DNA of 64,000 nucleotides from Flagellimonas eckloniae (GTDB taxonomy: Bacteria; Bacteroidota; Bacteroidia; Flavobacteriales; Flavobacteriaceae). A program made the translations under genes and the position numbers. This document shows, in pieces, positions 1 through 64,000 of the stretch. The DNA is taken from contig NZ_LCTZ01000002.1 in the NCBI RefSeq assembly GCF_001413955.1, positions 2,342,501-2,406,500 of the forward strand, read 5' to 3'. Under the pieces are notes generated by a model. That model was not told where the DNA came from and did not search any database. It was given only the letters and a program-made list of their open reading frames with translations. How positions within the stretch are numbered: position 1 is the stretch's first letter; every line of letters starts with the position of its first letter.

Positions 1-330
1 GCTCCTGCCCGTAAAATTTTAGATGCCGGTGGGGCATTGGCCATTGCCAGTGACCACAATCCTGGTTCGGCACCTATGGGACATTTGCTTACTCAAGCAA
101 GTATTCTCGGAACCTTTGAAAAACTCTCAAATGCCGAAGTTTTGGCCGGAATCACTTTTAGGGCAAGTGCTGCTTTGAATTTGGCAGACCGAGGTACGTT
201 GGAAGTAGGCAAGCTTGCTGATCTTGTTGCTTTTCCAACCGATAACTATCAAGAAATAACCTATCATCAAGGACAGCTAAAACCCAGTATGGTCTGGAAA
301 AATGGGAAACAAGTTTTTGAAAGAAATTAA
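1..330 (+). CDS. hutI: Imidazolonepropionase, C-terminal part
   Basis: This is the last ~109 codons of imidazolonepropionase, the cytoplasmic amidohydrolase that opens imidazolone-5-propionate to N-formimidoyl-glutamate, the third step of histidine degradation. The frame is already open at base 1, so the N-terminus lies outside the window. Visible are the ASDHNPGSAP segment, whose Asp belongs to the metal-site region of this family, and the C-terminal GKLADLVAF strand typical of amidohydrolases. The stop is followed after one base by hutU, and hutG follows, so the three form one operon. The identification rests on sequence and on the hut neighbours. Confidence 0.93.
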   Translation, partial: APARKILDAGGALAIASDHNPGSAPMGHLLTQASILGTFEKLSNAEVLAGITFRASAALNLADRGTLEVGKLADLVAFPTDNYQEITYHQGQLKPSMVWKNGKQVFERN

Positions 331-331
331 T

Positions 332-2350
332 ATGGAACTTCAAGAATTCAAATCGCAAGTCCTTCAGGGAATACCTGAACAGCTTCCAACGCCAAGGCCC
401 TATCCCAAAAACGGCAATCCAGCTCCCAAACGAAAGGATATTTTATCAAAAGAAGAGAAAAAACTGGCCGTTCAAAACGCGTTGCGCTACTTTCCAAAGG
501 ATTGGCATAAAGAACTGGCTAAAGAGTTTGTCAGTGAACTTAATAGTTATGGAAGAATCTATATGCATCGATTTAAACCAAACTATGAACTATACGCTAG
601 GCCTATTTCTGAATATCCAGCAAAAACAAAACAGGCCGCTGCAATTATGCTGATGATTCAAAACAATCTTGACCCTGTCGTAGCCCAACATCCTGAAGAA
701 CTTATTACCTATGGTGGCAACGGAGCCGTATTTCAAAACTGGGCACAGTATCTATTGACCATGAAGTATTTGGCCGAAATGACCGAGCAACAGACGCTTC
801 ATATGTATTCCGGGCATCCTATGGGACTCTTCCCGTCTTCCAAAGAAGCTCCAAGAGTCATCGTTACCAATGGCATGATGATTCCCAATTACTCCAAACC
901 TGACGATTGGGAAAAATTCAATGCGCTTGGGGTTACTCAATATGGACAAATGACAGCAGGTTCTTATATGTACATTGGGCCGCAAGGCATTGTTCACGGC
1001 ACAGCTATAACCGTAATGAACGCTTTTAGAAAAGTGTTGAAAAAAGACGAATACCCTAATGGAAAGGTGTTTTTAACCGCTGGCTTAGGTGGCATGAGTG
1101 GCGCACAGCCAAAAGCTGGCAACATTGCAGGCTGTATTACTGTTTGTGCAGAAGTTAATCCCGAAGCTGCAAAAAAAAGACACCAACAAGGTTGGGTGGA
1201 TGAGTTGTTGACCGATATATCTGGACTAGTTAAAAGAACCAAGGAAGCCATTGCAAAACAAGAAGTTGTGTCTTTAGCATATATAGGTAATATTGTTGAA
1301 GTTTGGGAACAATTTTACGAAGAGGATATTTTTGTTCACTTGGGATCAGACCAAACTTCCTTGCACAATCCATGGGCTGGAGGGTATTATCCGGTTGGCC
1401 TACCCTTTGAAAAGGCCAATGAAATGATGGCCGAAAATCCATCCGAATTTAAAAATCAAGTGCAGGAATCTTTACGAAGACAAATAGATGCCATCAACAA
1501 GCACACAGCAAAAGGCTCTTACTTTTTTGATTATGGAAATGCTTTTTTATTGGAAGTTTCCCGTGCCGGGGGAGATGTAATGGCTAAAAACAATATTGAC
1601 TTCAGATACCCATCCTATGTTCAAGATATTTTGGGACCCATGTGTTTTGATTATGGTTTTGGGCCATTCAGATGGGTATGTACTTCTGGAAATCCCAAGG
1701 ATTTGCAATGGACAGATGCTATTGCTTTAGAAGTCATGAAAAAAATCAAAGCCAATGCTCCTGAAGAAATTCAGCAGCAAATGCAAGATAATATTACATG
1801 GATTAGTGAGGCAGAACAGAATAAATTGGTAGTAGGTTCCCAAGCAAGGATTCTGTATGCAGATGCTGAAGGACGTGCAAAAATTGCAGAAGCTTTTAAC
1901 AATGCCATAGCCCAAGGAGAGATTACTGCTCCGGTAGTACTGGGCAGAGACCATCATGATGTCAGCGGTACCGATTCTCCCTTTAGGGAGACCAGCAATA
2001 TTTATGATGGCAGCAAGTTTACCGCAGATATGGCCATCCATAATGTGATAGGTGATAGTTTTAGAGGTGCTACTTGGGTTTCTATACACAATGGCGGCGG
2101 TGTAGGCTGGGGAGAGGTCATCAATGGGGGCTTTGGAATGGTCTTGGATGGCTCTGAAGAAGCGTCCCGAAAATTGAAAAGCATGCTGCTCTATGATGTA
2201 AACAATGGTATTTCCAGAAGAAGTTGGGCGCGAAATAAAGAGGCTTTATTTGCCATAAAACGTGAAATGGAACGAACTCCCAATTTAAAGGTAACTTTAC
2301 CCAATCTAGTTGAAACAGATATATTGGATCATCTTTTTGATGCGACATGA
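332..2350 (+). CDS. hutU: Urocanate hydratase
   Basis: Urocanase adds water to urocanate, giving 4-imidazolone-5-propionate, using tightly bound NAD+. At 672 residues this is the long form, against about 556 in Pseudomonas-type enzymes. Diagnostic segments are YGGNGAVFQNWAQYLL, MYSGHPMGLFPS, VTNGMMIPNYS, TAGLGGMSGAQPKA, GRDHHDVSGTDSPFRETSN and SIHNGGGVGWGEVINGGFG. An upstream ATG at 302 lies inside the end of hutI. The ATG at 332, one base after the hutI stop, gives the natural MELQEFK start and is preferred. The 3' end overlaps hutG by four bases (ATGA), so the two are translationally coupled. Confidence 0.96.
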   Translation: MELQEFKSQVLQGIPEQLPTPRPYPKNGNPAPKRKDILSKEEKKLAVQNALRYFPKDWHKELAKEFVSELNSYGRIYMHRFKPNYELYARPISEYPAKTKQAAAIMLMIQNNLDPVVAQHPEELITYGGNGAVFQNWAQYLLTMKYLAEMTEQQTLHMYSGHPMGLFPSSKEAPRVIVTNGMMIPNYSKPDDWEKFNALGVTQYGQMTAGSYMYIGPQGIVHGTAITVMNAFRKVLKKDEYPNGKVFLTAGLGGMSGAQPKAGNIAGCITVCAEVNPEAAKKRHQQGWVDELLTDISGLVKRTKEAIAKQEVVSLAYIGNIVEVWEQFYEEDIFVHLGSDQTSLHNPWAGGYYPVGLPFEKANEMMAENPSEFKNQVQESLRRQIDAINKHTAKGSYFFDYGNAFLLEVSRAGGDVMAKNNIDFRYPSYVQDILGPMCFDYGFGPFRWVCTSGNPKDLQWTDAIALEVMKKIKANAPEEIQQQMQDNITWISEAEQNKLVVGSQARILYADAEGRAKIAEAFNNAIAQGEITAPVVLGRDHHDVSGTDSPFRETSNIYDGSKFTADMAIHNVIGDSFRGATWVSIHNGGGVGWGEVINGGFGMVLDGSEEASRKLKSMLLYDVNNGISRRSWARNKEALFAIKREMERTPNLKVTLPNLVETDILDHLFDAT

Positions 2351-3312
2351 AACACTACACAAATCCAGATACAACTATTTGGCATGGAAGAGTCAGCAAT
2401 AAGTACCTGTACCTCCATGAAAAAGTACGATGTATCCCTTTAAGTGAAATTTCTGAACCTCCGAAAAAATCAATTGCTCTATTGGGATATGCCTGTGATG
2501 AAGGGGTAAAACGGAATCAAGGTAGGATTGGAGCAGTAAAAGGTCCTAAAACCATTAAAAATAGTCTTGCAAAATTCCCTAACCATCTTGCCAATACCGT
2601 ATTGCTACACGATACAGGTGCTATAGTTTGCAAAAATGGAGATATGGAGGCTGCACAAAAGGAGCTTTCCAAAGCTGTTACCATCCTTCTAGAAAAAAAA
2701 CAGTTCCCCATTGTTTTGGGTGGTGGTCACGATATGACCTATGGTCACTACAACGGAATTAAAACTTATCTAGATTCGAAAAAGAATAAACAGACTATTG
2801 GTATTATAAATTTTGATGCCCATTTTGATCTTCGTCAGAACACGAATGGCAATAATTCCGGAACCCCTTTCTATCAAATAGCAATGGAATCTAAAAAAGA
2901 AGATAATACCTTTAACTATTTATGCCTTGGTATTCGGAAAGATGCCAATGACCGGACACTTTTTGAGGCAGCCAAAGAATTAGATGTTAAATACGTGTTA
3001 TCCGATACTTTTCAGATGCAATTTCTGGATGAAATCAATACATGGATCAATGCCTTTATTAAAACTGTGGATAAGGTTTATGTAACCATAGATTTGGATG
3101 GATTTTCATCTGCTTACGCACCTGGGGTAAGTGCTCCTTCTCCAATGGGGTTTACCCCTGAAATTGTTCTAGAATGCCTCAAAACCACTATTGGCTCTGG
3201 GAAATTAATCAGTTTGGATATTGCCGAGATGAACCCAAAATTTGATATCGATGGACAGACGGCAAAACTGGCCGCATCATTACTTCACCACATTATACAT
3301 ACTATCTACTAG
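2347..3312 (+). CDS. hutG: Formimidoylglutamase
   Basis: This 321-residue protein is a member of the arginase/agmatinase family and hydrolyses N-formimidoyl-L-glutamate to glutamate and formamide, completing the hut pathway. The manganese-binding motifs are in order: GGGHDMTYGH near residue 120, NFDAHFDLR near 155 and TIDLDGFSSAYAPGVSAPSP near 245. The last two supply the Asp ligands. It starts inside the hutU stop and is the last gene of the operon, since a gap of 372 bases follows. Agmatinase or another ureohydrolase would be the alternative by fold alone, but the operon decides for HutG. Confidence 0.9.
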   Translation: MKHYTNPDTTIWHGRVSNKYLYLHEKVRCIPLSEISEPPKKSIALLGYACDEGVKRNQGRIGAVKGPKTIKNSLAKFPNHLANTVLLHDTGAIVCKNGDMEAAQKELSKAVTILLEKKQFPIVLGGGHDMTYGHYNGIKTYLDSKKNKQTIGIINFDAHFDLRQNTNGNNSGTPFYQIAMESKKEDNTFNYLCLGIRKDANDRTLFEAAKELDVKYVLSDTFQMQFLDEINTWINAFIKTVDKVYVTIDLDGFSSAYAPGVSAPSPMGFTPEIVLECLKTTIGSGKLISLDIAEMNPKFDIDGQTAKLAASLLHHIIHTIY

Positions 3313-3387
3313 AACTGATTCCAACAAAAAAAGCCTTCCATATGGAAAGCCTTTCATTGGTGAGCATCATTTTTAATGCTTCAACCT

Positions 3388-3415
3388 GATTCCAATCTAG
3401 TTGCAGATTGGAATC
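3388..3415. terminator. Perfect 11-bp inverted repeat
   Basis: The arms GATTCCAATCT and AGATTGGAATC surround the loop AGTTGC. It lies downstream of hutG, so it may act as a terminator or RNA-stability hairpin. The missing U-tract argues against a simple intrinsic terminator, and an operator upstream of xylB is the alternative. Confidence 0.4.
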
Positions 3416-3634
3416 CAACACAACACCGCAAAGATATAAAATGAATTATGATTAACGATGCTATTCCTGAATCAAAGCAATCGAACTACTAAAAAACATC
3501 ATCTTACGAAAACCTTTTCGAAAAGTTTCGTATTTTATGTAACGTATTTAATTATTTGATTGTTAATAGTTTAAAAAACATCGATTACATAATTTTATAG
3601 CTTCAAAATTTTCAAATTGATATTTCAAAGTCTT

Positions 3635-3661
3635 TTTGAGCGATAACATTTTTTACTTTTG
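3635..3661 (+). promoter_or_regulatory. Putative xylB promoter (TTTG / TACTTTTG)
   Basis: TACTTTTG at 3654-3661 fits the Bacteroidota -7 element TAnnTTTG, and TTTG at 3635-3638 could be the -33 element. The 15-base gap is shorter than the usual 17-21, so the call is tentative. Transcription would start about 15 bases before the xylB ATG at 3685. Confidence 0.35.
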
Positions 3662-3684
3662 ATTGCGCTCTAACTAAACAAAGT

Positions 3685-5166
3685 ATGTATTATCTGGGAA
3701 TTGACTTAGGAAGTTCATCAGTTAAAATAGCCATTGTAGATACTTCCACTGGCAAAAATATTGGAGTTATTCAGTCACCTGAAGAGGAAATGTCCATACA
3801 TTCACCTAAAAAAGGATGGGCAGAACAAAACCCTAAAGATTGGTGGGGCCATATTTGTGATGGAATTACCAAAATCAAGAAAGCTCACAATATTTCAGAA
3901 AATAGTATTGAAGGAATTGGAATTGCCTATCAGATGCATGGTCTAGTCATTGTTGATGAAAAAGGTGAGCCGCTAAGAGATTCTATTATTTGGTGTGATA
4001 GTAGAGCCGTCAATATTGGCAATAAAGCGTATCAAGAAGTTGGGGAAGATACCTGTGATTCCCATTTATTGAACTCTCCTGCAAATTTCACTGCATCAAA
4101 ATTACGATGGGTTAGGGAAAATGAACCTGACACCTATAACCGAGTTTACAAATTCATGCTACCTGGTGATTATATTGCTTATCGGTTTTCCAATACCATC
4201 AATACCACAATTTCCGGTTTATCGGAAGGTGTATTTTGGGATTTTAAATTAGATGAGGTTTCAAAGAGTATTTTGGATTATTATGAAATTCCATCTGCAT
4301 TTGTTCCTGAAATTGTGGACACTTTTGGACCTCAGGGAAAAATTTCCGCCAAAGGGGCCAAAGAAAGTGGTCTGTTGGAAGGTACGCCTATTTTATACCG
4401 CGCCGGTGACCAACCCAATAACGCACTTTCTTTAAATGTGTTTCACCCTGGTGAGGTTGCGGCTACAGGGGGCACATCTGGAGTGGTTTATGCTATTACA
4501 GACAACCTTTCTGTAAAGGAAAGTTCAAGGGTCAACAATTTTGCCCATGTCAATTACAAAAAAGGAGCTGAGAAAAATATTGGCAAATTACTCTGTATCA
4601 ATGGTGCTGGCATTCAGTACCGCTGGTTATTGAACAATTTAGATGTTTCTTCTTATGCGGAAATGAACGAATTGGCCGCAGAGGTTGAAGTTGGTTCTGA
4701 CGGAATTTGTGTAATTCCCTTTGGGAATGGAGCAGAGCGAATGCTCGAAAATCAAACCATAGGCACACGTATAGTAAACCTGGACCTCAACCGCCACTCA
4801 AAAACACACCTCTGTAGAGCTACGTTGGAAGGTATTGCATTTTCATTTGTATATGGAATAGAAATCATGAAATCTGATGGAATTGATGCCAAGGTAATGC
4901 GGGCTGGCAATGATAATCTATTTCGTTCTGAAATATTTTCAAACACCATTGCCACGTTGATTGAACAAGAAATTGAGATTTATAATACAACGGGCGCCAT
5001 TGGAGCCGCAAGAGCATGTACACTTTCAAAAAATGACTATGATACCTTTTCTGAGTTCATGAAAAACGACCATGTGCTGACATATGTTCCTTTCAAGGAC
5101 ACTGAACACTACCAAACTGCATATCAAAACTGGAAAAAAGAACTGAATTTAATACTAAACAAATAA
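3685..5166 (+). CDS. xylB: Xylulokinase
   Basis: This 493-residue FGGY-family kinase phosphorylates D-xylulose to xylulose 5-phosphate with ATP, feeding the pentose phosphate pathway. The N-terminal phosphate-binding strand [17 protein letters not shown], the substrate region [10 protein letters not shown] and SIIWCDSRA, the catalytic Asp in [10 protein letters not shown] (near residue 237), and the second ATPase-domain motifs GGTSGVVYA and [10 protein letters not shown] are all present. The length is normal for the family. It is the first gene of xylB-xylA-symporter-LacI, with 10 bases to xylA. Another FGGY kinase is possible by sequence, but the neighbouring xylose isomerase makes xylulose the expected substrate. 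Confidence 0.92.
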
Positions 5167-5176
5167 CATTTTAAAA

Positions 5177-6502
5177 ATGGCACTTATAGGCGATAAAGAA
5201 TATTTTAAAGGTATCGGGGAAATAAAATACGAAGGCAAGGAATCCGATAACCCAATGGCATTTAAATTTTACAATTCAGATCAAGTTGTAGCTGGTAAAA
5301 CCATGAACGAACACTTCAAATTTGCCATGGCCTATTGGCACACACTGTGTGGTACCGGCGGGGATCCCTTTGGCCCAGGAACCAAAAATTTTCCTTGGAT
5401 AACGGCCAATGACCCCATTAAAGCTGCCAAAGATAAAGCGGATGCCGCTTTTGAATTCATCACAAAAATGGGCTTTGATTATTATTGCTTTCACGATTTT
5501 GATTTGGTTGATGAAGCAGCAACTCTTGCCGAGTCCGAAAAAAGAGTACAAAAAACGGTTGAATACCTCAAACAAAAACAAGAAGCTTCAGGGGTAAAAT
5601 TACTTTGGGGAACGGCAAATTGTTTTTCAAATCCAAGATATATGAATGGCGCAGCATCTAATCCAAATTTTGATGTTGTTGCCCACGCAGGGGCACAAGT
5701 TAAAATTGCCCTGGATGCCACCATTGCCCTTGGAGGTGAAAATTATGTGTTCTGGGGCGGTCGTGAGGGTTATATGTCGCTCTTGAACACTAATATGAAA
5801 TTGGAACAGGACAACATTGGCCGATTTTTAAATATGGCCAAAGATTATGCTCGAAGCCAGGGGTTCAATGGAACGTTCTTTATTGAACCTAAACCCATGG
5901 AACCATCCAAACATCAGTACGATTTTGATGCCGCCACTTCAATTAATTCCATTCGGGAATATGGTCTTGAAAATGACTTTAAATTAAATATTGAGGTGAA
6001 TCATGCTACCCTTGCGCAACATACTTTTCAACATGAGTTACAGGTTGCTGCCAATGCAGGAATGTTGGGCAGTGTTGATGCTAACCGCGGAGATTATCAG
6101 AATGGTTGGGATACCGATCAATTTCCAAACAATGTTCTGGAGACTGCCGAAGCCATGTTGGTGTTGTTAAAATCAGGTGGACTTCAAGGCGGAGGAATAA
6201 ACTTTGATGCCAAAACAAGACGTAATTCCACTGATCTGGAAGATATTTTCTTGGCACATATTGGTGGAGCCGACACTTTTGCAAGAGCGCTTTTGGTTGC
6301 TGATGCAGTGATTCAAAAATCCCCATATGAGGATTTATTGGGGAAACGTTATGCTTCTTTTGATTCTGGAAAAGGTGCCGATTTTGTGAAAGGCAATCTC
6401 TCGCTTACAGATTTATCTGATTATGCACATTCGAAAAACGAACCTGAGCAAATCAGTGGTAAACAAGAGTTGTTTGAGAACATCATCAACCAATATATTT
6501 AA
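5177..6502 (+). CDS. xylA: Xylose isomerase
   Basis: This 441-residue TIM-barrel enzyme interconverts D-xylose and D-xylulose and needs two divalent metal ions. The length and motifs are those of class II xylose isomerases. Visible are [11 protein letters not shown] with the catalytic His and Asp, [24 protein letters not shown] with the Glu and Lys, [18 protein letters not shown] and [20 protein letters not shown] with the metal ligands. It lies between xylB and the symporter with gaps of about 10 bases on both sides, so the three are co-transcribed. All expected active-site residues are seen. Confidence 0.96.
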
Positions 6503-6511
6503 AATCTTACC

Positions 6512-8128
6512 ATGGAATCAATTTTAGAAACAGCGGATTGGTGGGTACTTGGAGGCTATTTGGCTGCACTTATTGCAGTTGCTGTCTGGGTCGTACTTCA
6601 AAAAAACAAAAACACCGAAGATTACTTTTTAGCGGGAAGAAATGTAGGCTGGTTTGTTATTGGAGCATCAATCTTTGCCTCTAATATTGGTTCTGAACAC
6701 GTAGTAGGACTTGCCGGAACAGGTGCAGAATCTGGCATGCCCATGGCACATTACGAACTGCATGCATGGATAGTTTTACTATTGGGATGGCTCTTTCTCC
6801 CATTTTATTTCAGAAGCAATGCGTTTACGATGCCCGAATTTTTGGAGAAACGTTTTGATAGCCGTTCAAGATGGTTTCTCTCCGTTTTTTCACTGGTGGG
6901 ATATGTCATTACCAAAGTATCGGTAACCATTTATGCCGGTGGAATTGTTGTTTCAGAATTGTTGGGAATACCTTTTTGGTATGGTGCCATTGGTATTGTT
7001 GTTTTTACCGGGGCCTATACCGTAATCGGAGGAATGAAGGCCGTTATTTATACGGAAACACTTCAAACGGTTATTTTGATAGCCGGTTCATTGATCATCA
7101 CCTATTTAGGGTTGGAAAAAGTTGGTGGATGGGAAGAACTTAAACTTGTTGCCGGAAGTGAACATTTTAATATGTGGCGCCCCATCTCGGATCCTGATTT
7201 TCCATGGACAGGAATGTTGATTGGTGGTACCATTGTTGGGATATGGTATTGGTGCACAGACCAATATATTGTGCAACGTACTTTGGCGGCAAATAATATT
7301 AAGATAGGGCGCCGCGGTGCCATCTTTGGGGCGTACTTAAAATTACTTCCCATTTTTATCTTTTTGATTCCAGGCATCATTGCATTTGCTTTGGCAAAAC
7401 AAGGTGTACTTACCTATGAAAAAAGCGATGAGGTTTTTCCTGTACTGGTAAAAACTTTGCTCCCGGTTGGCCTAAAAGGTCTGGTAGCAGGAGGATTGAT
7501 GGCAGCTTTGATGAGTTCGTTGGCTTCCGTATTCAATTCGTGCTCTACCATTTTTACCATTGATATCTATAAAAAACTTAAGCCACTCACCGAAGAAAAG
7601 AAATTGCTTCGTGTTGGAAAACTAGCAACATCTATTGTTGTTGTTCTCGGCATCATCTGGATTCCCATTATGGAGAAAATTGGAGGCGGTGTACTTTATC
7701 AATATCTGCAGAGTGTACAATCCTATATTGCACCACCAATAACAGCGGTATTTTTGCTGGGCATTATTTGGAAAAGAGTTAATTCCAAAGCAGCAATAGT
7801 TACTTTGTTTTCAGGTTTACTGGTAGCGGCATTCCGTATCCTTGCTGAAATTTATCAACCCTATTTGTCAGGTGTGCTCTTATCATTTGCCACGATCAAC
7901 TTTGCGCATATGGCCATTTTTATGTTCATATTTTCCATAATTGTATGTATTTCGGTTACTTTAGCCACTGCTCCACCCAATTATTCAGCCATAAAAGGGC
8001 TTTCCTTTGGAACATTGACCGTTGAGGATAAACAATTGAACAAAGAAAGTATTTCAGTTATCGACATTGTACTTTCTGTATTTTTAATAATCGTTGTCAT
8101 TGCCGTACTTGCTTACTTTACAGGGTAA
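6512..8128 (+). CDS. Sodium/sugar symporter (SSS family), probably xylose
   Basis: This 538-residue inner-membrane protein of the sodium:solute symporter family (SGLT-like) would import a sugar with Na+. About 13-14 hydrophobic segments run along its length. Early in the protein are TEDYFLAGRNVGWFVIGASIFASNIGSEHVVGLAG, the sodium-site region of SGLT-type transporters (read here as two adjoining stretches), then PEFLEKRFDSRSR and GLVAGGLMAALMSSLASVFNSCS. Position right after xylA suggests xylose as substrate. Substrate identity is inferred from the operon; glucose or galactose cannot be excluded from sequence alone. Confidence 0.85.
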   Translation: MESILETADWWVLGGYLAALIAVAVWVVLQKNKNTEDYFLAGRNVGWFVIGASIFASNIGSEHVVGLAGTGAESGMPMAHYELHAWIVLLLGWLFLPFYFRSNAFTMPEFLEKRFDSRSRWFLSVFSLVGYVITKVSVTIYAGGIVVSELLGIPFWYGAIGIVVFTGAYTVIGGMKAVIYTETLQTVILIAGSLIITYLGLEKVGGWEELKLVAGSEHFNMWRPISDPDFPWTGMLIGGTIVGIWYWCTDQYIVQRTLAANNIKIGRRGAIFGAYLKLLPIFIFLIPGIIAFALAKQGVLTYEKSDEVFPVLVKTLLPVGLKGLVAGGLMAALMSSLASVFNSCSTIFTIDIYKKLKPLTEEKKLLRVGKLATSIVVVLGIIWIPIMEKIGGGVLYQYLQSVQSYIAPPITAVFLLGIIWKRVNSKAAIVTLFSGLLVAAFRILAEIYQPYLSGVLLSFATINFAHMAIFMFIFSIIVCISVTLATAPPNYSAIKGLSFGTLTVEDKQLNKESISVIDIVLSVFLIIVVIAVLAYFTG

Positions 8129-8169
8129 AGCAAATTGCCTTTTTAACGACGTATGTGGAAGCCAAATAA

Positions 8170-9192
8170 ATGAAAAAACTGACTTTAAATGACATTGCAA
8201 AGCATTTTGGAGTATCCATTTCTACCGTTTCAAAAGCTGTCAACGACAATGCTGAAATAAGTAAGGAAGTAAGGGATAAAATTCAAAAGTACGCCAAGGA
8301 ACATCATTACAGGCCCAATAGAGTTGCACTTAGTCTGCTTAAAAAAAGTACTAAGACCATTGGGGTAATTGTTCCTACCATTTTAAATTATTTTTTTACA
8401 CAGGTATTCTTTGGAATAGAAAAAACCGCAAATGCCAGGGGTTACAATATCATTAGTTGTACTTCGGATGAATCCTATCCAAAAGAGGTTCATACAGTTG
8501 GACTTTTAAGTGCTGGTATTGTAGATGGGCTGATATTGTCCCTATCACATGAAACCCAGGCCAAAGCAAATATTGAACACATTTCCAATTTCATTGATGC
8601 CCAAATACCGTTGGTGTTATTTGACCGTGTCTCCGATAAAATTGAGTGTGATAAAGTTATTGTCGATGATTTGCAAGCTGGCTATAACACAACAAAACAC
8701 CTGTTGAATGCTGGTTGCAAAAATATTGCCCTAGTTTCCGAAATCTACAATTCAAGTGTTGGAAAACTAAGGGTTTCCGGTTATCAAAATGCCCTTAAGG
8801 AAAGGAATATACCCTTTGATAGCAAACTTTTACTGAAAGTTAAAAAGGATGATGACCTGGAACTCCTGATTACTTTTCTATTGGATTATAAAAAAATAGA
8901 TGCCATAATAGCTCTGGATGAAATGATGGCTGCGGATGTACTTTACATCCTTAAATCCAAAAACATCAAGGTTCCAGAGGAAATTTCCATTATTGGCTTT
9001 ACAAATGGTCGACTTTCAAAATATGTTTCTCCCTCGTTGACCATGGTAAGTCAACATGGAAAATACATTGGAGAATTGACCGCCAACATTTTAATTGATC
9101 GTATCGAAAATAAGGGTGATTTTATTCCCTATACCACCAAGATTGTAAAAACCAGTTTGATTGAACGCGAATCCACAAGGTCAATCAAATAA
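8170..9192 (+). CDS. LacI-family transcriptional regulator of the xyl operon
   Basis: This 340-residue protein has an N-terminal LacI helix-turn-helix (TLNDIAKHFGVSISTVSKAV at residues 4-23, hinge helix around YRPNRVALSLLKKS) followed by a periplasmic-binding-like sensor domain (TIGVIVPTI, GLILSLSHE, IPLVLFDRV, IDAIIALDEMMAADVL, ISIIGFTN). It probably binds a pentose or its phosphate and controls the upstream xyl genes. It lies 41 bases downstream of the symporter on the same strand, so autoregulation within the operon is likely. The inducer is inferred from context only. It is the last intact host gene before the prophage. Confidence 0.88.
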   Translation: MKKLTLNDIAKHFGVSISTVSKAVNDNAEISKEVRDKIQKYAKEHHYRPNRVALSLLKKSTKTIGVIVPTILNYFFTQVFFGIEKTANARGYNIISCTSDESYPKEVHTVGLLSAGIVDGLILSLSHETQAKANIEHISNFIDAQIPLVLFDRVSDKIECDKVIVDDLQAGYNTTKHLLNAGCKNIALVSEIYNSSVGKLRVSGYQNALKERNIPFDSKLLLKVKKDDDLELLITFLLDYKKIDAIIALDEMMAADVLYILKSKNIKVPEEISIIGFTNGRLSKYVSPSLTMVSQHGKYIGELTANILIDRIENKGDFIPYTTKIVKTSLIERESTRSIK

Positions 9193-9198
9193 TTATAA

Positions 9199-9228
9199 GG
9201 ATTATTTCCTATTTTTTGGATTATTTCC
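9199..9228. repeat. Direct repeat GGATTATTTCC x2
   Basis: Two identical 11-mers at 9199-9209 and 9218-9228 are spaced 19 bp start to start, close to two helical turns. They lie just before the palindrome and ATG of the split Pol IV gene. Paired regulator sites for that gene are a reasonable guess, and no matching regulator is visible. Confidence 0.45.
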
Positions 9229-9233
9229 ATATA

Positions 9234-9253
9234 TTAGCTGTTCTCTCAGCTAA
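9234..9253. promoter_or_regulatory. Perfect palindrome TTAGCTG-N6-CAGCTAA
   Basis: Seven-base arms match perfectly around TTCTCT, and the site ends three bases before the ATG at 9257. A repressor bound here would block initiation of the Pol IV gene, and such polymerases are usually damage-regulated. No LexA-like gene is in the window, so the binding protein is unknown. The site now lies in host DNA at the left prophage junction. Confidence 0.5.
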
Positions 9254-9256
9254 ACA

Positions 9257-9278
9257 ATGAATAAAACCATTTTACTAT
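9257..9278 (+). pseudogene. dinB: 5' fragment of the split Pol IV gene (start codon and first 7 codons)
   Basis: ATG AAT AAA ACC ATT TTA CTA T encodes MNKTILL and then meets prophage sequence, where TAA follows at once. Joining base 9278 (end of CTAT) to base 45904 restores the frame as MNKTILL-LHLDLDTFYVSVER, the expected start of a Y-family polymerase. The upstream operator-like sequences stayed with this fragment, so any transcript starting here now runs into the prophage end. The assignment rests on frame continuity, the CTAT repeat shared with the right junction and the symmetric prophage ends. Confidence 0.75.
9275..9278. repeat. Target-site duplication CTAT, left copy
   Basis: CTAT at 9275-9278 abuts the left prophage end and is repeated at 45900-45903. 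Mu-type transposases usually make 5-bp duplications. A 5-bp reading here (ACTAT against CCTAT) has one mismatch, so 4 bp is the exact identity seen. Confidence 0.55.
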
Positions 9279-9289
9279 AATCGGGAAAT

Positions 9290-9327
9290 CAAATTATACA
9301 TAAAAGTAAAACAAATTGTACGCAAAA
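9290..9327. repeat. Putative transposase sites at the left end
   Basis: CAAATTATACATAAAA (9290-9305) and CAAATTGTACGCAAAA (9312-9327) are repeated with a spacing of exactly 22 bp, the size of a MuA binding site. Related sequences in inverted orientation lie at the right end. They are the best candidates for transposase binding sites. Confidence 0.6.
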
Positions 9328-9379
9328 ACCTTGATGGTGAGGGTTTTTACAATACTTCCAAACAGTATAGTCTATTTTG

Positions 9380-9417
9380 TTAAACGCTATTTAAACACAG
9401 TTTAAACGCCCTTAAAC
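9380..9417. repeat. Phased TTAAAC array near left end
   Basis: TTAAAC occurs at 9380, 9391, 9402 and 9412, a period of 10-11 bp, so all copies face one side of the helix. The array overlaps the stop of the tail-collar gene. Similar pairs occur near the right end and inside the prophage (for example 23684, 30192, 45665). Confidence 0.6.
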
Positions 9418-10262
9418 TGTATCATAGCCAAAGTAAAGAAAGGCGGCCTGTTTTCATGGGGCTGACCACCACCTTTATTGTTTGTGGTTATTGAATGTGT
9501 ATGCGCTCCGGCGCTGTTAGTAGTTCCTGTTCGTGGTGTATCCAAGTCAGTGGCGCCACCAATTCCGCTTTGAGTGGTATTACTTCCGTTGGTTCTGTAT
9601 ACAGTGGCATTATGGGAATGGGAACCAGCGGAATTGGTGCTTCCGTCATGGTTGTGCGCAGGCATTTCGCTTTCAGTCAATGTATGCTCTTTTTCACCTC
9701 CGGTATCCCCAATATCATAGTCGTCATCACCGCTATCATAGCCAACAATAAACCTGCCGGATAGGTCGGGGGTTCCATTACTGCCATCACACAAAGCCCA
9801 TCCATCAGGAATATCGGCTATAGCACCAGCCCACATTATTATTCCGCCTATAGGCATTTTTGCGGATTGAAGCTCCAAAATGGTTTCCAGCCTTTTTAAA
9901 TCTGCCCAATCCATTGTGGCTTCACCAGTATTTCCAAATTGGGCTGTTCTGGTAAAATACGTGTCTTTAGAATCGCCTTGGCCATCAACCGGGCTTACAT
10001 CTTCTAAATAGGTGGCCTGTTCAATAGTTTCTATAATGGTCACCTCTGCACCGACTGGGCCACCGATAAAACGAACTATTTCTCCATTAAGTACCATCCA
10101 ACCATCTGAAACCACACCTGCGGTATCGACACATCCCTTTAGGATATAATTTTCGCCCCCAACGGATGCCAATTGAGCAACGGTTCCTATCATGGACTGT
10201 ATTAACATCAAAAATTCATTATCCCCCGGGAAACCATCCCCTTGTGCTATAAATTTATCCAT
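9402..10262 (-). CDS. Tail collar domain fibre protein
   Basis: This 286-residue protein is the last gene of the leftward tail operon. The middle carries the tail-collar signature PIGGIIMWAGAIADIPDGWALCDGS then GTPDLSGRFIVGYDSG (residues ~137-175), and the C-terminus is rich in His, Gly and Asn (PAHNHDG, AGSHSHN, GAHTHS, PHENRPPFFTLAMIQ), typical of collar/microcystin-dependent-type fibres. In virions such proteins sit at the fibre tip or baseplate and contact the host. The start overlaps the end of the preceding gene by 8 bases. The stop codon lies in the TTAAAC array. Confidence 0.78.
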   Translation of the reverse strand: MDKFIAQGDGFPGDNEFLMLIQSMIGTVAQLASVGGENYILKGCVDTAGVVSDGWMVLNGEIVRFIGGPVGAEVTIIETIEQATYLEDVSPVDGQGDSKDTYFTRTAQFGNTGEATMDWADLKRLETILELQSAKMPIGGIIMWAGAIADIPDGWALCDGSNGTPDLSGRFIVGYDSGDDDYDIGDTGGEKEHTLTESEMPAHNHDGSTNSAGSHSHNATVYRTNGSNTTQSGIGGATDLDTPRTGTTNSAGAHTHSITTNNKGGGQPHENRPPFFTLAMIQFKGV

Positions 10263-10752
10263 AACTCACTGTATATGTTTTATCAGGTAATTTGTAAAAA
10301 TCCACCAAAGCTTTCAATCGAATCATTTCAGGATTACTTAAATTCAATCCATTGGGAAGAACAACCTTGAAATCTTCGTCAAACTGTGCAAGGCTGGCCC
10401 TATCATAAAATCTGACAGGTTGATTGTTGGCCCGGTCATCAAAACGAACAGGTTTATCATCGTTTCTATCATAAAACCACACTGGCAAGGTGTAAACACC
10501 ATCTTCAATTACAATTCTTCGTTGTACTGTATCAAATGTATCGTTCAAGACCTTTTCTATAGAAAACACTTGAGCGGTATGTTCTAACTTATAGTTGGTT
10601 CTGTCCCTATATTGTAAAAACTGGATATGAAGCTCAGCTATAGGATGAACCAAGCATACCAACCAATGCAACATCTTGGTCGTTCTTCTCTTAATTGGGA
10701 CCAAAGAACCAACAAAGCGGTTAAAATCGATATTGAATATACTATCGTACAT
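10255..10752 (-). CDS. Putative baseplate protein in the gp48 position
   Basis: This 165-residue protein is not recognised by sequence. It follows the baseplate J-like gene (sharing base 10752) and precedes the collar fibre, the place where Mu has gp48 and P2 has gpI, proteins that join baseplate to fibres. Its middle contains three near-repeats, VWFYDRNDDKPVRF, DDRANNQPVRF and YDRAS, a short beta-like repeat of about 11 residues. No signal peptide or membrane segment is seen. The role is inferred from position only. Confidence 0.6.
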   Translation of the reverse strand: MYDSIFNIDFNRFVGSLVPIKRRTTKMLHWLVCLVHPIAELHIQFLQYRDRTNYKLEHTAQVFSIEKVLNDTFDTVQRRIVIEDGVYTLPVWFYDRNDDKPVRFDDRANNQPVRFYDRASLAQFDEDFKVVLPNGLNLSNPEMIRLKALVDFYKLPDKTYTVSYG

Positions 10753-11621
10753 TAAGCCTGCACTGTTTTGGGTATAAAGTTTATGGTTAAGTCACTATCA
10801 GATATTTCCATGTAACCGCTGTTGGCTATTGCAAAATCCTCAATCGCAACATAGTTCACCGGATTGGTAAAACTATGTTCAGCTTGTTTTACCGAAACTT
10901 CCCTTTCACTGCAACCTTCAACCTCTTGAAGCGCATCAACCAATTCAGCAATGCTGAACTCGCCATTGAAAGGTAGGTTTTTTAGGTATGCACGCAATGC
11001 ATCTTGCACAGGCTGGTTATTGGCTCCGTCTATCCTGCCTCCTGTCTCCGTAAGGACAAGTGGGTCATAGTAAAAATCCATGGTCAGACGTAATTTATCC
11101 GGGTCATCACTAAATACTTGAAACTTAGTTCCAGCGGGTGAAAGTCGGTTCCAGTAATCAATCAAACTATTTTTTTGGTCGTCGGTCAATTTTTGAAGGT
11201 TTCCGTCTGAATCCTCTGAAGCCGCCTTTATAAAAACAAACCTTCGCCCATCAAGTTCCTTGTTTTCAACAGAAGCCCTTTTAATGATTTGTGCGTCTTC
11301 TATTTCCTCATCGGTATATCCATCGTCCGAGTAAACTAATTGGGCGCCTGAAGCAACAAGAGGGTGGCCATATCGAAATGATAACGTAGCCTCTCTAAAC
11401 CAATCCAAAGTAAACAGTTTCTGCTCTGCTATTTTCTGGTCGGTCTCTTGTGTATAGGTATCATGGAATTGATACAATACCCATATAGAAGCTGCTACTA
11501 CGTATGCCCATAGATTATAAAGAGCAACCTTACTGGTGCTATCAAGTTCGTCCAAACTGGAAAACTCCGCCTTTTTGGCAAGGATTTCTTGCTTTATTTC
11601 ATCAATAGTCGGTGTGGCCAT
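10752..11621 (-). CDS. Baseplate J-like protein (gp47 counterpart)
   Basis: This protein of about 289 residues would form the baseplate wedge around the tail hub. The start MATPTIDEIKQEIL at 11621 is preferred over an ATG 48 bases upstream that lies in the preceding gene. The N-terminal helix, central strand-rich region (LRLTMDFYYDPLVL) and the C-terminal ALRAYLKNLPFNGEFSIAEL segment fit baseplate J-like proteins of Bacteroidota phages. In Mu, gp47 directly follows gp46. Here about 5 kb of other genes lies between them. The identification is from memory of the family and from order. Confidence 0.6.
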   Translation of the reverse strand: MATPTIDEIKQEILAKKAEFSSLDELDSTSKVALYNLWAYVVAASIWVLYQFHDTYTQETDQKIAEQKLFTLDWFREATLSFRYGHPLVASGAQLVYSDDGYTDEEIEDAQIIKRASVENKELDGRRFVFIKAASEDSDGNLQKLTDDQKNSLIDYWNRLSPAGTKFQVFSDDPDKLRLTMDFYYDPLVLTETGGRIDGANNQPVQDALRAYLKNLPFNGEFSIAELVDALQEVEGCSEREVSVKQAEHSFTNPVNYVAIEDFAIANSGYMEISDSDLTINFIPKTVQA

Positions 11622-11820
11622 TGTCCTTGGTTTTTTCTTTTTTAATATCCTTTCTCCATTTCTCGACAATCGGCTTTAAAAAGACCCAAACAATACCTGA
11701 AATAATAGGGAGGAAGAACCTTAATACCATATCCATTGGAATGGTAATGCTCAACGCTATTGTAGGTAGAATCAGTTTCCAGTTAACAGCTTGAAACAAG
11801 CTTGATATAAAGTTTCCCAT
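11602..11820 (-). CDS. Small membrane protein
   Basis: This protein of about 72 residues has one or two hydrophobic segments (WKLILPTIALSITI and FFLPIISGIVWVFL) and a strongly basic C-terminus (EKWRKDIKKEKTK). It overlaps the baseplate J-like gene by 20 bases and follows another membrane gene. Size and tail resemble a holin, but no motif proves that. The ATG at 11841, inside the previous gene, is an alternative start adding seven residues. Confidence 0.55.
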   Translation of the reverse strand: MGNFISSLFQAVNWKLILPTIALSITIPMDMVLRFFLPIISGIVWVFLKPIVEKWRKDIKKEKTKDNGHTDY

Positions 11821-11830
11821 GTGAAATAAC

Positions 11831-12265
11831 TTATGTAGCATTTTGACCTCCTTTCTTTCCTTTTCTTTTTGCCCATAGACTCAACAGCCACGCCCCAGAC
11901 AGGTAAACCAGCGTAACAACATGTTCTTGTGGAATATTCAATTCCATTTGCAATAGAGCTTCAACCGTTGCCACCACCCTTTTGGCAATCCATGGCTCCA
12001 AACCTGGGATAAGCGCAAGTACTAAACTGTACACGGCCTGAAACAAAATAGCCCATATTGCAAAATGTTTGTGTCTTACCCAAAATTTACCAGGTCTATT
12101 TTTTGAGAGGTCCGTGCCATAAACGGCTAGACCCAAAATTACCAGTCCTAGAAACGACAGTCCCAGGTTCTTTCCAAAAAGCTCCCAAAATGTCTGACTG
12201 AAAACTCCCGAACTTAACAATGTTGTTGTAATATCCATGTCCATTTGTATTTTTTCAATGATCAT
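11831..12265 (-). CDS. Multi-pass membrane protein of the tail cassette
   Basis: This 144-residue protein has about three hydrophobic segments (LGLSFLGLVILGLAVYG, FAIWAILFQAVYSLVLAL and VVTLVYLSGAWLLSLWA) and a basic C-terminus (KRKGKKGG). It overlaps the secreted protein gene by 11 bases, so the two are translationally coupled. A holin or an anchor for the exported neighbours are both possible. It is not recognised as a known family. Confidence 0.6.
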   Translation of the reverse strand: MIIEKIQMDMDITTTLLSSGVFSQTFWELFGKNLGLSFLGLVILGLAVYGTDLSKNRPGKFWVRHKHFAIWAILFQAVYSLVLALIPGLEPWIAKRVVATVEALLQMELNIPQEHVVTLVYLSGAWLLSLWAKRKGKKGGQNAT

Positions 12266-13547
12266 AAAACCATCTCAGTGAGTTTATCAATGTTGCATTA
12301 TCATTGTTCCCAGGTGTTGGGTTTGGATTGCTCGTTCCCCCAAATACCCCATCTACCGGCACCCAATGTTCTGGATAGATTGGCCTTCCGTTCTGTAACA
12401 TATATTCGTTGTAATAGAGGGTCCCGGCAAAGGGCGCTCGGTTAGCATCATTTGCATCTGCATTGTCCGCAAAGTTGTCATGCATCGATTCGTTCCATTG
12501 GGTTATCCTCAACATCAATGCATCGGATAAATCGCCATTAGACCCCGTACCACCAGATAAATCTACATTTCTGTAAAAGTTGTAGTTATTAAAATTTGAA
12601 ACAGTCCTATTCGTGGTATTTGCAAAGCGTATTAAATCGGTTACCGTCCAATGTTCACCTACTTCATAGCCTGTCACCACAGCTGGTATCATGTGCCCAT
12701 TATGATTAACGTCTTGCGGGCCGATGGAGGCGGAATTTCCCCATATCGAAGACCATTCGTATAGGTCGTTTCCTGAGTCATATTCCAACTGCCCGGCCAT
12801 GCTCTCACCGCTATGGTTTGAACTGCCCGGCATACCATTGAACATGATATTATCGTATACATCTTTAGCTGTGGTGTTCCCGTTAATGGCGTAAATACAA
12901 GCTGCCATTTGCGCAACCTCTGTTGCCATATGTGTTCGATTTCTATAAGCGTTGTCCGCTAAAGCACCCCCGTTTTGCTCTGTGTTATTGTACCATTTTT
13001 CAAAAACGTTTTCTTCCCACCAGTCCACACGGCCCTGCCACCAGTTCGGATAATCTAAATTCAATTGAGCCTTGAATGTAGGACTGTGGTGGATGTCCTT
13101 CAAGAACTCCATTACAAAACGGCCTATAAAAAACTCCCATAAGGGCGTTCCATTTGCGCATCTATCTATTTCTGTAACACTTGGATTGGATTGGCCGCAT
13201 TGACTAGTAGAAGGCCATCCTTTATAAGTCTGCCCCCCAGATTGTACGTCTACAGCATCAGACTCCATGTTGTCTATCCAACCTTTCATCCGGTTGAAGT
13301 GAACAATGCTTCCTGTGGAACGCCACATCAAAAGTTCAGCCATAAACGAGTCAGCGCTCCTATAAAATTCTTGGTTGGGATTTGCGGAGTCAAACCCTAA
13401 GTTTGGATTTATATTTACATCATTACCATCGCTCCCTGTAGTTGAACCATTGTATTCCCTGTCATACAAGTCCTTTAACTCCACTAGGGACTGTTGTCCA
13501 AATGAAGTGGACAATACAAAGAACAATATGTATAAAATATTTTTCAT
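12255..13547 (-). CDS. Secreted protein with lyase-like features, unassigned
   Basis: This 430-residue protein begins with a clear Sec signal peptide, MKNILYILFFVLSTSFGQ with cleavage before QSL. The ATG at 13547 shares one base with the preceding stop (TGATG), so the longer in-frame start is not needed. The mature part is rich in Trp, Asn and His and looks helical in the middle (MATEVAQMAACIYAI) with segments such as DVNHNGHMIPAVVTGYEVG. This recalls alpha/alpha-barrel polysaccharide lyases, but no catalytic motif can be confirmed. It lies inside the baseplate operon, so a tail-associated or exported glycan-degrading enzyme is a hypothesis. Confidence 0.6.
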   Translation of the reverse strand: MKNILYILFFVLSTSFGQQSLVELKDLYDREYNGSTTGSDGNDVNINPNLGFDSANPNQEFYRSADSFMAELLMWRSTGSIVHFNRMKGWIDNMESDAVDVQSGGQTYKGWPSTSQCGQSNPSVTEIDRCANGTPLWEFFIGRFVMEFLKDIHHSPTFKAQLNLDYPNWWQGRVDWWEENVFEKWYNNTEQNGGALADNAYRNRTHMATEVAQMAACIYAINGNTTAKDVYDNIMFNGMPGSSNHSGESMAGQLEYDSGNDLYEWSSIWGNSASIGPQDVNHNGHMIPAVVTGYEVGEHWTVTDLIRFANTTNRTVSNFNNYNFYRNVDLSGGTGSNGDLSDALMLRITQWNESMHDNFADNADANDANRAPFAGTLYYNEYMLQNGRPIYPEHWVPVDGVFGGTSNPNPTPGNNDNATLINSLRWFYDH

Positions 13548-15475
13548 CAATTTGTGTATGTTATGGAAATGGATGGCGCCACCCCGGTGCCGTTCCAAGA
13601 TATAGCTACTCTCTCACCAGAACCTGACAAGTGCGTGAATATTACCCCAAGGTTATCGGACGAATCATATCCGCCCCTGTTTACCCACTCCTGTACAGCA
13701 GAAGAAATATCCACGGTGTCGTATGTACTTCCATCCGTCCACGATTCAATACTGCTCCACGCTATTGTTGTTGCCGTTGTTGTCCTGTTGGTTATACTTG
13801 AATTGTTTGTATTGGATAAGGCAGCATCCGCACTTTCAACATTGATGTTCTGGCTAATGGCATCAGAATCCGTTGCGCTGGCCTCAAAAGTTACCACTGC
13901 ACTTACGATTGTTGCTCCAGCGGGAATGCTAAGTCCAGGAAATACTGTCAACACTGCTTGTGCATCATTGAAGTTCAACGCGCCCGAACCATTGGCAACA
14001 CTGCCACTTGAGGTTGTTTCTTCCCCATCGCCCAAACTTTCGTCAACCGAAGCTGTGGCAACTGCGGTAGCATCATACCCTACCATATTACCGGAAGCGG
14101 TATAGGTGTTTGTTGCTGTTTTTCTTAAAATTACATATTGGTCATACCCTTCGAGTTTAACACCTCCTTCTCCTTGGGAGCCTATGAAATTGATGGTCAC
14201 CCCAGTGTCACTTATAAGATTTATTATGGCTCCAGCATTGTCCGTTCTAAAAGGCCATACATCGTCTACGTTTCCGGTATCATCAACGGTAATGGATATT
14301 TCGTTTGCACCACTTTCAGCATTTACAATCTTCCTACCTATATCAGCCCCAGAGGTCACATTTTGGTCAAGTGTCGATAAATTGACATCTGCGGACAGTT
14401 CAACAGAAACAGGGGATTTGTTGGCGTTTGATAATCGGTTTTGGTCATCTGTGGAAAGGCTTCCTCCTTCTCCTTCAAATAGAACTTTTTCAAAACCGCT
14501 ACCCCTGTCAACCTCAAATGAATTATCTGAATTGTTCATTCTGACCGTTCCCGTACCGTCAGTTCCAACATTTGTCGGTTGCAATTTCATGCGAACGCTG
14601 GCGTGTATAAAGGGGAAGTTAACTGTTCCAATTCCTGTTAAACTGGTCAGGCTGTTGATTTCATTTCCGTTGGCATCCAATGTGCCGCCTAATTCTGGGG
14701 TCGTGTCTTCCACAACATTAGCTATGCCAGAACCTGAACCATTTAAATACAAATCATCCAAAGCTCCTTCGACTGTGGTTTGACTATTATTAGTGTATGG
14801 AACTTCCGATGCTGTTTGGTCATCTGAACCCCCGCCGCCTCCGGCATTATCTACATAATCTTTAGTTGCCACATCTGTACTAATTGTTGGTGCTCCGGAA
14901 CTATTAAAAGTATAATCATACCCCACTCCATTTGATTCAAAATCAATTCCAGCTAAATCACTTCCTAACCAAAAAATGACCAAATCCAAACCATCCACCC
15001 CACCAAGAAGCTGAATTGTTCTGGTATCGTTATCTGATATAAGACCATTCCCAGAAGAATGAAGTAAAGAGAAATCAGATGTAAGTATATTTGAACCTTG
15101 TGTCAAATAAAGGGAATTGTCGATACCAATCTGATAAGGACTCCCAATCGTACCAGAACCAGATATTGTTATCGGTGAAGTTGCATTAACAATAGTTCCA
15201 GAACCATCAATATCAAGATTTACTGGTATGTTGGTAATATTTGTCCAATCAACCGAAGAACTAGCTGACATTCTGGGAACCCATCCAGCACCAATATTAA
15301 TAACTTCCAAACCTAACGTCACATCATAGGCAGTATACACAACATTTGTATCAGAAACATCAATCTGTGATATTTCGGTTGTTGTCAGCTTTCCTAGCCT
15401 AATATATTTTTGTTTAGCTTGGCCATAGCCAAAGAAGATGCCCAATAAGGACAATAACAATAATAGATTTTTCAT
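13547..15475 (-). CDS. Fibre-like protein with signal peptide and C-terminal DNRLRE-like domain
   Basis: This 642-residue protein starts with a Sec signal peptide (MKNLLLLLSLLGIFFGYGQ). The body is Gly/Ser/Asn/Thr-rich and beta-type, as in phage fibres (SPITISGSGTIGSPYQIG, ATKDYVDNAGGGGG, DLYLNGSGSGIANVVEDTTPELG). The last ~150 residues (from about ATIVSAVVTFEAS to VQEWVNRGGYDSS and GVAPSISITY) resemble DNRLRE/CBM96-type adhesion domains. Tail fibres are normally assembled in the cytoplasm without a signal, so the signal peptide is odd. It may be exported to the cell surface or cleaved only in part. Confidence 0.65.
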   Translation of the reverse strand: MKNLLLLLSLLGIFFGYGQAKQKYIRLGKLTTTEISQIDVSDTNVVYTAYDVTLGLEVINIGAGWVPRMSASSSVDWTNITNIPVNLDIDGSGTIVNATSPITISGSGTIGSPYQIGIDNSLYLTQGSNILTSDFSLLHSSGNGLISDNDTRTIQLLGGVDGLDLVIFWLGSDLAGIDFESNGVGYDYTFNSSGAPTISTDVATKDYVDNAGGGGGSDDQTASEVPYTNNSQTTVEGALDDLYLNGSGSGIANVVEDTTPELGGTLDANGNEINSLTSLTGIGTVNFPFIHASVRMKLQPTNVGTDGTGTVRMNNSDNSFEVDRGSGFEKVLFEGEGGSLSTDDQNRLSNANKSPVSVELSADVNLSTLDQNVTSGADIGRKIVNAESGANEISITVDDTGNVDDVWPFRTDNAGAIINLISDTGVTINFIGSQGEGGVKLEGYDQYVILRKTATNTYTASGNMVGYDATAVATASVDESLGDGEETTSSGSVANGSGALNFNDAQAVLTVFPGLSIPAGATIVSAVVTFEASATDSDAISQNINVESADAALSNTNNSSITNRTTTATTIAWSSIESWTDGSTYDTVDISSAVQEWVNRGGYDSSDNLGVIFTHLSGSGERVAISWNGTGVAPSISITYTN

Positions 15476-15768
15476 TTTTTATCGAGTTTCCAGTTATAGA
15501 TTTCTTGGCCTTTTCTCGTATACATAACGGCCTCATTATTTTCATTTATTTCAAGCCTTGGGGTTTCGTCCCTAATCTTGGCCATAGCCTCATCTTGTAA
15601 TAAGAGGGCATCAATCAACTGTTTTCTTTTCTTTTCATTGTGGTTTTGCGCATCAATCAAATTCAGGGCCATATCAGCCTCGACATCAACCTGCTTTTTC
15701 CAAAGCAAAAACAATGACACAACCAATGCTGCGATTACAAATCCAAAAATCCAAAGTGCTATTATCAT
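15472..15768 (-). CDS. Single-pass membrane protein, spanin-like layout
   Basis: This 98-residue protein has one N-terminal membrane segment (IIALWIFGFVIAALVVSLFLLW) followed by a charged, helical, coiled-coil-prone stretch (ALNLIDAQNHNEKKRKQLIDAL). It overlaps both neighbours by four bases. The layout fits an inner-membrane spanin or an anchor for the exported fibre, but no second spanin component is certain. No family is recognised. Confidence 0.5.
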   Translation of the reverse strand: MIIALWIFGFVIAALVVSLFLLWKKQVDVEADMALNLIDAQNHNEKKRKQLIDALLLQDEAMAKIRDETPRLEINENNEAVMYTRKGQEIYNWKLDKK

Positions 15769-16436
15769 GGGTATGATGTAAAAAGGTTAATATCTAACTC
15801 TTGGTCGGTGGCCTGCCCGTCGGGCATGTCCCGCTTAAATTCTCCATGGCACCATTCACCATTTTCATATCTTCCATCACCACGTCCTTGAAATTCCTCA
15901 CCAGCAATTGGATAATTGTTGGTGTTGGTGGTATTTTTATACCACCTGTAACCGTTCCATTTTAGGAATTGGGTAGATGCCAAGTCCGTTAACAGGTCAT
16001 TTAACGCATTCAATTGGTCTTGTAGGCCCGTCAAGGTCGTTCCCAAGTCCGTAATCTCACCTATGGTATGCTCGGGAGGGTGAACGTAATTGTTGAGACT
16101 GTTTAGTTTAGCCAACAATGCCGTAGTGAAATCCTCCGTGGACAATTGTTTTCCAGTGACCTTATCCACTTTTGCATCCAACGCACTTTGTAGTCCTGAA
16201 ATCTTTGCTATGGTGAAATTGGTAGGTTCTTGGTACTGCTTTATGGTCGTTGCAGCTTCATTGCCCTCGCCGTCCTTCAATGTAATTTCCAAGTCAGTTC
16301 CGTTGGCTTGAATCCCAACGACCAAGTTGCCTTCATCCTTGTGCCAAAAACTGGCCAATATGTTCTGCCATTTGGTAATTATAACAGGGTCGGTACAGGT
16401 CAAGTACGCTAATAATATTGATAAACTTTGCTTCAT
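15765..16436 (-). CDS. Tail fibre-like protein with triple-helix-type repeat
   Basis: This 223-residue protein contains the segment ALDAKVDKVTGKQLSTEDFT followed by TALLAKLNSLNNYVHP, a pattern common in fibres of Bacteroidota phages. The C-terminal region is Gly/Trp/Asn-rich (FLKWNGYRWYKNTTNTNNYP). The N-terminus MKQSLSILLAYLTC is moderately hydrophobic but less convincing as a signal peptide than those of its neighbours. It starts right after the LysM-like gene and overlaps the membrane protein gene. Role: fibre or baseplate decoration, inferred. Confidence 0.6.
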   Translation of the reverse strand: MKQSLSILLAYLTCTDPVIITKWQNILASFWHKDEGNLVVGIQANGTDLEITLKDGEGNEAATTIKQYQEPTNFTIAKISGLQSALDAKVDKVTGKQLSTEDFTTALLAKLNSLNNYVHPPEHTIGEITDLGTTLTGLQDQLNALNDLLTDLASTQFLKWNGYRWYKNTTNTNNYPIAGEEFQGRGDGRYENGEWCHGEFKRDMPDGQATDQELDINLFTSYP

Positions 16437-16724
16437 CTATTTGAAATATTTACATATATCGCACGGGTCTATATTGTCCACAATGTCATCCGCTTCATTA
16501 CTAAGTGCCGTCGCGGGCAGAATCCCTTTTTTACTGAAATAATCGGAAACCCCGGTATCCGTGTCCTCATATTCTATCGCTTTCAATTCAAAACCAACGG
16601 AAAGTTCATCGGTTACCGACAAATCGTTTTCAAGGGCCAATTGCACGACCGCCTCGACGGTTCCATATCCCTGAATGGCCAAATCCAATAATGACTGTTC
16701 CCCTATGACGGTTGTATCACTCAT
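16437..16724 (-). CDS. LysM/tail-X-like small protein
   Basis: This 95-residue protein has an N-terminal segment, QSLLDLAIQGYGTVEAVVQL followed by ALENDLSVTDELSVG, that reads like the LysM/tail protein X fold seen in Bacteroidota phages. Such proteins can bind peptidoglycan or join the tail tube to the hub. It overlaps the gp25-like gene by 8 bases. Two Cys sit near the C-terminus (PCDICKYFK). Family assignment is from pattern only. Confidence 0.5.
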   Translation of the reverse strand: MSDTTVIGEQSLLDLAIQGYGTVEAVVQLALENDLSVTDELSVGFELKAIEYEDTDTGVSDYFSKKGILPATALSNEADDIVDNIDPCDICKYFK

Positions 16725-16995
16725 TCGTTTTCAATCTTATCCGTTCCTTAAGTTCATCATAATCCTTTCCATCCCTGGCCAAATGAAGCTTTACGCGCTG
16801 TTTCAAATCGGCTTCGGTAACATTCGAGTGAACCAATCTGAAAATATCAACTCCCAAGATGGGGTCTTCTTTCAGTTCGCCTTGGGCCATTTCCAAAATG
16901 GCCTGCACCTCTTGGTCAAGGCTATCGCCCACTACAAAATCACCGTTCTCAATGAGAAGGTCACCGTCTTCGCCCAAAAGAAAATCCTGTTCCAT
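16717..16995 (-). CDS. Baseplate wedge protein, gp25/gp46-like
   Basis: This 92-residue protein has the layout of Mu gp46/P2 W/T4 gp25-like baseplate wedge proteins: short strands DLLIENGDFVVGDSL, then QAILEMAQGELKEDPILGVD, then a helical C-terminus with LKQRVKLHLARDG. Such proteins anchor the wedge to the hub and sheath. In Mu the next gene is gp47. Here a 5-kb cassette intervenes before the J-like gene at 11621. The gene follows a 67-residue hypothetical gene with one base between them. Confidence 0.65.
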   Translation of the reverse strand: MEQDFLLGEDGDLLIENGDFVVGDSLDQEVQAILEMAQGELKEDPILGVDIFRLVHSNVTEADLKQRVKLHLARDGKDYDELKERIRLKTNE

Positions 16996-16996
16996 A

Positions 16997-17200
16997 TCAC
17001 TGTATCGTTCCCGTTACACTTCCACTTCCAGTCTGTACCCCGTTCACCTGCACAGACCTGCCCACAACATATCCCTCAACCGCATCCGCTATTTTTTGGG
17101 CAATCCTTTCCCTCGCATCTGCAACGGTCACCTGCTGGTCTGCCTCATCATCAAATGCGGCCTCAATGTTGCTTTTCAATTGCTCCTTGCTATCTGGCAT
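16997..17200 (-). CDS. Small hypothetical baseplate-region protein
   Basis: This 67-residue acidic protein (SNIEAAFDDEADQQVTVADA, then IAQKIADAVEGYVVG and a Gly/Thr-rich tail) lies between the spike-like and gp25-like genes with gaps of 1-5 bases. A similarly small gene occurs in some Bacteroidota prophages at this place. The function is unknown. Short spacing and codon use support that it is real. Confidence 0.55.
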   Translation of the reverse strand: MPDSKEQLKSNIEAAFDDEADQQVTVADARERIAQKIADAVEGYVVGRSVQVNGVQTGSGSVTGTIQ

Positions 17201-17205
17201 TCAAA

Positions 17206-17679
17206 TCACTTTAAAATGGTGTTTAACCGTTGTTTAATCTCTGTCACAGCTACCTTATTGATAGTGGTTCCGTTGATTACTATTATTTTGTTCACTTCGT
17301 CAATAAAATCGTTCAGAACATCCTTAAGGCTCTCATTTGCCTTCCTCACCACCAGACCATCCTCTTTTACCGTTAGTTCCGTTTCATTTGAAACCACTGT
17401 CATTTCCTCAACATGCTCGGCCTCAATCAAAAATGTGAACGCCGAATGGTTCCCTATGATGCCCAACAGGCACTTGCTGCCAACTTTGGGTCTTTTATCG
17501 ATATGCCCCAATCCAAGAAGCACATCATAATATTCCAGTTCATCGATAAGGCCTATGGCCACCATCCTCTTATTGTCCCAATCCACCTCCTTGACATTGG
17601 CCCATACCATTTGTGGCTTTACAGCGCTTTTCTGCGCTTCGCCCAACAGCCTTGTGAACTCATCCAGTTCCTTTCCCAT
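17206..17679 (-). CDS. Baseplate assembly/spike protein, gpV/gp45-like
   Basis: This 157-residue protein contains a beta-rich core (PQMVWANVKEVDWDNKRMV, YYDVLLGLGHIDKRPKVGSK, CLLGIIGNHSAFTFLIEAEH) typical of the OB-fold of gpV/Mu gp45-like tail spikes, followed by a helical C-terminus. It shares one base with the hub gene upstream and precedes the gp25-like gene, matching Mu order 44-45-46. It would tip the tail tube. The stop region contains a TTTAA-rich repeat similar to those at the prophage ends. Confidence 0.65.
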   Translation of the reverse strand: MGKELDEFTRLLGEAQKSAVKPQMVWANVKEVDWDNKRMVAIGLIDELEYYDVLLGLGHIDKRPKVGSKCLLGIIGNHSAFTFLIEAEHVEEMTVVSNETELTVKEDGLVVRKANESLKDVLNDFIDEVNKIIVINGTTINKVAVTEIKQRLNTILK

Positions 17680-18647
17680 TACGCAACCTTATCACCCAAT
17701 TCGTTAGTCCTTCTGTACTGTGGGGAATCATCAAATACAACCTTTGTGCGTTCCACATAGTAGGTTCCTTCCCTATCTGGATAAATGGCACTTTGCAAAT
17801 CCACTTTGTCACCATGTTGGATGAAGGGTATTCCGAATGTGGCAACACTGCCATCGAACCCGTCAACCTTATATTTTTTTAGGTCTTCATTGGCCAACTT
17901 TTCAAGCTCGGCCCGTACTTCGATGCCGTAATAGGTCAATTGTCTTTCCTCTCCCTGCTCATCCCCAACCGTTACTTCAATCTTCTGTCCGTTGGTAAGT
18001 GTGCTTACGGCATTTATCCGAATCAGCACATCTTCCCTGTTCCTATAGTTCAGTGCATTGTTGACCACGTTCTTTTCCAAATGAAGGGTGATGGGGTTGC
18101 TTTCCGAGTCATCCGAATACACCTTTCCGCAAACCAGGGTCTTTCCCTTTATGTAGCTGTTCAGGCTGTAGTCGTTCTTAAGGAACTCCAACACCTTGCC
18201 CATGTTCGTTTTGGCAAATCTTACCGCTCCTATCTCTACCTCAAGGGCATCAACCTCGTAACCCGGCAACAGTCGGTCAAACAACTCTTGAAGGGTGGTC
18301 TTTTGAAAACTTGCATTGACCGGGACTTTACGAATCATCCGCATTTCATCTTCACACTCGATCTTTATGGGAACATCTGCGGAAACCTTATGGATATATC
18401 CTTCGAACTCCTTTTGGTAAACCCCATTGTAGCCAAGCTCTATGGTAACAGGGTCGTCCTTCCTGAATATTTCGGCCACCTTCTGTTTTTCAAAGTCCCT
18501 TACATTTCGCGGCATCGTTATTGTCGCAATGTCGGTAAGGGTCTTCCAACTGCTTTCGACCGTTACGGATGTAGGCTTTTTCAAGACCACTTCGCCACGG
18601 TTATCGGTGGCTGGGAACGTTATGCGTGCTACCATTGCTAAAGTCAT
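17679..18647 (-). CDS. Tail hub protein, gpD/gp44-like
   Basis: This 322-residue protein resembles late-control gpD/Mu gp44-type hub proteins: strands such as PTSVTVESSWKTLTDIATIT and ELGYNGVYQKEFEGYIHKVS, a TTLQELFDRLLPGYEV segment, and C-terminal FIQHGDKVDLQSAIYPDREG and TYYVERTKVVF. The hub joins tail tube and spike. It overlaps its upstream neighbour by four bases. Start: MTLAMVARITF at 18647, inside the previous stop region; MVARITF (five codons in) is an alternative. Confidence 0.65.
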   Translation of the reverse strand: MTLAMVARITFPATDNRGEVVLKKPTSVTVESSWKTLTDIATITMPRNVRDFEKQKVAEIFRKDDPVTIELGYNGVYQKEFEGYIHKVSADVPIKIECEDEMRMIRKVPVNASFQKTTLQELFDRLLPGYEVDALEVEIGAVRFAKTNMGKVLEFLKNDYSLNSYIKGKTLVCGKVYSDDSESNPITLHLEKNVVNNALNYRNREDVLIRINAVSTLTNGQKIEVTVGDEQGEERQLTYYGIEVRAELEKLANEDLKKYKVDGFDGSVATFGIPFIQHGDKVDLQSAIYPDREGTYYVERTKVVFDDSPQYRRTNELGDKVA

Positions 18648-19309
18648 AATAGCCCTAGATTTAATTCAATGGACTGGTCGCTTACACATCTTAGGTAGAA
18701 GGGTATTACGCCCGGCTTTCCCTGAACCTGTTTAAAATCCACTTCTTTAATTACCAAATGATGGATGTCTTTGTCTAAGAACAAATCACCTGTTACGGCA
18801 ATTGATTCAATGATATTCTCAAACTCAACTAACCTTCGATGTTGCTCAATTGCTGTTTTAGCGGTCGGATGCGATGGGTCACGTAGGCATAGGCCACGGA
18901 TGTCAATTGTCCAATCGTCGAAACCGTACATTTCCTTTACGGTTCCGTTGTTCGCCAAAGCGTTGGTAGTGGCCATTATCTTGGCCCTACGGAAATTCAC
19001 CAATGTGGCCGCTGGAAGCTCAAAGTCCTTTACAGGAAATTCAATCACATCGCCCGACGAATCGTAGAACCTGTAATTATCCCCCCTGAACTTTATTGGG
19101 AACATAATAGGTGTCCCCATATAGCTCAAACGGGATGCCTCCTGCACGTCCTCTATGATATTCACGCCTTTATATGACGCTTTGTTGGTCGGCGCGGCGT
19201 TGCCCTGCGTGTCGAAGGTCACCAATTCCCTGTTGGCCTGATAAATCGCAAAATTCTTTATGCCAAAGGCCAGTGCAAATATCTCAGCTGTGTTATAGTT
19301 GTTTGCCAT
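18644..19309 (-). CDS. DUF6046-like phage tail protein
   Basis: This 221-residue protein lies between the tape measure and the hub, the position of Mu gpN. It contains YKGVNIIEDVQEASRLSYMG, FELPAATLVNFRRAKIMATT and YGFDDWTIDIRGLCLRDPSHP, which I recall from DUF6046 proteins of Bacteroidota prophages. A role in tail-tube-to-baseplate joining is inferred from position. No signal peptide. Overlaps the hub gene by four bases. Confidence 0.6.
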   Translation of the reverse strand: MANNYNTAEIFALAFGIKNFAIYQANRELVTFDTQGNAAPTNKASYKGVNIIEDVQEASRLSYMGTPIMFPIKFRGDNYRFYDSSGDVIEFPVKDFELPAATLVNFRRAKIMATTNALANNGTVKEMYGFDDWTIDIRGLCLRDPSHPTAKTAIEQHRRLVEFENIIESIAVTGDLFLDKDIHHLVIKEVDFKQVQGKPGVIPFYLRCVSDQSIELNLGLL

Positions 19310-19348
19310 GACCGGATTTCAATGAACGTTGTTTTATGTTTACTACCA

Positions 19349-21439
19349 TCAATCAAACGCAATTGCGCCATCCCTGAGACGGTCGTTTACCTTTCCTATA
19401 ATCTGCTCGGCCATTTCATCCACCTTTCCCTTCCAGTTGCCCGGACTCAGATTGAAATTGTTGATGATGTCCAAGTTCATCGTGAGTATCTTGGCGCCCT
19501 TTGAATCACCACTGACCACCTGTGCATCGTTGTCAGTATTCCCTGTTACGGAACCAAGATTTGTTACAGTAGCGGTAGGGTTTGGAACATCCAAGCCTTC
19601 CGGGTCGGTCTTAGTGGAGACCTTTATTTCAACATCGGTCTCATCATCGCCAAAACCAAAGAATTCCTTTATGCTTTTCCACACCTTCTTTATGCTCTCC
19701 CAAACCCCCAACAACAGGTTCTTCACCCATTCCTTCAGCTTTTCAATCTTATCGCGGAAGCCCGGAAAAACCTTATCGATTAAGGTAACCATCCATTCAA
19801 ATGGATTGTTCTTGGCCAACCATGCGGCAAACTTCGAAATGGCCGCCTTTATTTTGTCCCAATACTTAATCATTAGCACTATTATGGCGATAACAGCCGC
19901 GATTCCCAATACTATAAGCCCTATTGGATTTGCGTTCATTGCCACGTTAAGCCCCCATTGCGCAGCAGTGGCGCTTATAAGTCCGACCAAAAAGGAACCC
20001 AATAGATATGCGCCTGAAAGTAGGTATCCCGTAGCCTGTCCGGCCAACAGTGCAATTTGTCTCGCCCCGGCCCTGATGAAGTTCCAAAGTGCCAATGTGG
20101 CCTTGGCCATGCTCGACGTGAATGCATTTGAAGAAAGTGCCGCACGCAACAATTTCATGTGCATCAGGTTCAACCGGACGCTTACAAGGGTCACGGCGGT
20201 CGTAAGCCCCGTTATCAGAAAAATGGCCCCGGCACCAATTACAACGAACTTTGAGAACACCGGGTTGGACTCCATAAAACTGGTGACCATTTGCGCTATG
20301 CGCCCTGATACCTGCATGATAACCTTAATAAAGGGTGCCAAAATCGTGAATACGGAACCAATTACGTTGCTCCATGCGTTCTTCATCAAAATCATCTGTG
20401 ACCTGGTGGTCTTTTCCATTATCTCGAAACCTTTGTTTACAGAGCCAAGGGCAACACCTATTTCCCCTGTGTTCTTGCTCCAAGATTGTGATAGTTCACC
20501 ACCAAGCCCTATGACGAGCTTGATAGCTTCTTGACTACCGAAAAGGCTTCCTATTATCTGTTCCTGCGTGGTCCCGGTCTTATCGGCAAAAGCCTGAATC
20601 CGTGGCATCAGTTCGTTTATGTAGTTCTGAAGGCCGCCGGAACGCGAAATACTCTCTGCATTGAATGCGATTCCCAATTGCTTGGCCATCTTTGTTGCCT
20701 CGGAACCGGGCTTTAAAAGAGCCGATAGAATGGCACTGAACTGGGTCGCAACCTCGGCGGGCGCACCCATCACGCCGGAAGCTGTGGCGAACACGCCTAG
20801 CATTTCCTCTTGGGAAACTGTGAGCTTGGAGGCAACAGCCGTCACCCTGGGCAAAGCACTTGCCAAAGCCTGTAGGGATGGTATCTGCCCCAATTGCACC
20901 GTTTTCTGGAACCTATCCTGTACGGTATTGGCGTTTTCCCATGAATCCCCATAAGCCTTTATGGTTGATGCCGTGGCATCCACGACCAGTGCAAGGTCGG
21001 CGTTGCCAGCAATTGAGGCCTTCGCGCTGTCACGTAGGAAATCCATCCAATTGTCCCTTGGGACACCTGCGCTTATCGTATTGTAAAGGCCATCTGAAAG
21101 TTGTGTTTTGACAATCGGGACGACGGTGGATATCTCCTTAATCTGCTTGGTGTATTTCGCGAGTTGCACCTCCCCGACCTCGGCCATGGTATTGGCCCGT
21201 GCCATACCGTTCTCAAATTGCACGGCACCCGCTCCCAGTAGGGCAATGGCCCCTGCGGCAACGGTCATTTTTTTCAAACGCTTGGTGAGATTCCCAGACC
21301 TAGTTTCCAAAACCTTTATACGGTCGTTAATTTTGTCAATGGTATTGTAGGCCGAAGCCCCCGATTTTTGGATGGCCTTCAAGGGAGAACTGACCTTGTC
21401 TATCAGTTCCAAAATCCATGATGTTGTGGTAGCGCCCAT
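19349..21439 (-). CDS. Tail tape measure protein
   Basis: This 696-residue protein is the longest in the tail operon and follows the tail chaperone pair, the standard place for the tape measure. The N-terminal half (FENGMARANTMAEVGEVQL, ISTVVPIVKTQLSDGLYNTI, TRVTAVASKLTVSQEEMLGV) fits the TP901-type tape measure domain. Several hydrophobic segments lie in the second half (FVVIGAGAIFLITGLTTAV, LIVLGIAAVIAIIVLMI), as expected for proteins that enter the host membrane during DNA ejection. The start MGATTTSWILEL lies one base from the stop of the frameshifted chaperone. Confidence 0.9.
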   Translation of the reverse strand: MGATTTSWILELIDKVSSPLKAIQKSGASAYNTIDKINDRIKVLETRSGNLTKRLKKMTVAAGAIALLGAGAVQFENGMARANTMAEVGEVQLAKYTKQIKEISTVVPIVKTQLSDGLYNTISAGVPRDNWMDFLRDSAKASIAGNADLALVVDATASTIKAYGDSWENANTVQDRFQKTVQLGQIPSLQALASALPRVTAVASKLTVSQEEMLGVFATASGVMGAPAEVATQFSAILSALLKPGSEATKMAKQLGIAFNAESISRSGGLQNYINELMPRIQAFADKTGTTQEQIIGSLFGSQEAIKLVIGLGGELSQSWSKNTGEIGVALGSVNKGFEIMEKTTRSQMILMKNAWSNVIGSVFTILAPFIKVIMQVSGRIAQMVTSFMESNPVFSKFVVIGAGAIFLITGLTTAVTLVSVRLNLMHMKLLRAALSSNAFTSSMAKATLALWNFIRAGARQIALLAGQATGYLLSGAYLLGSFLVGLISATAAQWGLNVAMNANPIGLIVLGIAAVIAIIVLMIKYWDKIKAAISKFAAWLAKNNPFEWMVTLIDKVFPGFRDKIEKLKEWVKNLLLGVWESIKKVWKSIKEFFGFGDDETDVEIKVSTKTDPEGLDVPNPTATVTNLGSVTGNTDNDAQVVSGDSKGAKILTMNLDIINNFNLSPGNWKGKVDEMAEQIIGKVNDRLRDGAIAFD

Positions 21440-21715
21440 TTATCCAAAAGCTTCATTGACAACCTTTGACAAGGCCGTTATGAATACATCTTTAAGGTTT
21501 GTTAAACGTAATTTTTCGGTGTACAGGAATTCGTTGTATCTCAAGGCCCACTGCTCATCCGTCAGCATATCCGGGTCTTCTCCGTAGTACCTGCGGATTA
21601 TGGCATTTATCTGTTCAATCCATTGGTCACTGGCCTCGTCTTCCTCATTGACCTCTAAAACAAAGCGGTCTACAAGCTCTTTGAGGTCACCCGTTTTGCT
21701 TGCATAAGCTTTCCC
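21440..21715 (-). CDS. Tail assembly chaperone, -1 frameshift extension
   Basis: From the slippery heptamer at 21709-21715 the -1 frame stays open for 91 codons and ends in TAA at 21440-21442, one base upstream of the tape measure ATG. Read in this frame it gives GKAYASKTGDLKELVDRF, then EQINAIIRRYYG, ALRYNEFLYTEKLRL and DVFITALSKVVNEAFG, clearly protein-like. It has no convincing start of its own, so it is made only as a fusion with the upstream chaperone (about 191 residues). In lambda the analogous gpGT recruits the tail tube protein to the tape measure. Confidence 0.8.
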   Translation of the reverse strand, partial: GKAYASKTGDLKELVDRFVLEVNEEDEASDQWIEQINAIIRRYYGEDPDMLTDEQWALRYNEFLYTEKLRLTNLKDVFITALSKVVNEAFG

Positions 21716-22014
21716 ACTTCCTCGATAACCGCCAGGTATATGTCCACATCGGATTCCAGGTATTCCATATCCCCGCCAAGGACACAGTTGGTTATCAACA
21801 GCTTGTTAAGGGCATCGATGTCCTCATCCTTACCATATTGGGTAATTGCAGGGAGTAGGTTTTTCGTGGGTTTACAGATTACAAACTTTGCACATTCGCC
21901 ATCCATGTTGTCATCCAAGGGAATGTTGATTTCCTTCAACCTTCCCTTGGTCTTTTTCCATTCAGATATATCAGTTTTAGTGATATCCTTGTATTTGTTC
22001 TTTTTCTCTGCCAT
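21670..22014 (-). CDS. Tail assembly chaperone, short form
   Basis: This 114-residue protein lies between the tail tube and tape measure genes, where tailed phages keep their tail chaperones (lambda gpG). It is charged and helical (ITKTDISEWKKTKGRLKEIN, YGKDEDIDALNKLLIT). Zero-frame translation passes G-GGA-AAG at codons 101-102 and ends 13 codons later at TAG. A -1 slip at that heptamer yields the long form. The family itself is not recognised by name, but order and frameshift make the role likely. Confidence 0.75.
   Translation of the reverse strand: MAEKKNKYKDITKTDISEWKKTKGRLKEINIPLDDNMDGECAKFVICKPTKNLLPAITQYGKDEDIDALNKLLITNCVLGGDMEYLESDVDIYLAVIEEVGKLMQAKRVTSKSL
21709..21715 (-). promoter_or_regulatory. 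Programmed -1 frameshift site GGGAAAG
   Basis: On the minus strand the heptamer reads G GGA AAG in the zero frame of the chaperone gene, a perfect X-XXY-YYZ site and the same heptamer as in the lambda G/GT genes. After slipping, codons GGG AAA GCT lead into the 89-residue extension. The effect would be a fixed ratio of short and fused chaperone. Confidence 0.8.
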
Positions 22015-22032
22015 GATAAATTGATTGATTTT

Positions 22033-22464
22033 TTAAACGTTATAATCGATTGCGGGGGTATATAGCTCAAACTTGAAAGCAATGGACTTATCGCCCTGTT
22101 TGACCTCCACACCATTGTTCTTGAACCTACAGGCACGGATAACATCTTTGTAGATGGTTCCAGTGTAGTCATATGCCGCTATGATCGGGAAGGCATCAAT
22201 ATCTTGAATTCGCTTGCCCGGTGGCAGGGAATCCAAAAGCGCAAGCCTTTCCTCTTGGGTCAATGTAATGGATGCCTCGGCATTGTAGTTGCCTTCTCCG
22301 ACACCAATATCAAATGGCCCCGCTCCCTTTACGCCCTCGATTTCCATTGAATCCTTGTACATAAGCTCGGTTATACCGATTACATCACGGCCAAGAAGTC
22401 TACACGTTACCGAATTCCATCCGGCCACCTTTCCAAAATGGTTTATTATCCTTGTATGGTTCAT
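22033..22464 (-). CDS. Tail tube protein (gpM-like)
   Basis: This 143-residue protein sits directly after the sheath gene, the usual place of the contractile tail tube. Segments such as GWNSVTCRLLGRDVIGITEL, YNAEASITLTQEERLALLDS and VEVKQGDKSIAFKFELYTP fit the strand-rich fold of tube proteins. It lies at the sheath stop without a gap. A TTTAAACG motif marks its 3' end. Assignment is mostly by gene order. Confidence 0.68.
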   Translation of the reverse strand: MNHTRIINHFGKVAGWNSVTCRLLGRDVIGITELMYKDSMEIEGVKGAGPFDIGVGEGNYNAEASITLTQEERLALLDSLPPGKRIQDIDAFPIIAAYDYTGTIYKDVIRACRFKNNGVEVKQGDKSIAFKFELYTPAIDYNV

Positions 22465-23682
22465 CTATGAAAGTTTTTTGGTCAAACCTAGTTCCACTGT
22501 AATTTCGTGGATGATATTGTTCTTCACCAACTGCCCTTTTATCTGTAATGGGGTATCGTCGGCCAATGTTTGGGATGGGTCGATATAGACATCGGCCCCA
22601 CTTATTTCCCCAGCGGCAATCATGGTATTTAGCGCGTCAAGCCCAATCCTTTCAAGTTCCCCGGCCTCAACGGCGGATATTGTTCCGGTATCAGGGTCGG
22701 TTCCAAGGTTTCCTTTTACCCTGGGCAATAGCGCAGTTCGCAAAAGGTCTGCACCTTTGTCCCAAGTCCTATTGTTCTCGATACGGCTGTAATCGCTTGC
22801 CGATTCAGTGGCCGTGTGGGAATCGGAAAAGAAGATTCCAGCATAACCGTTATAGTTCCCCGCAAATATGTAGCCCTTGTCGTTCAACGCCTGAATCTCA
22901 GTAGCGGAAAGCCCACTGAAAGGGTTACCGTTCTGAAGGTTTGCACTGAGCCAACGGCTACGTGCCGTGTCGGTCAATGGATAGTCCCGATTGCCTTTGA
23001 ACGCGCTTGGTTTGTTCTCGATGTCCACGGAACCCATGTTCTCATGCACACCGCGTACCGATAGTGCGCCCAATGCCGTTCCTATGGCGGCGTAGTTCAC
23101 GTATGCAGCCTTTAATGCAGCGATTATAGGGTCTTGTGCGATGACAACACTTACATTTTCCACTTCCTCTTCACGATTGTCATCATAGGCAGCCACCAAT
23201 GTGGCACTAGCAAAAACGTTGCCCTCGACAAGAACCGAACTTACATTCCTGTTCTCGGTTCGCAGGTCATTGACCACTTGTTGCTTTCCAGCGACATAAG
23301 CCGAGAAGTCGGCCAAGGCGGCAGCGGCATTTCGGACAAAACCCACCATCTTGATTTCACTGTTGGCCTTTAGGATGTCCTTTAGCTCAGTATCGGTCAT
23401 AGTGTCGTCATCCAGCACAACGAATAGGTTTCCGTTTGGCGAAAGCCTGAAAAACTCATCGATATGGTGGTGGGCCAAAATATCATTGGTATCATCGTAA
23501 GAAGCTGTTATTCCAACAGATTCAGCGTTTTCGACGGTAAGGAACTCCTTGGCGGTCTTGAGCGCAAGGCCAGTGGCAGCAACAGCGCCACCGATTATCA
23601 GTAAGCAAATACCATCATTTGTCGGGTTTGTACGACCAAGGCCACCTTGTAACCTATCAACCGTTGCGCCTTTAAATCCCAT
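22465..23682 (-). CDS. Contractile tail sheath protein, DUF2586-like
   Basis: This 405-residue protein begins GFKGATVDRLQGGLGRTNP and has an N-terminal CLLIIGGAV strand, a central region (FFRLSPNGNLFVVLDDDTMT, KGYIFAGNYNGYAGIFFSDS) and a conserved end (GADLLRTALLPRVKGNLGTD; GADVYIDPSQ) typical of sheath proteins of Bacteroidota contractile phages. It shows the phage has a myovirus-type tail. Next to it are tube, chaperone and tape measure in the standard order. A pair of TTAAAC repeats precedes its ATG. Confidence 0.78.
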   Translation of the reverse strand: MGFKGATVDRLQGGLGRTNPTNDGICLLIIGGAVAATGLALKTAKEFLTVENAESVGITASYDDTNDILAHHHIDEFFRLSPNGNLFVVLDDDTMTDTELKDILKANSEIKMVGFVRNAAAALADFSAYVAGKQQVVNDLRTENRNVSSVLVEGNVFASATLVAAYDDNREEEVENVSVVIAQDPIIAALKAAYVNYAAIGTALGALSVRGVHENMGSVDIENKPSAFKGNRDYPLTDTARSRWLSANLQNGNPFSGLSATEIQALNDKGYIFAGNYNGYAGIFFSDSHTATESASDYSRIENNRTWDKGADLLRTALLPRVKGNLGTDPDTGTISAVEAGELERIGLDALNTMIAAGEISGADVYIDPSQTLADDTPLQIKGQLVKNNIIHEITVELGLTKKLS

Positions 23683-23683
23683 T

Positions 23684-23699
23684 TAAACAGTGTTTAAGA
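23684..23699. repeat. TTAAAC pair before the sheath gene
   Basis: TTTAAACAGTGTTTAAG (read on +) forms a near-palindrome, directly upstream of the sheath ATG on the minus strand. It resembles the arrays near both prophage ends. A regulator or transposase-related site are possibilities. Confidence 0.4.
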
Positions 23700-24044
23700 G
23701 TTAGATTTTAAATCATTGATGGCTTCGGCAATCTTGGCCTTTGTATCCAATTCCTTAAGGTCAATCTTAAGGTCTTCGGCCATTTTTTTCAGGTCGTCCA
23801 ACTTCAATGCCTTTATGGCCTTATCGCTCAGAGGGAAGGTGATTTCATCCCCGGACTGGTCTACATTTGTGTTGGCCACTTCGAAAACCTTCAGGTCTTT
23901 AGAACCTTTATTGGTATTCTTGTGAAGGTCTGCACTGTTCTTATTGATGAACGCCTGTCCATCAGAGGACACATAGCATTTTTCAGCATTAGGGTGAGCC
24001 TTGAAAACTTCACTTGCTATTTTGTCCAATTTTTCTTTTTTCAT
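23694..24044 (-). CDS. Small protein with SAP/Rho-N-like C-terminus
   Basis: This protein of about 116 residues starts best at MKKEKLDKIASEVF; an in-frame ATG 12 codons upstream is less likely. The C-terminus, AIKALKLDDLKKMAEDLKID then AKIAEAINDL, resembles the SAP/HeH or Rho-N helix-extended-loop-helix fold. The N-terminus reads HPNAEKCYVSSDGQAFINK, a motif I recall from small proteins near capsid genes in Bacteroidota prophages. It lies between the membrane protein and the sheath. Function unknown. Confidence 0.55.
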   Translation of the reverse strand: MKKEKLDKIASEVFKAHPNAEKCYVSSDGQAFINKNSADLHKNTNKGSKDLKVFEVANTNVDQSGDEITFPLSDKAIKALKLDDLKKMAEDLKIDLKELDTKAKIAEAINDLKSNS

Positions 24045-24063
24045 CTTGATTTGAATTGTTTTG

Positions 24064-24375
24064 TTATTGCTTATTACCAAAAAGGCGTTTGAAAAAACCT
24101 CTTTTTTCAGGCACGGAATCCTTTGTTACGTTGGTCTGCGCCTTATTGTCAATCCGTGGTTCCACAGAGAAGTCTATAGTGCCGCCGTCCCGTGTCTTGA
24201 GTTTGTTTATCCTGGTTTCAAAACTGTTCTCAATCTTGGTGGTCTCCTGTTGTATTGCGCTCTGCACCATCCCTTCAAACTGTGACACGACCATTTTCGT
24301 GTTAAATATCAACATCACACCGATAAGGGCGATATAAATAGAGTTTTCCAATATATTCTTCAACCAGTTTGACAT
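24064..24375 (-). CDS. Single-pass membrane protein next to the lysin
   Basis: This 103-residue protein has one N-terminal membrane segment (SIYIALIGVMLIFNTKMVVS) and a charged soluble part ending in basic GFFKRLFGNKQ. It overlaps the lysin gene by 16 bases. Position beside the lysin suggests a lysis accessory such as a holin or spanin, though the sequence does not prove it. Confidence 0.55.
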   Translation of the reverse strand: MSNWLKNILENSIYIALIGVMLIFNTKMVVSQFEGMVQSAIQQETTKIENSFETRINKLKTRDGGTIDFSVEPRIDNKAQTNVTKDSVPEKRGFFKRLFGNKQ

Positions 24376-24794
24376 ACGCTACGATATTCCAGCAATCTTG
24401 TTTTTGGGTATTGTTGTATACTAACCCTATTACCTTGGTTTCCGCCAAGTATAAAAATCAGGTCTTCGGTCTCCCTAATAAAGAACCCGGTGTGGCCCCT
24501 CCAATCATCAGGGCTTTTACGCCACAGGACAACAATGTCCCCCATCTCTGGGGCTTCGGTCTTGACACCCACCCTAAGCAAGCTGCGAGCGTTCAGCTTC
24601 CCGGAAACTTTATATCCGGCCTTAAGAAGCACCCAGTACACTAAAGCGGCGCACCATGCTGTTTCATCCTTCAGGTCTTTTCCGTCCCATCCAAGGTCAT
24701 CGAAGTATTTTAAAACTTCGGGGTTATCTTCCTCACCAACGATCTCGCGGATTCCGAACTGGCTGAGCGCTATTTCAATAATCTTGCATTTCAT
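24360..24794 (-). CDS. Phage endolysin, CHAP/NlpC-P60-like
   Basis: This 144-residue protein is a probable peptidoglycan hydrolase for host lysis. The fold is that of TIGR02594/CHAP-type amidase-peptidases: IALSQFGIREIVGEEDNPEV at the start, the catalytic Cys in ETAWCAALVYWVLLKAG (Cys near residue 48), the PEMGDIVVLW strand, and the catalytic His in WRGHTGFFI near residue 100. No signal peptide, so a holin is needed for export. It lies 63 bases after the capsid gene, with a hairpin between. Confidence 0.78.
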   Translation of the reverse strand: MKCKIIEIALSQFGIREIVGEEDNPEVLKYFDDLGWDGKDLKDETAWCAALVYWVLLKAGYKVSGKLNARSLLRVGVKTEAPEMGDIVVLWRKSPDDWRGHTGFFIRETEDLIFILGGNQGNRVSIQQYPKTRLLEYRSVCQTG

Positions 24795-24809
24795 GCCCTA
24801 GGGGTTGCA

Positions 24810-24841
24810 GGCCGCACCAGTTCTGATGAAGGGTGCTGGCC
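24810..24841 (-). other. Hairpin between capsid and lysin genes
   Basis: GGCCGCACC and GGTGCTGGCC pair with one bulged base around a 13-base loop. On the minus strand no T-run follows, so it looks more like an RNA processing or stability element (protecting abundant capsid mRNA) than a terminator. Confidence 0.35.
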
Positions 24842-24857
24842 CGCCTTTTATGTTTTA

Positions 24858-25835
24858 TTAAGGTGTCCCGGATACGATTGCACCCTGTCCCTTGGCCCTC
24901 AACGGGATTGCCAAAAAGTACAATCTGAAGCCTACGACCGTTTCACGGTTCTGTGGGTCATCATCCGATTTGGCCAAATATCTTTTAACAGAACCCCTTG
25001 CCTTTCCAGTAGTCTTGGTATGGAACAGCACTGAAGCTGAACTACCAGGGGTAACACTATCAAATGCTATCTTGTTCAGGGAACCATCATAGACAGGACT
25101 GTAGTTGCTTTCATAAATTTCGAAGCCATAGTAGTTTTTGGCTATCATACCATCTGTATGGTTCTGGTACTGTCTTTCCAAGGCCTTGTCCTCGATTAAC
25201 AAATCGGCAACATGCTCCGAACTCAATACCAATATCCTTCCGGCCTTTGGAATCTTTAGGTCGTCCAAGGTCTTTTTGTAGTTGATAAGGTCTTGGCTTC
25301 TCAGTCTCAATCTTCCATTGCCGTCATCATCCCCGGTGGTCTCAATTATTGGGGTGTCCGCAGTGTTGGCGGATGGCGCCAATGAATGCAGCGCATGTTC
25401 CTCTGTCTTTTCCTCCAAGGTCTCACGGTGCTGTTCCTGTACGCTTCCAGCCTTGTCGTAAGGTAGTGCATAGACTTCATCATCAGTGATTCGGGTATTC
25501 TCCGTATCATACTTGTACAAGGAAATGGCAACACTATCGTCCGTTCTGCTACTAATGGGAATTGGATAGGTGTTATTGTTTATCAACACATCTGGGTCAG
25601 CCCCTATTTCTGTCAATTTTATGACATCGTTGTTCACCCATTTGTTCTTGGATGGGACACGCTCCAACCACGTGCCTTTGTGCCGGAAATGCTTTATTAG
25701 CTCTTTTTCCGCCATTTCGTTTAGGGCCACGGCCATTGCAACGGATACCTCTGGGGTATCGTGCGCATATGAGAATGTAGCCACTATGATGGCCAATACG
25801 GCCATGATGGTTCTAAGAATTGTTTTTGCTTTCAT
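24858..25835 (-). CDS. Putative major capsid protein with N-terminal signal-peptide-like segment
   Basis: This 325-residue protein follows the protease/scaffold gene, the place of the major capsid protein. From residue 34, MAVALNEMAEKELIKHFRHK, KNKWVNNDVIKLTEIGADPD and VLINNNTYPIPI match capsids I recall from Bacteroidota Mu-like phages; the rest includes AGRILVLSSEHVADLL and a C-terminal FRLYFLAIPLRAKGQGAIV. The reading frame however begins with MKAKTILRTIMAVLAIIVAT followed by FSYAHD, a textbook signal peptide. Either the true start is the internal ATG at 25736 or the capsid has a hydrophobic leader. Both starts fit the spacing. Confidence 0.68.
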   Translation of the reverse strand: MKAKTILRTIMAVLAIIVATFSYAHDTPEVSVAMAVALNEMAEKELIKHFRHKGTWLERVPSKNKWVNNDVIKLTEIGADPDVLINNNTYPIPISSRTDDSVAISLYKYDTENTRITDDEVYALPYDKAGSVQEQHRETLEEKTEEHALHSLAPSANTADTPIIETTGDDDGNGRLRLRSQDLINYKKTLDDLKIPKAGRILVLSSEHVADLLIEDKALERQYQNHTDGMIAKNYYGFEIYESNYSPVYDGSLNKIAFDSVTPGSSASVLFHTKTTGKARGSVKRYLAKSDDDPQNRETVVGFRLYFLAIPLRAKGQGAIVSGTP

Positions 25836-25920
25836 TTTTGGATTTGTTTTTTTCTTTTTTATGCACCTTTTGGGTCAAGTCGGACTTGGATTTGGGAACT
25901 ATCTTGTCGTGGCCTTTGGC

Positions 25921-27102
25921 CTAGTCTTCTTTGTAAAATTCTTTATACAGTGCCTCAAACTTTTCAGGCTCCTTCTCATTCATCTCAATGAGCGCTTCGG
26001 GGTCTTTTTCCTGATAGTCTTTATAGGTCCATCCGCTTCGGTCTTTCCCTGAAGCAGTGGCACCACCATCATTCTTCTTGTTCAACTGGCCAGATACCGC
26101 CTCGATAGGCTTTGCGTTTTCAAGTATGGCCTCCAATTGCTCCAAATTGTTCTCTCCGATGGCTTCATAATTGCTGCGCATCGTAGCATCGATTTTCTTT
26201 TCCGTCTCGGCCTTGTCCAAAATGGCCTTGATTTTTTCGGCCTTTTCAGCCTTTTCCTTATTGTCGGCTGCATTCTGCAATGCCTCCACTTTAGCAGCCT
26301 TTTCATTAAGCTCCTTTATCTTGGCATCTACCTGTTCCTGTGTTGCAGTAGATGGTAGCCCCAACTGTACTGCTAATACTGATAACTCCATACGTGGTAT
26401 CTTGTTTTTATTTGAAATTTGTTGTTTCCCTGAATTAGGATTTGGTATGTTCGGTGCGCCACAGGCCACAAGTTGGAGCCTAGTGTTCGCATCAATTTTT
26501 TCATCACTTCCCTCGACGGTATCAACAAAGCCCCTTTTCTTGGCCTCGTCTGCCGTCATCCAAAAATCAGTCTTCCATAGTGCTTCCAATGCCTTTTCAG
26601 TAATGCCCATCTTTTTGGCATACATCTTACGGTACTGTGAGGTAAGGTTTTTGAGAAGTTTTAAACGGGCCTCGATCTCGTCTTCATTGCCACCTACGCC
26701 CATCATGGGCTTGTGTATCATTATTTGGCTGTTCGCCTTTACGGTTGTTGGGTATTTGGCTGGGAATATGGTGGCCGCCGAAGCTGCCAAAGCCCCGACC
26801 TTAACCGTTATTTTATCAAAATTGTCATCAATGAGGTTCAGGATTTCATTTGCCTCAAAAACACTTCCTCCCTGACTATTGATGTATATTTCAGCTTCTT
26901 TTATGCCTTTATCTTTGGCATCGGCAATATCCTTGATGACCTGCCCGCTGTTGTTCTTTGAATATTCAGATATATAACCCGTAATGGCAATAACGGCAAC
27001 CTTGGATTTTGCCTCAACGGTAATGCTGAGCGGCACCCTTTCATCGGTAGGTTCCGGCCCCATCCTCAACCACTGGAAATTGTAATATTCGGGTAATCTC
27101 AT
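25921..27102 (-). CDS. ClpP-type prohead protease fused to scaffold
   Basis: This protein of ~393 residues starts best at MRLPEYYNFQWLRM (27102); an upstream in-frame ATG at 27165 adds a hydrophobic stretch of 21 residues. Residues ~30-215 form a ClpP/S14-type protease: INSQGGSVFEANEILNLI, the catalytic Ser in VGALAASAATIF, the His in SQIMIHKPMMG. After a linker, MELSVLAVQLGLPSTATQEQ opens a long charged helical region rich in Glu, Lys and Ala (KAAKVEALQNAADNKEKAEK), as in scaffolding proteins. It would cut scaffold and capsid during head maturation. The internal Met may allow separate scaffold synthesis, as in Mu I/Z. Confidence 0.82.
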   Translation of the reverse strand: MRLPEYYNFQWLRMGPEPTDERVPLSITVEAKSKVAVIAITGYISEYSKNNSGQVIKDIADAKDKGIKEAEIYINSQGGSVFEANEILNLIDDNFDKITVKVGALAASAATIFPAKYPTTVKANSQIMIHKPMMGVGGNEDEIEARLKLLKNLTSQYRKMYAKKMGITEKALEALWKTDFWMTADEAKKRGFVDTVEGSDEKIDANTRLQLVACGAPNIPNPNSGKQQISNKNKIPRMELSVLAVQLGLPSTATQEQVDAKIKELNEKAAKVEALQNAADNKEKAEKAEKIKAILDKAETEKKIDATMRSNYEAIGENNLEQLEAILENAKPIEAVSGQLNKKNDGGATASGKDRSGWTYKDYQEKDPEALIEMNEKEPEKFEALYKEFYKED

Positions 27103-27249
27103 GTGACAAATGTGCAGCAAAATCCAAAGTGCAAAAAATAGCAATTCTGCCATAGTGTCATACAAAAACTGTCATAGTGTCTGTATTCTTCTATTTTAAA
27201 AAATGCATTCAAAAGACATGGATAAATAGTACAATTTTGTACCATCACT
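27103..27249. promoter_or_regulatory. Divergent late control region
   Basis: This region separates the leftward protease-capsid-tail operon from the rightward terminase-portal operon. It holds a direct repeat: GCCATAGTGTCATAC and GTCATAGTGTCTGTA at about 27150-27182, 22 bp apart. Such repeats fit the binding of a late activator that would switch on both arms. No gene for a Mor/C-type activator is clearly recognised in the window. Transcript starts are not identifiable by eye. Confidence 0.45.
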
Positions 27250-27744
27250 ATGGGAAAAAGCAAAGCACAGGCGGTAGCCAAGGAACTTTTTTTAAAGGGG
27301 AAGAACCAAAAGGAAATTGCCCAATTAACGGACACTACCGAGAAGACCATCGGGGTATGGGTAAGGAAATTTGGATGGAAACAGGAACGCGAGGCCCGGT
27401 TTATCGGAAGGCGCACACAAGAGGAAAATCTGCGCAAGCTGATAAGCGACCTAGCAGCCAAGGCCATACGTATCGAATCGGAAATGGAAATGGCTCGGAC
27501 GCGTGGGGAGACCAATAAGTTCCTTGAGCTTCAGAACGAGCTTAACCGAGTGACGGACGCCGCCAGCAAGTGGAACAAACAATTGGAGGCGATAGCCAAG
27601 GAAAACAACATATCGTTGGTGACCTACATACAGGTCATGGACCAGATTTTTGAGTCCGTACGCCAATACAGTCCCAAACTCTACATGGATATGCTGGATT
27701 TCCAAGAGGAACATTTGACCGAGGTATCATTAAAACTTGGGTGA
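27250..27744 (+). CDS. Terminase small subunit (Mu gp27-like)
   Basis: This 164-residue protein begins with a helix-turn-helix (AQAVAKELFLKGKNQKEIAQ then LTDTTEKTIGVWVRKFGW at residues ~6-45), followed by long charged helices (LISDLAAKAIRIESEMEMAR, ETNKFLELQNELNRVTDAAS). That layout is typical of Mu-like small terminases that recognise phage DNA for packaging. It opens the rightward head operon and overlaps the next gene by one base (TGATG). The large subunit follows two small genes later. Confidence 0.75.
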   Translation: MGKSKAQAVAKELFLKGKNQKEIAQLTDTTEKTIGVWVRKFGWKQEREARFIGRRTQEENLRKLISDLAAKAIRIESEMEMARTRGETNKFLELQNELNRVTDAASKWNKQLEAIAKENNISLVTYIQVMDQIFESVRQYSPKLYMDMLDFQEEHLTEVSLKLG

Positions 27745-27959
27745 TGCGAAAGGCTGTAATAACAATAACGCCCGACGACGGGAAAAAACAATTGGACTGC
27801 CAGACAGGCAATGTTTCCGATATAGAAATATTGGACGCACTTACCTTAATTTCAAGGCACTTTGCCCAAAAGCTATTGGAGGAATACGAGAGCGTCGTAG
27901 GCGGGGATTATGAAAACCTCGATGCCTACCTGGATTTTTTAAGAACCCAAAAACTATAG
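27744..27959 (+). CDS. Small hypothetical protein in the packaging operon
   Basis: This 71-residue protein starts at ATG 27744 (MRKAVITITPDDGKKQ), sharing a base with the small terminase stop. It ends LEEYESVVGGDYENLDAYLD, a charged helical tail. No family is recognised. Translational coupling on both sides supports a real gene. Confidence 0.6.
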   Translation: MRKAVITITPDDGKKQLDCQTGNVSDIEILDALTLISRHFAQKLLEEYESVVGGDYENLDAYLDFLRTQKL

Positions 27960-27961
27960 AT

Positions 27962-28249
27962 ATGCCCGTACAATTGTTATTGATATGGCTTGCATTTGCA
28001 AGAAAGACAGAGACAAAGAACAAATTAAGGTTGCGCATAGGCGCATTCTATCTAAAGAGGGGTGCAGGGGTGCAGGTCGGTCAACCCATAAAGCTCAGGG
28101 CTACGGGCAAAAGGCCCAAAAGACAGATGTGGGTGGAAAACCTATACTATAACTTTAAGTTGAACACAGTGACCCATACCCTTTCCAAAACACCCATCAA
28201 AGGGCATTCGGAACCTTTCATTGAAGCCAAAAAGAACAAAGCTGCATGA
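27962..28249 (+). CDS. Basic hypothetical protein between terminase subunits
   Basis: This 95-residue protein is strongly basic (RKTETKNKLRLRIGAFYLKR, RATGKRPKRQMWVENLYYNF). It lies two bases after the previous gene and overlaps the large terminase by four (ATGA). A nucleic-acid-binding helper of packaging is a plausible guess from charge and place; no family is recognised. Confidence 0.55.
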   Translation: MPVQLLLIWLAFARKTETKNKLRLRIGAFYLKRGAGVQVGQPIKLRATGKRPKRQMWVENLYYNFKLNTVTHTLSKTPIKGHSEPFIEAKKNKAA

Positions 28250-29763
28250 CAAAGGCGGAAAAAATTGCGTTAGAAAAGTATCGGGATAAACTAAAGTTTG
28301 TCAGGTCTTCCGGCGCCGCTGTCAATCCCGATGAACCAAAGGACGAAAAGAAGGCCCGTATCGACCGCGCCAAAAAGGATGTCAAGTTTATGGTGGAATA
28401 CTATTTTCCGCATTACGCAACATCCGAGTGTGCAGACTTTCATGTAAAATCCGCCAAATACACCAAAAAGCACCGAACTGGAAAGCAATTCGATGAATGG
28501 GGCCGGGGATTGGCCAAGTCCGTATGGGACAATGTGATAAAGCCGTTCTGGTTATGGATGAACGACGAAGCGCACTATCATGTAATTGTGACGACGAGTT
28601 TCGACCGGGCCTGTGAACTTGCCGATGACCTCAAAGCGGAATGGGAGGCAAACCCCCGAATTATAAACGATTTTGGCGAACAGAAGGGAACCGGACAATG
28701 GGAAAGCGGTTTCTACATCACAAAGAGTGGTTTTATCTGTAAGGCATTGGGAGCAGGGCAGTCGGTTAGGGGACTTAGGGTAAAAGACCAAAGGCCCGAC
28801 CTGATTACAGTGGACGACTTGGAGACCAAAGAGACCATAGCCAACCCAAAGCGCCAAAAGAAACTGGCCAATTGGATAGAACGGGACTTATTGCCCACCA
28901 TGGACGGGCCAATACGTAGGTTCCTATATGCAAACAACAGGTTTGCCCCTATGATGATTCAGACCATTCTACAGGAAAGGCACCCGGATTGGAAGGTGTT
29001 CCACGTCAAAGCATACAATCCCGTTACCTATGAACCCACCTGGCACCAAAAGTACCCCAGGTGGTACTATAAAGAAGTGGAACAGGAAATTGGCACCTTG
29101 GCAGCAAAGGCCGAGTACAACGGGGAACCGCATATTGAGGGTGAGATATTCAAGGAAGAACAGATACAGTGGGGCAAGATGCCATCACTGAACCATTTTA
29201 AGATAATCATAGGGCGTTGGGACGTTGCCTATGCCGGGACACCTACGAGCGACTTCAATGCAGTAAAGGTCTGGGGGCTGCACGGGCGTAATTTTTGGAA
29301 CATCGACAATTTTGTAAAACAGTGCAAGATGCGGTCACCTCTGGAATGGATGGCCGACTTCCAAATGGGACTACCAAAAAGTGTCATCGTCCATTGGGGC
29401 TTTGAATCACAGTTCTGGAACGACGAGGTGAGGCGCACGATTGAGGAAGTTGAAGATGATTATGGCATCAGTCTGAACCTTTCCGAGATTGAGACATCTG
29501 GGGCAAATAAATATGATAGGATAATCACCCTTCAATCCTATTACCAAAATGGCCGAATATATTACAATGACAAATTAAAGAGCCACAACGACACCGCTGT
29601 TGGCCTTACCCAGCTCTACGGGATAGAACCAGGATACAAGACCAAGGATGATGGCCCAGATGCCGACCAATCCGCAATATCCGAATGTAGCAAGTATATC
29701 TACAGGGGAGGCAAGGGACAAAAGCCCAAAGTGGGCAAATATGAACGTAAAAGAAGATTTTAA
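28246..29763 (+). CDS. Terminase large subunit
   Basis: This 505-residue protein is the DNA packaging motor and nuclease. The ATPase part has the variant Walker A GRGLAKSVWDN near residue 87, a Walker B-like strand PDLITVDDLETKE near residue 185, and RFLYANNRFAPMM after it. The nuclease part contains IIGRWDVAYAGTPTSDFNA and C-terminal KYDRIITLQSYYQNGRIYYN, typical of terminases from Bacteroidota Mu-like phages. It overlaps both neighbours. Together with gp29-like portal and gpF it forms the packaging module. Confidence 0.85.
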   Translation: MTKAEKIALEKYRDKLKFVRSSGAAVNPDEPKDEKKARIDRAKKDVKFMVEYYFPHYATSECADFHVKSAKYTKKHRTGKQFDEWGRGLAKSVWDNVIKPFWLWMNDEAHYHVIVTTSFDRACELADDLKAEWEANPRIINDFGEQKGTGQWESGFYITKSGFICKALGAGQSVRGLRVKDQRPDLITVDDLETKETIANPKRQKKLANWIERDLLPTMDGPIRRFLYANNRFAPMMIQTILQERHPDWKVFHVKAYNPVTYEPTWHQKYPRWYYKEVEQEIGTLAAKAEYNGEPHIEGEIFKEEQIQWGKMPSLNHFKIIIGRWDVAYAGTPTSDFNAVKVWGLHGRNFWNIDNFVKQCKMRSPLEWMADFQMGLPKSVIVHWGFESQFWNDEVRRTIEEVEDDYGISLNLSEIETSGANKYDRIITLQSYYQNGRIYYNDKLKSHNDTAVGLTQLYGIEPGYKTKDDGPDADQSAISECSKYIYRGGKGQKPKVGKYERKRRF

Positions 29764-30194
29764 TGGCATACCAATTTATTGTTGACGAGGATTTTGACTC
29801 TTATATACAATCACAGCTTCTACGCGACCCAAAAGCACAGAACCTTGATGCTATTTTGGAGGATTTGGAGCTTAAGGCCATCGCTTTGGTTCGCTCAAAG
29901 CTGAACGGACGGTTCGACCTTGACGCCATCTTTGCCGCCATCGAGCTAGAAAGGCACCATCTTATCGTGGACATCATCTGCACTATAATCATATACAAAT
30001 TTGTCCGTAGGAACGCCGCACGCAAGGTTCCATCAGATTTTAAGGATGAATACGACCGTGTAATGAAGATGCTGATGAAGATTGAGGCCGGGAAGTTGGT
30101 TCCCGAAGGCTTGCCAAAGATTACGGATGATAACGGGGATGAAGTGGCAAAGCCCATAATCGCCAACAGAAAGAACAATGATTTTTACATTTAA
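29763..30194 (+). CDS. DUF1320/gp36-like protein
   Basis: This 143-residue protein has the DUF1320 pattern of Mu gp36: an N-terminal DEDFDSYIQSQLLRD helix, then IALVRSKLNGRFDLDAIF and LERHHLIVDIICTIIIYKFV helices. Such proteins are thought to act in head-tail joining. In Mu gp36 lies after the capsid gene; here it has moved between terminase and portal. It shares one base with the terminase stop. An ATTTAAAC-type repeat lies at its 3' end, before the portal gene. Confidence 0.68.
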   Translation: MAYQFIVDEDFDSYIQSQLLRDPKAQNLDAILEDLELKAIALVRSKLNGRFDLDAIFAAIELERHHLIVDIICTIIIYKFVRRNAARKVPSDFKDEYDRVMKMLMKIEAGKLVPEGLPKITDDNGDEVAKPIIANRKNNDFYI

Positions 30195-30205
30195 ACACCT
30201 TTTAA

Positions 30206-31477
30206 ATGAGCTTTAAGGAGAAACTACAGGACAGGATTTTGGGATGGTTGCCCGAAGATAAGATTAGGGTACAGATGGCCAAAAATGATAAGTCCCGAAA
30301 GGGTGGCACAAAAAATAGGCCGACGGAGATAAAGAGACAGCCCAAGGCATTTCAGGTAAAGACCCTGAAGGATTGGAAGGATGCCGTGGCACTTGCCACC
30401 GACCCTGAAAACCCAAATTTGTTGTTCTTGGCAGAGCTTTACGAAAATCTTTTGTTGGACGCCCATACGCACAATACCATTGAAACAAGGATTTATAGGG
30501 TACTGCGCTCTAAGTTCAAGTTGGTCAATGAATCCGGTGGTGAGAACGAAGAACTTAAGGTGCTTTTTGAAAGCCCTTGGTTCGAACAGTTCTTAAGGCA
30601 CTCACTTTGGTCGATGTACACCGGGCCAAAGGTCATCGAGCTTTTTGAGGTTGACGAGCTTTTGGAACTTACCAAGGCAACATTGATTCCAATGGAACAC
30701 ACCAATCCAAAAAAGGGTTTTATCCTAAAGGAACCGGGCGATGAAACTGGATGGCCGTACAAGGACGGGAACCTTTCTCGGTACTATCTACAGGTGGGTG
30801 AAGATGACGAATTGGGTCTTTTGAACCAACTTACCCCATTGATATTGGCCAAAAAACTGGCCATGGGAAGCTGGCTGGACTATATTGAGAAGTACGGAAT
30901 CCCAGGTGTGTGGATCACCACCGACAATATGACCCAAGAACGGGCAGATGAACTATTGGAAATGGGGCTTCAGATGATAAGCAACCATGTTGGAGTAATA
31001 AAAGGGAATGAGACCATAGCCCTAGGGGAATTGCCCAAGACCGATGCCCATAAGACCTTCCAAGAGCTTATAAGCGTCATCAATAGTGAGATTTCAAAAC
31101 TTATTTTGGGGCAGGACGGAACCACCGACCAAAAGGACAGCACAGGAACCTATGGAAGCCTGAAGGTGTTGGCTGAAGTGGCCAATGACAGGCATGAGAG
31201 TGACAAGCTGTTTGTAAAGGTCATAGTGAACAAGCACCTTATACCTAGGCTTATTGAGATAAGTAGTTTTTACAGCGGCCTTAGTGGCCATCGATTGGAA
31301 TGGGACGAAAGCTATGACATGCCGAATTCAGAGTATATAGATAAGGTCGTTTCGCTCACACAGGCAGGATACGTGATAGACCATGAGGCGGTGTCACAAA
31401 AAACAGGGATTCCGATAACAGGTTTTTCCCAAAACGGGGCGATAGCGTCCACTAAGGAGGAGCCTCCAGCAAAGTAA
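30206..31477 (+). CDS. Portal protein, DUF935 (gp29-like)
   Basis: This 423-residue protein is the portal through which DNA enters the head. It shows DUF935 features: NPNLLFLAELYENLLLDAHT near residue 70, TRIYRVLRSKFKLVNESG, GSWLDYIEKYGIPGVWITTD around residue 225, SEISKLILGQDGTTDQKDST near residue 300 and NKHLIPRLIEISSFYSG. It starts 12 bases after the gp36-like gene and is followed by the gpF-like gene after 8 bases, the Mu order 28-29-30. Confidence 0.88.
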   Translation: MSFKEKLQDRILGWLPEDKIRVQMAKNDKSRKGGTKNRPTEIKRQPKAFQVKTLKDWKDAVALATDPENPNLLFLAELYENLLLDAHTHNTIETRIYRVLRSKFKLVNESGGENEELKVLFESPWFEQFLRHSLWSMYTGPKVIELFEVDELLELTKATLIPMEHTNPKKGFILKEPGDETGWPYKDGNLSRYYLQVGEDDELGLLNQLTPLILAKKLAMGSWLDYIEKYGIPGVWITTDNMTQERADELLEMGLQMISNHVGVIKGNETIALGELPKTDAHKTFQELISVINSEISKLILGQDGTTDQKDSTGTYGSLKVLAEVANDRHESDKLFVKVIVNKHLIPRLIEISSFYSGLSGHRLEWDESYDMPNSEYIDKVVSLTQAGYVIDHEAVSQKTGIPITGFSQNGAIASTKEEPPAK

Positions 31478-31485
31478 ACGCCTCT

Positions 31486-32292
31486 ATGGACATAGGCCTG
31501 TTCTATACAGGGGGAGAGGGGTGCGGCCATGATAGCCCCGAACCGACCATAGAGGCAATAAATTTAAAACCATGGCAGGCAATGATTACCAAGATTGCAA
31601 AAGACCTGTTCAACAACAAACTGAAGCCGACCGACCTGCACAAAGGTCTTATCGACCGTACTTTCAAGGAACTGAACACGGCGGCAAAGGCAGGTTTCGG
31701 CGCTAAGTACGCAACCGATGCCACAGGGATAAAGATGCAACAGCACCTTTTCCGTTTCTCGGTGGCCAAGACCTATCAGCAGCTTGAGCAGATGCACGGT
31801 TTCTTGGTTGACAAGAATGGAAAACTGGTAAGTTATCCGCAGTTTGAAAAAAAGGTTCAACAAGTACACGAAACCTTCAACAGAACCTATCTGCAATCCG
31901 AACACAGGACTGTAAAACGCTCAAGCCAGGCCGCTAGACAATGGGCGCAGTACCAATCGGACAAAGATATTTTCCCGAACCTAGAGTACATCATCGTGGG
32001 CGATGACAAGGTGCGCGAAGAACATGAAAAATTGAGTGGAATAATATTACCGTTGGATGATTTTTTCTGGAATGACAACTATCCACCAAATGGGCATCAG
32101 TGCAGGTGCAGCGCACGCCCAACCGACAAGAAAGCCAATGGCAGAAGACCAAAGATTGACATACACCCGGCCTTCAGGAACAATGTAGGAAAGACAGGTG
32201 TGGTATTCGCCGAAAACGGACATCCCTATTTCACAATGGACAAAAAGGCAAATAAAGCCTATAAAGAATATCTTGATGGGCAGGGTAAATGA
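31486..32292 (+). CDS. Minor head protein, Mu gpF-like
   Basis: This 268-residue protein carries the Mu gpF signature: QSEHRTVKRSSQAARQWAQY, PNLEYIIVGDDKVREEHEKL near residue 180, then FFWNDNYPPNGHQCRCSARP with two Cys. GpF-like proteins act in head assembly with the portal. It follows the portal after 8 bases and overlaps the gpG-like gene by 17 bases. The extreme N-terminus (GGEGCGHDSPEP) is unusual, so a downstream start remains possible. Confidence 0.82.
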   Translation: MDIGLFYTGGEGCGHDSPEPTIEAINLKPWQAMITKIAKDLFNNKLKPTDLHKGLIDRTFKELNTAAKAGFGAKYATDATGIKMQQHLFRFSVAKTYQQLEQMHGFLVDKNGKLVSYPQFEKKVQQVHETFNRTYLQSEHRTVKRSSQAARQWAQYQSDKDIFPNLEYIIVGDDKVREEHEKLSGIILPLDDFFWNDNYPPNGHQCRCSARPTDKKANGRRPKIDIHPAFRNNVGKTGVVFAENGHPYFTMDKKANKAYKEYLDGQGK

Positions 32293-32794
32293 CATTCCGG
32301 ATTTTGAAGCTATGTTCCAAAAGCTGAAGAAGGATGCTGTGAGGTATGCCAGCAGGGCCGGGGTCAACTTCTTTCAGGACAGCTTTTTAAACCAAGGGTT
32401 CACAGATACGGTTCTGGAGCCATGGGCGAAGCGAAGCAACGATATAGACCCTGGGCGAAAAATCCTGATAAAATCCGCATTTCTAATGAACAGCATTGAG
32501 GTTTTCACTGCCAGCGAACAGCGTATTGAATTTGGAAGCCGGGCGGAATATGCCGAGTTGCACAATGAGGGCGGAAAGGTGGTTATACCGATAACGGAAA
32601 AAAGCAGGAAGTACTTTTGGTTCATGTACAGGGCCACAGGAAAGGAAATGTGGAAAGGCCTGGCACTTACCAAGAAGCAAAAACTTGTGATAATGATGCC
32701 CAAACGTCAATTCTTGGGCGAAAGCCAAATATTCATGGAACAGTTGAACGATTGGCTATTAAAGGAACTTAACAAACGATTTAAAGCAATCTAA
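32276..32794 (+). CDS. Virion morphogenesis protein, Mu gpG-like
   Basis: This protein of ~172 residues starts best at MGRVNDIPDFEAMFQKL, inside the end of the gpF-like gene. FGSRAEYAELHNEGGKVVIP and PKRQFLGESQIFMEQLN are typical of gpG/phage virion morphogenesis proteins, which complete tails or attach tail to head. An in-frame ATG 78 bases upstream is rejected because it lies deep in gpF. It shares its last base with the next gene. Confidence 0.76.
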   Translation: MGRVNDIPDFEAMFQKLKKDAVRYASRAGVNFFQDSFLNQGFTDTVLEPWAKRSNDIDPGRKILIKSAFLMNSIEVFTASEQRIEFGSRAEYAELHNEGGKVVIPITEKSRKYFWFMYRATGKEMWKGLALTKKQKLVIMMPKRQFLGESQIFMEQLNDWLLKELNKRFKAI

Positions 32795-33339
32795 TGGAAG
32801 ATTTAAAGATTTGGGCATTATTGTACAGGGAAATTGCCACTAAATTGTCGGACGCCATAAGTGAAGTGGAATGGTTGGACTTATGGCACAACCAAGTGGG
32901 GTTCTTGGAGGACGAACACAATTTTACAACACCCGCCGTATTCTTGGCGTTCAGTATACTTGGAGAACCAGAAGACCTTGGCGTTCATGCACAGCGCATC
33001 CGGGTACAGGTAGACGTTTATTACTATTATGAGACATTTGAGGACACCTATAACGGCGCATACAACCAGACCGATGCGCTTACATTCCTTAATTGCATAA
33101 GCGAAATCCACGCCGTTCTACATGGAAGCAGCGGTGATTGTTACAGTGAGTGCAAAAGGGTTGGATTTGGGGCCGTGGATACTGGAAGTGCAGGAAATCT
33201 TTACAGACAGAGCTTTACGATGCTCGTCGAAGACGCAAGCGCTTCACCGCCTTTGACAGAAGCTTCGCCCGGCGACGTTGTAATCGAAAAAGGAAGTGGC
33301 CAAACTGTCGAAAAAGAAAAGAAATTCTTGATTCCCTGA
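32794..33339 (+). CDS. Putative tail terminator, gp37 position
   Basis: This 181-residue protein is last in the rightward operon. The body (YREIATKLSDAISEVEWLDL, TPAVFLAFSILGEPEDLG, VQVDVYYYYETFEDTYNGAY, YRQSFTMLVEDASASPP) has the alpha/beta layout of tail terminators, which cap the tube under the head. Assignment is by position and general pattern. The 3' end overlaps the convergent gene at 33215 by 125 bases. Confidence 0.58.
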   Translation: MEDLKIWALLYREIATKLSDAISEVEWLDLWHNQVGFLEDEHNFTTPAVFLAFSILGEPEDLGVHAQRIRVQVDVYYYYETFEDTYNGAYNQTDALTFLNCISEIHAVLHGSSGDCYSECKRVGFGAVDTGSAGNLYRQSFTMLVEDASASPPLTEASPGDVVIEKGSGQTVEKEKKFLIP

Positions 33340-33532
33340 GAAGCTTGAAATCAGGGTTGTCGATAACATTTTGGATACGCTCCTGAAAGTAGGTTTTCTT
33401 GCTCTTGAAGCCGACAGCTATTATGTAGTTACGGTTTGAACATACGTTTGTCGCCCTAATACTTGTGACCTTGAACACCTCATTGTCCACCAAGTATTTT
33501 TGCCCTTTATAAACTTCCGGTAAATATGCCAT
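33215..33532 (-). CDS. Hypothetical protein at the end of the early operon
   Basis: This 105-residue frame begins MAYLPEVYKGQKYLVDNEVF and continues to DNPDFKLL in unique sequence. The last ~41 codons are antisense to the gp37-like gene and become very basic (LFRLQRRRAKLLSKAVKRLR). The first part looks like a real small beta-rich protein; the antisense tail may be genuine read-through to the first stop. Function unknown. It is the last leftward gene of the early block. Confidence 0.45.
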   Translation of the reverse strand: MAYLPEVYKGQKYLVDNEVFKVTSIRATNVCSNRNYIIAVGFKSKKTYFQERIQNVIDNPDFKLLRESRISFLFRQFGHFLFRLQRRRAKLLSKAVKRLRLRRAS

Positions 33533-33607
33533 AATGCCTTGTTTGTGTCAAAAATAACGCGAGATTTCCAAGGGACATTGCAGGTTTCCGTAATGGGGTT
33601 GATTTAT

Positions 33608-34039
33608 TCAATTCAAGTACTTGTCGATAAGTTCTCTCGCCTGTTTGATTTTTGCCTTATCGTTGTATCCCAAGGAAATGGCCTTTTCCAGGTCGCGTCG
33701 AGCCAATAAAAGTTCTTCGTCCAAAGAGTTAGGACGTACTAAAACTCGAATCCTTTGCCAATAATAGTTTGGGTTATCTTCTGCTATATCCAATAACTTG
33801 GTCAACAAATCCTGTGCTTTATCATATGCCTTTTTATCAATGTTATACATTGCAAATTCATACAACACCTTTTCATTATTAGGTTCCAATTTTAATGCCT
33901 TATGAAAATACGTTCTTGCAGTGGCAGTAATAGGGTTTTCTTTATGTTGTTGAAGGGCCAATTCAAGATATTCGTCCGCCGTCTGTCCAAAGGATAAAAG
34001 ACCGATTAAGAATAGGGGTGTAAATATCAGATATTTCAT
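33608..34039 (-). CDS. Secreted TPR-repeat protein
   Basis: This 143-residue protein has a flavobacterial signal peptide (MKYLIFTPLFLIGLLSFGQ, cleavage before TADEYLEL) and TPR-type helices (ARTYFHKALKLEPNNEKVLY, YDKAQDLLTKLLDIAEDNPN, ARRDLEKAISLGYNDKAKIK). It would act in the periplasm as a protein-binding scaffold. Such a gene is not part of Mu biology and looks like cargo (a moron) in the early region, possibly altering the lysogen's envelope. The role is unknown. Confidence 0.65.
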   Translation of the reverse strand: MKYLIFTPLFLIGLLSFGQTADEYLELALQQHKENPITATARTYFHKALKLEPNNEKVLYEFAMYNIDKKAYDKAQDLLTKLLDIAEDNPNYYWQRIRVLVRPNSLDEELLLARRDLEKAISLGYNDKAKIKQARELIDKYLN

Positions 34040-34111
34040 TGTTTCAGGTTTTGGTTCAATTAAAGTATCAAATTCCGGGCCAAAACTAGGGTGTCCGGGA
34101 CAAATTGCAAC

Positions 34112-34303
34112 CTAATACGTTGTACGGTAGTATAATATGTTCTCAATGGTCTTGGGCTTCAGATAAAACTGTTCTTCAAGCCTCACATAGATATATTCAT
34201 CGGTGTACATCCTTACGCCCTTGTAGGCCTTTGCCGTCCACTCTTGATAGGCCGCCCGGATGTCCTCATATTTTCTCTTGGTGTTATCGCTGTCCTTTGG
34301 CAT
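34112..34303 (-). CDS. Small HTH-like early protein
   Basis: This 63-residue protein (YEDIRAAYQEWTAKAYKGVR, DEYIYVRLEEQFYLKPKTIE) resembles small proteins of Bacteroidota prophages with a helix-turn-helix-like C-terminus in which PKTIENIL is the recognition region. It lies five bases after the methyltransferase. A regulatory role, perhaps a late activator, is possible but unproven. Confidence 0.5.
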   Translation of the reverse strand: MPKDSDNTKRKYEDIRAAYQEWTAKAYKGVRMYTDEYIYVRLEEQFYLKPKTIENILYYRTTY

Positions 34304-34308
34304 TTCGA

Positions 34309-35058
34309 TTATAAATTAGATTTATTGATAAAATCAATAACACTGAATAGTTTATAGGCAATTTGTGGAACAATTGAATCTCCTATCATTCCAAGTCTGT
34401 CCACCCTATCGGGTATCCCATCATCCATTCCGAAAATTGGGGGTTGGCCCATGCTTTTTTCAAACTGTAAAAAAGGATTGCTTTGTGTATCCAATGTAAT
34501 TGGCGGCTTATTCGCTTTAAAGCGGCTTGATGAGTTACGACATAATATGATTTTCCGTCGTTCTTCAGGGGAGTAGGCAACCAACCAAACTCTTTTTCTG
34601 GTATGCCATGCGCCCACGTAACTTGCAGGGATAACAATAGGCGGCCAGCAGGTGTAGCCGACACTTTCAAGATCGTTGATTTTTTGGTCGAGTACACCGT
34701 TGGAAACTGTTCCAAAAACATTTTCATTAACCACGTATCTTGGGTTGTATTTTCTAATAATTGCAAACTTCTCAGGCCATAGATAACGGGGGTCTGATTT
34801 TCCTTTTCGGTTACCTGAATTGCTGTGAGGTTGGCAAGGGTCTCCTCCTGAAATAATGTCAAATTCTCCATATTCATTGTTGATTTTTATATCTTCAAAT
34901 ATTGGGGCCTTGGGAAAGTTCTTTTTTAGTCTTTTAATTCTGGATGGGTCATTTTCAACTAATCCAATAGTTTCCCATCCAAGCCATTTACCGGCAAGAC
35001 TAAAGCCATCACATCCACCTGAAAAAACACTTAACTGCTTCATTTTTTTAAAACTCAT
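34309..35058 (-). CDS. DNA (cytosine-5) methyltransferase, phage orphan
   Basis: This 249-residue C5 methyltransferase would methylate cytosine in a specific site. Motifs in order: LSVFSGGCDGFSLAGKWLG (motif I, SAM binding, residues ~9-27), WETIGLVEND (II), FDIISGGDPCQPHSNSGN with the catalytic Cys near residue 75 (IV), RYVVNENVFG (VI, ENV), HTRKRVWLVAYS (VIII), and GMIGDSIVPQIAYKLF at the end (X). The target recognition domain is short. No restriction enzyme is next to it, so protection against host restriction or gene control are likely roles. It overlaps the upstream gene by 11 bases. Confidence 0.85.
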   Translation of the reverse strand: MSFKKMKQLSVFSGGCDGFSLAGKWLGWETIGLVENDPSRIKRLKKNFPKAPIFEDIKINNEYGEFDIISGGDPCQPHSNSGNRKGKSDPRYLWPEKFAIIRKYNPRYVVNENVFGTVSNGVLDQKINDLESVGYTCWPPIVIPASYVGAWHTRKRVWLVAYSPEERRKIILCRNSSSRFKANKPPITLDTQSNPFLQFEKSMGQPPIFGMDDGIPDRVDRLGMIGDSIVPQIAYKLFSVIDFINKSNL

Positions 35059-35497
35059 CTAACCATCTTTTCTTCCTCAAATAACTATCAGGAAGACACT
35101 TGGCGATACCATTGTTCAATCTAAGCCAATTGTCATATCGTCTGACACCCTCAAGCGCTTTGATTCGGTCTGCCAATGAAAGTTTTTTCCAGAGCCTTTC
35201 ACTGTCTATTCGCTTTTGCTTTTTTCCGAATAAAGACCAAAACGCCTCAAAACTTGTATCGGGAAGACCTATGGTCACCTCAAAAAATGGCTTTAGATTC
35301 TTGTTGGTCATGAAGTTCTTTACCTGCGTTTCTATATAGGGAAAATTTCCTGCCCTGAACAGCCATTTAATTTGTTGTTCCCCCAATATTCCCTCCAGCA
35401 CCTCAAACGACCTTAAAACACCGTTTAAATGATATTTAAATACCCATACATCTTCACGATTCTTGGCCTTTACGGTATAAGTTGTCAATTGTTCCAT
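35048..35497 (-). CDS. Early protein, replication-helper-like C-terminus
   Basis: This 149-residue protein has an N-terminal part with VFKYHLNGVLRSFEVLEGIL and a C-terminal FEAFWSLFGKKQKRIDSERL then IKALEGVRRYDNWLRLNNGI followed by YLRKKRWLDEF. The C-terminal pattern (FW..GKK..., W.kL, Y..yL.+krW.dEF) recurs in phage replication-linked proteins. It is not assigned to a named family. A TTTAAAC-type repeat pair lies inside its 5' half. Confidence 0.55.
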   Translation of the reverse strand: MEQLTTYTVKAKNREDVWVFKYHLNGVLRSFEVLEGILGEQQIKWLFRAGNFPYIETQVKNFMTNKNLKPFFEVTIGLPDTSFEAFWSLFGKKQKRIDSERLWKKLSLADRIKALEGVRRYDNWLRLNNGIAKCLPDSYLRKKRWLDEF

Positions 35498-35498
35498 G

Positions 35499-35891
35499 CT
35501 ATTTTAAATCCATTAATAATTTCATCTTAAACAGCTTTTTTTGGTTAGGTGTCAGATTCCACATTAAACCATTGATTTCACCAACAAGTTTGTTGTATTT
35601 AGATTTAGGAACTTTTTTTATTTCTCTAAGCAATTCGTACTCTTTTTGAACGGCCCAATCTTTTTCTGTCAATTCGTCCAGTTCCTTTTGCTCAAGTCGG
35701 CCCTTGAATTCATAAGGTTTCTTAACTCCCTTATCAGTTGGTGTGCATTCAATAATTGAACCTATTGATTCACCCATTAATTTTTTCCCATACCAATCAA
35801 CCTTACCTGTCTTAGAGTTCCTGTATCTATATCTAATTTTCTTGTCCCTACTTAAAGTCCTTCCTAGATATGTAAGAGTTATTCTGTCCAT
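35499..35891 (-). CDS. Hypothetical early protein
   Basis: This 130-residue, Lys-rich protein starts MDRITLTYLGRTLSRDKKIR and ends TPNQKKLFKMKLLMDLK. It shares a base with the upstream gene and lies one base before the downstream one, so it is part of the early operon. No motif or family is recognised. Confidence 0.58.
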   Translation of the reverse strand: MDRITLTYLGRTLSRDKKIRYRYRNSKTGKVDWYGKKLMGESIGSIIECTPTDKGVKKPYEFKGRLEQKELDELTEKDWAVQKEYELLREIKKVPKSKYNKLVGEINGLMWNLTPNQKKLFKMKLLMDLK

Positions 35892-36211
35892 TATGCCAGT
35901 TTTTGGTTGATTTCATCAGCTACCATCCGAAGGGTATGGTAGTGTTCTTCCCGATGGCCAAGGTCAACAATCGACATTCTTAAACAGCTTTCCAGTTGGT
36001 CGGCCTCATAGTATTCCAATTTGAATTTGAACGTTTTGTTACTAGGATAAACATCTATCTGTTTCTTCATGAGTTTCTTGCCAACCTGTCTCAATATCGA
36101 GCGTTTAACATTGATAAGCCTTATGCTTGAAGGCTCAAAGTTCAGTTCGGCCAATTCTCCATTGATGGCCTTTAATTTTTCCAAGTTCAATTCTATCTTT
36201 ATAGGTTCCAT
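35891..36211 (-). CDS. Hypothetical early protein
   Basis: This 106-residue protein (ELNLEKLKAINGELAELNFE, KLEYYEADQLESCLRMSIVD) is a mixed alpha/beta protein of no recognised family. It overlaps the upstream gene by 13 bases and its downstream neighbour by one. Coupling supports that it is translated. Confidence 0.58.
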   Translation of the reverse strand: MEPIKIELNLEKLKAINGELAELNFEPSSIRLINVKRSILRQVGKKLMKKQIDVYPSNKTFKFKLEYYEADQLESCLRMSIVDLGHREEHYHTLRMVADEINQKLA

Positions 36212-36525
36212 GTGTTGAATGTGTAGGGTACTTGGGTCTTTTTCTTTCTGGGAAGCTTTTCTGTTGGAGGATTCATTCTTGAAGGCACCATGATTTCAAA
36301 ATCACCGCAATCATTATCAATATTTCCGTGGGGCATAGCCTCAATCCTGTTTATCCGCTTCTGTATCCGGGTTATCTCCGCGCACAATGCCAGTTTTTCG
36401 TCCATCCTAAGAAAGTTCTGTGGATTGTCAAAGTTTTCTTTTGGGTCTATGTCACATAATTCCAGAAAACGCATGAGGCCGTCCCGATTGCGCCTCAACT
36501 CCAAAAGTTTGTATCTGTACTTCAT
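36199..36525 (-). CDS. Hypothetical early protein, helical
   Basis: This protein of ~108 residues starts best at MKYRYKLLELRRNRDG, where ATGA overlaps the stop of the small zinc-ribbon-like gene. It is helical and charged (LALCAEITRIQKRINRIEAM) with a basic Pro-rich tail (PPTEKLPRKKKTQVP). Function unknown. Confidence 0.58.
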   Translation of the reverse strand: MKYRYKLLELRRNRDGLMRFLELCDIDPKENFDNPQNFLRMDEKLALCAEITRIQKRINRIEAMPHGNIDNDCGDFEIMVPSRMNPPTEKLPRKKKTQVPYTFNTWNL

Positions 36526-36701
36526 CCGCAATCGGTTATTATAGCAACCTTCTTTTCGCAATACGTACAGGTATAGTGTTCTTCCTCACAGCCTACAGAT
36601 GCAGATTTGATATGCATTTTGGTCTGTGGATGTGTACAGGCCTCCTGCAACTGACGTATGTACCATGGAATCGGGGATGGGTGTATGTGGATTATTTGCA
36701 T
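36522..36701 (-). CDS. Small zinc-ribbon-like protein, 59 residues
   Basis: Reading the minus strand from ATG 36701 gives MQIIHIHPSPIPWYIRQLQE, then a C-terminal GCEEEHYTCTYCEKKV with a C-x(6)-C-x(2)-C pattern and a further Cys near the end, as in small zinc fingers. The stop overlaps the next start (ATGA). It is too short for routine gene callers. Confidence 0.55.
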   Translation of the reverse strand: MQIIHIHPSPIPWYIRQLQEACTHPQTKMHIKSASVGCEEEHYTCTYCEKKVAIITDCG

Positions 36702-36703
36702 AT

Positions 36704-36835
36704 CTAGTCCTTTAAATAGTTAAAATGTTCATCTGAAAATGATTCGACTAATAGGAAAAGGGCCAAAATCAGCCAAATGGGAAAATAGATTATCATGTTA
36801 ATGGCCAAACAAAGGGTTACAAATGCTCTTTTCAT
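36704..36835 (-). CDS. Small membrane peptide, 43 residues
   Basis: ATG 36835 gives MKRAFVTLCLAINMIIYFPI and then WLILALFLLVESFS, one or two membrane segments, ending in a short acidic tail. Its start overlaps the upstream stop (ATGA) and it ends two bases before the zinc-ribbon-like gene. Role unknown. Confidence 0.5.
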   Translation of the reverse strand: MKRAFVTLCLAINMIIYFPIWLILALFLLVESFSDEHFNYLKD

Positions 36836-36966
36836 AATACCTTTACATTGTTTTGGGTTTTTTCAATTTTTGTGGGTTCAAATTTTATCGACTGTAAAAC
36901 CGTATTCATATCCTTGGCCACCACCCATTCAACCCGTCCATCGTATATGACTCTATACAACTTCAT
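36832..36966 (-). CDS. Small hypothetical protein, 44 residues
   Basis: ATG 36966 gives MKLYRVIYDGRVEWVVAKDM and then NTVLQSIKFEPTKIEKTQ, a compact beta-alpha pattern. It directly follows the gemA-like gene and overlaps the membrane peptide gene. No family is recognised; the tight chain of starts and stops supports it. Confidence 0.5.
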   Translation of the reverse strand: MKLYRVIYDGRVEWVVAKDMNTVLQSIKFEPTKIEKTQNNVKVL

Positions 36967-36967
36967 A

Positions 36968-37399
36968 TCACTTGTATTTTCTGGCCACCATGTTTTCAAG
37001 GGCAGCTATTATTTTACTGGTCTCTTTTGGCTCCATCTGTTTCAATGGTTTTCTGACAGGACATCTAGGGTCATTGTGCAGCCAATTTCCAAGGGCCGCA
37101 ATGTCCGCAATGTCCCGCCCGGACTTCGGGTTTAATTTCTTCCATCCGTAGTTCATGCAAAGGGCCAATATGGTCTTATGCTGATGGTTGTTCTTGTCGA
37201 ACATGCCCCAACCATAGGATGCGTGCTTGTGCGGTGTGCCACCGAGTTTTTCAATGATGCGGTTCGCCTCGTCGAAAGTCAGGTCGTTACAGCTTATTTT
37301 AGCCACATCACGGGTTGCCCACTGCACAAATTCCTCTTTGATGTCGCGGTTGGGCGTATTGACATGTATGTATTGTTTCTGGGCCTTTGTTGCTTTCAT
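36968..37399 (-). CDS. GemA/gp16-like regulator, DUF1018
   Basis: This protein of ~143 residues matches Mu gp16/GemA-type proteins (DUF1018): MKATKAQKQYIHVNTPNRDI at the start, then DLTFDEANRIIEKLGG, MNYGWKKLNPKSGRDIADIA and LGNWLHNDPRCPVRKPLKQM. In Mu, GemA is an early protein that changes host gene expression and DNA supercoiling. The start at MKATKAQ is preferred over one eight codons upstream because it fits the family. Confidence 0.75.
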   Translation of the reverse strand: MKATKAQKQYIHVNTPNRDIKEEFVQWATRDVAKISCNDLTFDEANRIIEKLGGTPHKHASYGWGMFDKNNHQHKTILALCMNYGWKKLNPKSGRDIADIAALGNWLHNDPRCPVRKPLKQMEPKETSKIIAALENMVARKYK

Positions 37400-37404
37400 A
37401 ACAA

Positions 37405-37635
37405 TCAGTTCAATACGTCCCACATGTGCGGGTCGATTACTGTATGTATGGCAAGCACAAGGCAGGTCACGACAATCGCTATAAAGACGATGACAGCAAT
37501 TGACCTGCCCATATACTCAAAAAAAAGGTGGAGCCGTCTAAGCAGTCCTAAATAGTATTGAATCCTTATAATCAATAGAGTTTGGATAAAAAGGATGCAT
37601 ACAAAAATGTAGTTATATGTTTCTTGATTTTCCAT
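37405..37635 (-). CDS. Small membrane protein
   Basis: This 76-residue protein has two hydrophobic segments (NYIFVCILFIQTLLII and IAVIVFIAIVVTCLVLAIHT). It lies between gemA and the deoxyribosyltransferase-like gene with gaps of 3-5 bases. Possible roles are superinfection exclusion or lysis control. Not recognised. Confidence 0.55.
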   Translation of the reverse strand: MENQETYNYIFVCILFIQTLLIIRIQYYLGLLRRLHLFFEYMGRSIAVIVFIAIVVTCLVLAIHTVIDPHMWDVLN

Positions 37636-37638
37636 GGG

Positions 37639-38097
37639 CTACTTTTTTACTTTTGATGGGTTTAGAAATTCTTTTTCTATCTGATTAACAAGAGGGACAA
37701 CCTCATAATGCCTTTGACAGAAATAATCAAACATCTTTCTCATTAGCCCAAAATCTTCCCCTTTTGACCAAAGTGCGATCATTGGAATTGTTTTCGAAAA
37801 GAACCTTTGTCCATAACATATTCCACATTCAGCTGCGGCATCCTTTCCAGATGGCGCATAATAAATGAATATGTTACAAGTGGCGGCGCCATTAACATCA
37901 AAATCAAAACTTTGGTCAGATTCAGCAGAATTGACCCATGTTTCGAAATCAAATTTTTTGGTAACGTGGTTGTGATTCTCCCCATAGTTGTTTTCAATCC
38001 AACTAACCACATTATGACCGTGGTCACGTAGTTCTTCTGTTAACATTTCGACTCCATGCTGATTTTTCCAGCTACTAGCTATATAAATTTTTGCCAT
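37639..38097 (-). CDS. Nucleoside 2-deoxyribosyltransferase-like protein
   Basis: This 152-residue protein begins KIYIASSWKNQHGVEMLTEE and contains NIFIYYAPSGKDAAAECGIC with the Glu that is the nucleophile in this superfamily, then YGQRFFSKTIPMIALWS. This is the layout of nucleoside deoxyribosyltransferase-like and related nucleotide-cleaving proteins. In phages these may salvage or modify nucleotides, or act in defence signalling. The exact substrate cannot be read from sequence. Confidence 0.65.
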   Translation of the reverse strand: MAKIYIASSWKNQHGVEMLTEELRDHGHNVVSWIENNYGENHNHVTKKFDFETWVNSAESDQSFDFDVNGAATCNIFIYYAPSGKDAAAECGICYGQRFFSKTIPMIALWSKGEDFGLMRKMFDYFCQRHYEVVPLVNQIEKEFLNPSKVKK

Positions 38098-38322
38098 GAT
38101 ATTTGTTTTTGTTTATACTCTTTAAAAATGCCCGTCTTTCCCGGCTGTCATTCTTTCTGTGCTTTGGGGCAAATATGCTTTCGAATCGGCACCCCGTTTA
38201 TCCTCAATTCCGTTTAATACTCTTTCCGGCGGGAACCGGAACCGTTAGGGCCGGAAAAGGGCTTTAAAACACAGCTTTTTGCCCGAAGAAATCCGAGACC
38301 GTTTATAGCCAATTCCCTCGCT
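38098..38322. other. GC-richer gap in early operon, possible structured RNA
   Basis: No convincing gene is seen in these 225 bases. They are richer in GC than the flanks and hold inverted repeats around 38225-38262 (CTTTCCGGCGGGAACCGG, then GGGCCGGAAAAGG), with TTCCGG and CCGGAA pairing. A minus-strand frame reading through RFRFPPERVLNGIEDKRGA has no start codon. A structured RNA or an mRNA processing site is possible. Confidence 0.4.
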
Positions 38323-38478
38323 TTACCTCTTTGCCAGTACCCGGCTTCGGTAATCACCTTCATACCAGACAGCACCGTTACTTATTTGTTCTGCTTCTAT
38401 TTTTTTGGCAATCTTCAAAGCTTTGATTGCCTGTCTTCTCAAAAAATTTGGATTGTTCTCTAATTCAGTGTGTTGCAT
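38323..38478 (-). CDS. Small hypothetical protein, 51 residues
   Basis: ATG 38478 gives MQHTELENNPNFLRRQAIKA, then KIAKKIEAEQISNGAVWYEG and a basic end. It overlaps the upstream gene by 14 bases. Codon pattern and coupling support a real helical protein of unknown role. Confidence 0.5.
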   Translation of the reverse strand: MQHTELENNPNFLRRQAIKALKIAKKIEAEQISNGAVWYEGDYRSRVLAKR

Positions 38479-38692
38479 CGGATGTATTTTTGTTTTGGGC
38501 ATAATTTGTAATATCTCTATAGATACTTGAAAAGAAAACCAAGTTGGTCTTTAGCCTTCGTTTTACTTTGGGACTTTTTGCCCTACTAAGGTCATAGTCA
38601 AAATCCTCGATGATTCGCTCTAATTCATAGACCAATTTTTCCGTGTCTAGGTTGGCATGTTTAACCGTAGTTGCCTTTACATCAAATGCCAT
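38465..38692 (-). CDS. Hypothetical early protein
   Basis: This 75-residue protein (TVKHANLDTEKLVYELERII, AKSPKVKRRLKTNLVFFSSI) is helical and follows DUF3164 after one base. No family is recognised. Confidence 0.55.
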   Translation of the reverse strand: MAFDVKATTVKHANLDTEKLVYELERIIEDFDYDLSRAKSPKVKRRLKTNLVFFSSIYRDITNYAQNKNTSDATH

Positions 38693-38693
38693 A

Positions 38694-39338
38694 TCAAAGA
38701 CTGCTGAAGTTCATATCCAACGTTTCCCAATTGCCATTGGCATTCTTGAACTTGAACCTATACCCAAATCCCTTCATGTGAATGCTGTAGCTTTCCTTTA
38801 ATAGCTTGATGCCCTCATGCCACCTTGCGTCTGAAAATCTATCCTCGCTTTGGAGAATTACCATCACACGGCTGTATTCCAATTGTCCGGCCTCGTTTTT
38901 GGTGAGAAGTTCCATTAACATTTCATAGCCGTCCTTATCCTTTTTCTTGATGGAATCGGCCAAGAAGTCCTTGATAAGCTGTGCGCCCTTCTCACTCCGT
39001 TCATCCCAATGTGGCTGGGTGTCCCTGGTACGGGTTATCCTAACGGTCTTAGCAGCGTTATCAATACTGAAACCACCTTTGCTCTTTACCGGAAACTTTC
39101 CATAATTCTCAAGCTCAGCGGCCATCTTGTTCATTTCGACACCGCAGGTCTTCTTTACATCGGCCATAAATTCCGACGCCTGTTTTGCCAAACTGAAAAT
39201 ATTGTTTGCCACATAGTCCTTTTCCTTTTCATAGCGCTTCCTTTCCCTCTCTTGGGCATTTCGCTTATCAGCTTTCTTCTTGGCCAACATTTCCTCCAAT
39301 TCCTCGATTGTTGGCTCTTGGTTCTCGTTTTTTTTCAT
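38694..39338 (-). CDS. DUF3164 protein of Mu-like phages
   Basis: This 214-residue protein has an N-terminal charged coiled coil (TIEELEEMLAKKKADKRNAQ, RERKRYEKEKDYVANNIFSL) and the DUF3164 core: GKFPVKSKGGFSIDNAAKTV, TVRITRTRDTQPHWDERSEK, SEDRFSDARWHEGIKLLKES and YRFKFKNANGNWETLDMNFS. DUF3164 genes occur regularly in the early region of Mu-like phages; the function is unknown. It lies between the transposition genes and gemA, as in relatives. Confidence 0.75.
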   Translation of the reverse strand: MKKNENQEPTIEELEEMLAKKKADKRNAQERERKRYEKEKDYVANNIFSLAKQASEFMADVKKTCGVEMNKMAAELENYGKFPVKSKGGFSIDNAAKTVRITRTRDTQPHWDERSEKGAQLIKDFLADSIKKKDKDGYEMLMELLTKNEAGQLEYSRVMVILQSEDRFSDARWHEGIKLLKESYSIHMKGFGYRFKFKNANGNWETLDMNFSSL

Positions 39339-39400
39339 ATTTCAATTATTAAGGTTCTACTATTTCAGGGTCAATCACCTCAATTTCCATGAGTTCTTCC

Positions 39401-39586
39401 CTACTCACTTGCAGTGACGGGAACAGGTCTTTGTCTTTCGTTTGTTTTGGGTTTTTCGATAAGTTCATATAGCTTCATTGTATAGTTGTAAATCTTCTCA
39501 AAGTGTGGGTTAGCATATCCTTCCACTGAATTGAACAGATAATTTTTCATTGAGTCCGCCCTTTTCTTTATCTCAGCTTCCGACAT
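39401..39586 (-). CDS. Small hypothetical early protein
   Basis: This protein of ~61 residues starts best at MSEAEIKKRADSMKNYLFNS inside the end of the preceding gene; a start nine codons upstream is the alternative. It continues YANPHFEKIYNYTMKLYELI. Helical, no family recognised. A 13-codon frame (39354-39395, MEIEVIDPEIVEP) lies between it and DUF3164 and may be spacer only. Confidence 0.5.
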   Translation of the reverse strand: MSEAEIKKRADSMKNYLFNSVEGYANPHFEKIYNYTMKLYELIEKPKTNERQRPVPVTASE

Positions 39587-39971
39587 ATTCCACGATTTTC
39601 TTAGACCTTGCATGATTTAAAAGGCGTTTACTGAAAAGCCTGTGCGTATCCACTACAGACCTGTTCAATATCTGGAGTGCTTCCTCCGGGCTTGGCAATG
39701 GTTTCATATCCGTTACATGGTCCAGAAAATCCAATAGACAGTCCAAATAAGCATCCAACCAAAACTTGAACAGTGAATTGTCAGCTACCAAATTTTGAAG
39801 GTCTTTATCGTCCCTTTCAGCGAATATCACGTGGCCGTTTTGGGTTGGTATTGAATATTGGTTACTATAGCTCTTGTTTTCGCACCATCTAAGCCAATCC
39901 TCCATGATACGTTCTTCCATCTGCTGGTCATCAAACCCTAAAACCACCTTTATTTGTTGTTCTTCAGTCAT
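39573..39971 (-). CDS. Hypothetical early protein
   Basis: This 132-residue acidic protein (EQQIKVVLGFDDQQMEERIM, FKFWLDAYLDCLLDFLDHVT, PLPSPEEALQILNRSVVDTH) is helical in the second half. It overlaps its downstream neighbour by 14 bases. Function unknown. Confidence 0.55.
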   Translation of the reverse strand: MTEEQQIKVVLGFDDQQMEERIMEDWLRWCENKSYSNQYSIPTQNGHVIFAERDDKDLQNLVADNSLFKFWLDAYLDCLLDFLDHVTDMKPLPSPEEALQILNRSVVDTHRLFSKRLLNHARSKKIVEYVGS

Positions 39972-40010
39972 TTTTTTTGGTTTTATTCAATTTTAAATAC
40001 CGTACATAGC

Positions 40011-40124
40011 TATCGTGGCAATAAACCCCAAACACAAACCAAATGCTACCCCAAACAGTGCAGCTATTATCAATTCTATTATGTATTCCCTGTTTTCTTT
40101 TAATCTTAGAAAAGTTTTGTCCAT
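40011..40124 (-). CDS. Small membrane peptide, 37 residues
   Basis: ATG 40124 gives MDKTFLRLKENREYIIELII followed by AALFGVAFGLCLGFMPR, one membrane segment after a charged N-terminus. It lies 12 bases downstream of the ATPase gene. Small size makes the call moderate; role unknown. Confidence 0.45.
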
Positions 40125-40136
40125 GATATTTTTATT

Positions 40137-40775
40137 TTAAATGTTCTTCCAATATTTGTCCGCACCTTCTTGCCATACGATGTATTCATCAGGCAGTTTG
40201 CCACGGCTCATTCTACTTCGGCTGGTCACCTTGAATCCTTCGGCGAACAGTTTTACGTCGGCATCGAAACGAATCTTCTTGGCCAATGCCCCAACAGCTT
40301 GTTTGCCATCGGCATGGCTGTTGAATATGAACAACTTGGTAGGGAAGTCGGCCAATAGTTGCTTGTACTCCCTGATGTTCATTTTTAGGTACTGCACCGA
40401 ATCGATTATGATGATTTTGGCGCTTCGCTTTTGCATCAATCTTTCACGGTGGTCTTCTATGGGCCAACCGTTCAACAACATAAAAGAACCCTTTCGGCAC
40501 TCTGTCATCTTGTTTTCTTCCATCAAAGACCGCATACTGCCACGGTCTTCTTCTTCCAGTGCGTTATAATCGACTTTATAGTATTTCGTAAGCTCTTTGG
40601 CCAGTTGCATCAGGAAAGTAGATTTACCCATGCCGGAATCACCCATAAGAAACCAACTGCCCCGGCATTCGGGCGTTCCAATCAGGTTCTTGAAATTTCC
40701 TATCAACGGTATGGTCTCCACTTTCTGGCTTTTCATTTTCTGCGGACTGATTGCCCGCCGTTTCATTTTTCGCAT
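40137..40775 (-). CDS. RecA-fold ATPase of the transposition region
   Basis: This 212-residue P-loop ATPase has Walker A FLMGDSGMGKSTFLMQLAKE near residue 43 and Walker B AKIIIIDSVQYLKMN near residue 118, with IFNSHADGKQAVGALAKKIR after it. It resembles RecA/RadA-type phage ATPases found beside MuB in Bacteroidota Mu-like phages. A role in recombination or replication of phage DNA is likely. It follows the MuB-like gene after 18 bases. Confidence 0.68.
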   Translation of the reverse strand: MRKMKRRAISPQKMKSQKVETIPLIGNFKNLIGTPECRGSWFLMGDSGMGKSTFLMQLAKELTKYYKVDYNALEEEDRGSMRSLMEENKMTECRKGSFMLLNGWPIEDHRERLMQKRSAKIIIIDSVQYLKMNIREYKQLLADFPTKLFIFNSHADGKQAVGALAKKIRFDADVKLFAEGFKVTSRSRMSRGKLPDEYIVWQEGADKYWKNI

Positions 40776-40793
40776 AGTGTTCTACGGTATGCG

Positions 40794-41690
40794 TTAAGCA
40801 GGTTCTCCTACTTCTTGAAATTCCTGTACAGTTATTTCGTTTATGGCCTTTGCCATGATTTGTTGCTGTATCTCTATGTCTCGCTTCACACGTCTCATAT
40901 CACCATCGGAATTGGCATAGATATACCCGATTGTCTCAGCGTCAAATATGTCATTGGCGTTACAAACCTTTCGAACATCGGATTTTGAAATTGGGTCAAG
41001 ACCAATGAACTTTCTACCTATACGGCTGTACATTTCTGCATATCCTATCTTATCACGGTTAACACCGTTCATCACCCGTTTTTCAAGTGCCTTTACACCG
41101 CTTAGAACAAAGGCACAGTATCCATCAAGCTCGTTGTAAAAATCCATGAACAAGTCCATCTGTGAATCCTTTAGCTTATCAAACTGGTCAATGATTACTA
41201 TGGGCCTGTGCATTCCCTTCAATTTTTTTATAAAGGTCTCAACAAGGAATTCCAACGTTCCGCTATTATTAAGGCCAGCAGCGGCCATAAGATGCTTCAT
41301 GTAGCTTTTCTTTGTCCATGAGTTTGCGCATTCAAGGTGAATCACGTTATCGTGGTTCTTCACATACTGACGGTATGCATGGGTCTTTCCGCGTCCTGCA
41401 TTTTCGCTTATCGCGATACTGATACTGTTGTCATGGGCGTTCTTGATGAGTTGGGTAAGGAGAAGTAAATTTGAGGTAGGTGCGGATTTCCAAGAAAAAT
41501 CCATACGAAGGTTGACTTCAATGGACTTGAACATATCAACGCTTATGGTACTCCATTTTTTGTTGATTATCTGGTTGATTATGGCGGCCGATACCCTGGC
41601 CCTGTTAGCCACCTTGGCCTGTGATGTCTTCTTGGCCTGTCTGGCGACTTCATCTGCGATACGGTGCATTTGTGCTACTGAAAAATCCAT
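40794..41690 (-). CDS. MuB-like transposition ATPase
   Basis: This 298-residue protein starts with a helix-turn-helix-like region (QAKVANRARVSAAIINQIIN) and then an AAA+ ATPase: Walker A SIAISENAGRGKTHAYRQYV near residue 95, Walker B PIVIIDQFDKLKDSQMDLFM near residue 165, and sensor-region FVLSGVKALEKRV. MuB binds target DNA and activates the MuA transposase. It follows the transposase gene after 11 bases, the Mu order A-B. The HTH-AAA layout is the same as in MuB. Confidence 0.82.
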   Translation of the reverse strand: MDFSVAQMHRIADEVARQAKKTSQAKVANRARVSAAIINQIINKKWSTISVDMFKSIEVNLRMDFSWKSAPTSNLLLLTQLIKNAHDNSISIAISENAGRGKTHAYRQYVKNHDNVIHLECANSWTKKSYMKHLMAAAGLNNSGTLEFLVETFIKKLKGMHRPIVIIDQFDKLKDSQMDLFMDFYNELDGYCAFVLSGVKALEKRVMNGVNRDKIGYAEMYSRIGRKFIGLDPISKSDVRKVCNANDIFDAETIGYIYANSDGDMRRVKRDIEIQQQIMAKAINEITVQEFQEVGEPA

Positions 41691-41701
41691 AGTTTATAGT
41701 G

Positions 41702-43693
41702 TTACATTCTATCGAGAAAACTTAGCGATTCGACTTCGCTGCGCCTTTCTTTGGGAAGGCTGCCACCCAATTTCATATCCAGTTCTTGGTCTTCGACCAG
41801 TTTTTCAGGGGTAAGTCCCGTGCGTTTCCTAATCTGCTCCACACGTTTTTTGATTCGTTCTTCCTCGGTGATTTTGACCTTCATGTCCTTACGCATGATT
41901 ACGCTTTCCTCCTTGGTTCTTGTAGCACCGATGGGGTTGGCCAGTCTCTTTGGCTGCGCATCCGCTATGAACTGACGGTTACCATTGGGAAGTTCCACAT
42001 GTAACCTAACATAGTTGTCCATTTGGTCAGGGTCGTACTGAACAAAGAACTTGCAGTTTGTCCATTTGTCCCTGAAATCGATATCTATGTTCCCGTCGGC
42101 ATCGTATACTTCGTAGTGGTATTCCTTGCCTGAAATGATAGGCCGAATACCCTCACGGGTGTACTTCCTTGAATCCTTTGTGGAGACCCAAAACATATCC
42201 ATGGCATCGAACACGGTGATTTCCTCCTTTAATACCTCTATATGGTTCTGGTATACCTCCATTCGGGTCTCAGGATGGTTGGGGTGCTTTGATCTGTTCC
42301 ACTGCTCCACACATTGATTGAATGCCCTTTCCAGTTCCTGCCACGGCTTGAGTTTGTGCTTGAACGATTTGATGAAATCCACATTGACATGGCTGTCCAT
42401 CTTTTTGCTTCGGACACCCTGCTTGTCAGAGAACCATTTAGTGTTCAATACTTGCTGTTGGAACCTACTGAAAAGGCCTTCCACTGGTGAACCATGACGT
42501 CGAGCAGCGTGCTTATAGTGCTTGCCGCCGTTGTTGGCGACGAGTTTACCATATAGGTTCTGCATTTCCTTGGTGGTGTGTCCGCTCTGACCGTCATAGG
42601 AAAATTCAAAAGGACGCCTTAAAGTGTTGTTAACCGCCATTTTAATGGCCTTAAAGTGGTCGCCATGGGTCTCTGTTTGGGAAAAGCTAAACCCTAATAT
42701 CCGCTCACTGTAAACATCGAAGACCAAATCTATCTTGATGTCAGCACCCATTCCCTGCGCATTGTCCTTGAAATGCACCCAATCCAACTTGGAACCATCG
42801 ATGGCCCAATAGGCATTCGGAAACATTTTGTTCTTGTCACGGCGCATCTTATGCCCAAATTTGTTCCTGAAGTAATCTTCACCATGACGGGCATAGCACC
42901 ATAATTTTTCCTGTCTCGGTTCCTTTAGCCATTTGTTTATGGCCGATTCGGATAATATCGGCCAACCGTTGGCCGTCCTCACCTTCATATATTCCGTATG
43001 CAATACCGGAACCACTGGTTTATTGGGAAGCATATAAAAACCCAATATCCATTCGGCCACTGCACCCTTTATCTTTTTGCTGTTGGTATTGCCGATGGCG
43101 CTGTGTATGAGCGACTGAAGGCCTTCAGATTTGTATTTTTTCAATTTATTGTCCAATGCCCTATAATTCTTGGGAAGGTTGTGCGGATAGGGTCTTATGG
43201 AAGTGCCGGGTCGGGTGAATGCCTGAAGTTTGGTTATCACCTCACAGATTTCTTTTTTTGCCGGGCCAATCTTTATTCGCATACCAGTGCGCTGTTTTAC
43301 CTTGATGTCATAAATTAGCTTGTCGTACAAGTCTAAAATCTGAGCTTCGGCATAATACTGTGCAATGCGTTCGGGAAGAAGTCCACGGCCATCTTCATCA
43401 ATGTACTCATCAAAATACCTTGAAGCCTCTATATTGTTTTCCAACCTATCCGTGAACCTTTTTACGTCGTCTTGGCTGTATGGGTCTCCATATGCATTTT
43501 TTACAGCTTCTTTGAAAGTTTGTGGAAGACTTGAAAATTCAATTAAAGCCTGTCTTCCATTTCCACCGTTTCTTATTTTGTTTATCTTTCCAGACCTACA
43601 GTAATATTTATAGTTTGGATATGACATCAAGCACATATCTTCATAAAGAACAACTGCCGGAACCGCTATAGTATTTTGGTAAGTTTGGTACAT
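41702..43693 (-). CDS. MuA-type DDE transposase
   Basis: This 663-residue protein integrates and replicates the phage by transposition. The N-terminal part (YPNYKYYCRSGKINKIRNGG) is a DNA-binding region; the catalytic core shows YWAIDGSKLDWVHFKDNAQG (first Asp ~297), RRPFEFSYDGQSGHTTKEMQ (second Asp ~367) and ARRHGSPVEGLFSRFQQQVL (Glu ~404). A C-terminal basic region (KVKITEEERIKKRVEQIRKR) may contact MuB. Length equals Mu A (663 residues). Binding sites are likely the CAAATWATACATAAAA repeats at the ends. Confidence 0.9.
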   Translation of the reverse strand: MYQTYQNTIAVPAVVLYEDMCLMSYPNYKYYCRSGKINKIRNGGNGRQALIEFSSLPQTFKEAVKNAYGDPYSQDDVKRFTDRLENNIEASRYFDEYIDEDGRGLLPERIAQYYAEAQILDLYDKLIYDIKVKQRTGMRIKIGPAKKEICEVITKLQAFTRPGTSIRPYPHNLPKNYRALDNKLKKYKSEGLQSLIHSAIGNTNSKKIKGAVAEWILGFYMLPNKPVVPVLHTEYMKVRTANGWPILSESAINKWLKEPRQEKLWCYARHGEDYFRNKFGHKMRRDKNKMFPNAYWAIDGSKLDWVHFKDNAQGMGADIKIDLVFDVYSERILGFSFSQTETHGDHFKAIKMAVNNTLRRPFEFSYDGQSGHTTKEMQNLYGKLVANNGGKHYKHAARRHGSPVEGLFSRFQQQVLNTKWFSDKQGVRSKKMDSHVNVDFIKSFKHKLKPWQELERAFNQCVEQWNRSKHPNHPETRMEVYQNHIEVLKEEITVFDAMDMFWVSTKDSRKYTREGIRPIISGKEYHYEVYDADGNIDIDFRDKWTNCKFFVQYDPDQMDNYVRLHVELPNGNRQFIADAQPKRLANPIGATRTKEESVIMRKDMKVKITEEERIKKRVEQIRKRTGLTPEKLVEDQELDMKLGGSLPKERRSEVESLSFLDRM

Positions 43694-43697
43694 ACTA

Positions 43698-43892
43698 TCA
43701 GGGAATAGGTTGAAAAAATTCGATAGTTCTTTTTAAATCTTCGAATATTTTCGACGCCTTGTTACTGTCAATATCAACATCATTGGAAATAATGTTATTG
43801 ATATAAGTATGACTTACCTTATGTTTACGAGCTATGGCGCGAACTTTACCCATAAGTATCTCTTTTTCTGATTCTGTTAATTCCGCTTTCAT
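43698..43892 (-). CDS. Ner/Cro-like HTH regulator
   Basis: This 64-residue protein has a helix-turn-helix (GKVRAIARKHKVSHTYINNI, residues ~15-34). It is first in the leftward early operon, directly before the transposase, and divergent from the repressor, the position of Mu Ner, which represses early transcription and the repressor gene. Three palindromes lie in the 80-base gap to the repressor gene. Confidence 0.68.
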   Translation of the reverse strand: MKAELTESEKEILMGKVRAIARKHKVSHTYINNIISNDVDIDSNKASKIFEDLKRTIEFFQPIP

Positions 43893-43905
43893 AAAAAAAT
43901 ATTAC

Positions 43906-43960
43906 TTTCCGATGTGGAAACAAATATATTAGAATATAATCTAATATTCCAAACTGGAAT
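43906..43960. promoter_or_regulatory. Operator region with three palindromes
   Basis: TTTCC-N5-GGAAA (43906-43920), TATTAGA-N6-TCTAATA (43927-43946) and ATTCCA-N3-TGGAAT (43946-43960) fill the gap between ner and the repressor. The outer two share the core TTCC-N5-GGAA, so one protein may bind both and the middle site another. This is the likely lysis-lysogeny switch. Confidence 0.6.
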
Positions 43961-43972
43961 CGAAAAAATTTT

Positions 43973-44440
43973 ATGATTACGTCGAATTTAAACGATTATT
44001 TAACCCGAAAAGGTATTACTCCTTCGAGGTTAGAAAAAGACCTTAAAGTCAGTAATGGTAGTATTTCTGGGGCTATTTTGCATGACAGAAGTATTGGGTC
44101 TAAGGTGGTAGAAAAAATTTTACTGAAATTTCCTCAATTAAATGCAAATTGGCTTTTTACTGGTATCGGTGAAATGGAGTTAAATATCGACCAAAGTGGT
44201 TTGCTAAATGAAAGAATAATCTCTAAAGGTGAAGATGTAAATCTTATAAATGAGGTTGTTTCTTTTTTTGGTTTAGGCTCAAAAAGAGAGTTAATCGAAC
44301 TTTTTGAACGTATCAACGAAAAAAAGGCCATAGCCAATCAGAACATTATGGCGATGAAAATGGAGAGGCTAGAAACGCTGATGGGTACGTTGGTAGTAGA
44401 TATGAATGAACTTAAAGAGGAAAAACAAAGAAAAAAGTAA
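43973..44440 (+). CDS. XRE-type phage repressor
   Basis: This 155-residue protein has an N-terminal Xre/CI-type HTH (LNDYLTRKGITPSRLEKDLK then VSNGSISGAILHDRSIGSKV, residues ~6-46, with KFPQLNANWLFTGIGEM typical of Bacteroidota XRE repressors) and a C-terminal coiled coil (IELFERINEKKAIANQNIMA, KMERLETLMGTLVVDMNELK) for oligomerisation. It runs opposite to ner and transposase and should keep the prophage silent. No protease-like C-terminal domain is present, so induction by RecA-type cleavage is not expected. Confidence 0.78.
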   Translation: MITSNLNDYLTRKGITPSRLEKDLKVSNGSISGAILHDRSIGSKVVEKILLKFPQLNANWLFTGIGEMELNIDQSGLLNERIISKGEDVNLINEVVSFFGLGSKRELIELFERINEKKAIANQNIMAMKMERLETLMGTLVVDMNELKEEKQRKK

Positions 44441-44611
44441 TTAAATTTTGGTTAGGTCATCCAATGCGCCATATAAAGCTTCGTTCAATTTATTAAGATT
44501 TTGCTTAAGATTTTGTCTTAATCTATTTCTTATCGCTGCCCTCTCAGTCGCACTGTAAAGATTCTTGTTCTCTTCTAAATCCAGTGCTTGCTCCAACAAA
44601 CTCTTCTTCAT
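44441..44611 (-). CDS. Small helical protein, 56 residues
   Basis: ATG 44611 gives MKKSLLEQALDLEENKNLYS, then RNRLRQNLKQNLNKLNEALY. It overlaps the stop of the upstream membrane gene (ATGA) and ends one base from the convergent repressor stop. Function unknown; coupling supports it. Confidence 0.55.
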   Translation of the reverse strand: MKKSLLEQALDLEENKNLYSATERAAIRNRLRQNLKQNLNKLNEALYGALDDLTKI

Positions 44612-44964
44612 TTATTTCTGGATTTATTGATAAAATAATATGCAATCAATACAAGTGCAAAACCCAAGTTGTACAATACTTTTGTAGTGAATTCATTTGT
44701 AGTGGTGTTCCTTGCATCCCATAAGTAAATGTTAAGTTGGAAGAACAGCATAAATATAGGTGCAAACATTGCCAGTCTATAGGATTTACCCCTTGCATTC
44801 AAAAACGCAAAAATCCATCCAGTTAAGCCTACTATAAACAATGATACTACCCATATACCAACACGAAGGGATGAAAAGCCACTAAAACCTTCCATCCCTT
44901 TAAAAATCTCAAAATCGTGCAAATAAGGTAAAAATGACATGGCTAGAATGAGCAATGCCACCAT
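44608..44964 (-). CDS. Four-segment membrane protein near the right end
   Basis: This protein of ~118 residues starts best at MVALLILAMSFLPYLHDFEI, where AAGGA precedes the ATG and overlaps the end of the lipoprotein gene; longer in-frame starts would run inside that gene. Four hydrophobic segments follow (VGIWVVSLFIVGLTGWIFAF, LAMFAPIFMLFFQLNIYL, VLYNLGFALVLIAYYFI). With the lipoprotein it makes an envelope pair outside the repressor, possibly expressed in the lysogen for superinfection exclusion. Confidence 0.6.
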   Translation of the reverse strand: MVALLILAMSFLPYLHDFEIFKGMEGFSGFSSLRVGIWVVSLFIVGLTGWIFAFLNARGKSYRLAMFAPIFMLFFQLNIYLWDARNTTTNEFTTKVLYNLGFALVLIAYYFINKSRNK

Positions 44965-44971
44965 AAAGTCC

Positions 44972-45109
44972 TTATATATCCGATTCCTTGACTTCTTCGT
45001 TTTCGATTGTGTTTTGATCGATGATTTCATCTGTGCTTTCATTTTCACAGGCGATGGAGATTGATGATACCGCAAACGCCAACGCCAAAACAAATACTAC
45101 TCTTTTCAT
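44972..45109 (-). CDS. Small lipoprotein, 45 residues
   Basis: ATG 45109 gives MKRVVFVLALAFAVSSISIA followed by CENESTDEIIDQ: a lipoprotein signal peptide with lipobox SIAC and an acidic tail after the Cys. Such small lipoproteins near prophage ends often block infection by related phages or alter the envelope. It is too short for routine calling but the signal is clear. Confidence 0.62.
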   Translation of the reverse strand: MKRVVFVLALAFAVSSISIACENESTDEIIDQNTIENEEVKESDI

Positions 45110-45535
45110 GTGAAGAAATTTTTATGATTAATAATGTCATAAAATTATCTCCAAATGACTGTTATGTAGGAAATTACTTTTTAATTTATCAAAAAGATAT
45201 TAAGATAAAAGGTAATCTAAGGGGAAGGGCAATTTAGGTATTAATTTGTTGCGGTAGTTATAGAAAAACCTTAAAAATACTGTGGTTTTTACCCATGCTT
45301 AACACTAATATAAACAAATAATACCAGTTTTATTTTATAGAATCTAATTATAATAACATGTAAATATCTGTTTATCAGTTTAATAAGAATAATTATAACT
45401 TATTTTAGGTGCATTGTCAGGTGTTATAAGTAATATTTATATGTTGCTTTTAGTGAATTTTAGCCGTGTTTAATGTAAATTTTAACATATTTTAAGCCAA
45501 AAACTCCATTTATAAGTGATTAAAATCAATAAAAT

Positions 45536-45571
45536 ACTATCCCCAACACTATCCCCAACACTATCCCCAAC
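45536..45571. repeat. Three tandem 12-bp repeats
   Basis: ACTATCCCCAAC is repeated three times without mismatch. It is the only C-rich stretch in the AT-rich right end. A protein binding array is possible; it is too short and lacks spacers, so it is not a CRISPR. Confidence 0.7.
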
Positions 45572-45664
45572 CTTAAATGCATACATTTTCAAACTTTTAT
45601 AAATTCGTTTTATTTAGCATATATACATGAAGAAACTATTGCATTTTCTCAATTATAAATACCT

Positions 45665-45680
45665 TTAAACGCCTTTAAAC
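45665..45680. repeat. TTAAAC pair near right end
   Basis: TTAAAC at 45665 and 45675 in the context CTTTAAACGCC TTTAAACAG matches the phased array at 9380-9417, with 10-bp spacing. Confidence 0.55.
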
Positions 45681-45778
45681 AGTAATACATAGGTTATTTT
45701 AGGTTTTAGCACGTATTCGGTTGTAAAACAATTGTAAATTAAAATCAATTGGTTGTAGACAAAAGGAAGTCAATGGTA

Positions 45779-45888
45779 GTTTATGTATAATTCGTTTAAA
45801 GTTGGAGGCACACCCTAAAAACGCGGGCAACCCCAATAAACATCTATTATTTGAACGATTTTTGAACTTATTTTTTATGTATTATTTG
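45779..45888. repeat. Putative transposase sites at the right end
   Basis: Read inward (minus strand) the sites are CAAATAATACATAAAA (45888-45873), CAAATAATAGATGTTT (45853-45838) and CGAATTATACATAAAC (45794-45779). The outermost lies 11 bp from the junction, exactly as at the left end. Confidence 0.58.
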
Positions 45889-45899
45889 TTTTCTTAGCC

Positions 45900-45903
45900 C
45901 TAT
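45900..45903. repeat. Target-site duplication CTAT, right copy
   Basis: This copy follows the right prophage end; the left copy is 9275-9278. Only one copy is needed to restore the Pol IV frame. Confidence 0.55.
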
Positions 45904-47102
45904 TACATCTTGATCTGGATACTTTCTATGTATCCGTAGAGCGTATCATTAATACGGAGCTTCAAAGCAAGCCACTATTGGTAGGTGGTACCAGCGATCG
46001 TGGTGTAGTGGCAGCATGCAGTTATGAGACACGAGGGTTTGGAGTACATTCAGGCATGCCCATGAAAATGGCCAAGGAGCTTTGCCCGGAAGCCGTCGTA
46101 ATTCGCGGCAATGCCGGCACATATAGCAAATATTCCGATGTGGTCACGGAAATCATCAAAGAACATGTACCTCTTTTTGAAAAATCGAGTATTGATGAAT
46201 TCTATGCCGACCTTTCGGGTATGGATCGTTTTTTTGGTTGTTATAAATACGCCTCAGAAATGCGACAAAAAATCATAAAAGAAACCGGATTGCCTATCTC
46301 ATTTGGACTTTCCGTAAACAAGGTCGTTTCTAAAGTAGCCACCAATGAGGCCAAACCTAACAACCAGCTTAAAATAGATTTTGGCCTGGAAAAACCATTT
46401 TTGGCTCCTTTGTCCATCAAAAAAATCCCTATGGTGGGCGACAAAACCTATCAAACCCTAAGAAATTTGGGTATTCGGAAAGTGAAAACGGTACAGAAAA
46501 TGCCCATGGATATTATGCAACGGGTACTGGGGTCCAACGGGAGAATCATCTGGAAACGCGCCAATGGCATGGACAACACTCCTGTAATCCCCTTTCATGA
46601 CCGTAAGTCCATTTCTACGGAACGTACCTTTGACAGGGATACCATTGATGTTACCAAGCTCAAAGGAATTTTACTTGCCATGACCGAGAATTTGGCCTAT
46701 CAATTGCGACGGGGCGATAAACTGACCGCATGCATCACGGTGAAAATTCGATATTCAGATTTTAATACCTATTCCAAACAATTACGGATTCCCTATACCA
46801 GTGCTGATCATATTCTTATTCCAAAAATCCTGGGACTGTTCAATACGCTATATAGCAAGCGAATGTTGGTACGCCTAATCGGGATTCGATTCAGTCATTT
46901 GGTCTCGGGCAATTATCAAATCAATCTTTTTGAAGATACTGAAGAAGCCTTGAACCTATATCAGGCCATGGATTATGTGCGAAATAGGTTTGGTGGACGA
47001 AGTGTTATACGAGCCTCTGCCATGGGAGCAAAAACTATAGGCAGCATGTACAACCCTTTTAACGGACAACCTCCGGTGGTGTTGGCGCATAGAAAACAAT
47101 AG
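45900..47102 (+). pseudogene. dinB: DNA polymerase IV, main part, cut from its start by the prophage
   Basis: This is the rest of a Y-family translesion polymerase of ~408 residues. From the junction the frame reads LHLDLDTFYVSVERIINTEL with the first catalytic Asp, then VAACSYETRGFGVHSGMPM, FEKSSIDEFYADLSGMDRF with the catalytic Asp-Glu, GLPISFGLSVNKVVSKVATN and a little-finger domain. There is no ATG between the in-frame stop at 45852 and the catalytic motif; a TTG at 45978 would drop that motif. Its ATG and regulatory sequence remain at 9257. It precedes a DnaE2-type polymerase, a damage-tolerance pairing. Confidence 0.82.
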
Positions 47103-47176
47103 GCTGTAGGCTGTAGGCTGTAGGCTGTAGGCTGTAGGCTGTAGGCTGTAGGCTGTAGGCTGTAGGCTGTAGGCTG
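47100..47176. repeat. Tandem heptanucleotide TAGGCTG x11
   Basis: Eleven perfect copies run from the TAG stop of dinB toward dnaE2. The unit length is not a multiple of three and the tract lies in the intergenic gap. Slippage could change the spacing between the two polymerase genes. Confidence 0.9.
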
Positions 47177-47219
47177 TAAAACTATAAAATCCAGACAACT
47201 GATTACTGATTACTAAACA

Positions 47220-50200
47220 TTGTACCTAAACTGTCACACATATTATAGTATACGCTACGGCACCTTCTCAGAGCTGGAACTCTTGGAGCTTGCCCAACAA
47301 AACCACGTAACCCGTTTGGTACTGACTGATATCAATAACACTTCTGCAGGACTCAATTTTGTGAGAAAGGCTTCGGAATACAGTATCACCCCCCTTTTAG
47401 GAATTGATTTTAGAAATGGGGTAAAACCTTGTTTCTTGGGAATTGCCAAAAACAACGAAGGCTACCTGGAATTGAACAACTTTTTGTCGCACCATCTTCA
47501 CGAAACTTTGGAAATTCCACAACGGGCTCCCGCTTTTAAAAATGCATTTATAGTCTATCCGTTTGAGCAAGTCTTGTTAAATGAACTCGAGAATTTTTCG
47601 GAACATGAATTTATTGGAGTTTCCATCACCGATTTAAGAAGATTGCCCTTTTCCAGATTGGTCAAGCTAAAAAAGAAATTGGTCGTGCAGCAACCGGTCA
47701 CTTTTAGGAACAAGGCCGATTTTAATGCCCATCGCTTGCTACGAGCTATTGACAATAACGTGTTGTTGAGTAAACTTCCACAGGAAGAAGAGGCCAACGA
47801 AGCCGAAAAAATGTTTCCCATCCAAAACCTGGCCACCGCCTTTTCAGAATATCCTTTTATTTTGGAGAACACTGAAAAGCTACTAAACCAGTGTACTATA
47901 CATTTTGATTTTTCAAAGGGGCGAAAGCCACAAAACCTTCAAAACTACACAGGTAGTATAAAAGAAGATGAACAACTCATTGAAAAATTATGTCGTGAAG
48001 GTCTCCCCTATCGTTATAAAAAAATTGACACATCCATCAAGAAACGATTGGACAAGGAGTTGGATCTCATTAAAAAAATGGGGTTCGTCTCCTATTTTTT
48101 GATCAATTGGGATATTGTTTCCGAAGCATCCCGAAGGGGTTTTTATTATGTGGGGCGAGGTAGTGGTGCCAATAGCATTGTGGCCTACCTGCTTCGCATT
48201 ACCGATGTGGACCCCATGGAACTCGACCTCTATTTTGAACGATTTATCAATTTATACCGTGCTAATCCGCCAGATTTTGACATTGATTTTTCCTGGCGAG
48301 ACAGGCCGGCTATGACCCAATACATTTTTGAACGTTTTGAACACGTTGCCCTTTTGGGCACCTATGTTACTTTTAAGGAGCGTGGTATTATCCGGGAACT
48401 GGGAAAAGTCTTTGGGCTCCCCAAGCAGGAAATCGATTTTTTGTCTACAGGAAGGTACAATCCAAATCAACTGGACAGTATGTCCAAGCTTGTCCTTAAA
48501 TATGGTAAATTACTGAAGGGAAAACCCAATTACCTCAGCATTCACGCAGGCGGAATTTTAATCAGTGAAAAACCGTTGCATTGGTTCTCAGCTACCCATC
48601 TTCCTCCAAAAGGATTCTCCACTACCCAGTACGACATGGTCATTGCAGAAGATGTTGGACTTTACAAATTTGACATCTTGGGCCAACGCGGATTGGGAAA
48701 AATAAAGGAGGCCTTGGAAATTGTAGCCTATAATCAACCTGAAAAACATCAGAATATTGACATTCACGACATCCAAGGTTTCAAAACGGACGATACCATA
48801 AACAACCTCATCAAAACTGCACAGTGCATGGGGTGCTTTTATGTGGAATCACCTGCTATGCGAATGCTGCTCAAAAAATTGGAAGTGGATAATTATTTGG
48901 GATTGGTGGCCGCCAGTTCCATTATTCGTCCCGGAGTGGCCAAAAGCGGTATGATGCGGGAATATATTCTTCGTCATCGCCATAAAGGAAGAGCCAAAGA
49001 AAAAGCACATCCTGTAATGCTGGATATTATGCCGGACACCTATGGCGTAATGGTCTACCAAGAAGATGTAATCAAAGTAGCGCACCATTTTGCAGGTTTG
49101 GATTTGGGCGAGGCCGATGTGCTCCGTAGGGGTATGAGCGGTAAGTTCCGATCGCGGGAAGAATTTCAAAAGGTAAAGGACAAATTCATTTCCAACTGTC
49201 GTAAAAAAGGCTATTCGGACACCTTAATATATGAGGTATGGAATCAAGTCGCTAGTTTTGCAGGCTATGCCTTTGCCAAGGGGCATTCGGCCTCCTATGC
49301 GGTAGAAAGTTATCAAAGCCTTTTTCTAAGAGCTTATTTTCCTTTGGAATACTTAGTAGCAGTCCTAAATAATGGAGGTGGATTTTATCGTTCCGAATTC
49401 TATATTCACGATGCCCGTATGATGGGTGCCACCATTCATCCTCCCTGTGTAAACAACAGTAATATAGCCAACCGTATTTGTGGTAGCCATATTTATCTAG
49501 GGATGCTATACCTACGGGATTTGGAAAGCAGGGTCATGGAGCGTATTGTTAAGGAAAGAACCCTAAACGGACACTTTGTTTCTTTGGAAGGTTTTTTGGA
49601 CAGAGTGATGATTTCGGTTGAACAACTTGCCATCCTGATTCGTATTGATGCGTTCCGTTTTACCAGAATCAACAAACATGAACTGCTTTGGAAAGCACAT
49701 TTGATGCTATCAAAAAATGACCGCTTGGAACATCCGAAACTCTTTCCTCCACGTCACCAAAAATTTCAGATTCCTAAACTACATACCACAGATTTGGAAA
49801 CTGCTTTTGAAGAATTGGAGCTCTTGGGTTTTGCCCTCTGCAGTCCTTTTGAGTTATTGGCAGAGCCTCCTAAAAATACTCACGGACAACGGAATTTGCA
49901 TCGCTATTTGAACAAACATATTGATATTTATGGTTATCTGATTACAGTAAAAAACACCAGCACCCATACTGGAAAACGTATGCATTTTGCCACTATGGTA
50001 GATCAACACGGGGAGGTATTCGACACGGTGTTATTCCCATCGGTAGCTGCCAAATATCATTTTAGGGGTAAAGGCATTTATCGATTTTATGGAAAAGTTG
50101 TGGAGGAATTTGGTTTTTTAAGCATTGAAGTCATCAAAATCCAAAAACAGGATTATATCTCCGATCCCAGATATGCCGATATGAAAACAAGTAAAAAGCT

Positions 50201-50246
50201 ATTTGAAAGCAGGGTGTCCCGTAATATCAGCTCCGGTAATCAATAA
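47220..50246 (+). CDS. dnaE2: Error-prone DNA polymerase III alpha (DnaE2 type)
   Basis: This 1008-residue family C polymerase starts at TTG 47220 ([20 protein letters not shown]), because an in-frame TAA lies at 47214 and no ATG follows. The N-terminal PHP domain is followed by the polymerase core: [34 protein letters not shown] near residue 352 with catalytic Asps, [34 protein letters not shown], and a C-terminal OB-fold ([20 protein letters not shown]). It would extend past DNA lesions, normally with the Y-family polymerase encoded just upstream, which is here broken. The 3' end overlaps the convergent dehydrogenase gene by 48 bases. Confidence 0.87.
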
Positions 50247-51377
50247 ATGGATATCATGTGTACCCTCATAGGTAATCACACTTTCCAAATTCATCATATG
50301 ACGCATGATACTATACTCACCGGTAATTCCCATTCCACCCAAAACCTGTCGCGCTTCGCGGGCAATCTTGATTGCCATATCCACATTGTTTCGTTTGGCC
50401 ATAGAGATTTGGGCAGTTGTAGCTCTCCCTTCATTTTTAAGCTGTCCCAATCGGAATGCCAACAATTGCGCTTTGGTGATTTCTGTAATCATTTCGGCCA
50501 ACTTTTTTTGCTGTAATTGGGTAGCCGCAATGGGTTTTCCAAATTGGATTCGTTCCTTGGCATAGCGCAAGGCCGTATCATAACAATCCATAGCAGCGCC
50601 AATGGCTCCCCAAGCAATCCCGTAACGAGCTGAATCCAAACAACCCAGTGGAGCTCCCAATCCAGATTTATTGGGCAATAAATTTTCCTTGGGCACTTTT
50701 ACATTATCAAAAATAAGTTCCCCTGTCGCAGAGGCACGCAAAGACCATTTGTTATGGGTTTCAGGGGTTGAAAAACCTTCCATGCCACGTTCCACGATAA
50801 GGCCGTGGATTCTTCCATCTTCATTTTTTGCCCAGACTACGGCAACATCTGCAAAAGGTGAATTGGAAATCCAAAGTTTAGCTCCATTTAATAGAAAATG
50901 GTCTCCCATGTCTTTGTATTTGGTTTCCATTCCACTAGGGTTAGAACCATGATTGGGTTCCGTAAGTCCAAAACAGCCCATCCACTCTCCAGTTGCGAGT
51001 TTTGGCAGGTATTTTTTTCGTTGTTCCTCCGTTCCGTAAGCAAAAATGGGATACATGACCAAAGAAGATTGCACCGAAGCCGTAGAACGTACTCCACTAT
51101 CCCCTCTCTCAATTTCCTGCATAATCAACCCATAGCTGATTTGGTCAAGCCCGGCTCCACCATATTCCTCAGGAATGTAAGGTCCGAAAGCGCCAATCTC
51201 TGCCAATCCCCCAATAATTTGATCGGGAAACTCTGCTTTTTGGGCATACTCTTCTATAATAGGTGAAATATCCCGCCTCACCCATTGACGGGCTGCATCG
51301 CGCACCAATTTATGCTCTTCAGAAAGTAAATCATCAAGATTGTAGTAATCAGGAGCTTCAAACAAATCTGGTTTCAT
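50199..51377 (-). CDS. Acyl-CoA dehydrogenase, glutaryl-CoA dehydrogenase type
   Basis: This 392-residue FAD enzyme most likely oxidises and decarboxylates glutaryl-CoA to crotonyl-CoA in lysine and tryptophan breakdown. Seen are YGLIMQEIERGDSGVRSTAS, CFGLTEPNHGSNPSGMETKY (FAD/substrate), KLWISNSPFADVAVVWAKNE, SARYGIAWGAIGAAMDCYDT and the catalytic Glu (~371) in [18 protein letters not shown]. These favour the glutaryl-CoA branch of the family. It is monocistronic and convergent with dnaE2. Confidence 0.86.
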   Translation of the reverse strand: MKPDLFEAPDYYNLDDLLSEEHKLVRDAARQWVRRDISPIIEEYAQKAEFPDQIIGGLAEIGAFGPYIPEEYGGAGLDQISYGLIMQEIERGDSGVRSTASVQSSLVMYPIFAYGTEEQRKKYLPKLATGEWMGCFGLTEPNHGSNPSGMETKYKDMGDHFLLNGAKLWISNSPFADVAVVWAKNEDGRIHGLIVERGMEGFSTPETHNKWSLRASATGELIFDNVKVPKENLLPNKSGLGAPLGCLDSARYGIAWGAIGAAMDCYDTALRYAKERIQFGKPIAATQLQQKKLAEMITEITKAQLLAFRLGQLKNEGRATTAQISMAKRNNVDMAIKIAREARQVLGGMGITGEYSIMRHMMNLESVITYEGTHDIHLLITGADITGHPAFK

Positions 51378-51432
51378 TCAAAAAAATTTGTTTAAAGATA
51401 CTAATGAAATGTAACAATGTAATCGCATATTG

Positions 51433-52143
51433 TTACATTTTTAAATAGAACGCTTTGGTAAGGTTGATATATTCATCAGTGTACTGATGACGCTCCAACT
51501 CGATTATTAATTCATTCGTTTTAACGTGCTCACTTGAAAAGCTAAATTCCAATAAGCTGCGTTTTACCTCTGTGCTCGGATTCCCCTTGACCCTTGTAAT
51601 TCGATTTGGAAAAAGACCCTGCTTTTGAGCTAAAGCAACAAAGTTGCTTTCCTCTTTAAATGGAAGGATTACAGAGAATATTCCGGTTTCGGAAAGTAAC
51701 TTTGAAACACCCTCTAAAAGTTCGTGAAAAGGTAACGAACTTGTTTGACGCGCTTTGTCTCTTGAACTGTCTCCGCTTGTAACTTTCTCAGCGTAAAAAG
51801 GCGGGTTGGAAACTATCAAATCGTAGGTGTCTTCAATTTCATCTGTGAATTCATCCAACCCTGCATGATAACAAAACAATCGGTCTGCCCAGGGCGTAGC
51901 TTCAAAATTTTCAACACATTGTTCGTATGCATTCTCATCCAATTCAATGGCATCGATTACCTCCGCATTGGAACGTTGCGCCAATTGTAAGGCAATTATC
52001 CCAGTTCCTGAACCAATGTCTAAAATGGAGTCAGGCTCCGAAACCAAAGATGTCCAAGCTCCAAGTAACACGCCGTCCGTGCCAATTTGCATGGCACAGC
52101 GATCCTGACTAATAGTAAATTCTTTGAATTGAAATGGTTTCAT
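51433..52143 (-). CDS. trmN6: tRNA1(Val) (adenine-37-N6)-methyltransferase
   Basis: This 236-residue SAM-dependent enzyme of the TrmN6/YfiC family methylates N6 of adenine 37 in valine tRNA. Motifs: FTISQDRCAMQIGTDGVLLG, SAM-binding ILDIGSGTGIIALQLAQRSN near residue 40, acidic VIDAIELDENAYEQ, and catalytic LIVSNPPFYAEKV near residue 112, then FSVILPFKEES. Length fits. It stands alone between a dehydrogenase gene and a lipoprotein gene. Confidence 0.85.
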   Translation of the reverse strand: MKPFQFKEFTISQDRCAMQIGTDGVLLGAWTSLVSEPDSILDIGSGTGIIALQLAQRSNAEVIDAIELDENAYEQCVENFEATPWADRLFCYHAGLDEFTDEIEDTYDLIVSNPPFYAEKVTSGDSSRDKARQTSSLPFHELLEGVSKLLSETGIFSVILPFKEESNFVALAQKQGLFPNRITRVKGNPSTEVKRSLLEFSFSSEHVKTNELIIELERHQYTDEYINLTKAFYLKM

Positions 52144-52395
52144 TGCTCCAAATGTAATCGTAAAAACATGTATCCCACAAACTCAATTCATGCTTTTATA
52201 AAGTCAAAACTGTTATCCGTTAGATTAGAAGTCTCCACCTCTTGTATTCCAAGTACATTGGTCGCTTTGAATAATTCGAAACCAAATTTTAAACATAACT
52301 ATGAAAAATCTTTTATGCTGTTGTTGTTATGTTAGAATTATTATCCAACCGGACTCAAAGCGAGTAATATAAATGTTTAATCCTAAATTTAAAAA
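52144..52395. other. Intergenic region, divergent promoters
   Basis: No gene is supported. The region separates trmN6 (minus) from the lipoprotein gene (plus) and is AT-rich. No clear TAnnTTTG element could be placed. Confidence 0.5.
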
Positions 52396-52692
52396 ATGAT
52401 TAAAAAAACAATGAAAACGATGGCTGTCGTATTCGCTGCATCGATGTTATTAACTTCTTGTTATTCTTACACTAGTGTAGTAGGAAATGGAGCCCAGGGA
52501 AACAATAAAACAACAAAATGGAATCACTATCTAATTTCTGGCCTGGCACCTATTGGAGTTTCCGATTCAAAAGCAATGGCTAAAGGTGCCGAAAACTATA
52601 CTGTACACACTAGACAGACCTTTGTGAACGGACTGGTTTCAGCATTGACATTTGGAATTTACGCTCCATCTACAACCACGGTAACAAAATAA
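52396..52692 (+). CDS. Bor-like small lipoprotein
   Basis: This 98-residue protein has a lipoprotein signal peptide (KTMAVVFAASMLLTSCYSYT, Cys near residue 22) and a short conserved body: HYLISGLAPIGVSDSKAMAK, YTVHTRQTFVNGLVSALTFG and IYAPSTTTVTK. This is the Bor-type pattern known from phage lambda and many Bacteroidota genomes. It would sit in the outer membrane. A strong terminator follows. Confidence 0.78.
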   Translation: MIKKTMKTMAVVFAASMLLTSCYSYTSVVGNGAQGNNKTTKWNHYLISGLAPIGVSDSKAMAKGAENYTVHTRQTFVNGLVSALTFGIYAPSTTTVTK

Positions 52693-52700
52693 AATTTAAA

Positions 52701-52734
52701 AAAGGAGAACCTGATACGTATCAGGTTCTCCTTT
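52701..52734 (+). terminator. Perfect 34-bp terminator hairpin
   Basis: AAAGGAGAACCTGATAC is followed by its exact complement GTATCAGGTTCTCCTTT. The A-rich entry and T-rich exit suit termination after the lipoprotein gene. Confidence 0.85.
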
Positions 52735-52744
52735 AATTGATGTA

Positions 52745-52957
52745 ATGAAAAGAGTGCTATTTTATATATCTACAGGAATTGCTATAGTTGTGCTTTTTAA
52801 TATTGCAGATATCTTAATCACCGATCTAAATCGACTCACTGACTATGGATATGGCTATTTGGTTGGAAAAATAATTCTATTGATAACTTCTATTGGAATA
52901 GCAGTATTGACCAGAAAACGCAAAAATGAAAAACATTCTTTACAACAAAAACCATAG
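52745..52957 (+). CDS. Small membrane protein
   Basis: This 70-residue protein has two hydrophobic segments (VLFYISTGIAIVVLFNIADI and YLVGKIILLITSIGIAVL) and a basic tail (TRKRKNEKHSLQQK). It starts 10 bases after the terminator. Not a recognised family. Confidence 0.55.
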   Translation: MKRVLFYISTGIAIVVLFNIADILITDLNRLTDYGYGYLVGKIILLITSIGIAVLTRKRKNEKHSLQQKP

Positions 52958-53014
52958 GCAATAACCCAGTATCTACATCCATGGATGAAATAGTAAAAAA
53001 CAAAGGCTAATTTT

Positions 53015-53542
53015 CTAGGTAAGATATAATTCCACCAACCCTTCTGGTGTCTTTACATGAATCTGTTTGTTCTGGCGATCCACCTTTTTGATAATGTCAT
53101 CGGTAATTGGAATCAATAGTTCTTTCCCATCCTTTTCAGCTTCAAAAAGTTCTTGGGAGGCACTGTCGTTTACTGCTTTGATGATTCCAATATCCCCATG
53201 GACCTCATCCATAAGAGTAAACCCAATGACTTCATGAAAATAAAATTTGTCTCCTGTTAACGGTGGGAGCATCTCAAGTGGCAAGTACAATTCCGCTCCA
53301 ATCATTTTATCTGCGGTAGGTTCATCTTTTACTTCTTCAAAATCAATACGAAGCAATGCAGATTTATGTAATCGGCAACGGTCAATAAAAAATGGAATCA
53401 GATTGTTCCCAATTGAAACAAATACTGATTCCATGTTTTCGTAAATATCGGGTTCATCGGTGTCTAATTTTACCAATAATTCACCCTTAAAACTATATTT
53501 TGAAACGACTTTGCCCAGGTAGAAGCAATCTTCCTTGCGCAT
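53015..53542 (-). CDS. rimM: 16S rRNA processing protein RimM
   Basis: This 175-residue protein helps mature the 30S subunit and binds S19. N-terminal FYLGKVVSKYSFKGELLVKL and LPLEMLPPLTGDKFYFHEVI, then the PRC-barrel part DEVHGDIGIIKAVNDSASQE, LFEAEKDGKELLIPITDDII and VDRQNKQIHVKTPEGLVELY are typical. It follows rpsP by 11 bases, the common rpsP-rimM order. Confidence 0.93.
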   Translation of the reverse strand: MRKEDCFYLGKVVSKYSFKGELLVKLDTDEPDIYENMESVFVSIGNNLIPFFIDRCRLHKSALLRIDFEEVKDEPTADKMIGAELYLPLEMLPPLTGDKFYFHEVIGFTLMDEVHGDIGIIKAVNDSASQELFEAEKDGKELLIPITDDIIKKVDRQNKQIHVKTPEGLVELYLT

Positions 53543-53553
53543 CGTCTGAGTAT

Positions 53554-54195
53554 TTACTCTTCTTCTTTGCTAGCTTCGGCCTCTTCAGCAGGAGCAGCTT
53601 CCTCAGCTTTAGCTTCCGGCTTAGCAGCTTCTTCTTTAGCTGGTTCTTCAACCGCTGGAGCCTCTTCTGTAGTTTCAGCTACATCTTCTGAAGGAGCGGC
53701 TTCCTCAATAACAGGCGCACTTTCTTCAATCACTTCTTCTTCTACTTCTGGCAATGCAGCAGCAGCTCTTTTGTCGCTAACTTCTTTTTCAGCTTCCAAT
53801 GCTTTTGCTTTGGCCTCAGCTTTTGCTTTATCCAAACCACCAACTTTAGCAGCTACAGCTTTTTCTTTTTCTTCAACCCAGGCTTTGAACTTCTCCTCTG
53901 CTTGTTCTTCGGTTAAAGCTCCTTTGCGAACCCCACCTAATAAATGGTGCTTCATCATAACACCTTTATAAGATAAAATAGCTCTTGCAGTATCGGTAGG
54001 CTGTGCTCCATTGCTCAACCATTTCACAGATCCATCAATATCTAAATTAATAGTGGCTGGATTTGTATTAGGATTGTATGTTCCTAATTTCTCCAAAAAT
54101 TTACCATCTCTTTTTGCTCTGGAATCTGCAGCAACCACCCAATAGAATGGTTTACCTTTTTTACCGTGTCTTTGTAGTCTAATCTTTACTGGCAT
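53554..54195 (-). CDS. rpsP: 30S ribosomal protein S16 with long acidic C-terminal extension
   Basis: The first ~80 residues are S16: [61 protein letters not shown] typical S16 ends near 80-90 residues; here 213 are encoded, the rest rich in Ala, Glu and Lys ([20 protein letters not shown]). Such extensions occur in Bacteroidota S16 proteins. It is expressed from the promoter at 54267-54296 and followed by rimM. Confidence 0.94.
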
Positions 54196-54266
54196 ATCAC
54201 ATTAATTTGTAGGGTGCCCGACCCTGATTATTAATTCTTTTTTTTCGCTTTCTACTTAAGCGGGTG

Positions 54267-54296
54267 CAAATATAATTCAATTCCCTTAACAGTCAA
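54267..54296 (-). promoter_or_regulatory. Promoter of rpsP-rimM
   Basis: On the minus strand TTG (54296-54294) is followed after 19 bases by TATATTTG (54274-54267), an ideal Bacteroidota -33/-7 pair. Transcription would begin near 54260, about 65 bases before the rpsP ATG. Confidence 0.72.
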
Positions 54297-54359
54297 TATG
54301 TTTTGTGTTTTTTATTGGTTGATAAATCTTTACAACTCTTTTTTCTGAAACCTCTCTTC

Positions 54360-54389
54360 TTGCTTATTTTTATTCATTACTATTTTTTG
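54360..54389 (+). promoter_or_regulatory. Putative dnaE promoter
   Basis: TTG at 54360-54362 and TATTTTTTG at 54381-54389 are 18 bases apart. The -7 element has one T more than the TAnnTTTG consensus, and the leader would be only ~10 bases, so the call is weak. Confidence 0.3.
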
Positions 54390-54405
54390 ACTGATAAAGA
54401 GATTT

Positions 54406-57400
54406 ATGTACCTAATCTTCGATACTGAAACCACAGGCTTGCCCAAGAGATGGAACGCGCCAATCACTGATACGGATAATTGGCCCCGATGCATACAGAT
54501 TGCATGGCAGCTACATGATGAATTGGGCAATTTAGTGGAGCATCAGGATATGTTGATACAACCAGATGGTTTTAATATTCCCTATGAAGCGGAACAAATA
54601 CATGGTATTTCCACAGCTTTGGCAGAGGAAGATGGAGTGCCCTTAAGTGAAGCCTTGGAACTTTTTAATGATGCGCTTTCCAAAGCAAAATTTGTTGTGG
54701 GACAAAATGTGGATTTTGATGTCAATATCATGGGATGCGAATTCCATCGTTTGGGTGTTGAAAACTCTCTGGCCGAACTTCCAGTTTTAGATACTTGTAC
54801 CGAGGCTACGGCCGAACTTTGCAGAATTCCTGGAGGTCGTGGGGGAAAGTTCAAATTACCCACGCTTACCGAATTGCATGAATACCTTTTTGGGGAACCT
54901 TTTGCAGAAGCACATAATGCCACTGCAGATGTGGAAGCTACCACTAGATGCTTTTTAGAACTTGTTCGAAAAAAGCATTTCTCTATCAGCGAGCTGGATG
55001 TTCAACCTGATTATTTTGAACATTTCTCAGAAGCCAATCCACAGACCATTGAGCTTATTGGATTAAAGCACATCAATCTTAAAAAAGCATCCAAAGCTAT
55101 TTCAGATGCCCTTTGGGCAGAAGATACTGGTGAAATCTCAGAGGCAGAAATCAACGAAAATGTTGAAAGCCTAGCAGATGCATCTTTTGCTCATTTACAC
55201 AACCATTCCCAATTTTCGGTGCTTCAGTCCACCATAAACATTAAAGATTTAGTAAAATCAACCGCTAAAAATGGAATGTCCGCTGTTGCCCTAACAGATC
55301 ATGCCAATATGATGGGCGCTTTTCATTTTGTAAAAGAAGTAAAAGCCCACAATAAAAATGTAAAAGAGAAAAATGCTGAACTAACCACTAATGGAGAGGT
55401 TCCAACAGAAAAAGAAATTACCCCAATTCTAGGCTGTGAATTTTTTGTTTGCGATGACCACACCAATAAAAATGTAAAAGATTATGGGTATCAGATAGTC
55501 CTACTTGCCAAAAATAAAAATGGCTACCTAAACCTGGCCAAAATGTCTTCCATTGCCTATACGGATGGGTTTTACTATGTGCCCAGAATCGACCGGAAAA
55601 TTATTGAACAATATAAAGAAGATGTAATTGCCCTTACCGGAAATCTTTATGGGGAAGTACCCAACAAAATATTGAATGTAGGTGAAAAGCAGGCGGAAGA
55701 AGCTTTGCTTTGGTGGAAGGAACAGTTTGGCGACGATCTGTACATGGAAATAATGCGCCACGGTCAAGAAGATGAAGACCGGGTAAATCAAGTTTTAGTG
55801 CCATTGGCCAAAAAGCATCAAGTAAAGCTGGTCGCTACCAACAACACCTATTATTGTGATAAAAAAGACGCCGAAGCACACGATATTTTGCTTTGTGTAA
55901 AAGATGGTGAAAAACAAACCACCCCTATAGGCCGAGGCCGGGGGTATCGTTATGGGTTGCCCAATCAAGAATATTATTATAAGTCTTCGGATGAAATGAA
56001 GACCTTGTTCAAAGATATTCCAGAAGCCATTTTAAATGTGCAGGAGATAGTCGACAAGGTGAAGCCCTTTGATTTGGCAAGGGATGTATTACTTCCAAAA
56101 TTTGATATTCCAGAAGAATTCAAAGTACAGGACGATGAAGTTGATGGTGGAAAGCGTGGTGAAAATTCTTATTTAAAACATATCACTTACGAAGGTGCTA
56201 AAAAACGCTATGGTGAAATCACCGAGGAAATCACGGAGCGTATTGATTTTGAGCTAAAAACCATAGAAAATTCTGGATACCCTGGATATTTTCTTATTGT
56301 CGAAGATTTCATCCGAGAAGCTCGAAACATGGATGTGTCCGTAGGACCTGGTAGGGGTTCAGCAGCAGGTTCGGTGGTTGCCTATTGTTTATGGATCACC
56401 AACATTGACCCATTAAAGTATGACCTTCTTTTTGAGCGGTTCCTAAATCCGGATAGGGTATCCATGCCCGATATTGATATTGACTTTGATGATGAAGGCA
56501 GAGGTAGGGTCATGGACTACGTAATCAATAAATATGGCGCCAATCAAGTTGCACAAATTATCACCTACGGTACCATGGCGGCCAAATCTTCCATTAGGGA
56601 TACTGCCCGGGTATTAGATTTGCCCCTTAACGATGCAGATCGTATTGCAAAGCTTATTCCCAACATGTCCAAACTGAACAAAATCTTTGGAGTTGAGGAA
56701 TCAGAACTAAAGAAAAAATTCCGTTCAGACGATTTGGAAAAAGTTCATGAGCTCTTGAATATTTCTGAGGGTGATGATTTAGAAGGGCAAACAGTTAAAA
56801 TGGCTCGCGTGCTTGAGGGGTCACTCAGAAATACTGGAATACATGCTTGTGGGGTCATAATCACTCCAGATGACATTACCAATTTTGTCCCCGTAGCCAC
56901 AGCAAAGGATTCAGACTTGTATGTGACCCAGTTTGATAACTCTGTTGTGGAGAGTGCCGGTCTTCTTAAAATGGATTTCCTTGGATTGAAAACATTGACG
57001 CTGATTAAGGATACAGTGAAAATTGTCAAGGCAAGAACTGGGGTTGAATTGGTCCCAGATGATTTTCCATTGGATGACGAAAAGACATATGAGTTATTCC
57101 AACGTGGGGATACCGTAGGAATATTTCAATATGAATCCCCGGGGATGCAAAAACACATGAAAAACCTGAAACCAACGGTTTTTGATGATCTTATTGCCAT
57201 GAATGCGCTATACCGCCCTGGGCCGATGGAATATATTCCCAGCTTTATTTCGCGTAAACATGGGGATGAAGAGATTACCTATGACCTTCCCGATATGGAG
57301 GAATACCTAAAGGAAACGTATGGAATTACGGTATATCAGGAGCAGGTGATGTTACTTTCGCAAAAGCTTGCGGGCTTTTCGAAGGGTGATGCCGATGTTT

Positions 57401-58791
57401 TGCGAAAAGCAATGGGTAAAAAGATTTTTGCCCTGCTTCAAAAATTGAAACCACAGTTTTTGGATGGGGGCGAAAAGAACGGTCATCCAAGGGATGTTCT
57501 AGAAAAGATATGGAAAGATTGGGAAGCCTTTGCATCATATGCTTTCAATAAAAGTCACTCTACCTGCTATGCGTTTATCGCCTACCAAACCGCCTATTTG
57601 AAGGCCCACTACCCTGCTGAATATATGGCAGCGGTATTGTCAAACAATATGAACGACATAAAACAGGTCACCTTCTTTATGGAGGAATGCAAACGTATGG
57701 GGCTGGAAGTACTTGGGCCAGATGTAAATGAGTCCTATTACAAGTTTGCCGTGAATAAGAGTAACGCAGTTCGTTTTGGCATGGGCGCGATTAAGGGTGT
57801 TGGACGTTCTGCGGTAGAAACCATAGTGGAAAATAGAAAAGAAGACGGCCCTTATAAATCGGTATTCGATTTGGCCAAACGCGTAGAACTCCGTTCTGCC
57901 AACAAAAAATCTTTTGAAAATCTTGCTCTAGCTGGAGGATTCGATTCTTTTGGGGATACTCATAGATCTCAATACTTTCATGATGAGGGAGATGGCATAA
58001 CTTTTCTGGAAAAAGTAATAAAATCGGCAGCAAAATATCAGGAAAACCAAAACTCCTCACAAATGGATATGTTTGGAGGAATGAGCGAGGCGCAAATTGC
58101 CGAACCTGTTGTTCCTCCCTGTGAAGATTGGGGCACTATGGAAAAACTCCGTCGCGAAAAGGAAGTTGTTGGCATCTATATTTCGGGACATCCTTTGGAT
58201 GACTTTAAAAAAGAGATAACTGCATTTTGCAACAGCAGTGTATCTGCCTTTACCAGTTTGGAAAATTATGTGAATAGAGAACTAACGGTTGCGGGTGTGA
58301 TTACAGATGTGCAACACCGAATTTCAAAAAATGGAAAGGGCTGGGGACTTTTTACCTTGGAAGATTATACAGATACTCATGAATTCCGGATTTTTGGGGA
58401 GGAATACCTAAAGTTCAGGCATTTTCTAATGATCAATTCCTTTGTTCATGTAAAAGCTTTTGTTCGTGAAGGTTGGGTAAATCGGGATACGGGTAAAAAA
58501 GGTGACCCAAGATTACAGTTCAATGATTTTAAACAGCTTCAAGACGTAATGGACGCCTATGCCAAAAAATTGACCATCAAATTGGACATTGCCCGTTTAC
58601 AAGAAAAACGCATTCAAACTTTAAAGGATACATTACGGTCATACAAAGGTGACCATCCGCTCAATTTTATTGTGTATGAAATGCAGGATGAAATAAAATT
58701 AAATCTATCCAGTAGAAAGCAAAAGGTGAAAATAAACAGTGAACTTCTTTCTGCACTGGAAGAGAATGAGATACACTACAAATTGAACTAA
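54406..58791 (+). CDS. dnaE: DNA polymerase III alpha with fused N-terminal exonuclease
   Basis: This 1461-residue protein is the replicative polymerase. Residues 1-~180 are a DnaQ/PolC-like DEDDh exonuclease (YLIFDTETTGLPKRW with Asp6 and Glu8, VGQNVDFDVNIMGCEFHRLG, AHNATADVEATTRCFLEL). A PHP domain follows (AHLHNHSQFSVLQSTINIKD near residue 262), then the polymerase core with VGPGRGSAAGSVVAYCLWIT and MPDIDIDFDDEGRG at 687-700, FNKSHSTCYAFIAYQTAYLK, and a C-terminal OB-fold (LTVAGVITDVQHRISKNGKG). Fusion of proofreading and polymerase in one chain is seen in this phylum. It is divergent from rpsP. Confidence 0.95.
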   Translation: MYLIFDTETTGLPKRWNAPITDTDNWPRCIQIAWQLHDELGNLVEHQDMLIQPDGFNIPYEAEQIHGISTALAEEDGVPLSEALELFNDALSKAKFVVGQNVDFDVNIMGCEFHRLGVENSLAELPVLDTCTEATAELCRIPGGRGGKFKLPTLTELHEYLFGEPFAEAHNATADVEATTRCFLELVRKKHFSISELDVQPDYFEHFSEANPQTIELIGLKHINLKKASKAISDALWAEDTGEISEAEINENVESLADASFAHLHNHSQFSVLQSTINIKDLVKSTAKNGMSAVALTDHANMMGAFHFVKEVKAHNKNVKEKNAELTTNGEVPTEKEITPILGCEFFVCDDHTNKNVKDYGYQIVLLAKNKNGYLNLAKMSSIAYTDGFYYVPRIDRKIIEQYKEDVIALTGNLYGEVPNKILNVGEKQAEEALLWWKEQFGDDLYMEIMRHGQEDEDRVNQVLVPLAKKHQVKLVATNNTYYCDKKDAEAHDILLCVKDGEKQTTPIGRGRGYRYGLPNQEYYYKSSDEMKTLFKDIPEAILNVQEIVDKVKPFDLARDVLLPKFDIPEEFKVQDDEVDGGKRGENSYLKHITYEGAKKRYGEITEEITERIDFELKTIENSGYPGYFLIVEDFIREARNMDVSVGPGRGSAAGSVVAYCLWITNIDPLKYDLLFERFLNPDRVSMPDIDIDFDDEGRGRVMDYVINKYGANQVAQIITYGTMAAKSSIRDTARVLDLPLNDADRIAKLIPNMSKLNKIFGVEESELKKKFRSDDLEKVHELLNISEGDDLEGQTVKMARVLEGSLRNTGIHACGVIITPDDITNFVPVATAKDSDLYVTQFDNSVVESAGLLKMDFLGLKTLTLIKDTVKIVKARTGVELVPDDFPLDDEKTYELFQRGDTVGIFQYESPGMQKHMKNLKPTVFDDLIAMNALYRPGPMEYIPSFISRKHGDEEITYDLPDMEEYLKETYGITVYQEQVMLLSQKLAGFSKGDADVLRKAMGKKIFALLQKLKPQFLDGGEKNGHPRDVLEKIWKDWEAFASYAFNKSHSTCYAFIAYQTAYLKAHYPAEYMAAVLSNNMNDIKQVTFFMEECKRMGLEVLGPDVNESYYKFAVNKSNAVRFGMGAIKGVGRSAVETIVENRKEDGPYKSVFDLAKRVELRSANKKSFENLALAGGFDSFGDTHRSQYFHDEGDGITFLEKVIKSAAKYQENQNSSQMDMFGGMSEAQIAEPVVPPCEDWGTMEKLRREKEVVGIYISGHPLDDFKKEITAFCNSSVSAFTSLENYVNRELTVAGVITDVQHRISKNGKGWGLFTLEDYTDTHEFRIFGEEYLKFRHFLMINSFVHVKAFVREGWVNRDTGKKGDPRLQFNDFKQLQDVMDAYAKKLTIKLDIARLQEKRIQTLKDTLRSYKGDHPLNFIVYEMQDEIKLNLSSRKQKVKINSELLSALEENEIHYKLN

Positions 58792-58805
58792 ACTTTGATA
58801 AGTTT

Positions 58806-60032
58806 ATGGATACCCATCAATCAACTATTTTAAAGAGTTTTTTGATTGGTGCTGGACTTTTTTTTGTTGCATTAGCCATTTACAATTGTAAAAACCCAGA
58901 GATAGCTTCTGATTATCTAATTATTGAACCTATCGCCATTCATGAAAATGGAAAAGCTTTTGCAGGTTCTACCAGTTGCATCCCTTGTCATACCGATATC
59001 TATAATTCGCATATAGGCACTGCACATTTCAAAACCTCGGCTCTTGCAGATTCTTCAAAAATCAAAGGTAATTTTGAATTCGGGAAAAATACATTCACGC
59101 TAAACGACCGTGTATTGTTTACGATGATGGCAACAGATTCAGGATTTTATCAACGAGCTAATTTCATCCACAACGAACTGGAATTATTTAATCTACAAGT
59201 AGATATTGTTGTTGGGTCTGGCACAAAAGGGCAATCCTATTTAAGTTGGGAAGAAGATGCGCTTTTTCAATTACAAACCTCTTATTTTACACCAACTGAC
59301 CGTTGGACCAGTAGCCCGGGGCTAAAAGAACTTATTTCACCACGACCAGTTATTGCGCGCTGCTTTGAGTGCCACTCCACCTATGCAAAAAACACAACTC
59401 CAGACAAAAAGGGAAATCATTTTGATAAAAGTCAAATTATTTACGGGATAGATTGCGAACGCTGTCATGGAGCTTCAGCAAAACACGTTGGGTATCACAT
59501 AAAAAACCCCGATGCCAAAGTTTCTAAATACGTTATAAAACATTCAGCACTGTCAAAGCAGCAAAAATTAGATGCATGTGCCTTATGCCACTCTGGAGAC
59601 AGGAAACCAATTCAACCTCCTTTTAGCTTCACAATTGGTGATGATCTAAGCAAATTCTCAACATCTGAAACCAAAGAAAATAACATCTCATTGGATGTGC
59701 ATGGCAACCAATATGGCTTATTAACGGCGAGTAAGTGTTTTACAAAATCAAAGAACATGGATTGTACCAGTTGTCATAATCCACATAAAAATCAAAGAAA
59801 TCAAACTTCTACATTCATCCAAAAATGTATACAATGTCACTCCAAGGGTAAAACAGTTTGTATGGCTACCAAGGACGTGCAGCGTATGAAAGATAATAAT
59901 TGTATTTCTTGCCATATGCCCCTAATTTCTTCCAAATCGATGAAAATTCAACTGGACACAATGGAAACTGCCGTAAAAGTTAGAACACATTTAATTTCCA
60001 TTTATCCTGAAGATACAAGTAAACAACCATAG
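58806..60032 (+). CDS. Seven-haem cytochrome c
   Basis: This 408-residue protein has an N-terminal hydrophobic anchor (SFLIGAGLFFVALAIYN) and seven CxxCH haem-binding motifs: CIPCH, CFECH, CERCH, CALCH, CTSCH, CIQCH and CISCH. It is therefore a membrane-anchored or exported multihaem electron carrier or reductase in the NapC/NrfA-related superfamily, exact reaction unknown. It lies 14 bases after dnaE, which is unusual company for a respiratory protein, and upstream of trxA. Confidence 0.82.
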   Translation: MDTHQSTILKSFLIGAGLFFVALAIYNCKNPEIASDYLIIEPIAIHENGKAFAGSTSCIPCHTDIYNSHIGTAHFKTSALADSSKIKGNFEFGKNTFTLNDRVLFTMMATDSGFYQRANFIHNELELFNLQVDIVVGSGTKGQSYLSWEEDALFQLQTSYFTPTDRWTSSPGLKELISPRPVIARCFECHSTYAKNTTPDKKGNHFDKSQIIYGIDCERCHGASAKHVGYHIKNPDAKVSKYVIKHSALSKQQKLDACALCHSGDRKPIQPPFSFTIGDDLSKFSTSETKENNISLDVHGNQYGLLTASKCFTKSKNMDCTSCHNPHKNQRNQTSTFIQKCIQCHSKGKTVCMATKDVQRMKDNNCISCHMPLISSKSMKIQLDTMETAVKVRTHLISIYPEDTSKQP

Positions 60033-60098
60033 AATTGAACAATGACACCATAGGTAAAAGGAATCTAGATACCGTAAGGAAACTGTATGATATTTGAC

Positions 60099-60106
60099 TA
60101 ACTTTG
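60099..60106 (+). promoter_or_regulatory. Putative trxA -7 element TAACTTTG
   Basis: TAACTTTG fits TAnnTTTG and lies 21 bases before the trxA ATG. No good -33 TTG is seen at the normal distance, so the call is moderate. Confidence 0.4.
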
Positions 60107-60126
60107 CGAATAATAAAACAAATAAA

Positions 60127-60444
60127 ATGGCACTAGAAATAACAGATGCAACTTTTGATGAAGTAGTACTTAAAAGCGACAAGCCTGTCGTTGTGGACTT
60201 TTGGGCAGCATGGTGCGGGCCTTGTAGAATGGTAGGACCTATCATAGAGGAAGTTAGTTCTGAATATGAAGGAAAAGCCGTGGTTGGTAAGGTAGATGTT
60301 GATGCCAATCAGCAATTTGCCGCTAAATATGGTGTACGTAACATTCCCACTGTACTTGTTTTCAAAGATGGTGAAATCGTTAACCGTCAAGTTGGAGTGT
60401 CTCCAAAGAAAGTATATACTGATGCTATAGAAGCTTTATTGTAA
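60127..60444 (+). CDS. trxA: Thioredoxin
   Basis: This 105-residue cytoplasmic thioredoxin reduces protein disulphides. The active site FWAAWCGPCRMVGPIIEEVS is near residue 30 and the cis-Pro NIPTVLVFKDGEIV near residue 72. The ATG at 60127 (MALEITDATF) is preferred; an upstream in-frame start adds 11 unlikely residues over the promoter. A perfect terminator follows. Confidence 0.95.
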   Translation: MALEITDATFDEVVLKSDKPVVVDFWAAWCGPCRMVGPIIEEVSSEYEGKAVVGKVDVDANQQFAAKYGVRNIPTVLVFKDGEIVNRQVGVSPKKVYTDAIEALL

Positions 60445-60467
60445 GCTTTGTAAATAAAAGAAGTTTT

Positions 60468-60499
60468 AAAAAAGGTTTGGCAATTGCCAAACCTTTTTT
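60468..60499 (+). terminator. Perfect terminator hairpin after trxA
   Basis: AAAAAAGGTTTGGCAA is followed directly by its exact complement TTGCCAAACCTTTTTT, giving a GC-containing stem with a T-run, so an intrinsic terminator working in both directions. Confidence 0.88.
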
Positions 60500-60518
60500 G
60501 TTTTATATTGAACCCATA

Positions 60519-61448
60519 ATGGATATTAGGTCAGAACTTCATAAAGCCCAACTCTTTCAAAACCTTGAACTTTTGGCAAACCAAATTGTCGAGGGTTTTA
60601 TAAGTGGCATTCATAAGAGTCCATTTCATGGATTCTCTGCAGAATTTGCTGAGCACAAGATTTACAATCCCGGAGAGAGCACAAAACATATTGATTGGAA
60701 GCTATTTGCCAAAACGGATAGATTGTACACCAAAAGATATGAAGATGAAACCAACTTAAGATGTCACATGATTCTGGACAATTCGGCTTCCATGTATTAT
60801 CCAGAAGTAAAACAACTTGCCATTGACAATCTGAATAAAATAGGTTTTGGGGTTTTGGCCATCGCCGCCTTAATGAACGTATTAAAAAAGCAACGTGATG
60901 CAGTTGGTTTAAGTATTTATTCTGATTCCTACAATTTTCATGCTGCTGAAAAAAGTAGTGAACGACATTTTCAAATGCTATTTTCCAAGTTGAATGACGT
61001 TTCTGGAGCAGCCCATTCTTCATCAACAACCGAAACATATACCTACTTACATCAGATTGCAGAAAAGATACATCGTCGGAGTCTTATTTTTTTGTTTTCG
61101 GATATGTTCCAGACCGAAAAGGAAGAAGCACAACTTTTTGAGGCGCTTCGCCATTTAAAATATAATAAACATGCTGTAGTACTTTTTCATCTTTTAGACC
61201 ACAAACATGAGCTAAATTTTAATTTTGAAAATACCCCTAAGCGCTTTGTTGATGTTGAGACTGGAACACATATAGATTTATACGCAGATAACATTAGAAA
61301 CGCTTACAATGAAAAAATTGGGCAATATCAAGAGGATTTGAAATTGAAGTGCGCCCAATATAGAATTAAATATGTTGATGTTGATGTTCGCTCGAATTTT
61401 TCCAAAGTTTTGAATACGTTCATGACCGAGCGACAAAAATTTAGCTGA
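60519..61448 (+). CDS. DUF58 family protein (MoxR-associated type)
   Basis: This 309-residue protein starts best at ATG 60519 (MDIRSELHKAQLFQ); a TTG at 60477 lies inside the terminator and is rejected. GFSAEFAEHKIYNPGESTKH and IDWKLFAKTDRLYTKRYEDE are the DUF58 signature; CHMILDNSASMYYP is the von Willebrand-like metal site. Such proteins work with MoxR ATPases and membrane vWA proteins; no MoxR gene is in view. Function in the cell envelope is inferred. Confidence 0.82.
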   Translation: MDIRSELHKAQLFQNLELLANQIVEGFISGIHKSPFHGFSAEFAEHKIYNPGESTKHIDWKLFAKTDRLYTKRYEDETNLRCHMILDNSASMYYPEVKQLAIDNLNKIGFGVLAIAALMNVLKKQRDAVGLSIYSDSYNFHAAEKSSERHFQMLFSKLNDVSGAAHSSSTTETYTYLHQIAEKIHRRSLIFLFSDMFQTEKEEAQLFEALRHLKYNKHAVVLFHLLDHKHELNFNFENTPKRFVDVETGTHIDLYADNIRNAYNEKIGQYQEDLKLKCAQYRIKYVDVDVRSNFSKVLNTFMTERQKFS

Positions 61449-61461
61449 TTTAAAAAATATG

Positions 61462-61493
61462 TTTGTTCATAAGAAAAAGGGGATGTATATTTG
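61462..61493 (+). promoter_or_regulatory. Promoter of tRNA-Asp
   Basis: TTTG at 61462-61465 and TATATTTG at 61486-61493, 20 bases apart, form a near-ideal Bacteroidota promoter. Transcription would begin near 61500, about 67 bases before the tRNA. Confidence 0.7.
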
Positions 61494-61566
61494 CCCTCGC
61501 TTAACCAAAAGCATGTAACAAGATTTGAACCTGACTGTTGTCAGGGTCTTTAGAGATAAAATCATT

Positions 61567-61640
61567 GGTCTGGTAGTTCAGTTGGTTAGAATACCTGCCT
61601 GTCACGCAGGGGGTCGCGGGTTCGAGTCCCGTCCAGACCG
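61567..61640 (+). tRNA. tRNA-Asp (anticodon GTC)
   Basis: The 74 bases fold fully: acceptor GGTCTGG with CCAGACC, anticodon stem CCTGC with GCAGG around the loop CTGTCAC, and T-arm CGGG-TTCGAGT-CCCG. The anticodon GTC is at 61601-61603, and discriminator G is at 61640. CCA is not encoded. A mobile-element-like gene set begins directly downstream. Confidence 0.96.
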
Positions 61641-61656
61641 CAGAAATGCATTATTA

Positions 61657-61691
61657 AAAGCCTGATAATCAAAAGATTATTGGGCTTTTTT
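61657..61691 (+). terminator. Terminator after tRNA-Asp
   Basis: AAAGCCTGATAATC and GATTATTGGGCTTT pair with two mismatches around AAAA and are followed by a T-run. Confidence 0.72.
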
Positions 61692-61788
61692 CTTTTACAG
61701 GTATCGATTTCGGTAACAATTCATCTCAAATCCCTGATTGTGCTCCACTTGAACCACAATCTTTCCTTTCAATATTTTAAATTTGGGT

Positions 61789-62715
61789 ATGCGTTATACA
61801 TACCAAGATTGGAAAAATGGCAATATCAATTGGATGACCCTCGAATCCAAGAAGTACGAAGAAAATCTTATCTCCAAAGAATGCCTTGACAAAATCCAAA
61901 TACATCAAAAAGACATCCTTGAAGCTGAATCCAAAAAAATACTTGAGAACCTTATTTCCAATTACAACCTCAAATTGAGGGCAGATACCAATAGAGGCAG
62001 CGCAATAAAGATGCTCTTGGACACCATTCAAAATCTACTTACCTCATCTCCCGAAAAATTCAAAGACGTAACAATCCTCGATGAGGAAGAAGCATACACA
62101 CAATTAATCCCCATAGAATATAAAATGAAAAAAATCCTGCCATTAGGATGGGTTGATTATACTGAACAGGATATAAAAGGTATTCAAAAGCAATATCAAC
62201 AATTTCTTATGAGGGGTACATGGAATACTGAAGTTGTAGAAACCCCAATAATGGAACAACTTTCCAATAATGTTGAGTATAGACACTGTGTATTGGCAAA
62301 AACTTATCATGATTTTGCTTTTAGGTTAAGGCAGTACAGCGGTATAATTGTCAACACATTTATAAGTGATTCGGATACCTTTGATCTTTATGCTATCCGA
62401 GTCAAACTTAGGGAGGCAGGCTTTATCAAATACGATTACAGCAAAGAATTGTTTGTAAAGGCCTTTACAGGATATTATCTCATGAAGCACGAAAAAATCA
62501 AATGGTTGAAGCCATTGGATTGTTTGAACTATTTTATAGTTAGTTTGGAAAAAACTAAAGAAGTAAAGTTTCCAAAAGAATACAAAAAATGGGGAACGGT
62601 CTGCAATTGTTTTTCCTCCAATGGAAGTGATATTAACCAAGAGACACTGCGAAAAGCTACCCACATCGATAAATACCCTATAGAAAAGGCACAAATTGAC
62701 CATTTGACCTCCTAA
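61789..62715 (+). CDS. RteC-like protein of a mobile element
   Basis: This protein of ~308 residues starts at ATG 61789 (MRYTYQDWKNGNINWMTLES), or two codons earlier at a TTG. It is helical (KEYKKWGTVCNCFSSNG near the C-terminus, FRLRQYSGIIVNTFISDSDT in the middle) and resembles RteC-type regulators found beside integrative elements of Bacteroidota. It begins ~150 bases after tRNA-Asp and is followed by an excisionase-like gene and a primase. The family call is tentative; context supports a mobile element. Confidence 0.5.
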   Translation: MRYTYQDWKNGNINWMTLESKKYEENLISKECLDKIQIHQKDILEAESKKILENLISNYNLKLRADTNRGSAIKMLLDTIQNLLTSSPEKFKDVTILDEEEAYTQLIPIEYKMKKILPLGWVDYTEQDIKGIQKQYQQFLMRGTWNTEVVETPIMEQLSNNVEYRHCVLAKTYHDFAFRLRQYSGIIVNTFISDSDTFDLYAIRVKLREAGFIKYDYSKELFVKAFTGYYLMKHEKIKWLKPLDCLNYFIVSLEKTKEVKFPKEYKKWGTVCNCFSSNGSDINQETLRKATHIDKYPIEKAQIDHLTS

Positions 62716-62870
62716 AGATCACTGCACGACATTTTTCTAAATACTTCAATTATTTTCAAGTGCCAATCCTTGAAAAAACCAACTACCCTTCAATTCTAGT
62801 ACACGGCATTACCGAATAACCGTACTAATTCTGCCAAAGTCCAATCCTAATTTGCGCCAAAATTCAAGGT

Positions 62871-63176
62871 ATGGACCACAGCAAAAATGACATCAACTCA
62901 GTTGTAAACCTTCTCATCGATCAATTGGCTAAGGAGGTTTCCGAGAGGGTTGTATCTACCATTAAAGAGGAGCTTATAAAAAAACCGGTTGCTACTCCGC
63001 AGGGTCAAAAGCTGTTGGTCGATACCGAAGAATTATGTAGACAGCTTTCAATTTCAAAGAGCTCCATTATCAAATTGCGTAAACAGGGTATGCCTGTTAT
63101 AAAAATTGGTGACTCGGTACGCTTCGAAATGGGAGAGGTCAATGATTTTATAACAAAATTAAAAAGTAAATTATGA
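62871..63176 (+). CDS. Excisionase-like HTH protein
   Basis: This 101-residue protein has an N-terminal helical stretch (VVNLLIDQLAKEVSERVVST) and a C-terminal winged-helix of the HTH_17 excisionase type: LLVDTEELCRQLSISKSSII, KLRKQGMPVIKIGDSVRFEM, GEVNDFITKLKSK. Such proteins are standard in Bacteroidota integrative elements, next to primases and mobilisation genes. The stop overlaps the next start (ATGA). Confidence 0.78.
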   Translation: MDHSKNDINSVVNLLIDQLAKEVSERVVSTIKEELIKKPVATPQGQKLLVDTEELCRQLSISKSSIIKLRKQGMPVIKIGDSVRFEMGEVNDFITKLKSKL

Positions 63177-64000
63177 GTAGTTCATATATATCAAAAACGG
63201 ATCTTATGTCCGTTACAGAAAATGGTTGGCTTTATTTTTCCAAACTATTCCCAGAATTGGAAAAGCCCGCCAACAAAGGTCAAAACTGCAAAAACATAAT
63301 AAACAGATTCAGAGACGAAGAGAATCCTTCGCTGAGGATATATTGTAAAAATGGAGTTTGGAAGGCTATTGATTTTGCTGATCCAGATTATAATGGCGAC
63401 ATGTTTAAATTCTATGCTGCTGTAGAAGGTTTGAATGAGGTTAAGGGAAACTTTATCCAAATAATGAATGGCATCTACAAAGAAGTTACTGGAAAGGAAC
63501 CTCCTTTATTGAAAGGAACCGCTCCAAAATTTGAAACAGCTGAGTTGCCAGAAGGTGTGGATTACCTAATAGAGGATATTCCTTTTGAAAGTTTAGGTAA
63601 AGATGAAAAAAACTTCTTGGCAAAATATCATATTGATCCGGAAGTCATGAAGAGCAATAGCTCTTACTTTATCCAATCACAAACCTTCAGAAGGGACAAC
63701 GGTGAGGCATTAAGGTTGAACAAAAAGCCAAAAGAAGTGATGATTGCCCATAAGGTAGCGGAATCGGCAAAGATTTACCAGCCTTATAAAAAGGAGTTTA
63801 AGTTCACATGGCGAGGAGGTATGCCAAAAGAATATGTTTATGGGATTCACCTCTTAAAAAAGTCTTTCAAAGATATTCAGGATGGTGAACACAAAAATCA
63901 ACCTTTATCATTAGTCTGCTGTGCTGGGGAAAAAGATGCATTGGTACTGCAATCCATGGGATATAAAGCATTCTGTCTGTCTTCAGAAACCAACACTTAC
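63173..64000 (+). CDS. TOPRIM primase-like protein of a mobile element, partial
   Basis: ATG 63173 opens a frame to the end of the window (276 codons seen). The N-terminal part reads NCKNIINRFRDEENPSLRIY then WKAIDFADPDYNGDMFKFYA, the pattern of a primase CHC2-type DNA-binding domain with only one of the usual Cys visible. The end reads LSLVCCAGEKDALVLQSMGY followed by KAFCLSSETNTY, the TOPRIM motif in which Glu of GEKDA binds metal. It overlaps the excisionase-like gene. It probably makes primers for the element's replication; the C-terminus, perhaps a helicase, lies outside. Confidence 0.72.
   Translation, partial: MSSSYISKTDLMSVTENGWLYFSKLFPELEKPANKGQNCKNIINRFRDEENPSLRIYCKNGVWKAIDFADPDYNGDMFKFYAAVEGLNEVKGNFIQIMNGIYKEVTGKEPPLLKGTAPKFETAELPEGVDYLIEDIPFESLGKDEKNFLAKYHIDPEVMKSNSSYFIQSQTFRRDNGEALRLNKKPKEVMIAHKVAESAKIYQPYKKEFKFTWRGGMPKEYVYGIHLLKKSFKDIQDGEHKNQPLSLVCCAGEKDALVLQSMGYKAFCLSSETNTY

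Follow-up and report, generated by a model that had tools for sequence, protein, structure and literature searches.

A Mu-like transposable prophage in Flagellimonas eckloniae has almost certainly inserted into a dinB-type gene and disrupted it. In the 64,000-nucleotide stretch of contig NZ_LCTZ01000002.1 analysed here (the window, whose first letter is position 1), the prophage occupies exactly 9276-45902, or 36,627 bp. The explanation that I favour, and consider reasonably probable as a whole, combines a Mu-like insertion, a null dinB, an uncoupled dnaE2, a stable change and an operator-guided choice of site. The phage would have transposed, with a TTAC duplication, six codons into a dinB-type gene carrying SOS boxes, its insertion machinery being guided to a point ∼60 nt, or some six helical turns, away from the middle of the tandem SOS operators, perhaps via the host LexA-like repressor or via MuB. 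Damage-inducible expression of dnaE2 would be lost, unless a phage end or readthrough drives this gene, and the change would be effectively stable, not a switch.

The main features of the insertion locus are as follows:

9199..9228, + strand: tandem GGA-N5-TCC boxes (9199-9209 and 9218-9228, 19 bp apart), predicted LexA/SOS operator of dinB
9257..9275, + strand: 5′ part of the dinB-type gene, six codons including the ATG, with the left TTAC as its end
9272..9275, + strand: target duplication TTAC, left copy
9276..45902, − strand: Mu-like transposable prophage, with its ‘right’ end (muR) at 9276 and its ‘left’ end (muL) at 45902
45536..45571, no strand assigned: three 12-bp repeats, ACTATCCCCAAC, within the muL end
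45903..45906, + strand: target duplication TTAC, right copy
45903..47102, + strand: 3′ piece of the dinB-type gene (Pfam IMS and IMS_C), open to its stop
47220..50246, + strand: dnaE2 (DNA polymerase III alpha-type), open reading frame

Identity and ends of the prophage

The prophage termini match those of the Winogradskyella phage Peternella_1 (NC_062754; Winoviridae, genus Peternellavirus) and of three related elements (G444, G322 and G123); the terminal sequences common to the prophage and Peternella_1 are TATAATCG.GAAATC and TA-N8-AAAACAAAT. Because the ends match Peternella_1, what remains on either side is a 4-bp repeat, TTAC; the CTAT that an earlier note had read as the repeat at both junctions is partly phage end sequence. 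Direct repeats of 4 bp flank all six elements for which both ends were read, so that duplication of 4 bp may be the rule in this phage family.

Matches to PHROG families and the comparison with Peternella_1 identified the following phage genes:

9402..10262, − strand: tail fibre/collar protein (PHROG tail families)
19349..21439, − strand: tail tape measure protein (PHROG)
22465..23682, − strand: tail sheath (PHROG and Peternella_1)
24858..25835, − strand: major capsid protein (PHROG and Peternella_1)
25921..27165, − strand: head maturation (Clp-type) protease (PHROG and Peternella_1)
28246..29763, + strand: terminase large subunit (PHROG and Peternella_1)
30206..31477, + strand: portal protein (PHROG and Peternella_1)
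40137..40775, − strand: ATPase (phrog_6891)
40794..41690, − strand: MuB-like DNA transposition protein (phrog_296, E 1.3e-40; AAA_22)
41702..43693, − strand: MuA-like transposase (phrog_310, E 1.6e-59; without a Pfam match)
43973..44440, + strand: phage transcriptional regulator, candidate repressor (phrog_8, E 0.00022; without a Pfam match)

Since it encodes a MuA-type transposase and a MuB-type ATPase, and has a 4-bp duplication at defined ends, the prophage is, by its gene content and termini, a temperate transposable phage of the Mu type, with Peternella_1 as a relative. MuA, MuB, the ATPase, an opposite-strand head block, capsid, sheath and tail follow in the same order in both phages, but the transposases are 49.6% identical, the candidate repressor is 27% identical to the Peternella_1 regulator, and the hosts belong to different genera. 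The prophage MuA is the sole MuA match in the assembled host genome. Winoviridae core genes are given as those for the Clp protease, neck, major capsid, sheath, phage protein D and head morphogenesis/portal proteins, along with four unnamed ones (PMC8776804). For the named set, tblastn against Peternella_1 gave matches of 35–51% identity at the positions of the Clp protease, capsid, sheath, baseplate hub, portal, head and neck. Membership in the genus Peternellavirus, for which the threshold is at least 70% intergenomic nucleotide similarity, is unlikely because protein identities to Peternella_1 range from 25 to 63%. Phages Mu and B3 share the pairing of a MuA-type transposase with a MuB-type ATPase, as well as target duplication, but their duplications are of 5 bp and 6 bp respectively (PMC8705779). 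The pair formed by the F. eckloniae prophage and the G444 phage also differs from them in an apparent site preference.

The interrupted gene and its operon

I compared the dinB-type gene to 80 listed relatives out of 568. In all 80 of these, the protein starts x-K-T-I-L-H-x-D-L-D, so the break falls after six codons; the earlier note, which had the prophage splitting a Pol IV gene in register after codon seven, was right about the split and the preserved frame but not about its position. The empty site obtained by collapsing the two TTAC copies aligns without gaps to 80/80 listed relatives. The seven-codon join MNKTILL-LHLDLD, previously presented as the expected start of the polymerase, has two extra leucines, requires a 6-nt gap in every one of the 80, and gives a gap-free alignment in none. 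The 3′ piece does lack a start, as had been noted: no in-frame ATG, GTG or TTG precedes its catalytic motif, the first being a TTG at 45978, past the DLD motif. In prophage-free relatives the gene is whole and its two parts are adjacent. Lysogeny thus separates the start and first codons from the remainder, and with the start and catalytic motif parted in this way, I infer that dinB is null in the lysogen. The host genome contains two IMS-family genes, and only the broken one has an SOS box close upstream; none was found in the 1.4 kb read upstream of the other.

In Bacteroidota, binding of LexA to GGA-N5-TCC has been demonstrated experimentally, with a regulon of ∼9 operons given in the same paper (PMC8565304). 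Among the 80 listed relatives, 78 possess at least one box upstream of dinB and 73 possess the 19-bp pair, with a density of 1.91 boxes per 150 nt vs 0.009 in mononucleotide shuffles. The locus and the host genome fit the Bacteroidota LexA regulon in two ways: dinB-dnaE is preceded by an operator, and the single S24 gene of the host, for a repressor with a CI-like HTH (HTH_3 and Peptidase_S24), has three boxes upstream.

The assignment of the broken gene to a dinB-dnaE2 pair holds, with Y-family domains followed by dnaE2, and a dnaE2-like match is found in 78/80 of the listed relative loci. Lysogeny had been expected to leave dnaE2 unaffected; its coding sequence is indeed open, but the operator and the dinB start lie left of the phage, and dnaE2 lies right of it together with the remainder of dinB. 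As the tandem operator lies beyond the phage, dnaE2 is probably uncoupled from SOS control. Some SOS control of dnaE2 could remain through a single box at 47064, which lies inside dinB, 156 nt ahead of the dnaE2 start; any box between −60 and +150 of the dinB stop is found in 8/80 listed relatives. A sigma-70 scan for an outward promoter at muL returned 11 sites, vs a mean of 12.3 in shuffles, with both + strand sites at 43765-43825, more than 2 kb inside the phage; one imperfect match to the Bacteroidota-type promoter lies at 45639. No LexA box was found in the phage control regions, at the gaps 43694-43972 and 45094-45902, and the whole phage holds nine, which by simple arithmetic is about the chance expectation for its length.

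Choice of the insertion site

MuA matches were obtained in 4 of 397 family, 2 of 71 genus, 4 of 395 order and 4 of 393 ‘relatives’ genomes, counts that include the host genome each time and come from overlapping sets with different E limits. Besides the G444 phage, seven close relatives (P0002 and P0004-P0009; 59–82% identity) were identified, including P0005 of Spongiimicrobium salis on a 1.27-Mb contig, P0002 (82%) on 30.6 kb, P0008 on 109.6 kb, P0009 on 21.3 kb and P0004 on 15.1 kb; IMG/VR provided one more (L084; 60%), in a record trimmed before both ends; five plasmid records matched at <30% identity.

The G444 phage (MuA 70%) is the nearest relative with a readable insertion site, and was found by MuA alone, making it an unbiased second case. 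It sits in umuC, in the same orientation as the F. eckloniae prophage, with boxes at −79/−60 relative to the insertion, compared to −77/−58 in F. eckloniae; the distance to the centre of the operator pair is 62 nt in the former and 60 nt in the latter. For a more distant phage, L161 (MuA ∼30%), the one end that was read lies ∼65 nt upstream of the operator pair of an intact dinB, thus on the opposite side of the operator from the other two insertions; it was found by a dinB search, so that its nearness to dinB is biased, while its distance to the operator is not.

In the three other elements with enough flank (G322, G123 and G832), no GGA-N5-TCC box occurs in the 300 nt next to the muR-side junction, or in the muL flank read. 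In G245, read at muL only since the contig ends before muR, there is no box within 200 nt. The 29 nt of flank read for G831 are too short for an operator to be assessed, and G582, G587 and G724 gave no secure ends, G582 having a muR-like end without a matching muL. No other such insertion was found among the 80 listed dinB relatives, where a weak two-mismatch pattern match (L039) was taken as chance. Elsewhere in the genus the muR pattern matched six times, five of these matches being chance-like and the sixth (L127) ambiguous. In IMG/VR it yielded nine stretches, of which two are real ends (L115/G832 and L116) and seven appear unrelated, and the combined pattern of a muR end with an operator pair gave 0 matches. 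With L161 biased, and no further example among the other elements or the dinB relatives, G444 is the only unbiased second case.

On these few cases, guidance of the insertion by the operator is a fairly likely reading, and I lean slightly towards a wider form of it. A marine Flavobacteriaceae lineage of Mu-like phages would recognise the tandem LexA operators that control translesion polymerase genes, or the repressor sitting on them, and insert about six helical turns away, either switching off SOS mutagenesis (dinB-dnaE2, umuC) or parking beside the damage sensor. In Tn7-type directed insertion, too, distance and orientation are fixed with respect to the DNA site that is recognised. The selector protein here is only a candidate, MuB, whose N-terminus shows a weak HTH_3 match, below the HTH_3 cut-off.

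It is unlikely that an ordinary Mu-like insertion occurred at random, disrupting dinB and uncoupling dnaE2, with the placement of G444 a coincidence. Three of the five elements with enough flank have no nearby SOS boxes, there is a single unbiased second case, and the Bacteroides Hankyphage p00, also a Bacteroidota transposable phage with MuA and MuB, inserts genome-wide in its host (PMC12135933), although it is a distant relative (MuA ∼27% identical). Against this, and by plain ratios that take no account of selection or base composition, the chance of landing 55–70 nt from any of nine operator centres in 4.1 Mb is ∼7e-5, falling to ∼3e-6 for 60–62 nt with the same side and orientation, and is ∼9e-4 for anywhere in three Y-family genes. 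Selection after random insertion, in which lysogens with a broken SOS polymerase, or with a phage beside an SOS promoter, were favoured or tolerated and such sites became over-represented without targeting, is quite unlikely. It draws on the umuC-type genes rulB and rumB, recorded hotspots where unrelated mobile DNA (integron-like elements and SXT-family inserts respectively) interrupts an SOS-controlled gene; rulAB has a LexA site upstream, and the LexA-regulated promoter has been proposed to control the inserted element (PMC4542609). The rulB elements carry tyrosine recombinases and occupy one position with a 3-bp repeat, whereas here a MuA phage enters two different genes at a near-constant operator distance. 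Gene loss alone would not fix the orientation and the 60/62-nt distance, because any spot in a 1.2-kb gene suffices, and beside the L161 phage both dinB and its operator remain intact. Nor is a simple gain visible, since the phage genes at muR, the operator side, read against the SOS promoter.

The position of the phage at the 5′ end of a DNA-damage gene, with the frame kept and a short direct repeat, had led the earlier note to propose that precise excision restores dinB and acts as a mutation-rate switch. This resembles SpyCIM1 of Streptococcus pyogenes, a mobile element that sits in the 5′ end of the mutation-rate gene mutL and blocks the downstream operon genes (PMC4689407). SpyCIM1 excises and re-integrates by site-specific recombination. 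Such a switch is highly improbable here. The F. eckloniae prophage has transposition genes instead, no tyrosine or serine integrase appeared among the PHROG matches of the 30 ORFs scanned, out of 46 listed, and the CTAT join is gap-free in 0/80 listed relatives. In Mu, the original junctions persist during lytic growth, the induced prophage staying at its site, and insertions are described as ‘extremely stable’, with rare reversion (PMC3562280). A switch by precise excision is thus unsupported, as the phage is transposable and Mu insertions seldom revert.

Implications of the proposed operator-guided insertion

If the insertion is indeed guided by the operator, lysogeny would be tied directly to the host damage response, with the phage finding and disabling the inducible mutagenesis operon and thereby altering host evolution under stress. 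It would also mean a transposition system whose DNA address, the tandem GGA-N5-TCC, is both short and known, with a countable prediction of ∼60 nt for other genomes. To my knowledge, it would be the first known transposable phage with operator-guided targeting. In the open-licence PMC listings I found no report of Mu-like phages in dinB or umuC, or guided by LexA, the nearest being the rulB/rumB hotspot paper (PMC4542609). Even without guidance, the F. eckloniae lysogen would represent a natural knock-out of its sole IMS-family gene with a close SOS box.

The split polymerase gene

That a prophage splits a Y-family polymerase gene, as an earlier note held, was confirmed by reconstruction of the empty site. 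The gene lies in a 4.13 Mb genome of two contigs, and its larger piece is 97% identical to dinB of Flagellimonas algicola, which suggests as host a marine flavobacterium of Flagellimonas/Allomuricauda type. A Mu-like prophage (9276–45902) interrupts it, in the following setting:

8170–9192, LacI-type regulator, left neighbour of the split gene
9199 and 9218, GGA-N5-TCC boxes, 19 bp apart
40794–41690, MuB
41702–43693, MuA
47220–50246, dnaE2, right neighbour of the split gene

The phage also encodes an ATPase, regulator, terminase, portal, protease, capsid, sheath, tape measure and tail fibre, and its MuA is the single match in this genome. The Winogradskyella phage Peternella_1, described as having a MuA transposase, genome ends like those of Mu and reads that join phage and host (PMC8776804, in excerpt), shares its gene order, matching 30 of the 46 listed ORFs (tblastn, E 1e-3 or better).

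From 9276 inward, the muR end reads TATAATCGGGAAATC, and from 45902 inward the muL end reads TAGGGCTAAG-AAAACAAATAATACAT; for Peternella_1 the deposited sequence gives TATAATCGTGAAATC and TACAGGGGAT-AAAACAAATAGTACAT. Once such ends are set, TTAC flanks the phage on both sides. Exact 4-bp repeats were found in all six elements with both ends read (TTAC in the window, and in five others TGTG for G444, ATAT for G322, TACC for G123, AACT for G832 and GTCC for G831), whereas Mu duplicates 5 bp of target and B3 6 bp (PMC8705779, in excerpt). The CTAT repeats previously placed at both junctions are partly phage end sequence, the left one being target C plus phage TAT and the right one phage CTA plus target T; the true duplication is TTAC.

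I compared the joined gene with the best 80 of at least 568 listed dinB relatives. With TTAC collapsed, the alignment is gap-free in 80/80, and all 80 start with x-K-T-I-L-H-x-D-L-D. The join based on CTAT, described as seven codons in register, brings six extra bases and is gap-free against none of these 80. The proposed comparison with prophage-free relatives gave the intact gene: 38 of the 71 genomes in the genus, this one among them, carry an orthologue (at least 89% identity), and every one of these matches spans the 400 query residues, stop-free. In these best 80 relatives dnaE2 is a neighbour at 78 loci and a LacI gene at one (up to 5 kb upstream read), so it is the conservation of leader, operator and coding start, and not wider synteny leftward, that supports the adjacency of the two dinB pieces. 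At the dinB end, the heptamer TAGGCTG occurs eleven times (47100–47178), and TAG, the dinB stop codon, opens this array.

Insertion site and SOS operator

The point of interest of the split gene is the insertion site. GGA-N5-TCC is the operator of a non-canonical Bacteroidota LexA, established by EMSA with mutated sites in one species, and the predicted regulon is dominated by dinB, which often shares an operon with a gene for DNA polymerase III alpha (PMC8565304, in excerpt). Among the best 80 of at least 568 dinB relatives, 78 carry at least one box within 150 nt before the start, the exceptions being loci L056 and L063, and 73 carry the 19-bp pair, a predicted LexA/SOS operator. The window's genome has one S24 gene, encoding a LexA-like HTH_3 and S24 protein (locus L105, G000:C2 about 753000). 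Three GGAAATATTCC boxes occupy the gap that separates this gene from a divergently transcribed radical-SAM gene. Of the two IMS genes in this genome, the second lacks a box throughout the 1.4 kb of upstream sequence read.

MuA matches occur in 2 of 71 genus genomes, own included, the closest being G444 (70% identity), which was thus found without searching for polymerases. Its 38,237 bp element matches 40 of the 46 window phage ORFs (35–88% identity) and breaks a host gene whose downstream part carries IMS, IMS_C and DUF4113, that is umuC; the piece beyond the phage's other side is MYALIDCNNFYASC. The boxes lie at −79/−60 from the junction, against −77/−58 in the window, and in both muR faces the operator. 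The break falls six codons into dinB and fourteen codons into umuC, with centre-to-centre operator distances of 60 and 62 nt respectively, so operator distance is the better-kept coordinate. Since these sister phages sit in different genes, they do not represent one inherited insertion.

A dinB search of IMG/VR, which selects for dinB and not for operator distance, returned one relative (81%), on contig IMGVR_UViG_3300009412_002054 (L161), with a MuA about 30% identical to that of the window. Its phage end TAGGGCCCGT-AAAATGAATAGTACAT directly precedes an intact dinB and stops 52 nt short of the first of two boxes spaced 19 bp apart (65 nt centre distance, assuming a 4-bp duplication); here it is the opposite end, muL, that points to the operator, with the phage lying upstream. 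A umuC search of IMG/VR gave one contig; it belongs to another phage, apparently not of the Mu type, and carries umuC at its edge. On phage contig L160 (1–2050), an open umuC is followed by an ORF resembling an SOS-associated peptidase, and a similar ORF is found upstream of the broken G444 umuC (L109 12398–13111).

Under random insertion, crude estimates put the G444 placement at about 1e-3 for any Y-family gene, and at a few 1e-6 for the same side, orientation and 60–62 nt, small enough to favour guidance over chance. Counting the window and a single unbiased further case, I lean, by a modest margin, towards insertion guided to the SOS operator. Other elements speak against this: in G322, G123 and G832 both the 300 nt next to muR and the part of the muL flank that was read are free of boxes, and for G245 the reading covers muL alone and shows no box in the first 200 nt (the 29 nt flank of G831 is too short to judge). 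The G123 insertion disrupts a 102-codon frame near its end; for G322 the site is either a 63-codon frame or intergenic. Across the 80 dinB loci (250 to 4988 nt read upstream; five phage proteins searched), no second Mu-like end or protein was found near dinB, bar one weak end-pattern hit at L039, taken as chance. Any guidance is therefore confined to part of the family.

Target choice in Mu is made by MuB. The N-terminus of the window MuB resembles a helix-turn-helix (PF01381, with an E of 0.0038 that falls below the cut-off). By alignment this stretch is common to MuB of phages away from operators, and so does not by itself account for the preference. In the host LexA-like repressor, an HTH of this class does pass the cut-off. 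For guided insertion I offer two mechanisms: MuB might read the operator directly, or the transposition complex might dock on the operator-bound host repressor. A fixed complex would suit a spacing that stays close to six helical turns. Precedent for umuC-type insertion hotspots exists in rulB/rumB, hit by unrelated elements (PMC4542609, in excerpt).

Expected consequences for SOS control and excision

After insertion, the operator and start lie left of the phage, and the polymerase core and dnaE2 right of it. One box remains at 47064, inside dinB and 156 nt before the dnaE2 start; it may be chance, because only 8 of the best 80 of at least 568 relatives have any box around the dinB stop. Lysogeny had been thought to leave dnaE2 unaffected, but with the operator pair cut off on the far side, dnaE2 is expected to lose most SOS control.

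The suggestion that excision acts as a mutation-rate switch is not supported. Mu insertions in a gene are extremely stable, with rare revertants lacking the prophage, and induced Mu retains its original junctions (PMC3562280, in excerpt); by analogy, precise reversion would therefore be possible but rare. Switching of the type seen in SpyCIM1, a mobile island in mutL, rests on site-specific recombination (PMC4689407, in excerpt), whereas no gene for this was found among 30 window phage ORFs scanned.

Other features of the phages

34309–35058 and 37639–38097 (−), DNA methyltransferase and nucleoside deoxyribosyltransferase-like genes
about 44608–45110 (−), small lipoprotein-like ORF and membrane-like ORF
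45536–45571, three 12-bp repeats

A muR-like sequence follows directly after a hairpin at L127 (G410:C12:450015), whose genome gave no match to MuA. The lipoprotein-like and membrane-like ORFs (labels by eye) also occur near muL in L161 (4448–5138, −), and are possible lysogeny cargo. The three repeats lie ~290–330 nt inside muL in five of seven phages examined (also G123, Peternella_1, G832 and L161; none in G444 and G322), differ in sequence among phages, and may serve as operators for a repressor or as an enhancer of transposition.
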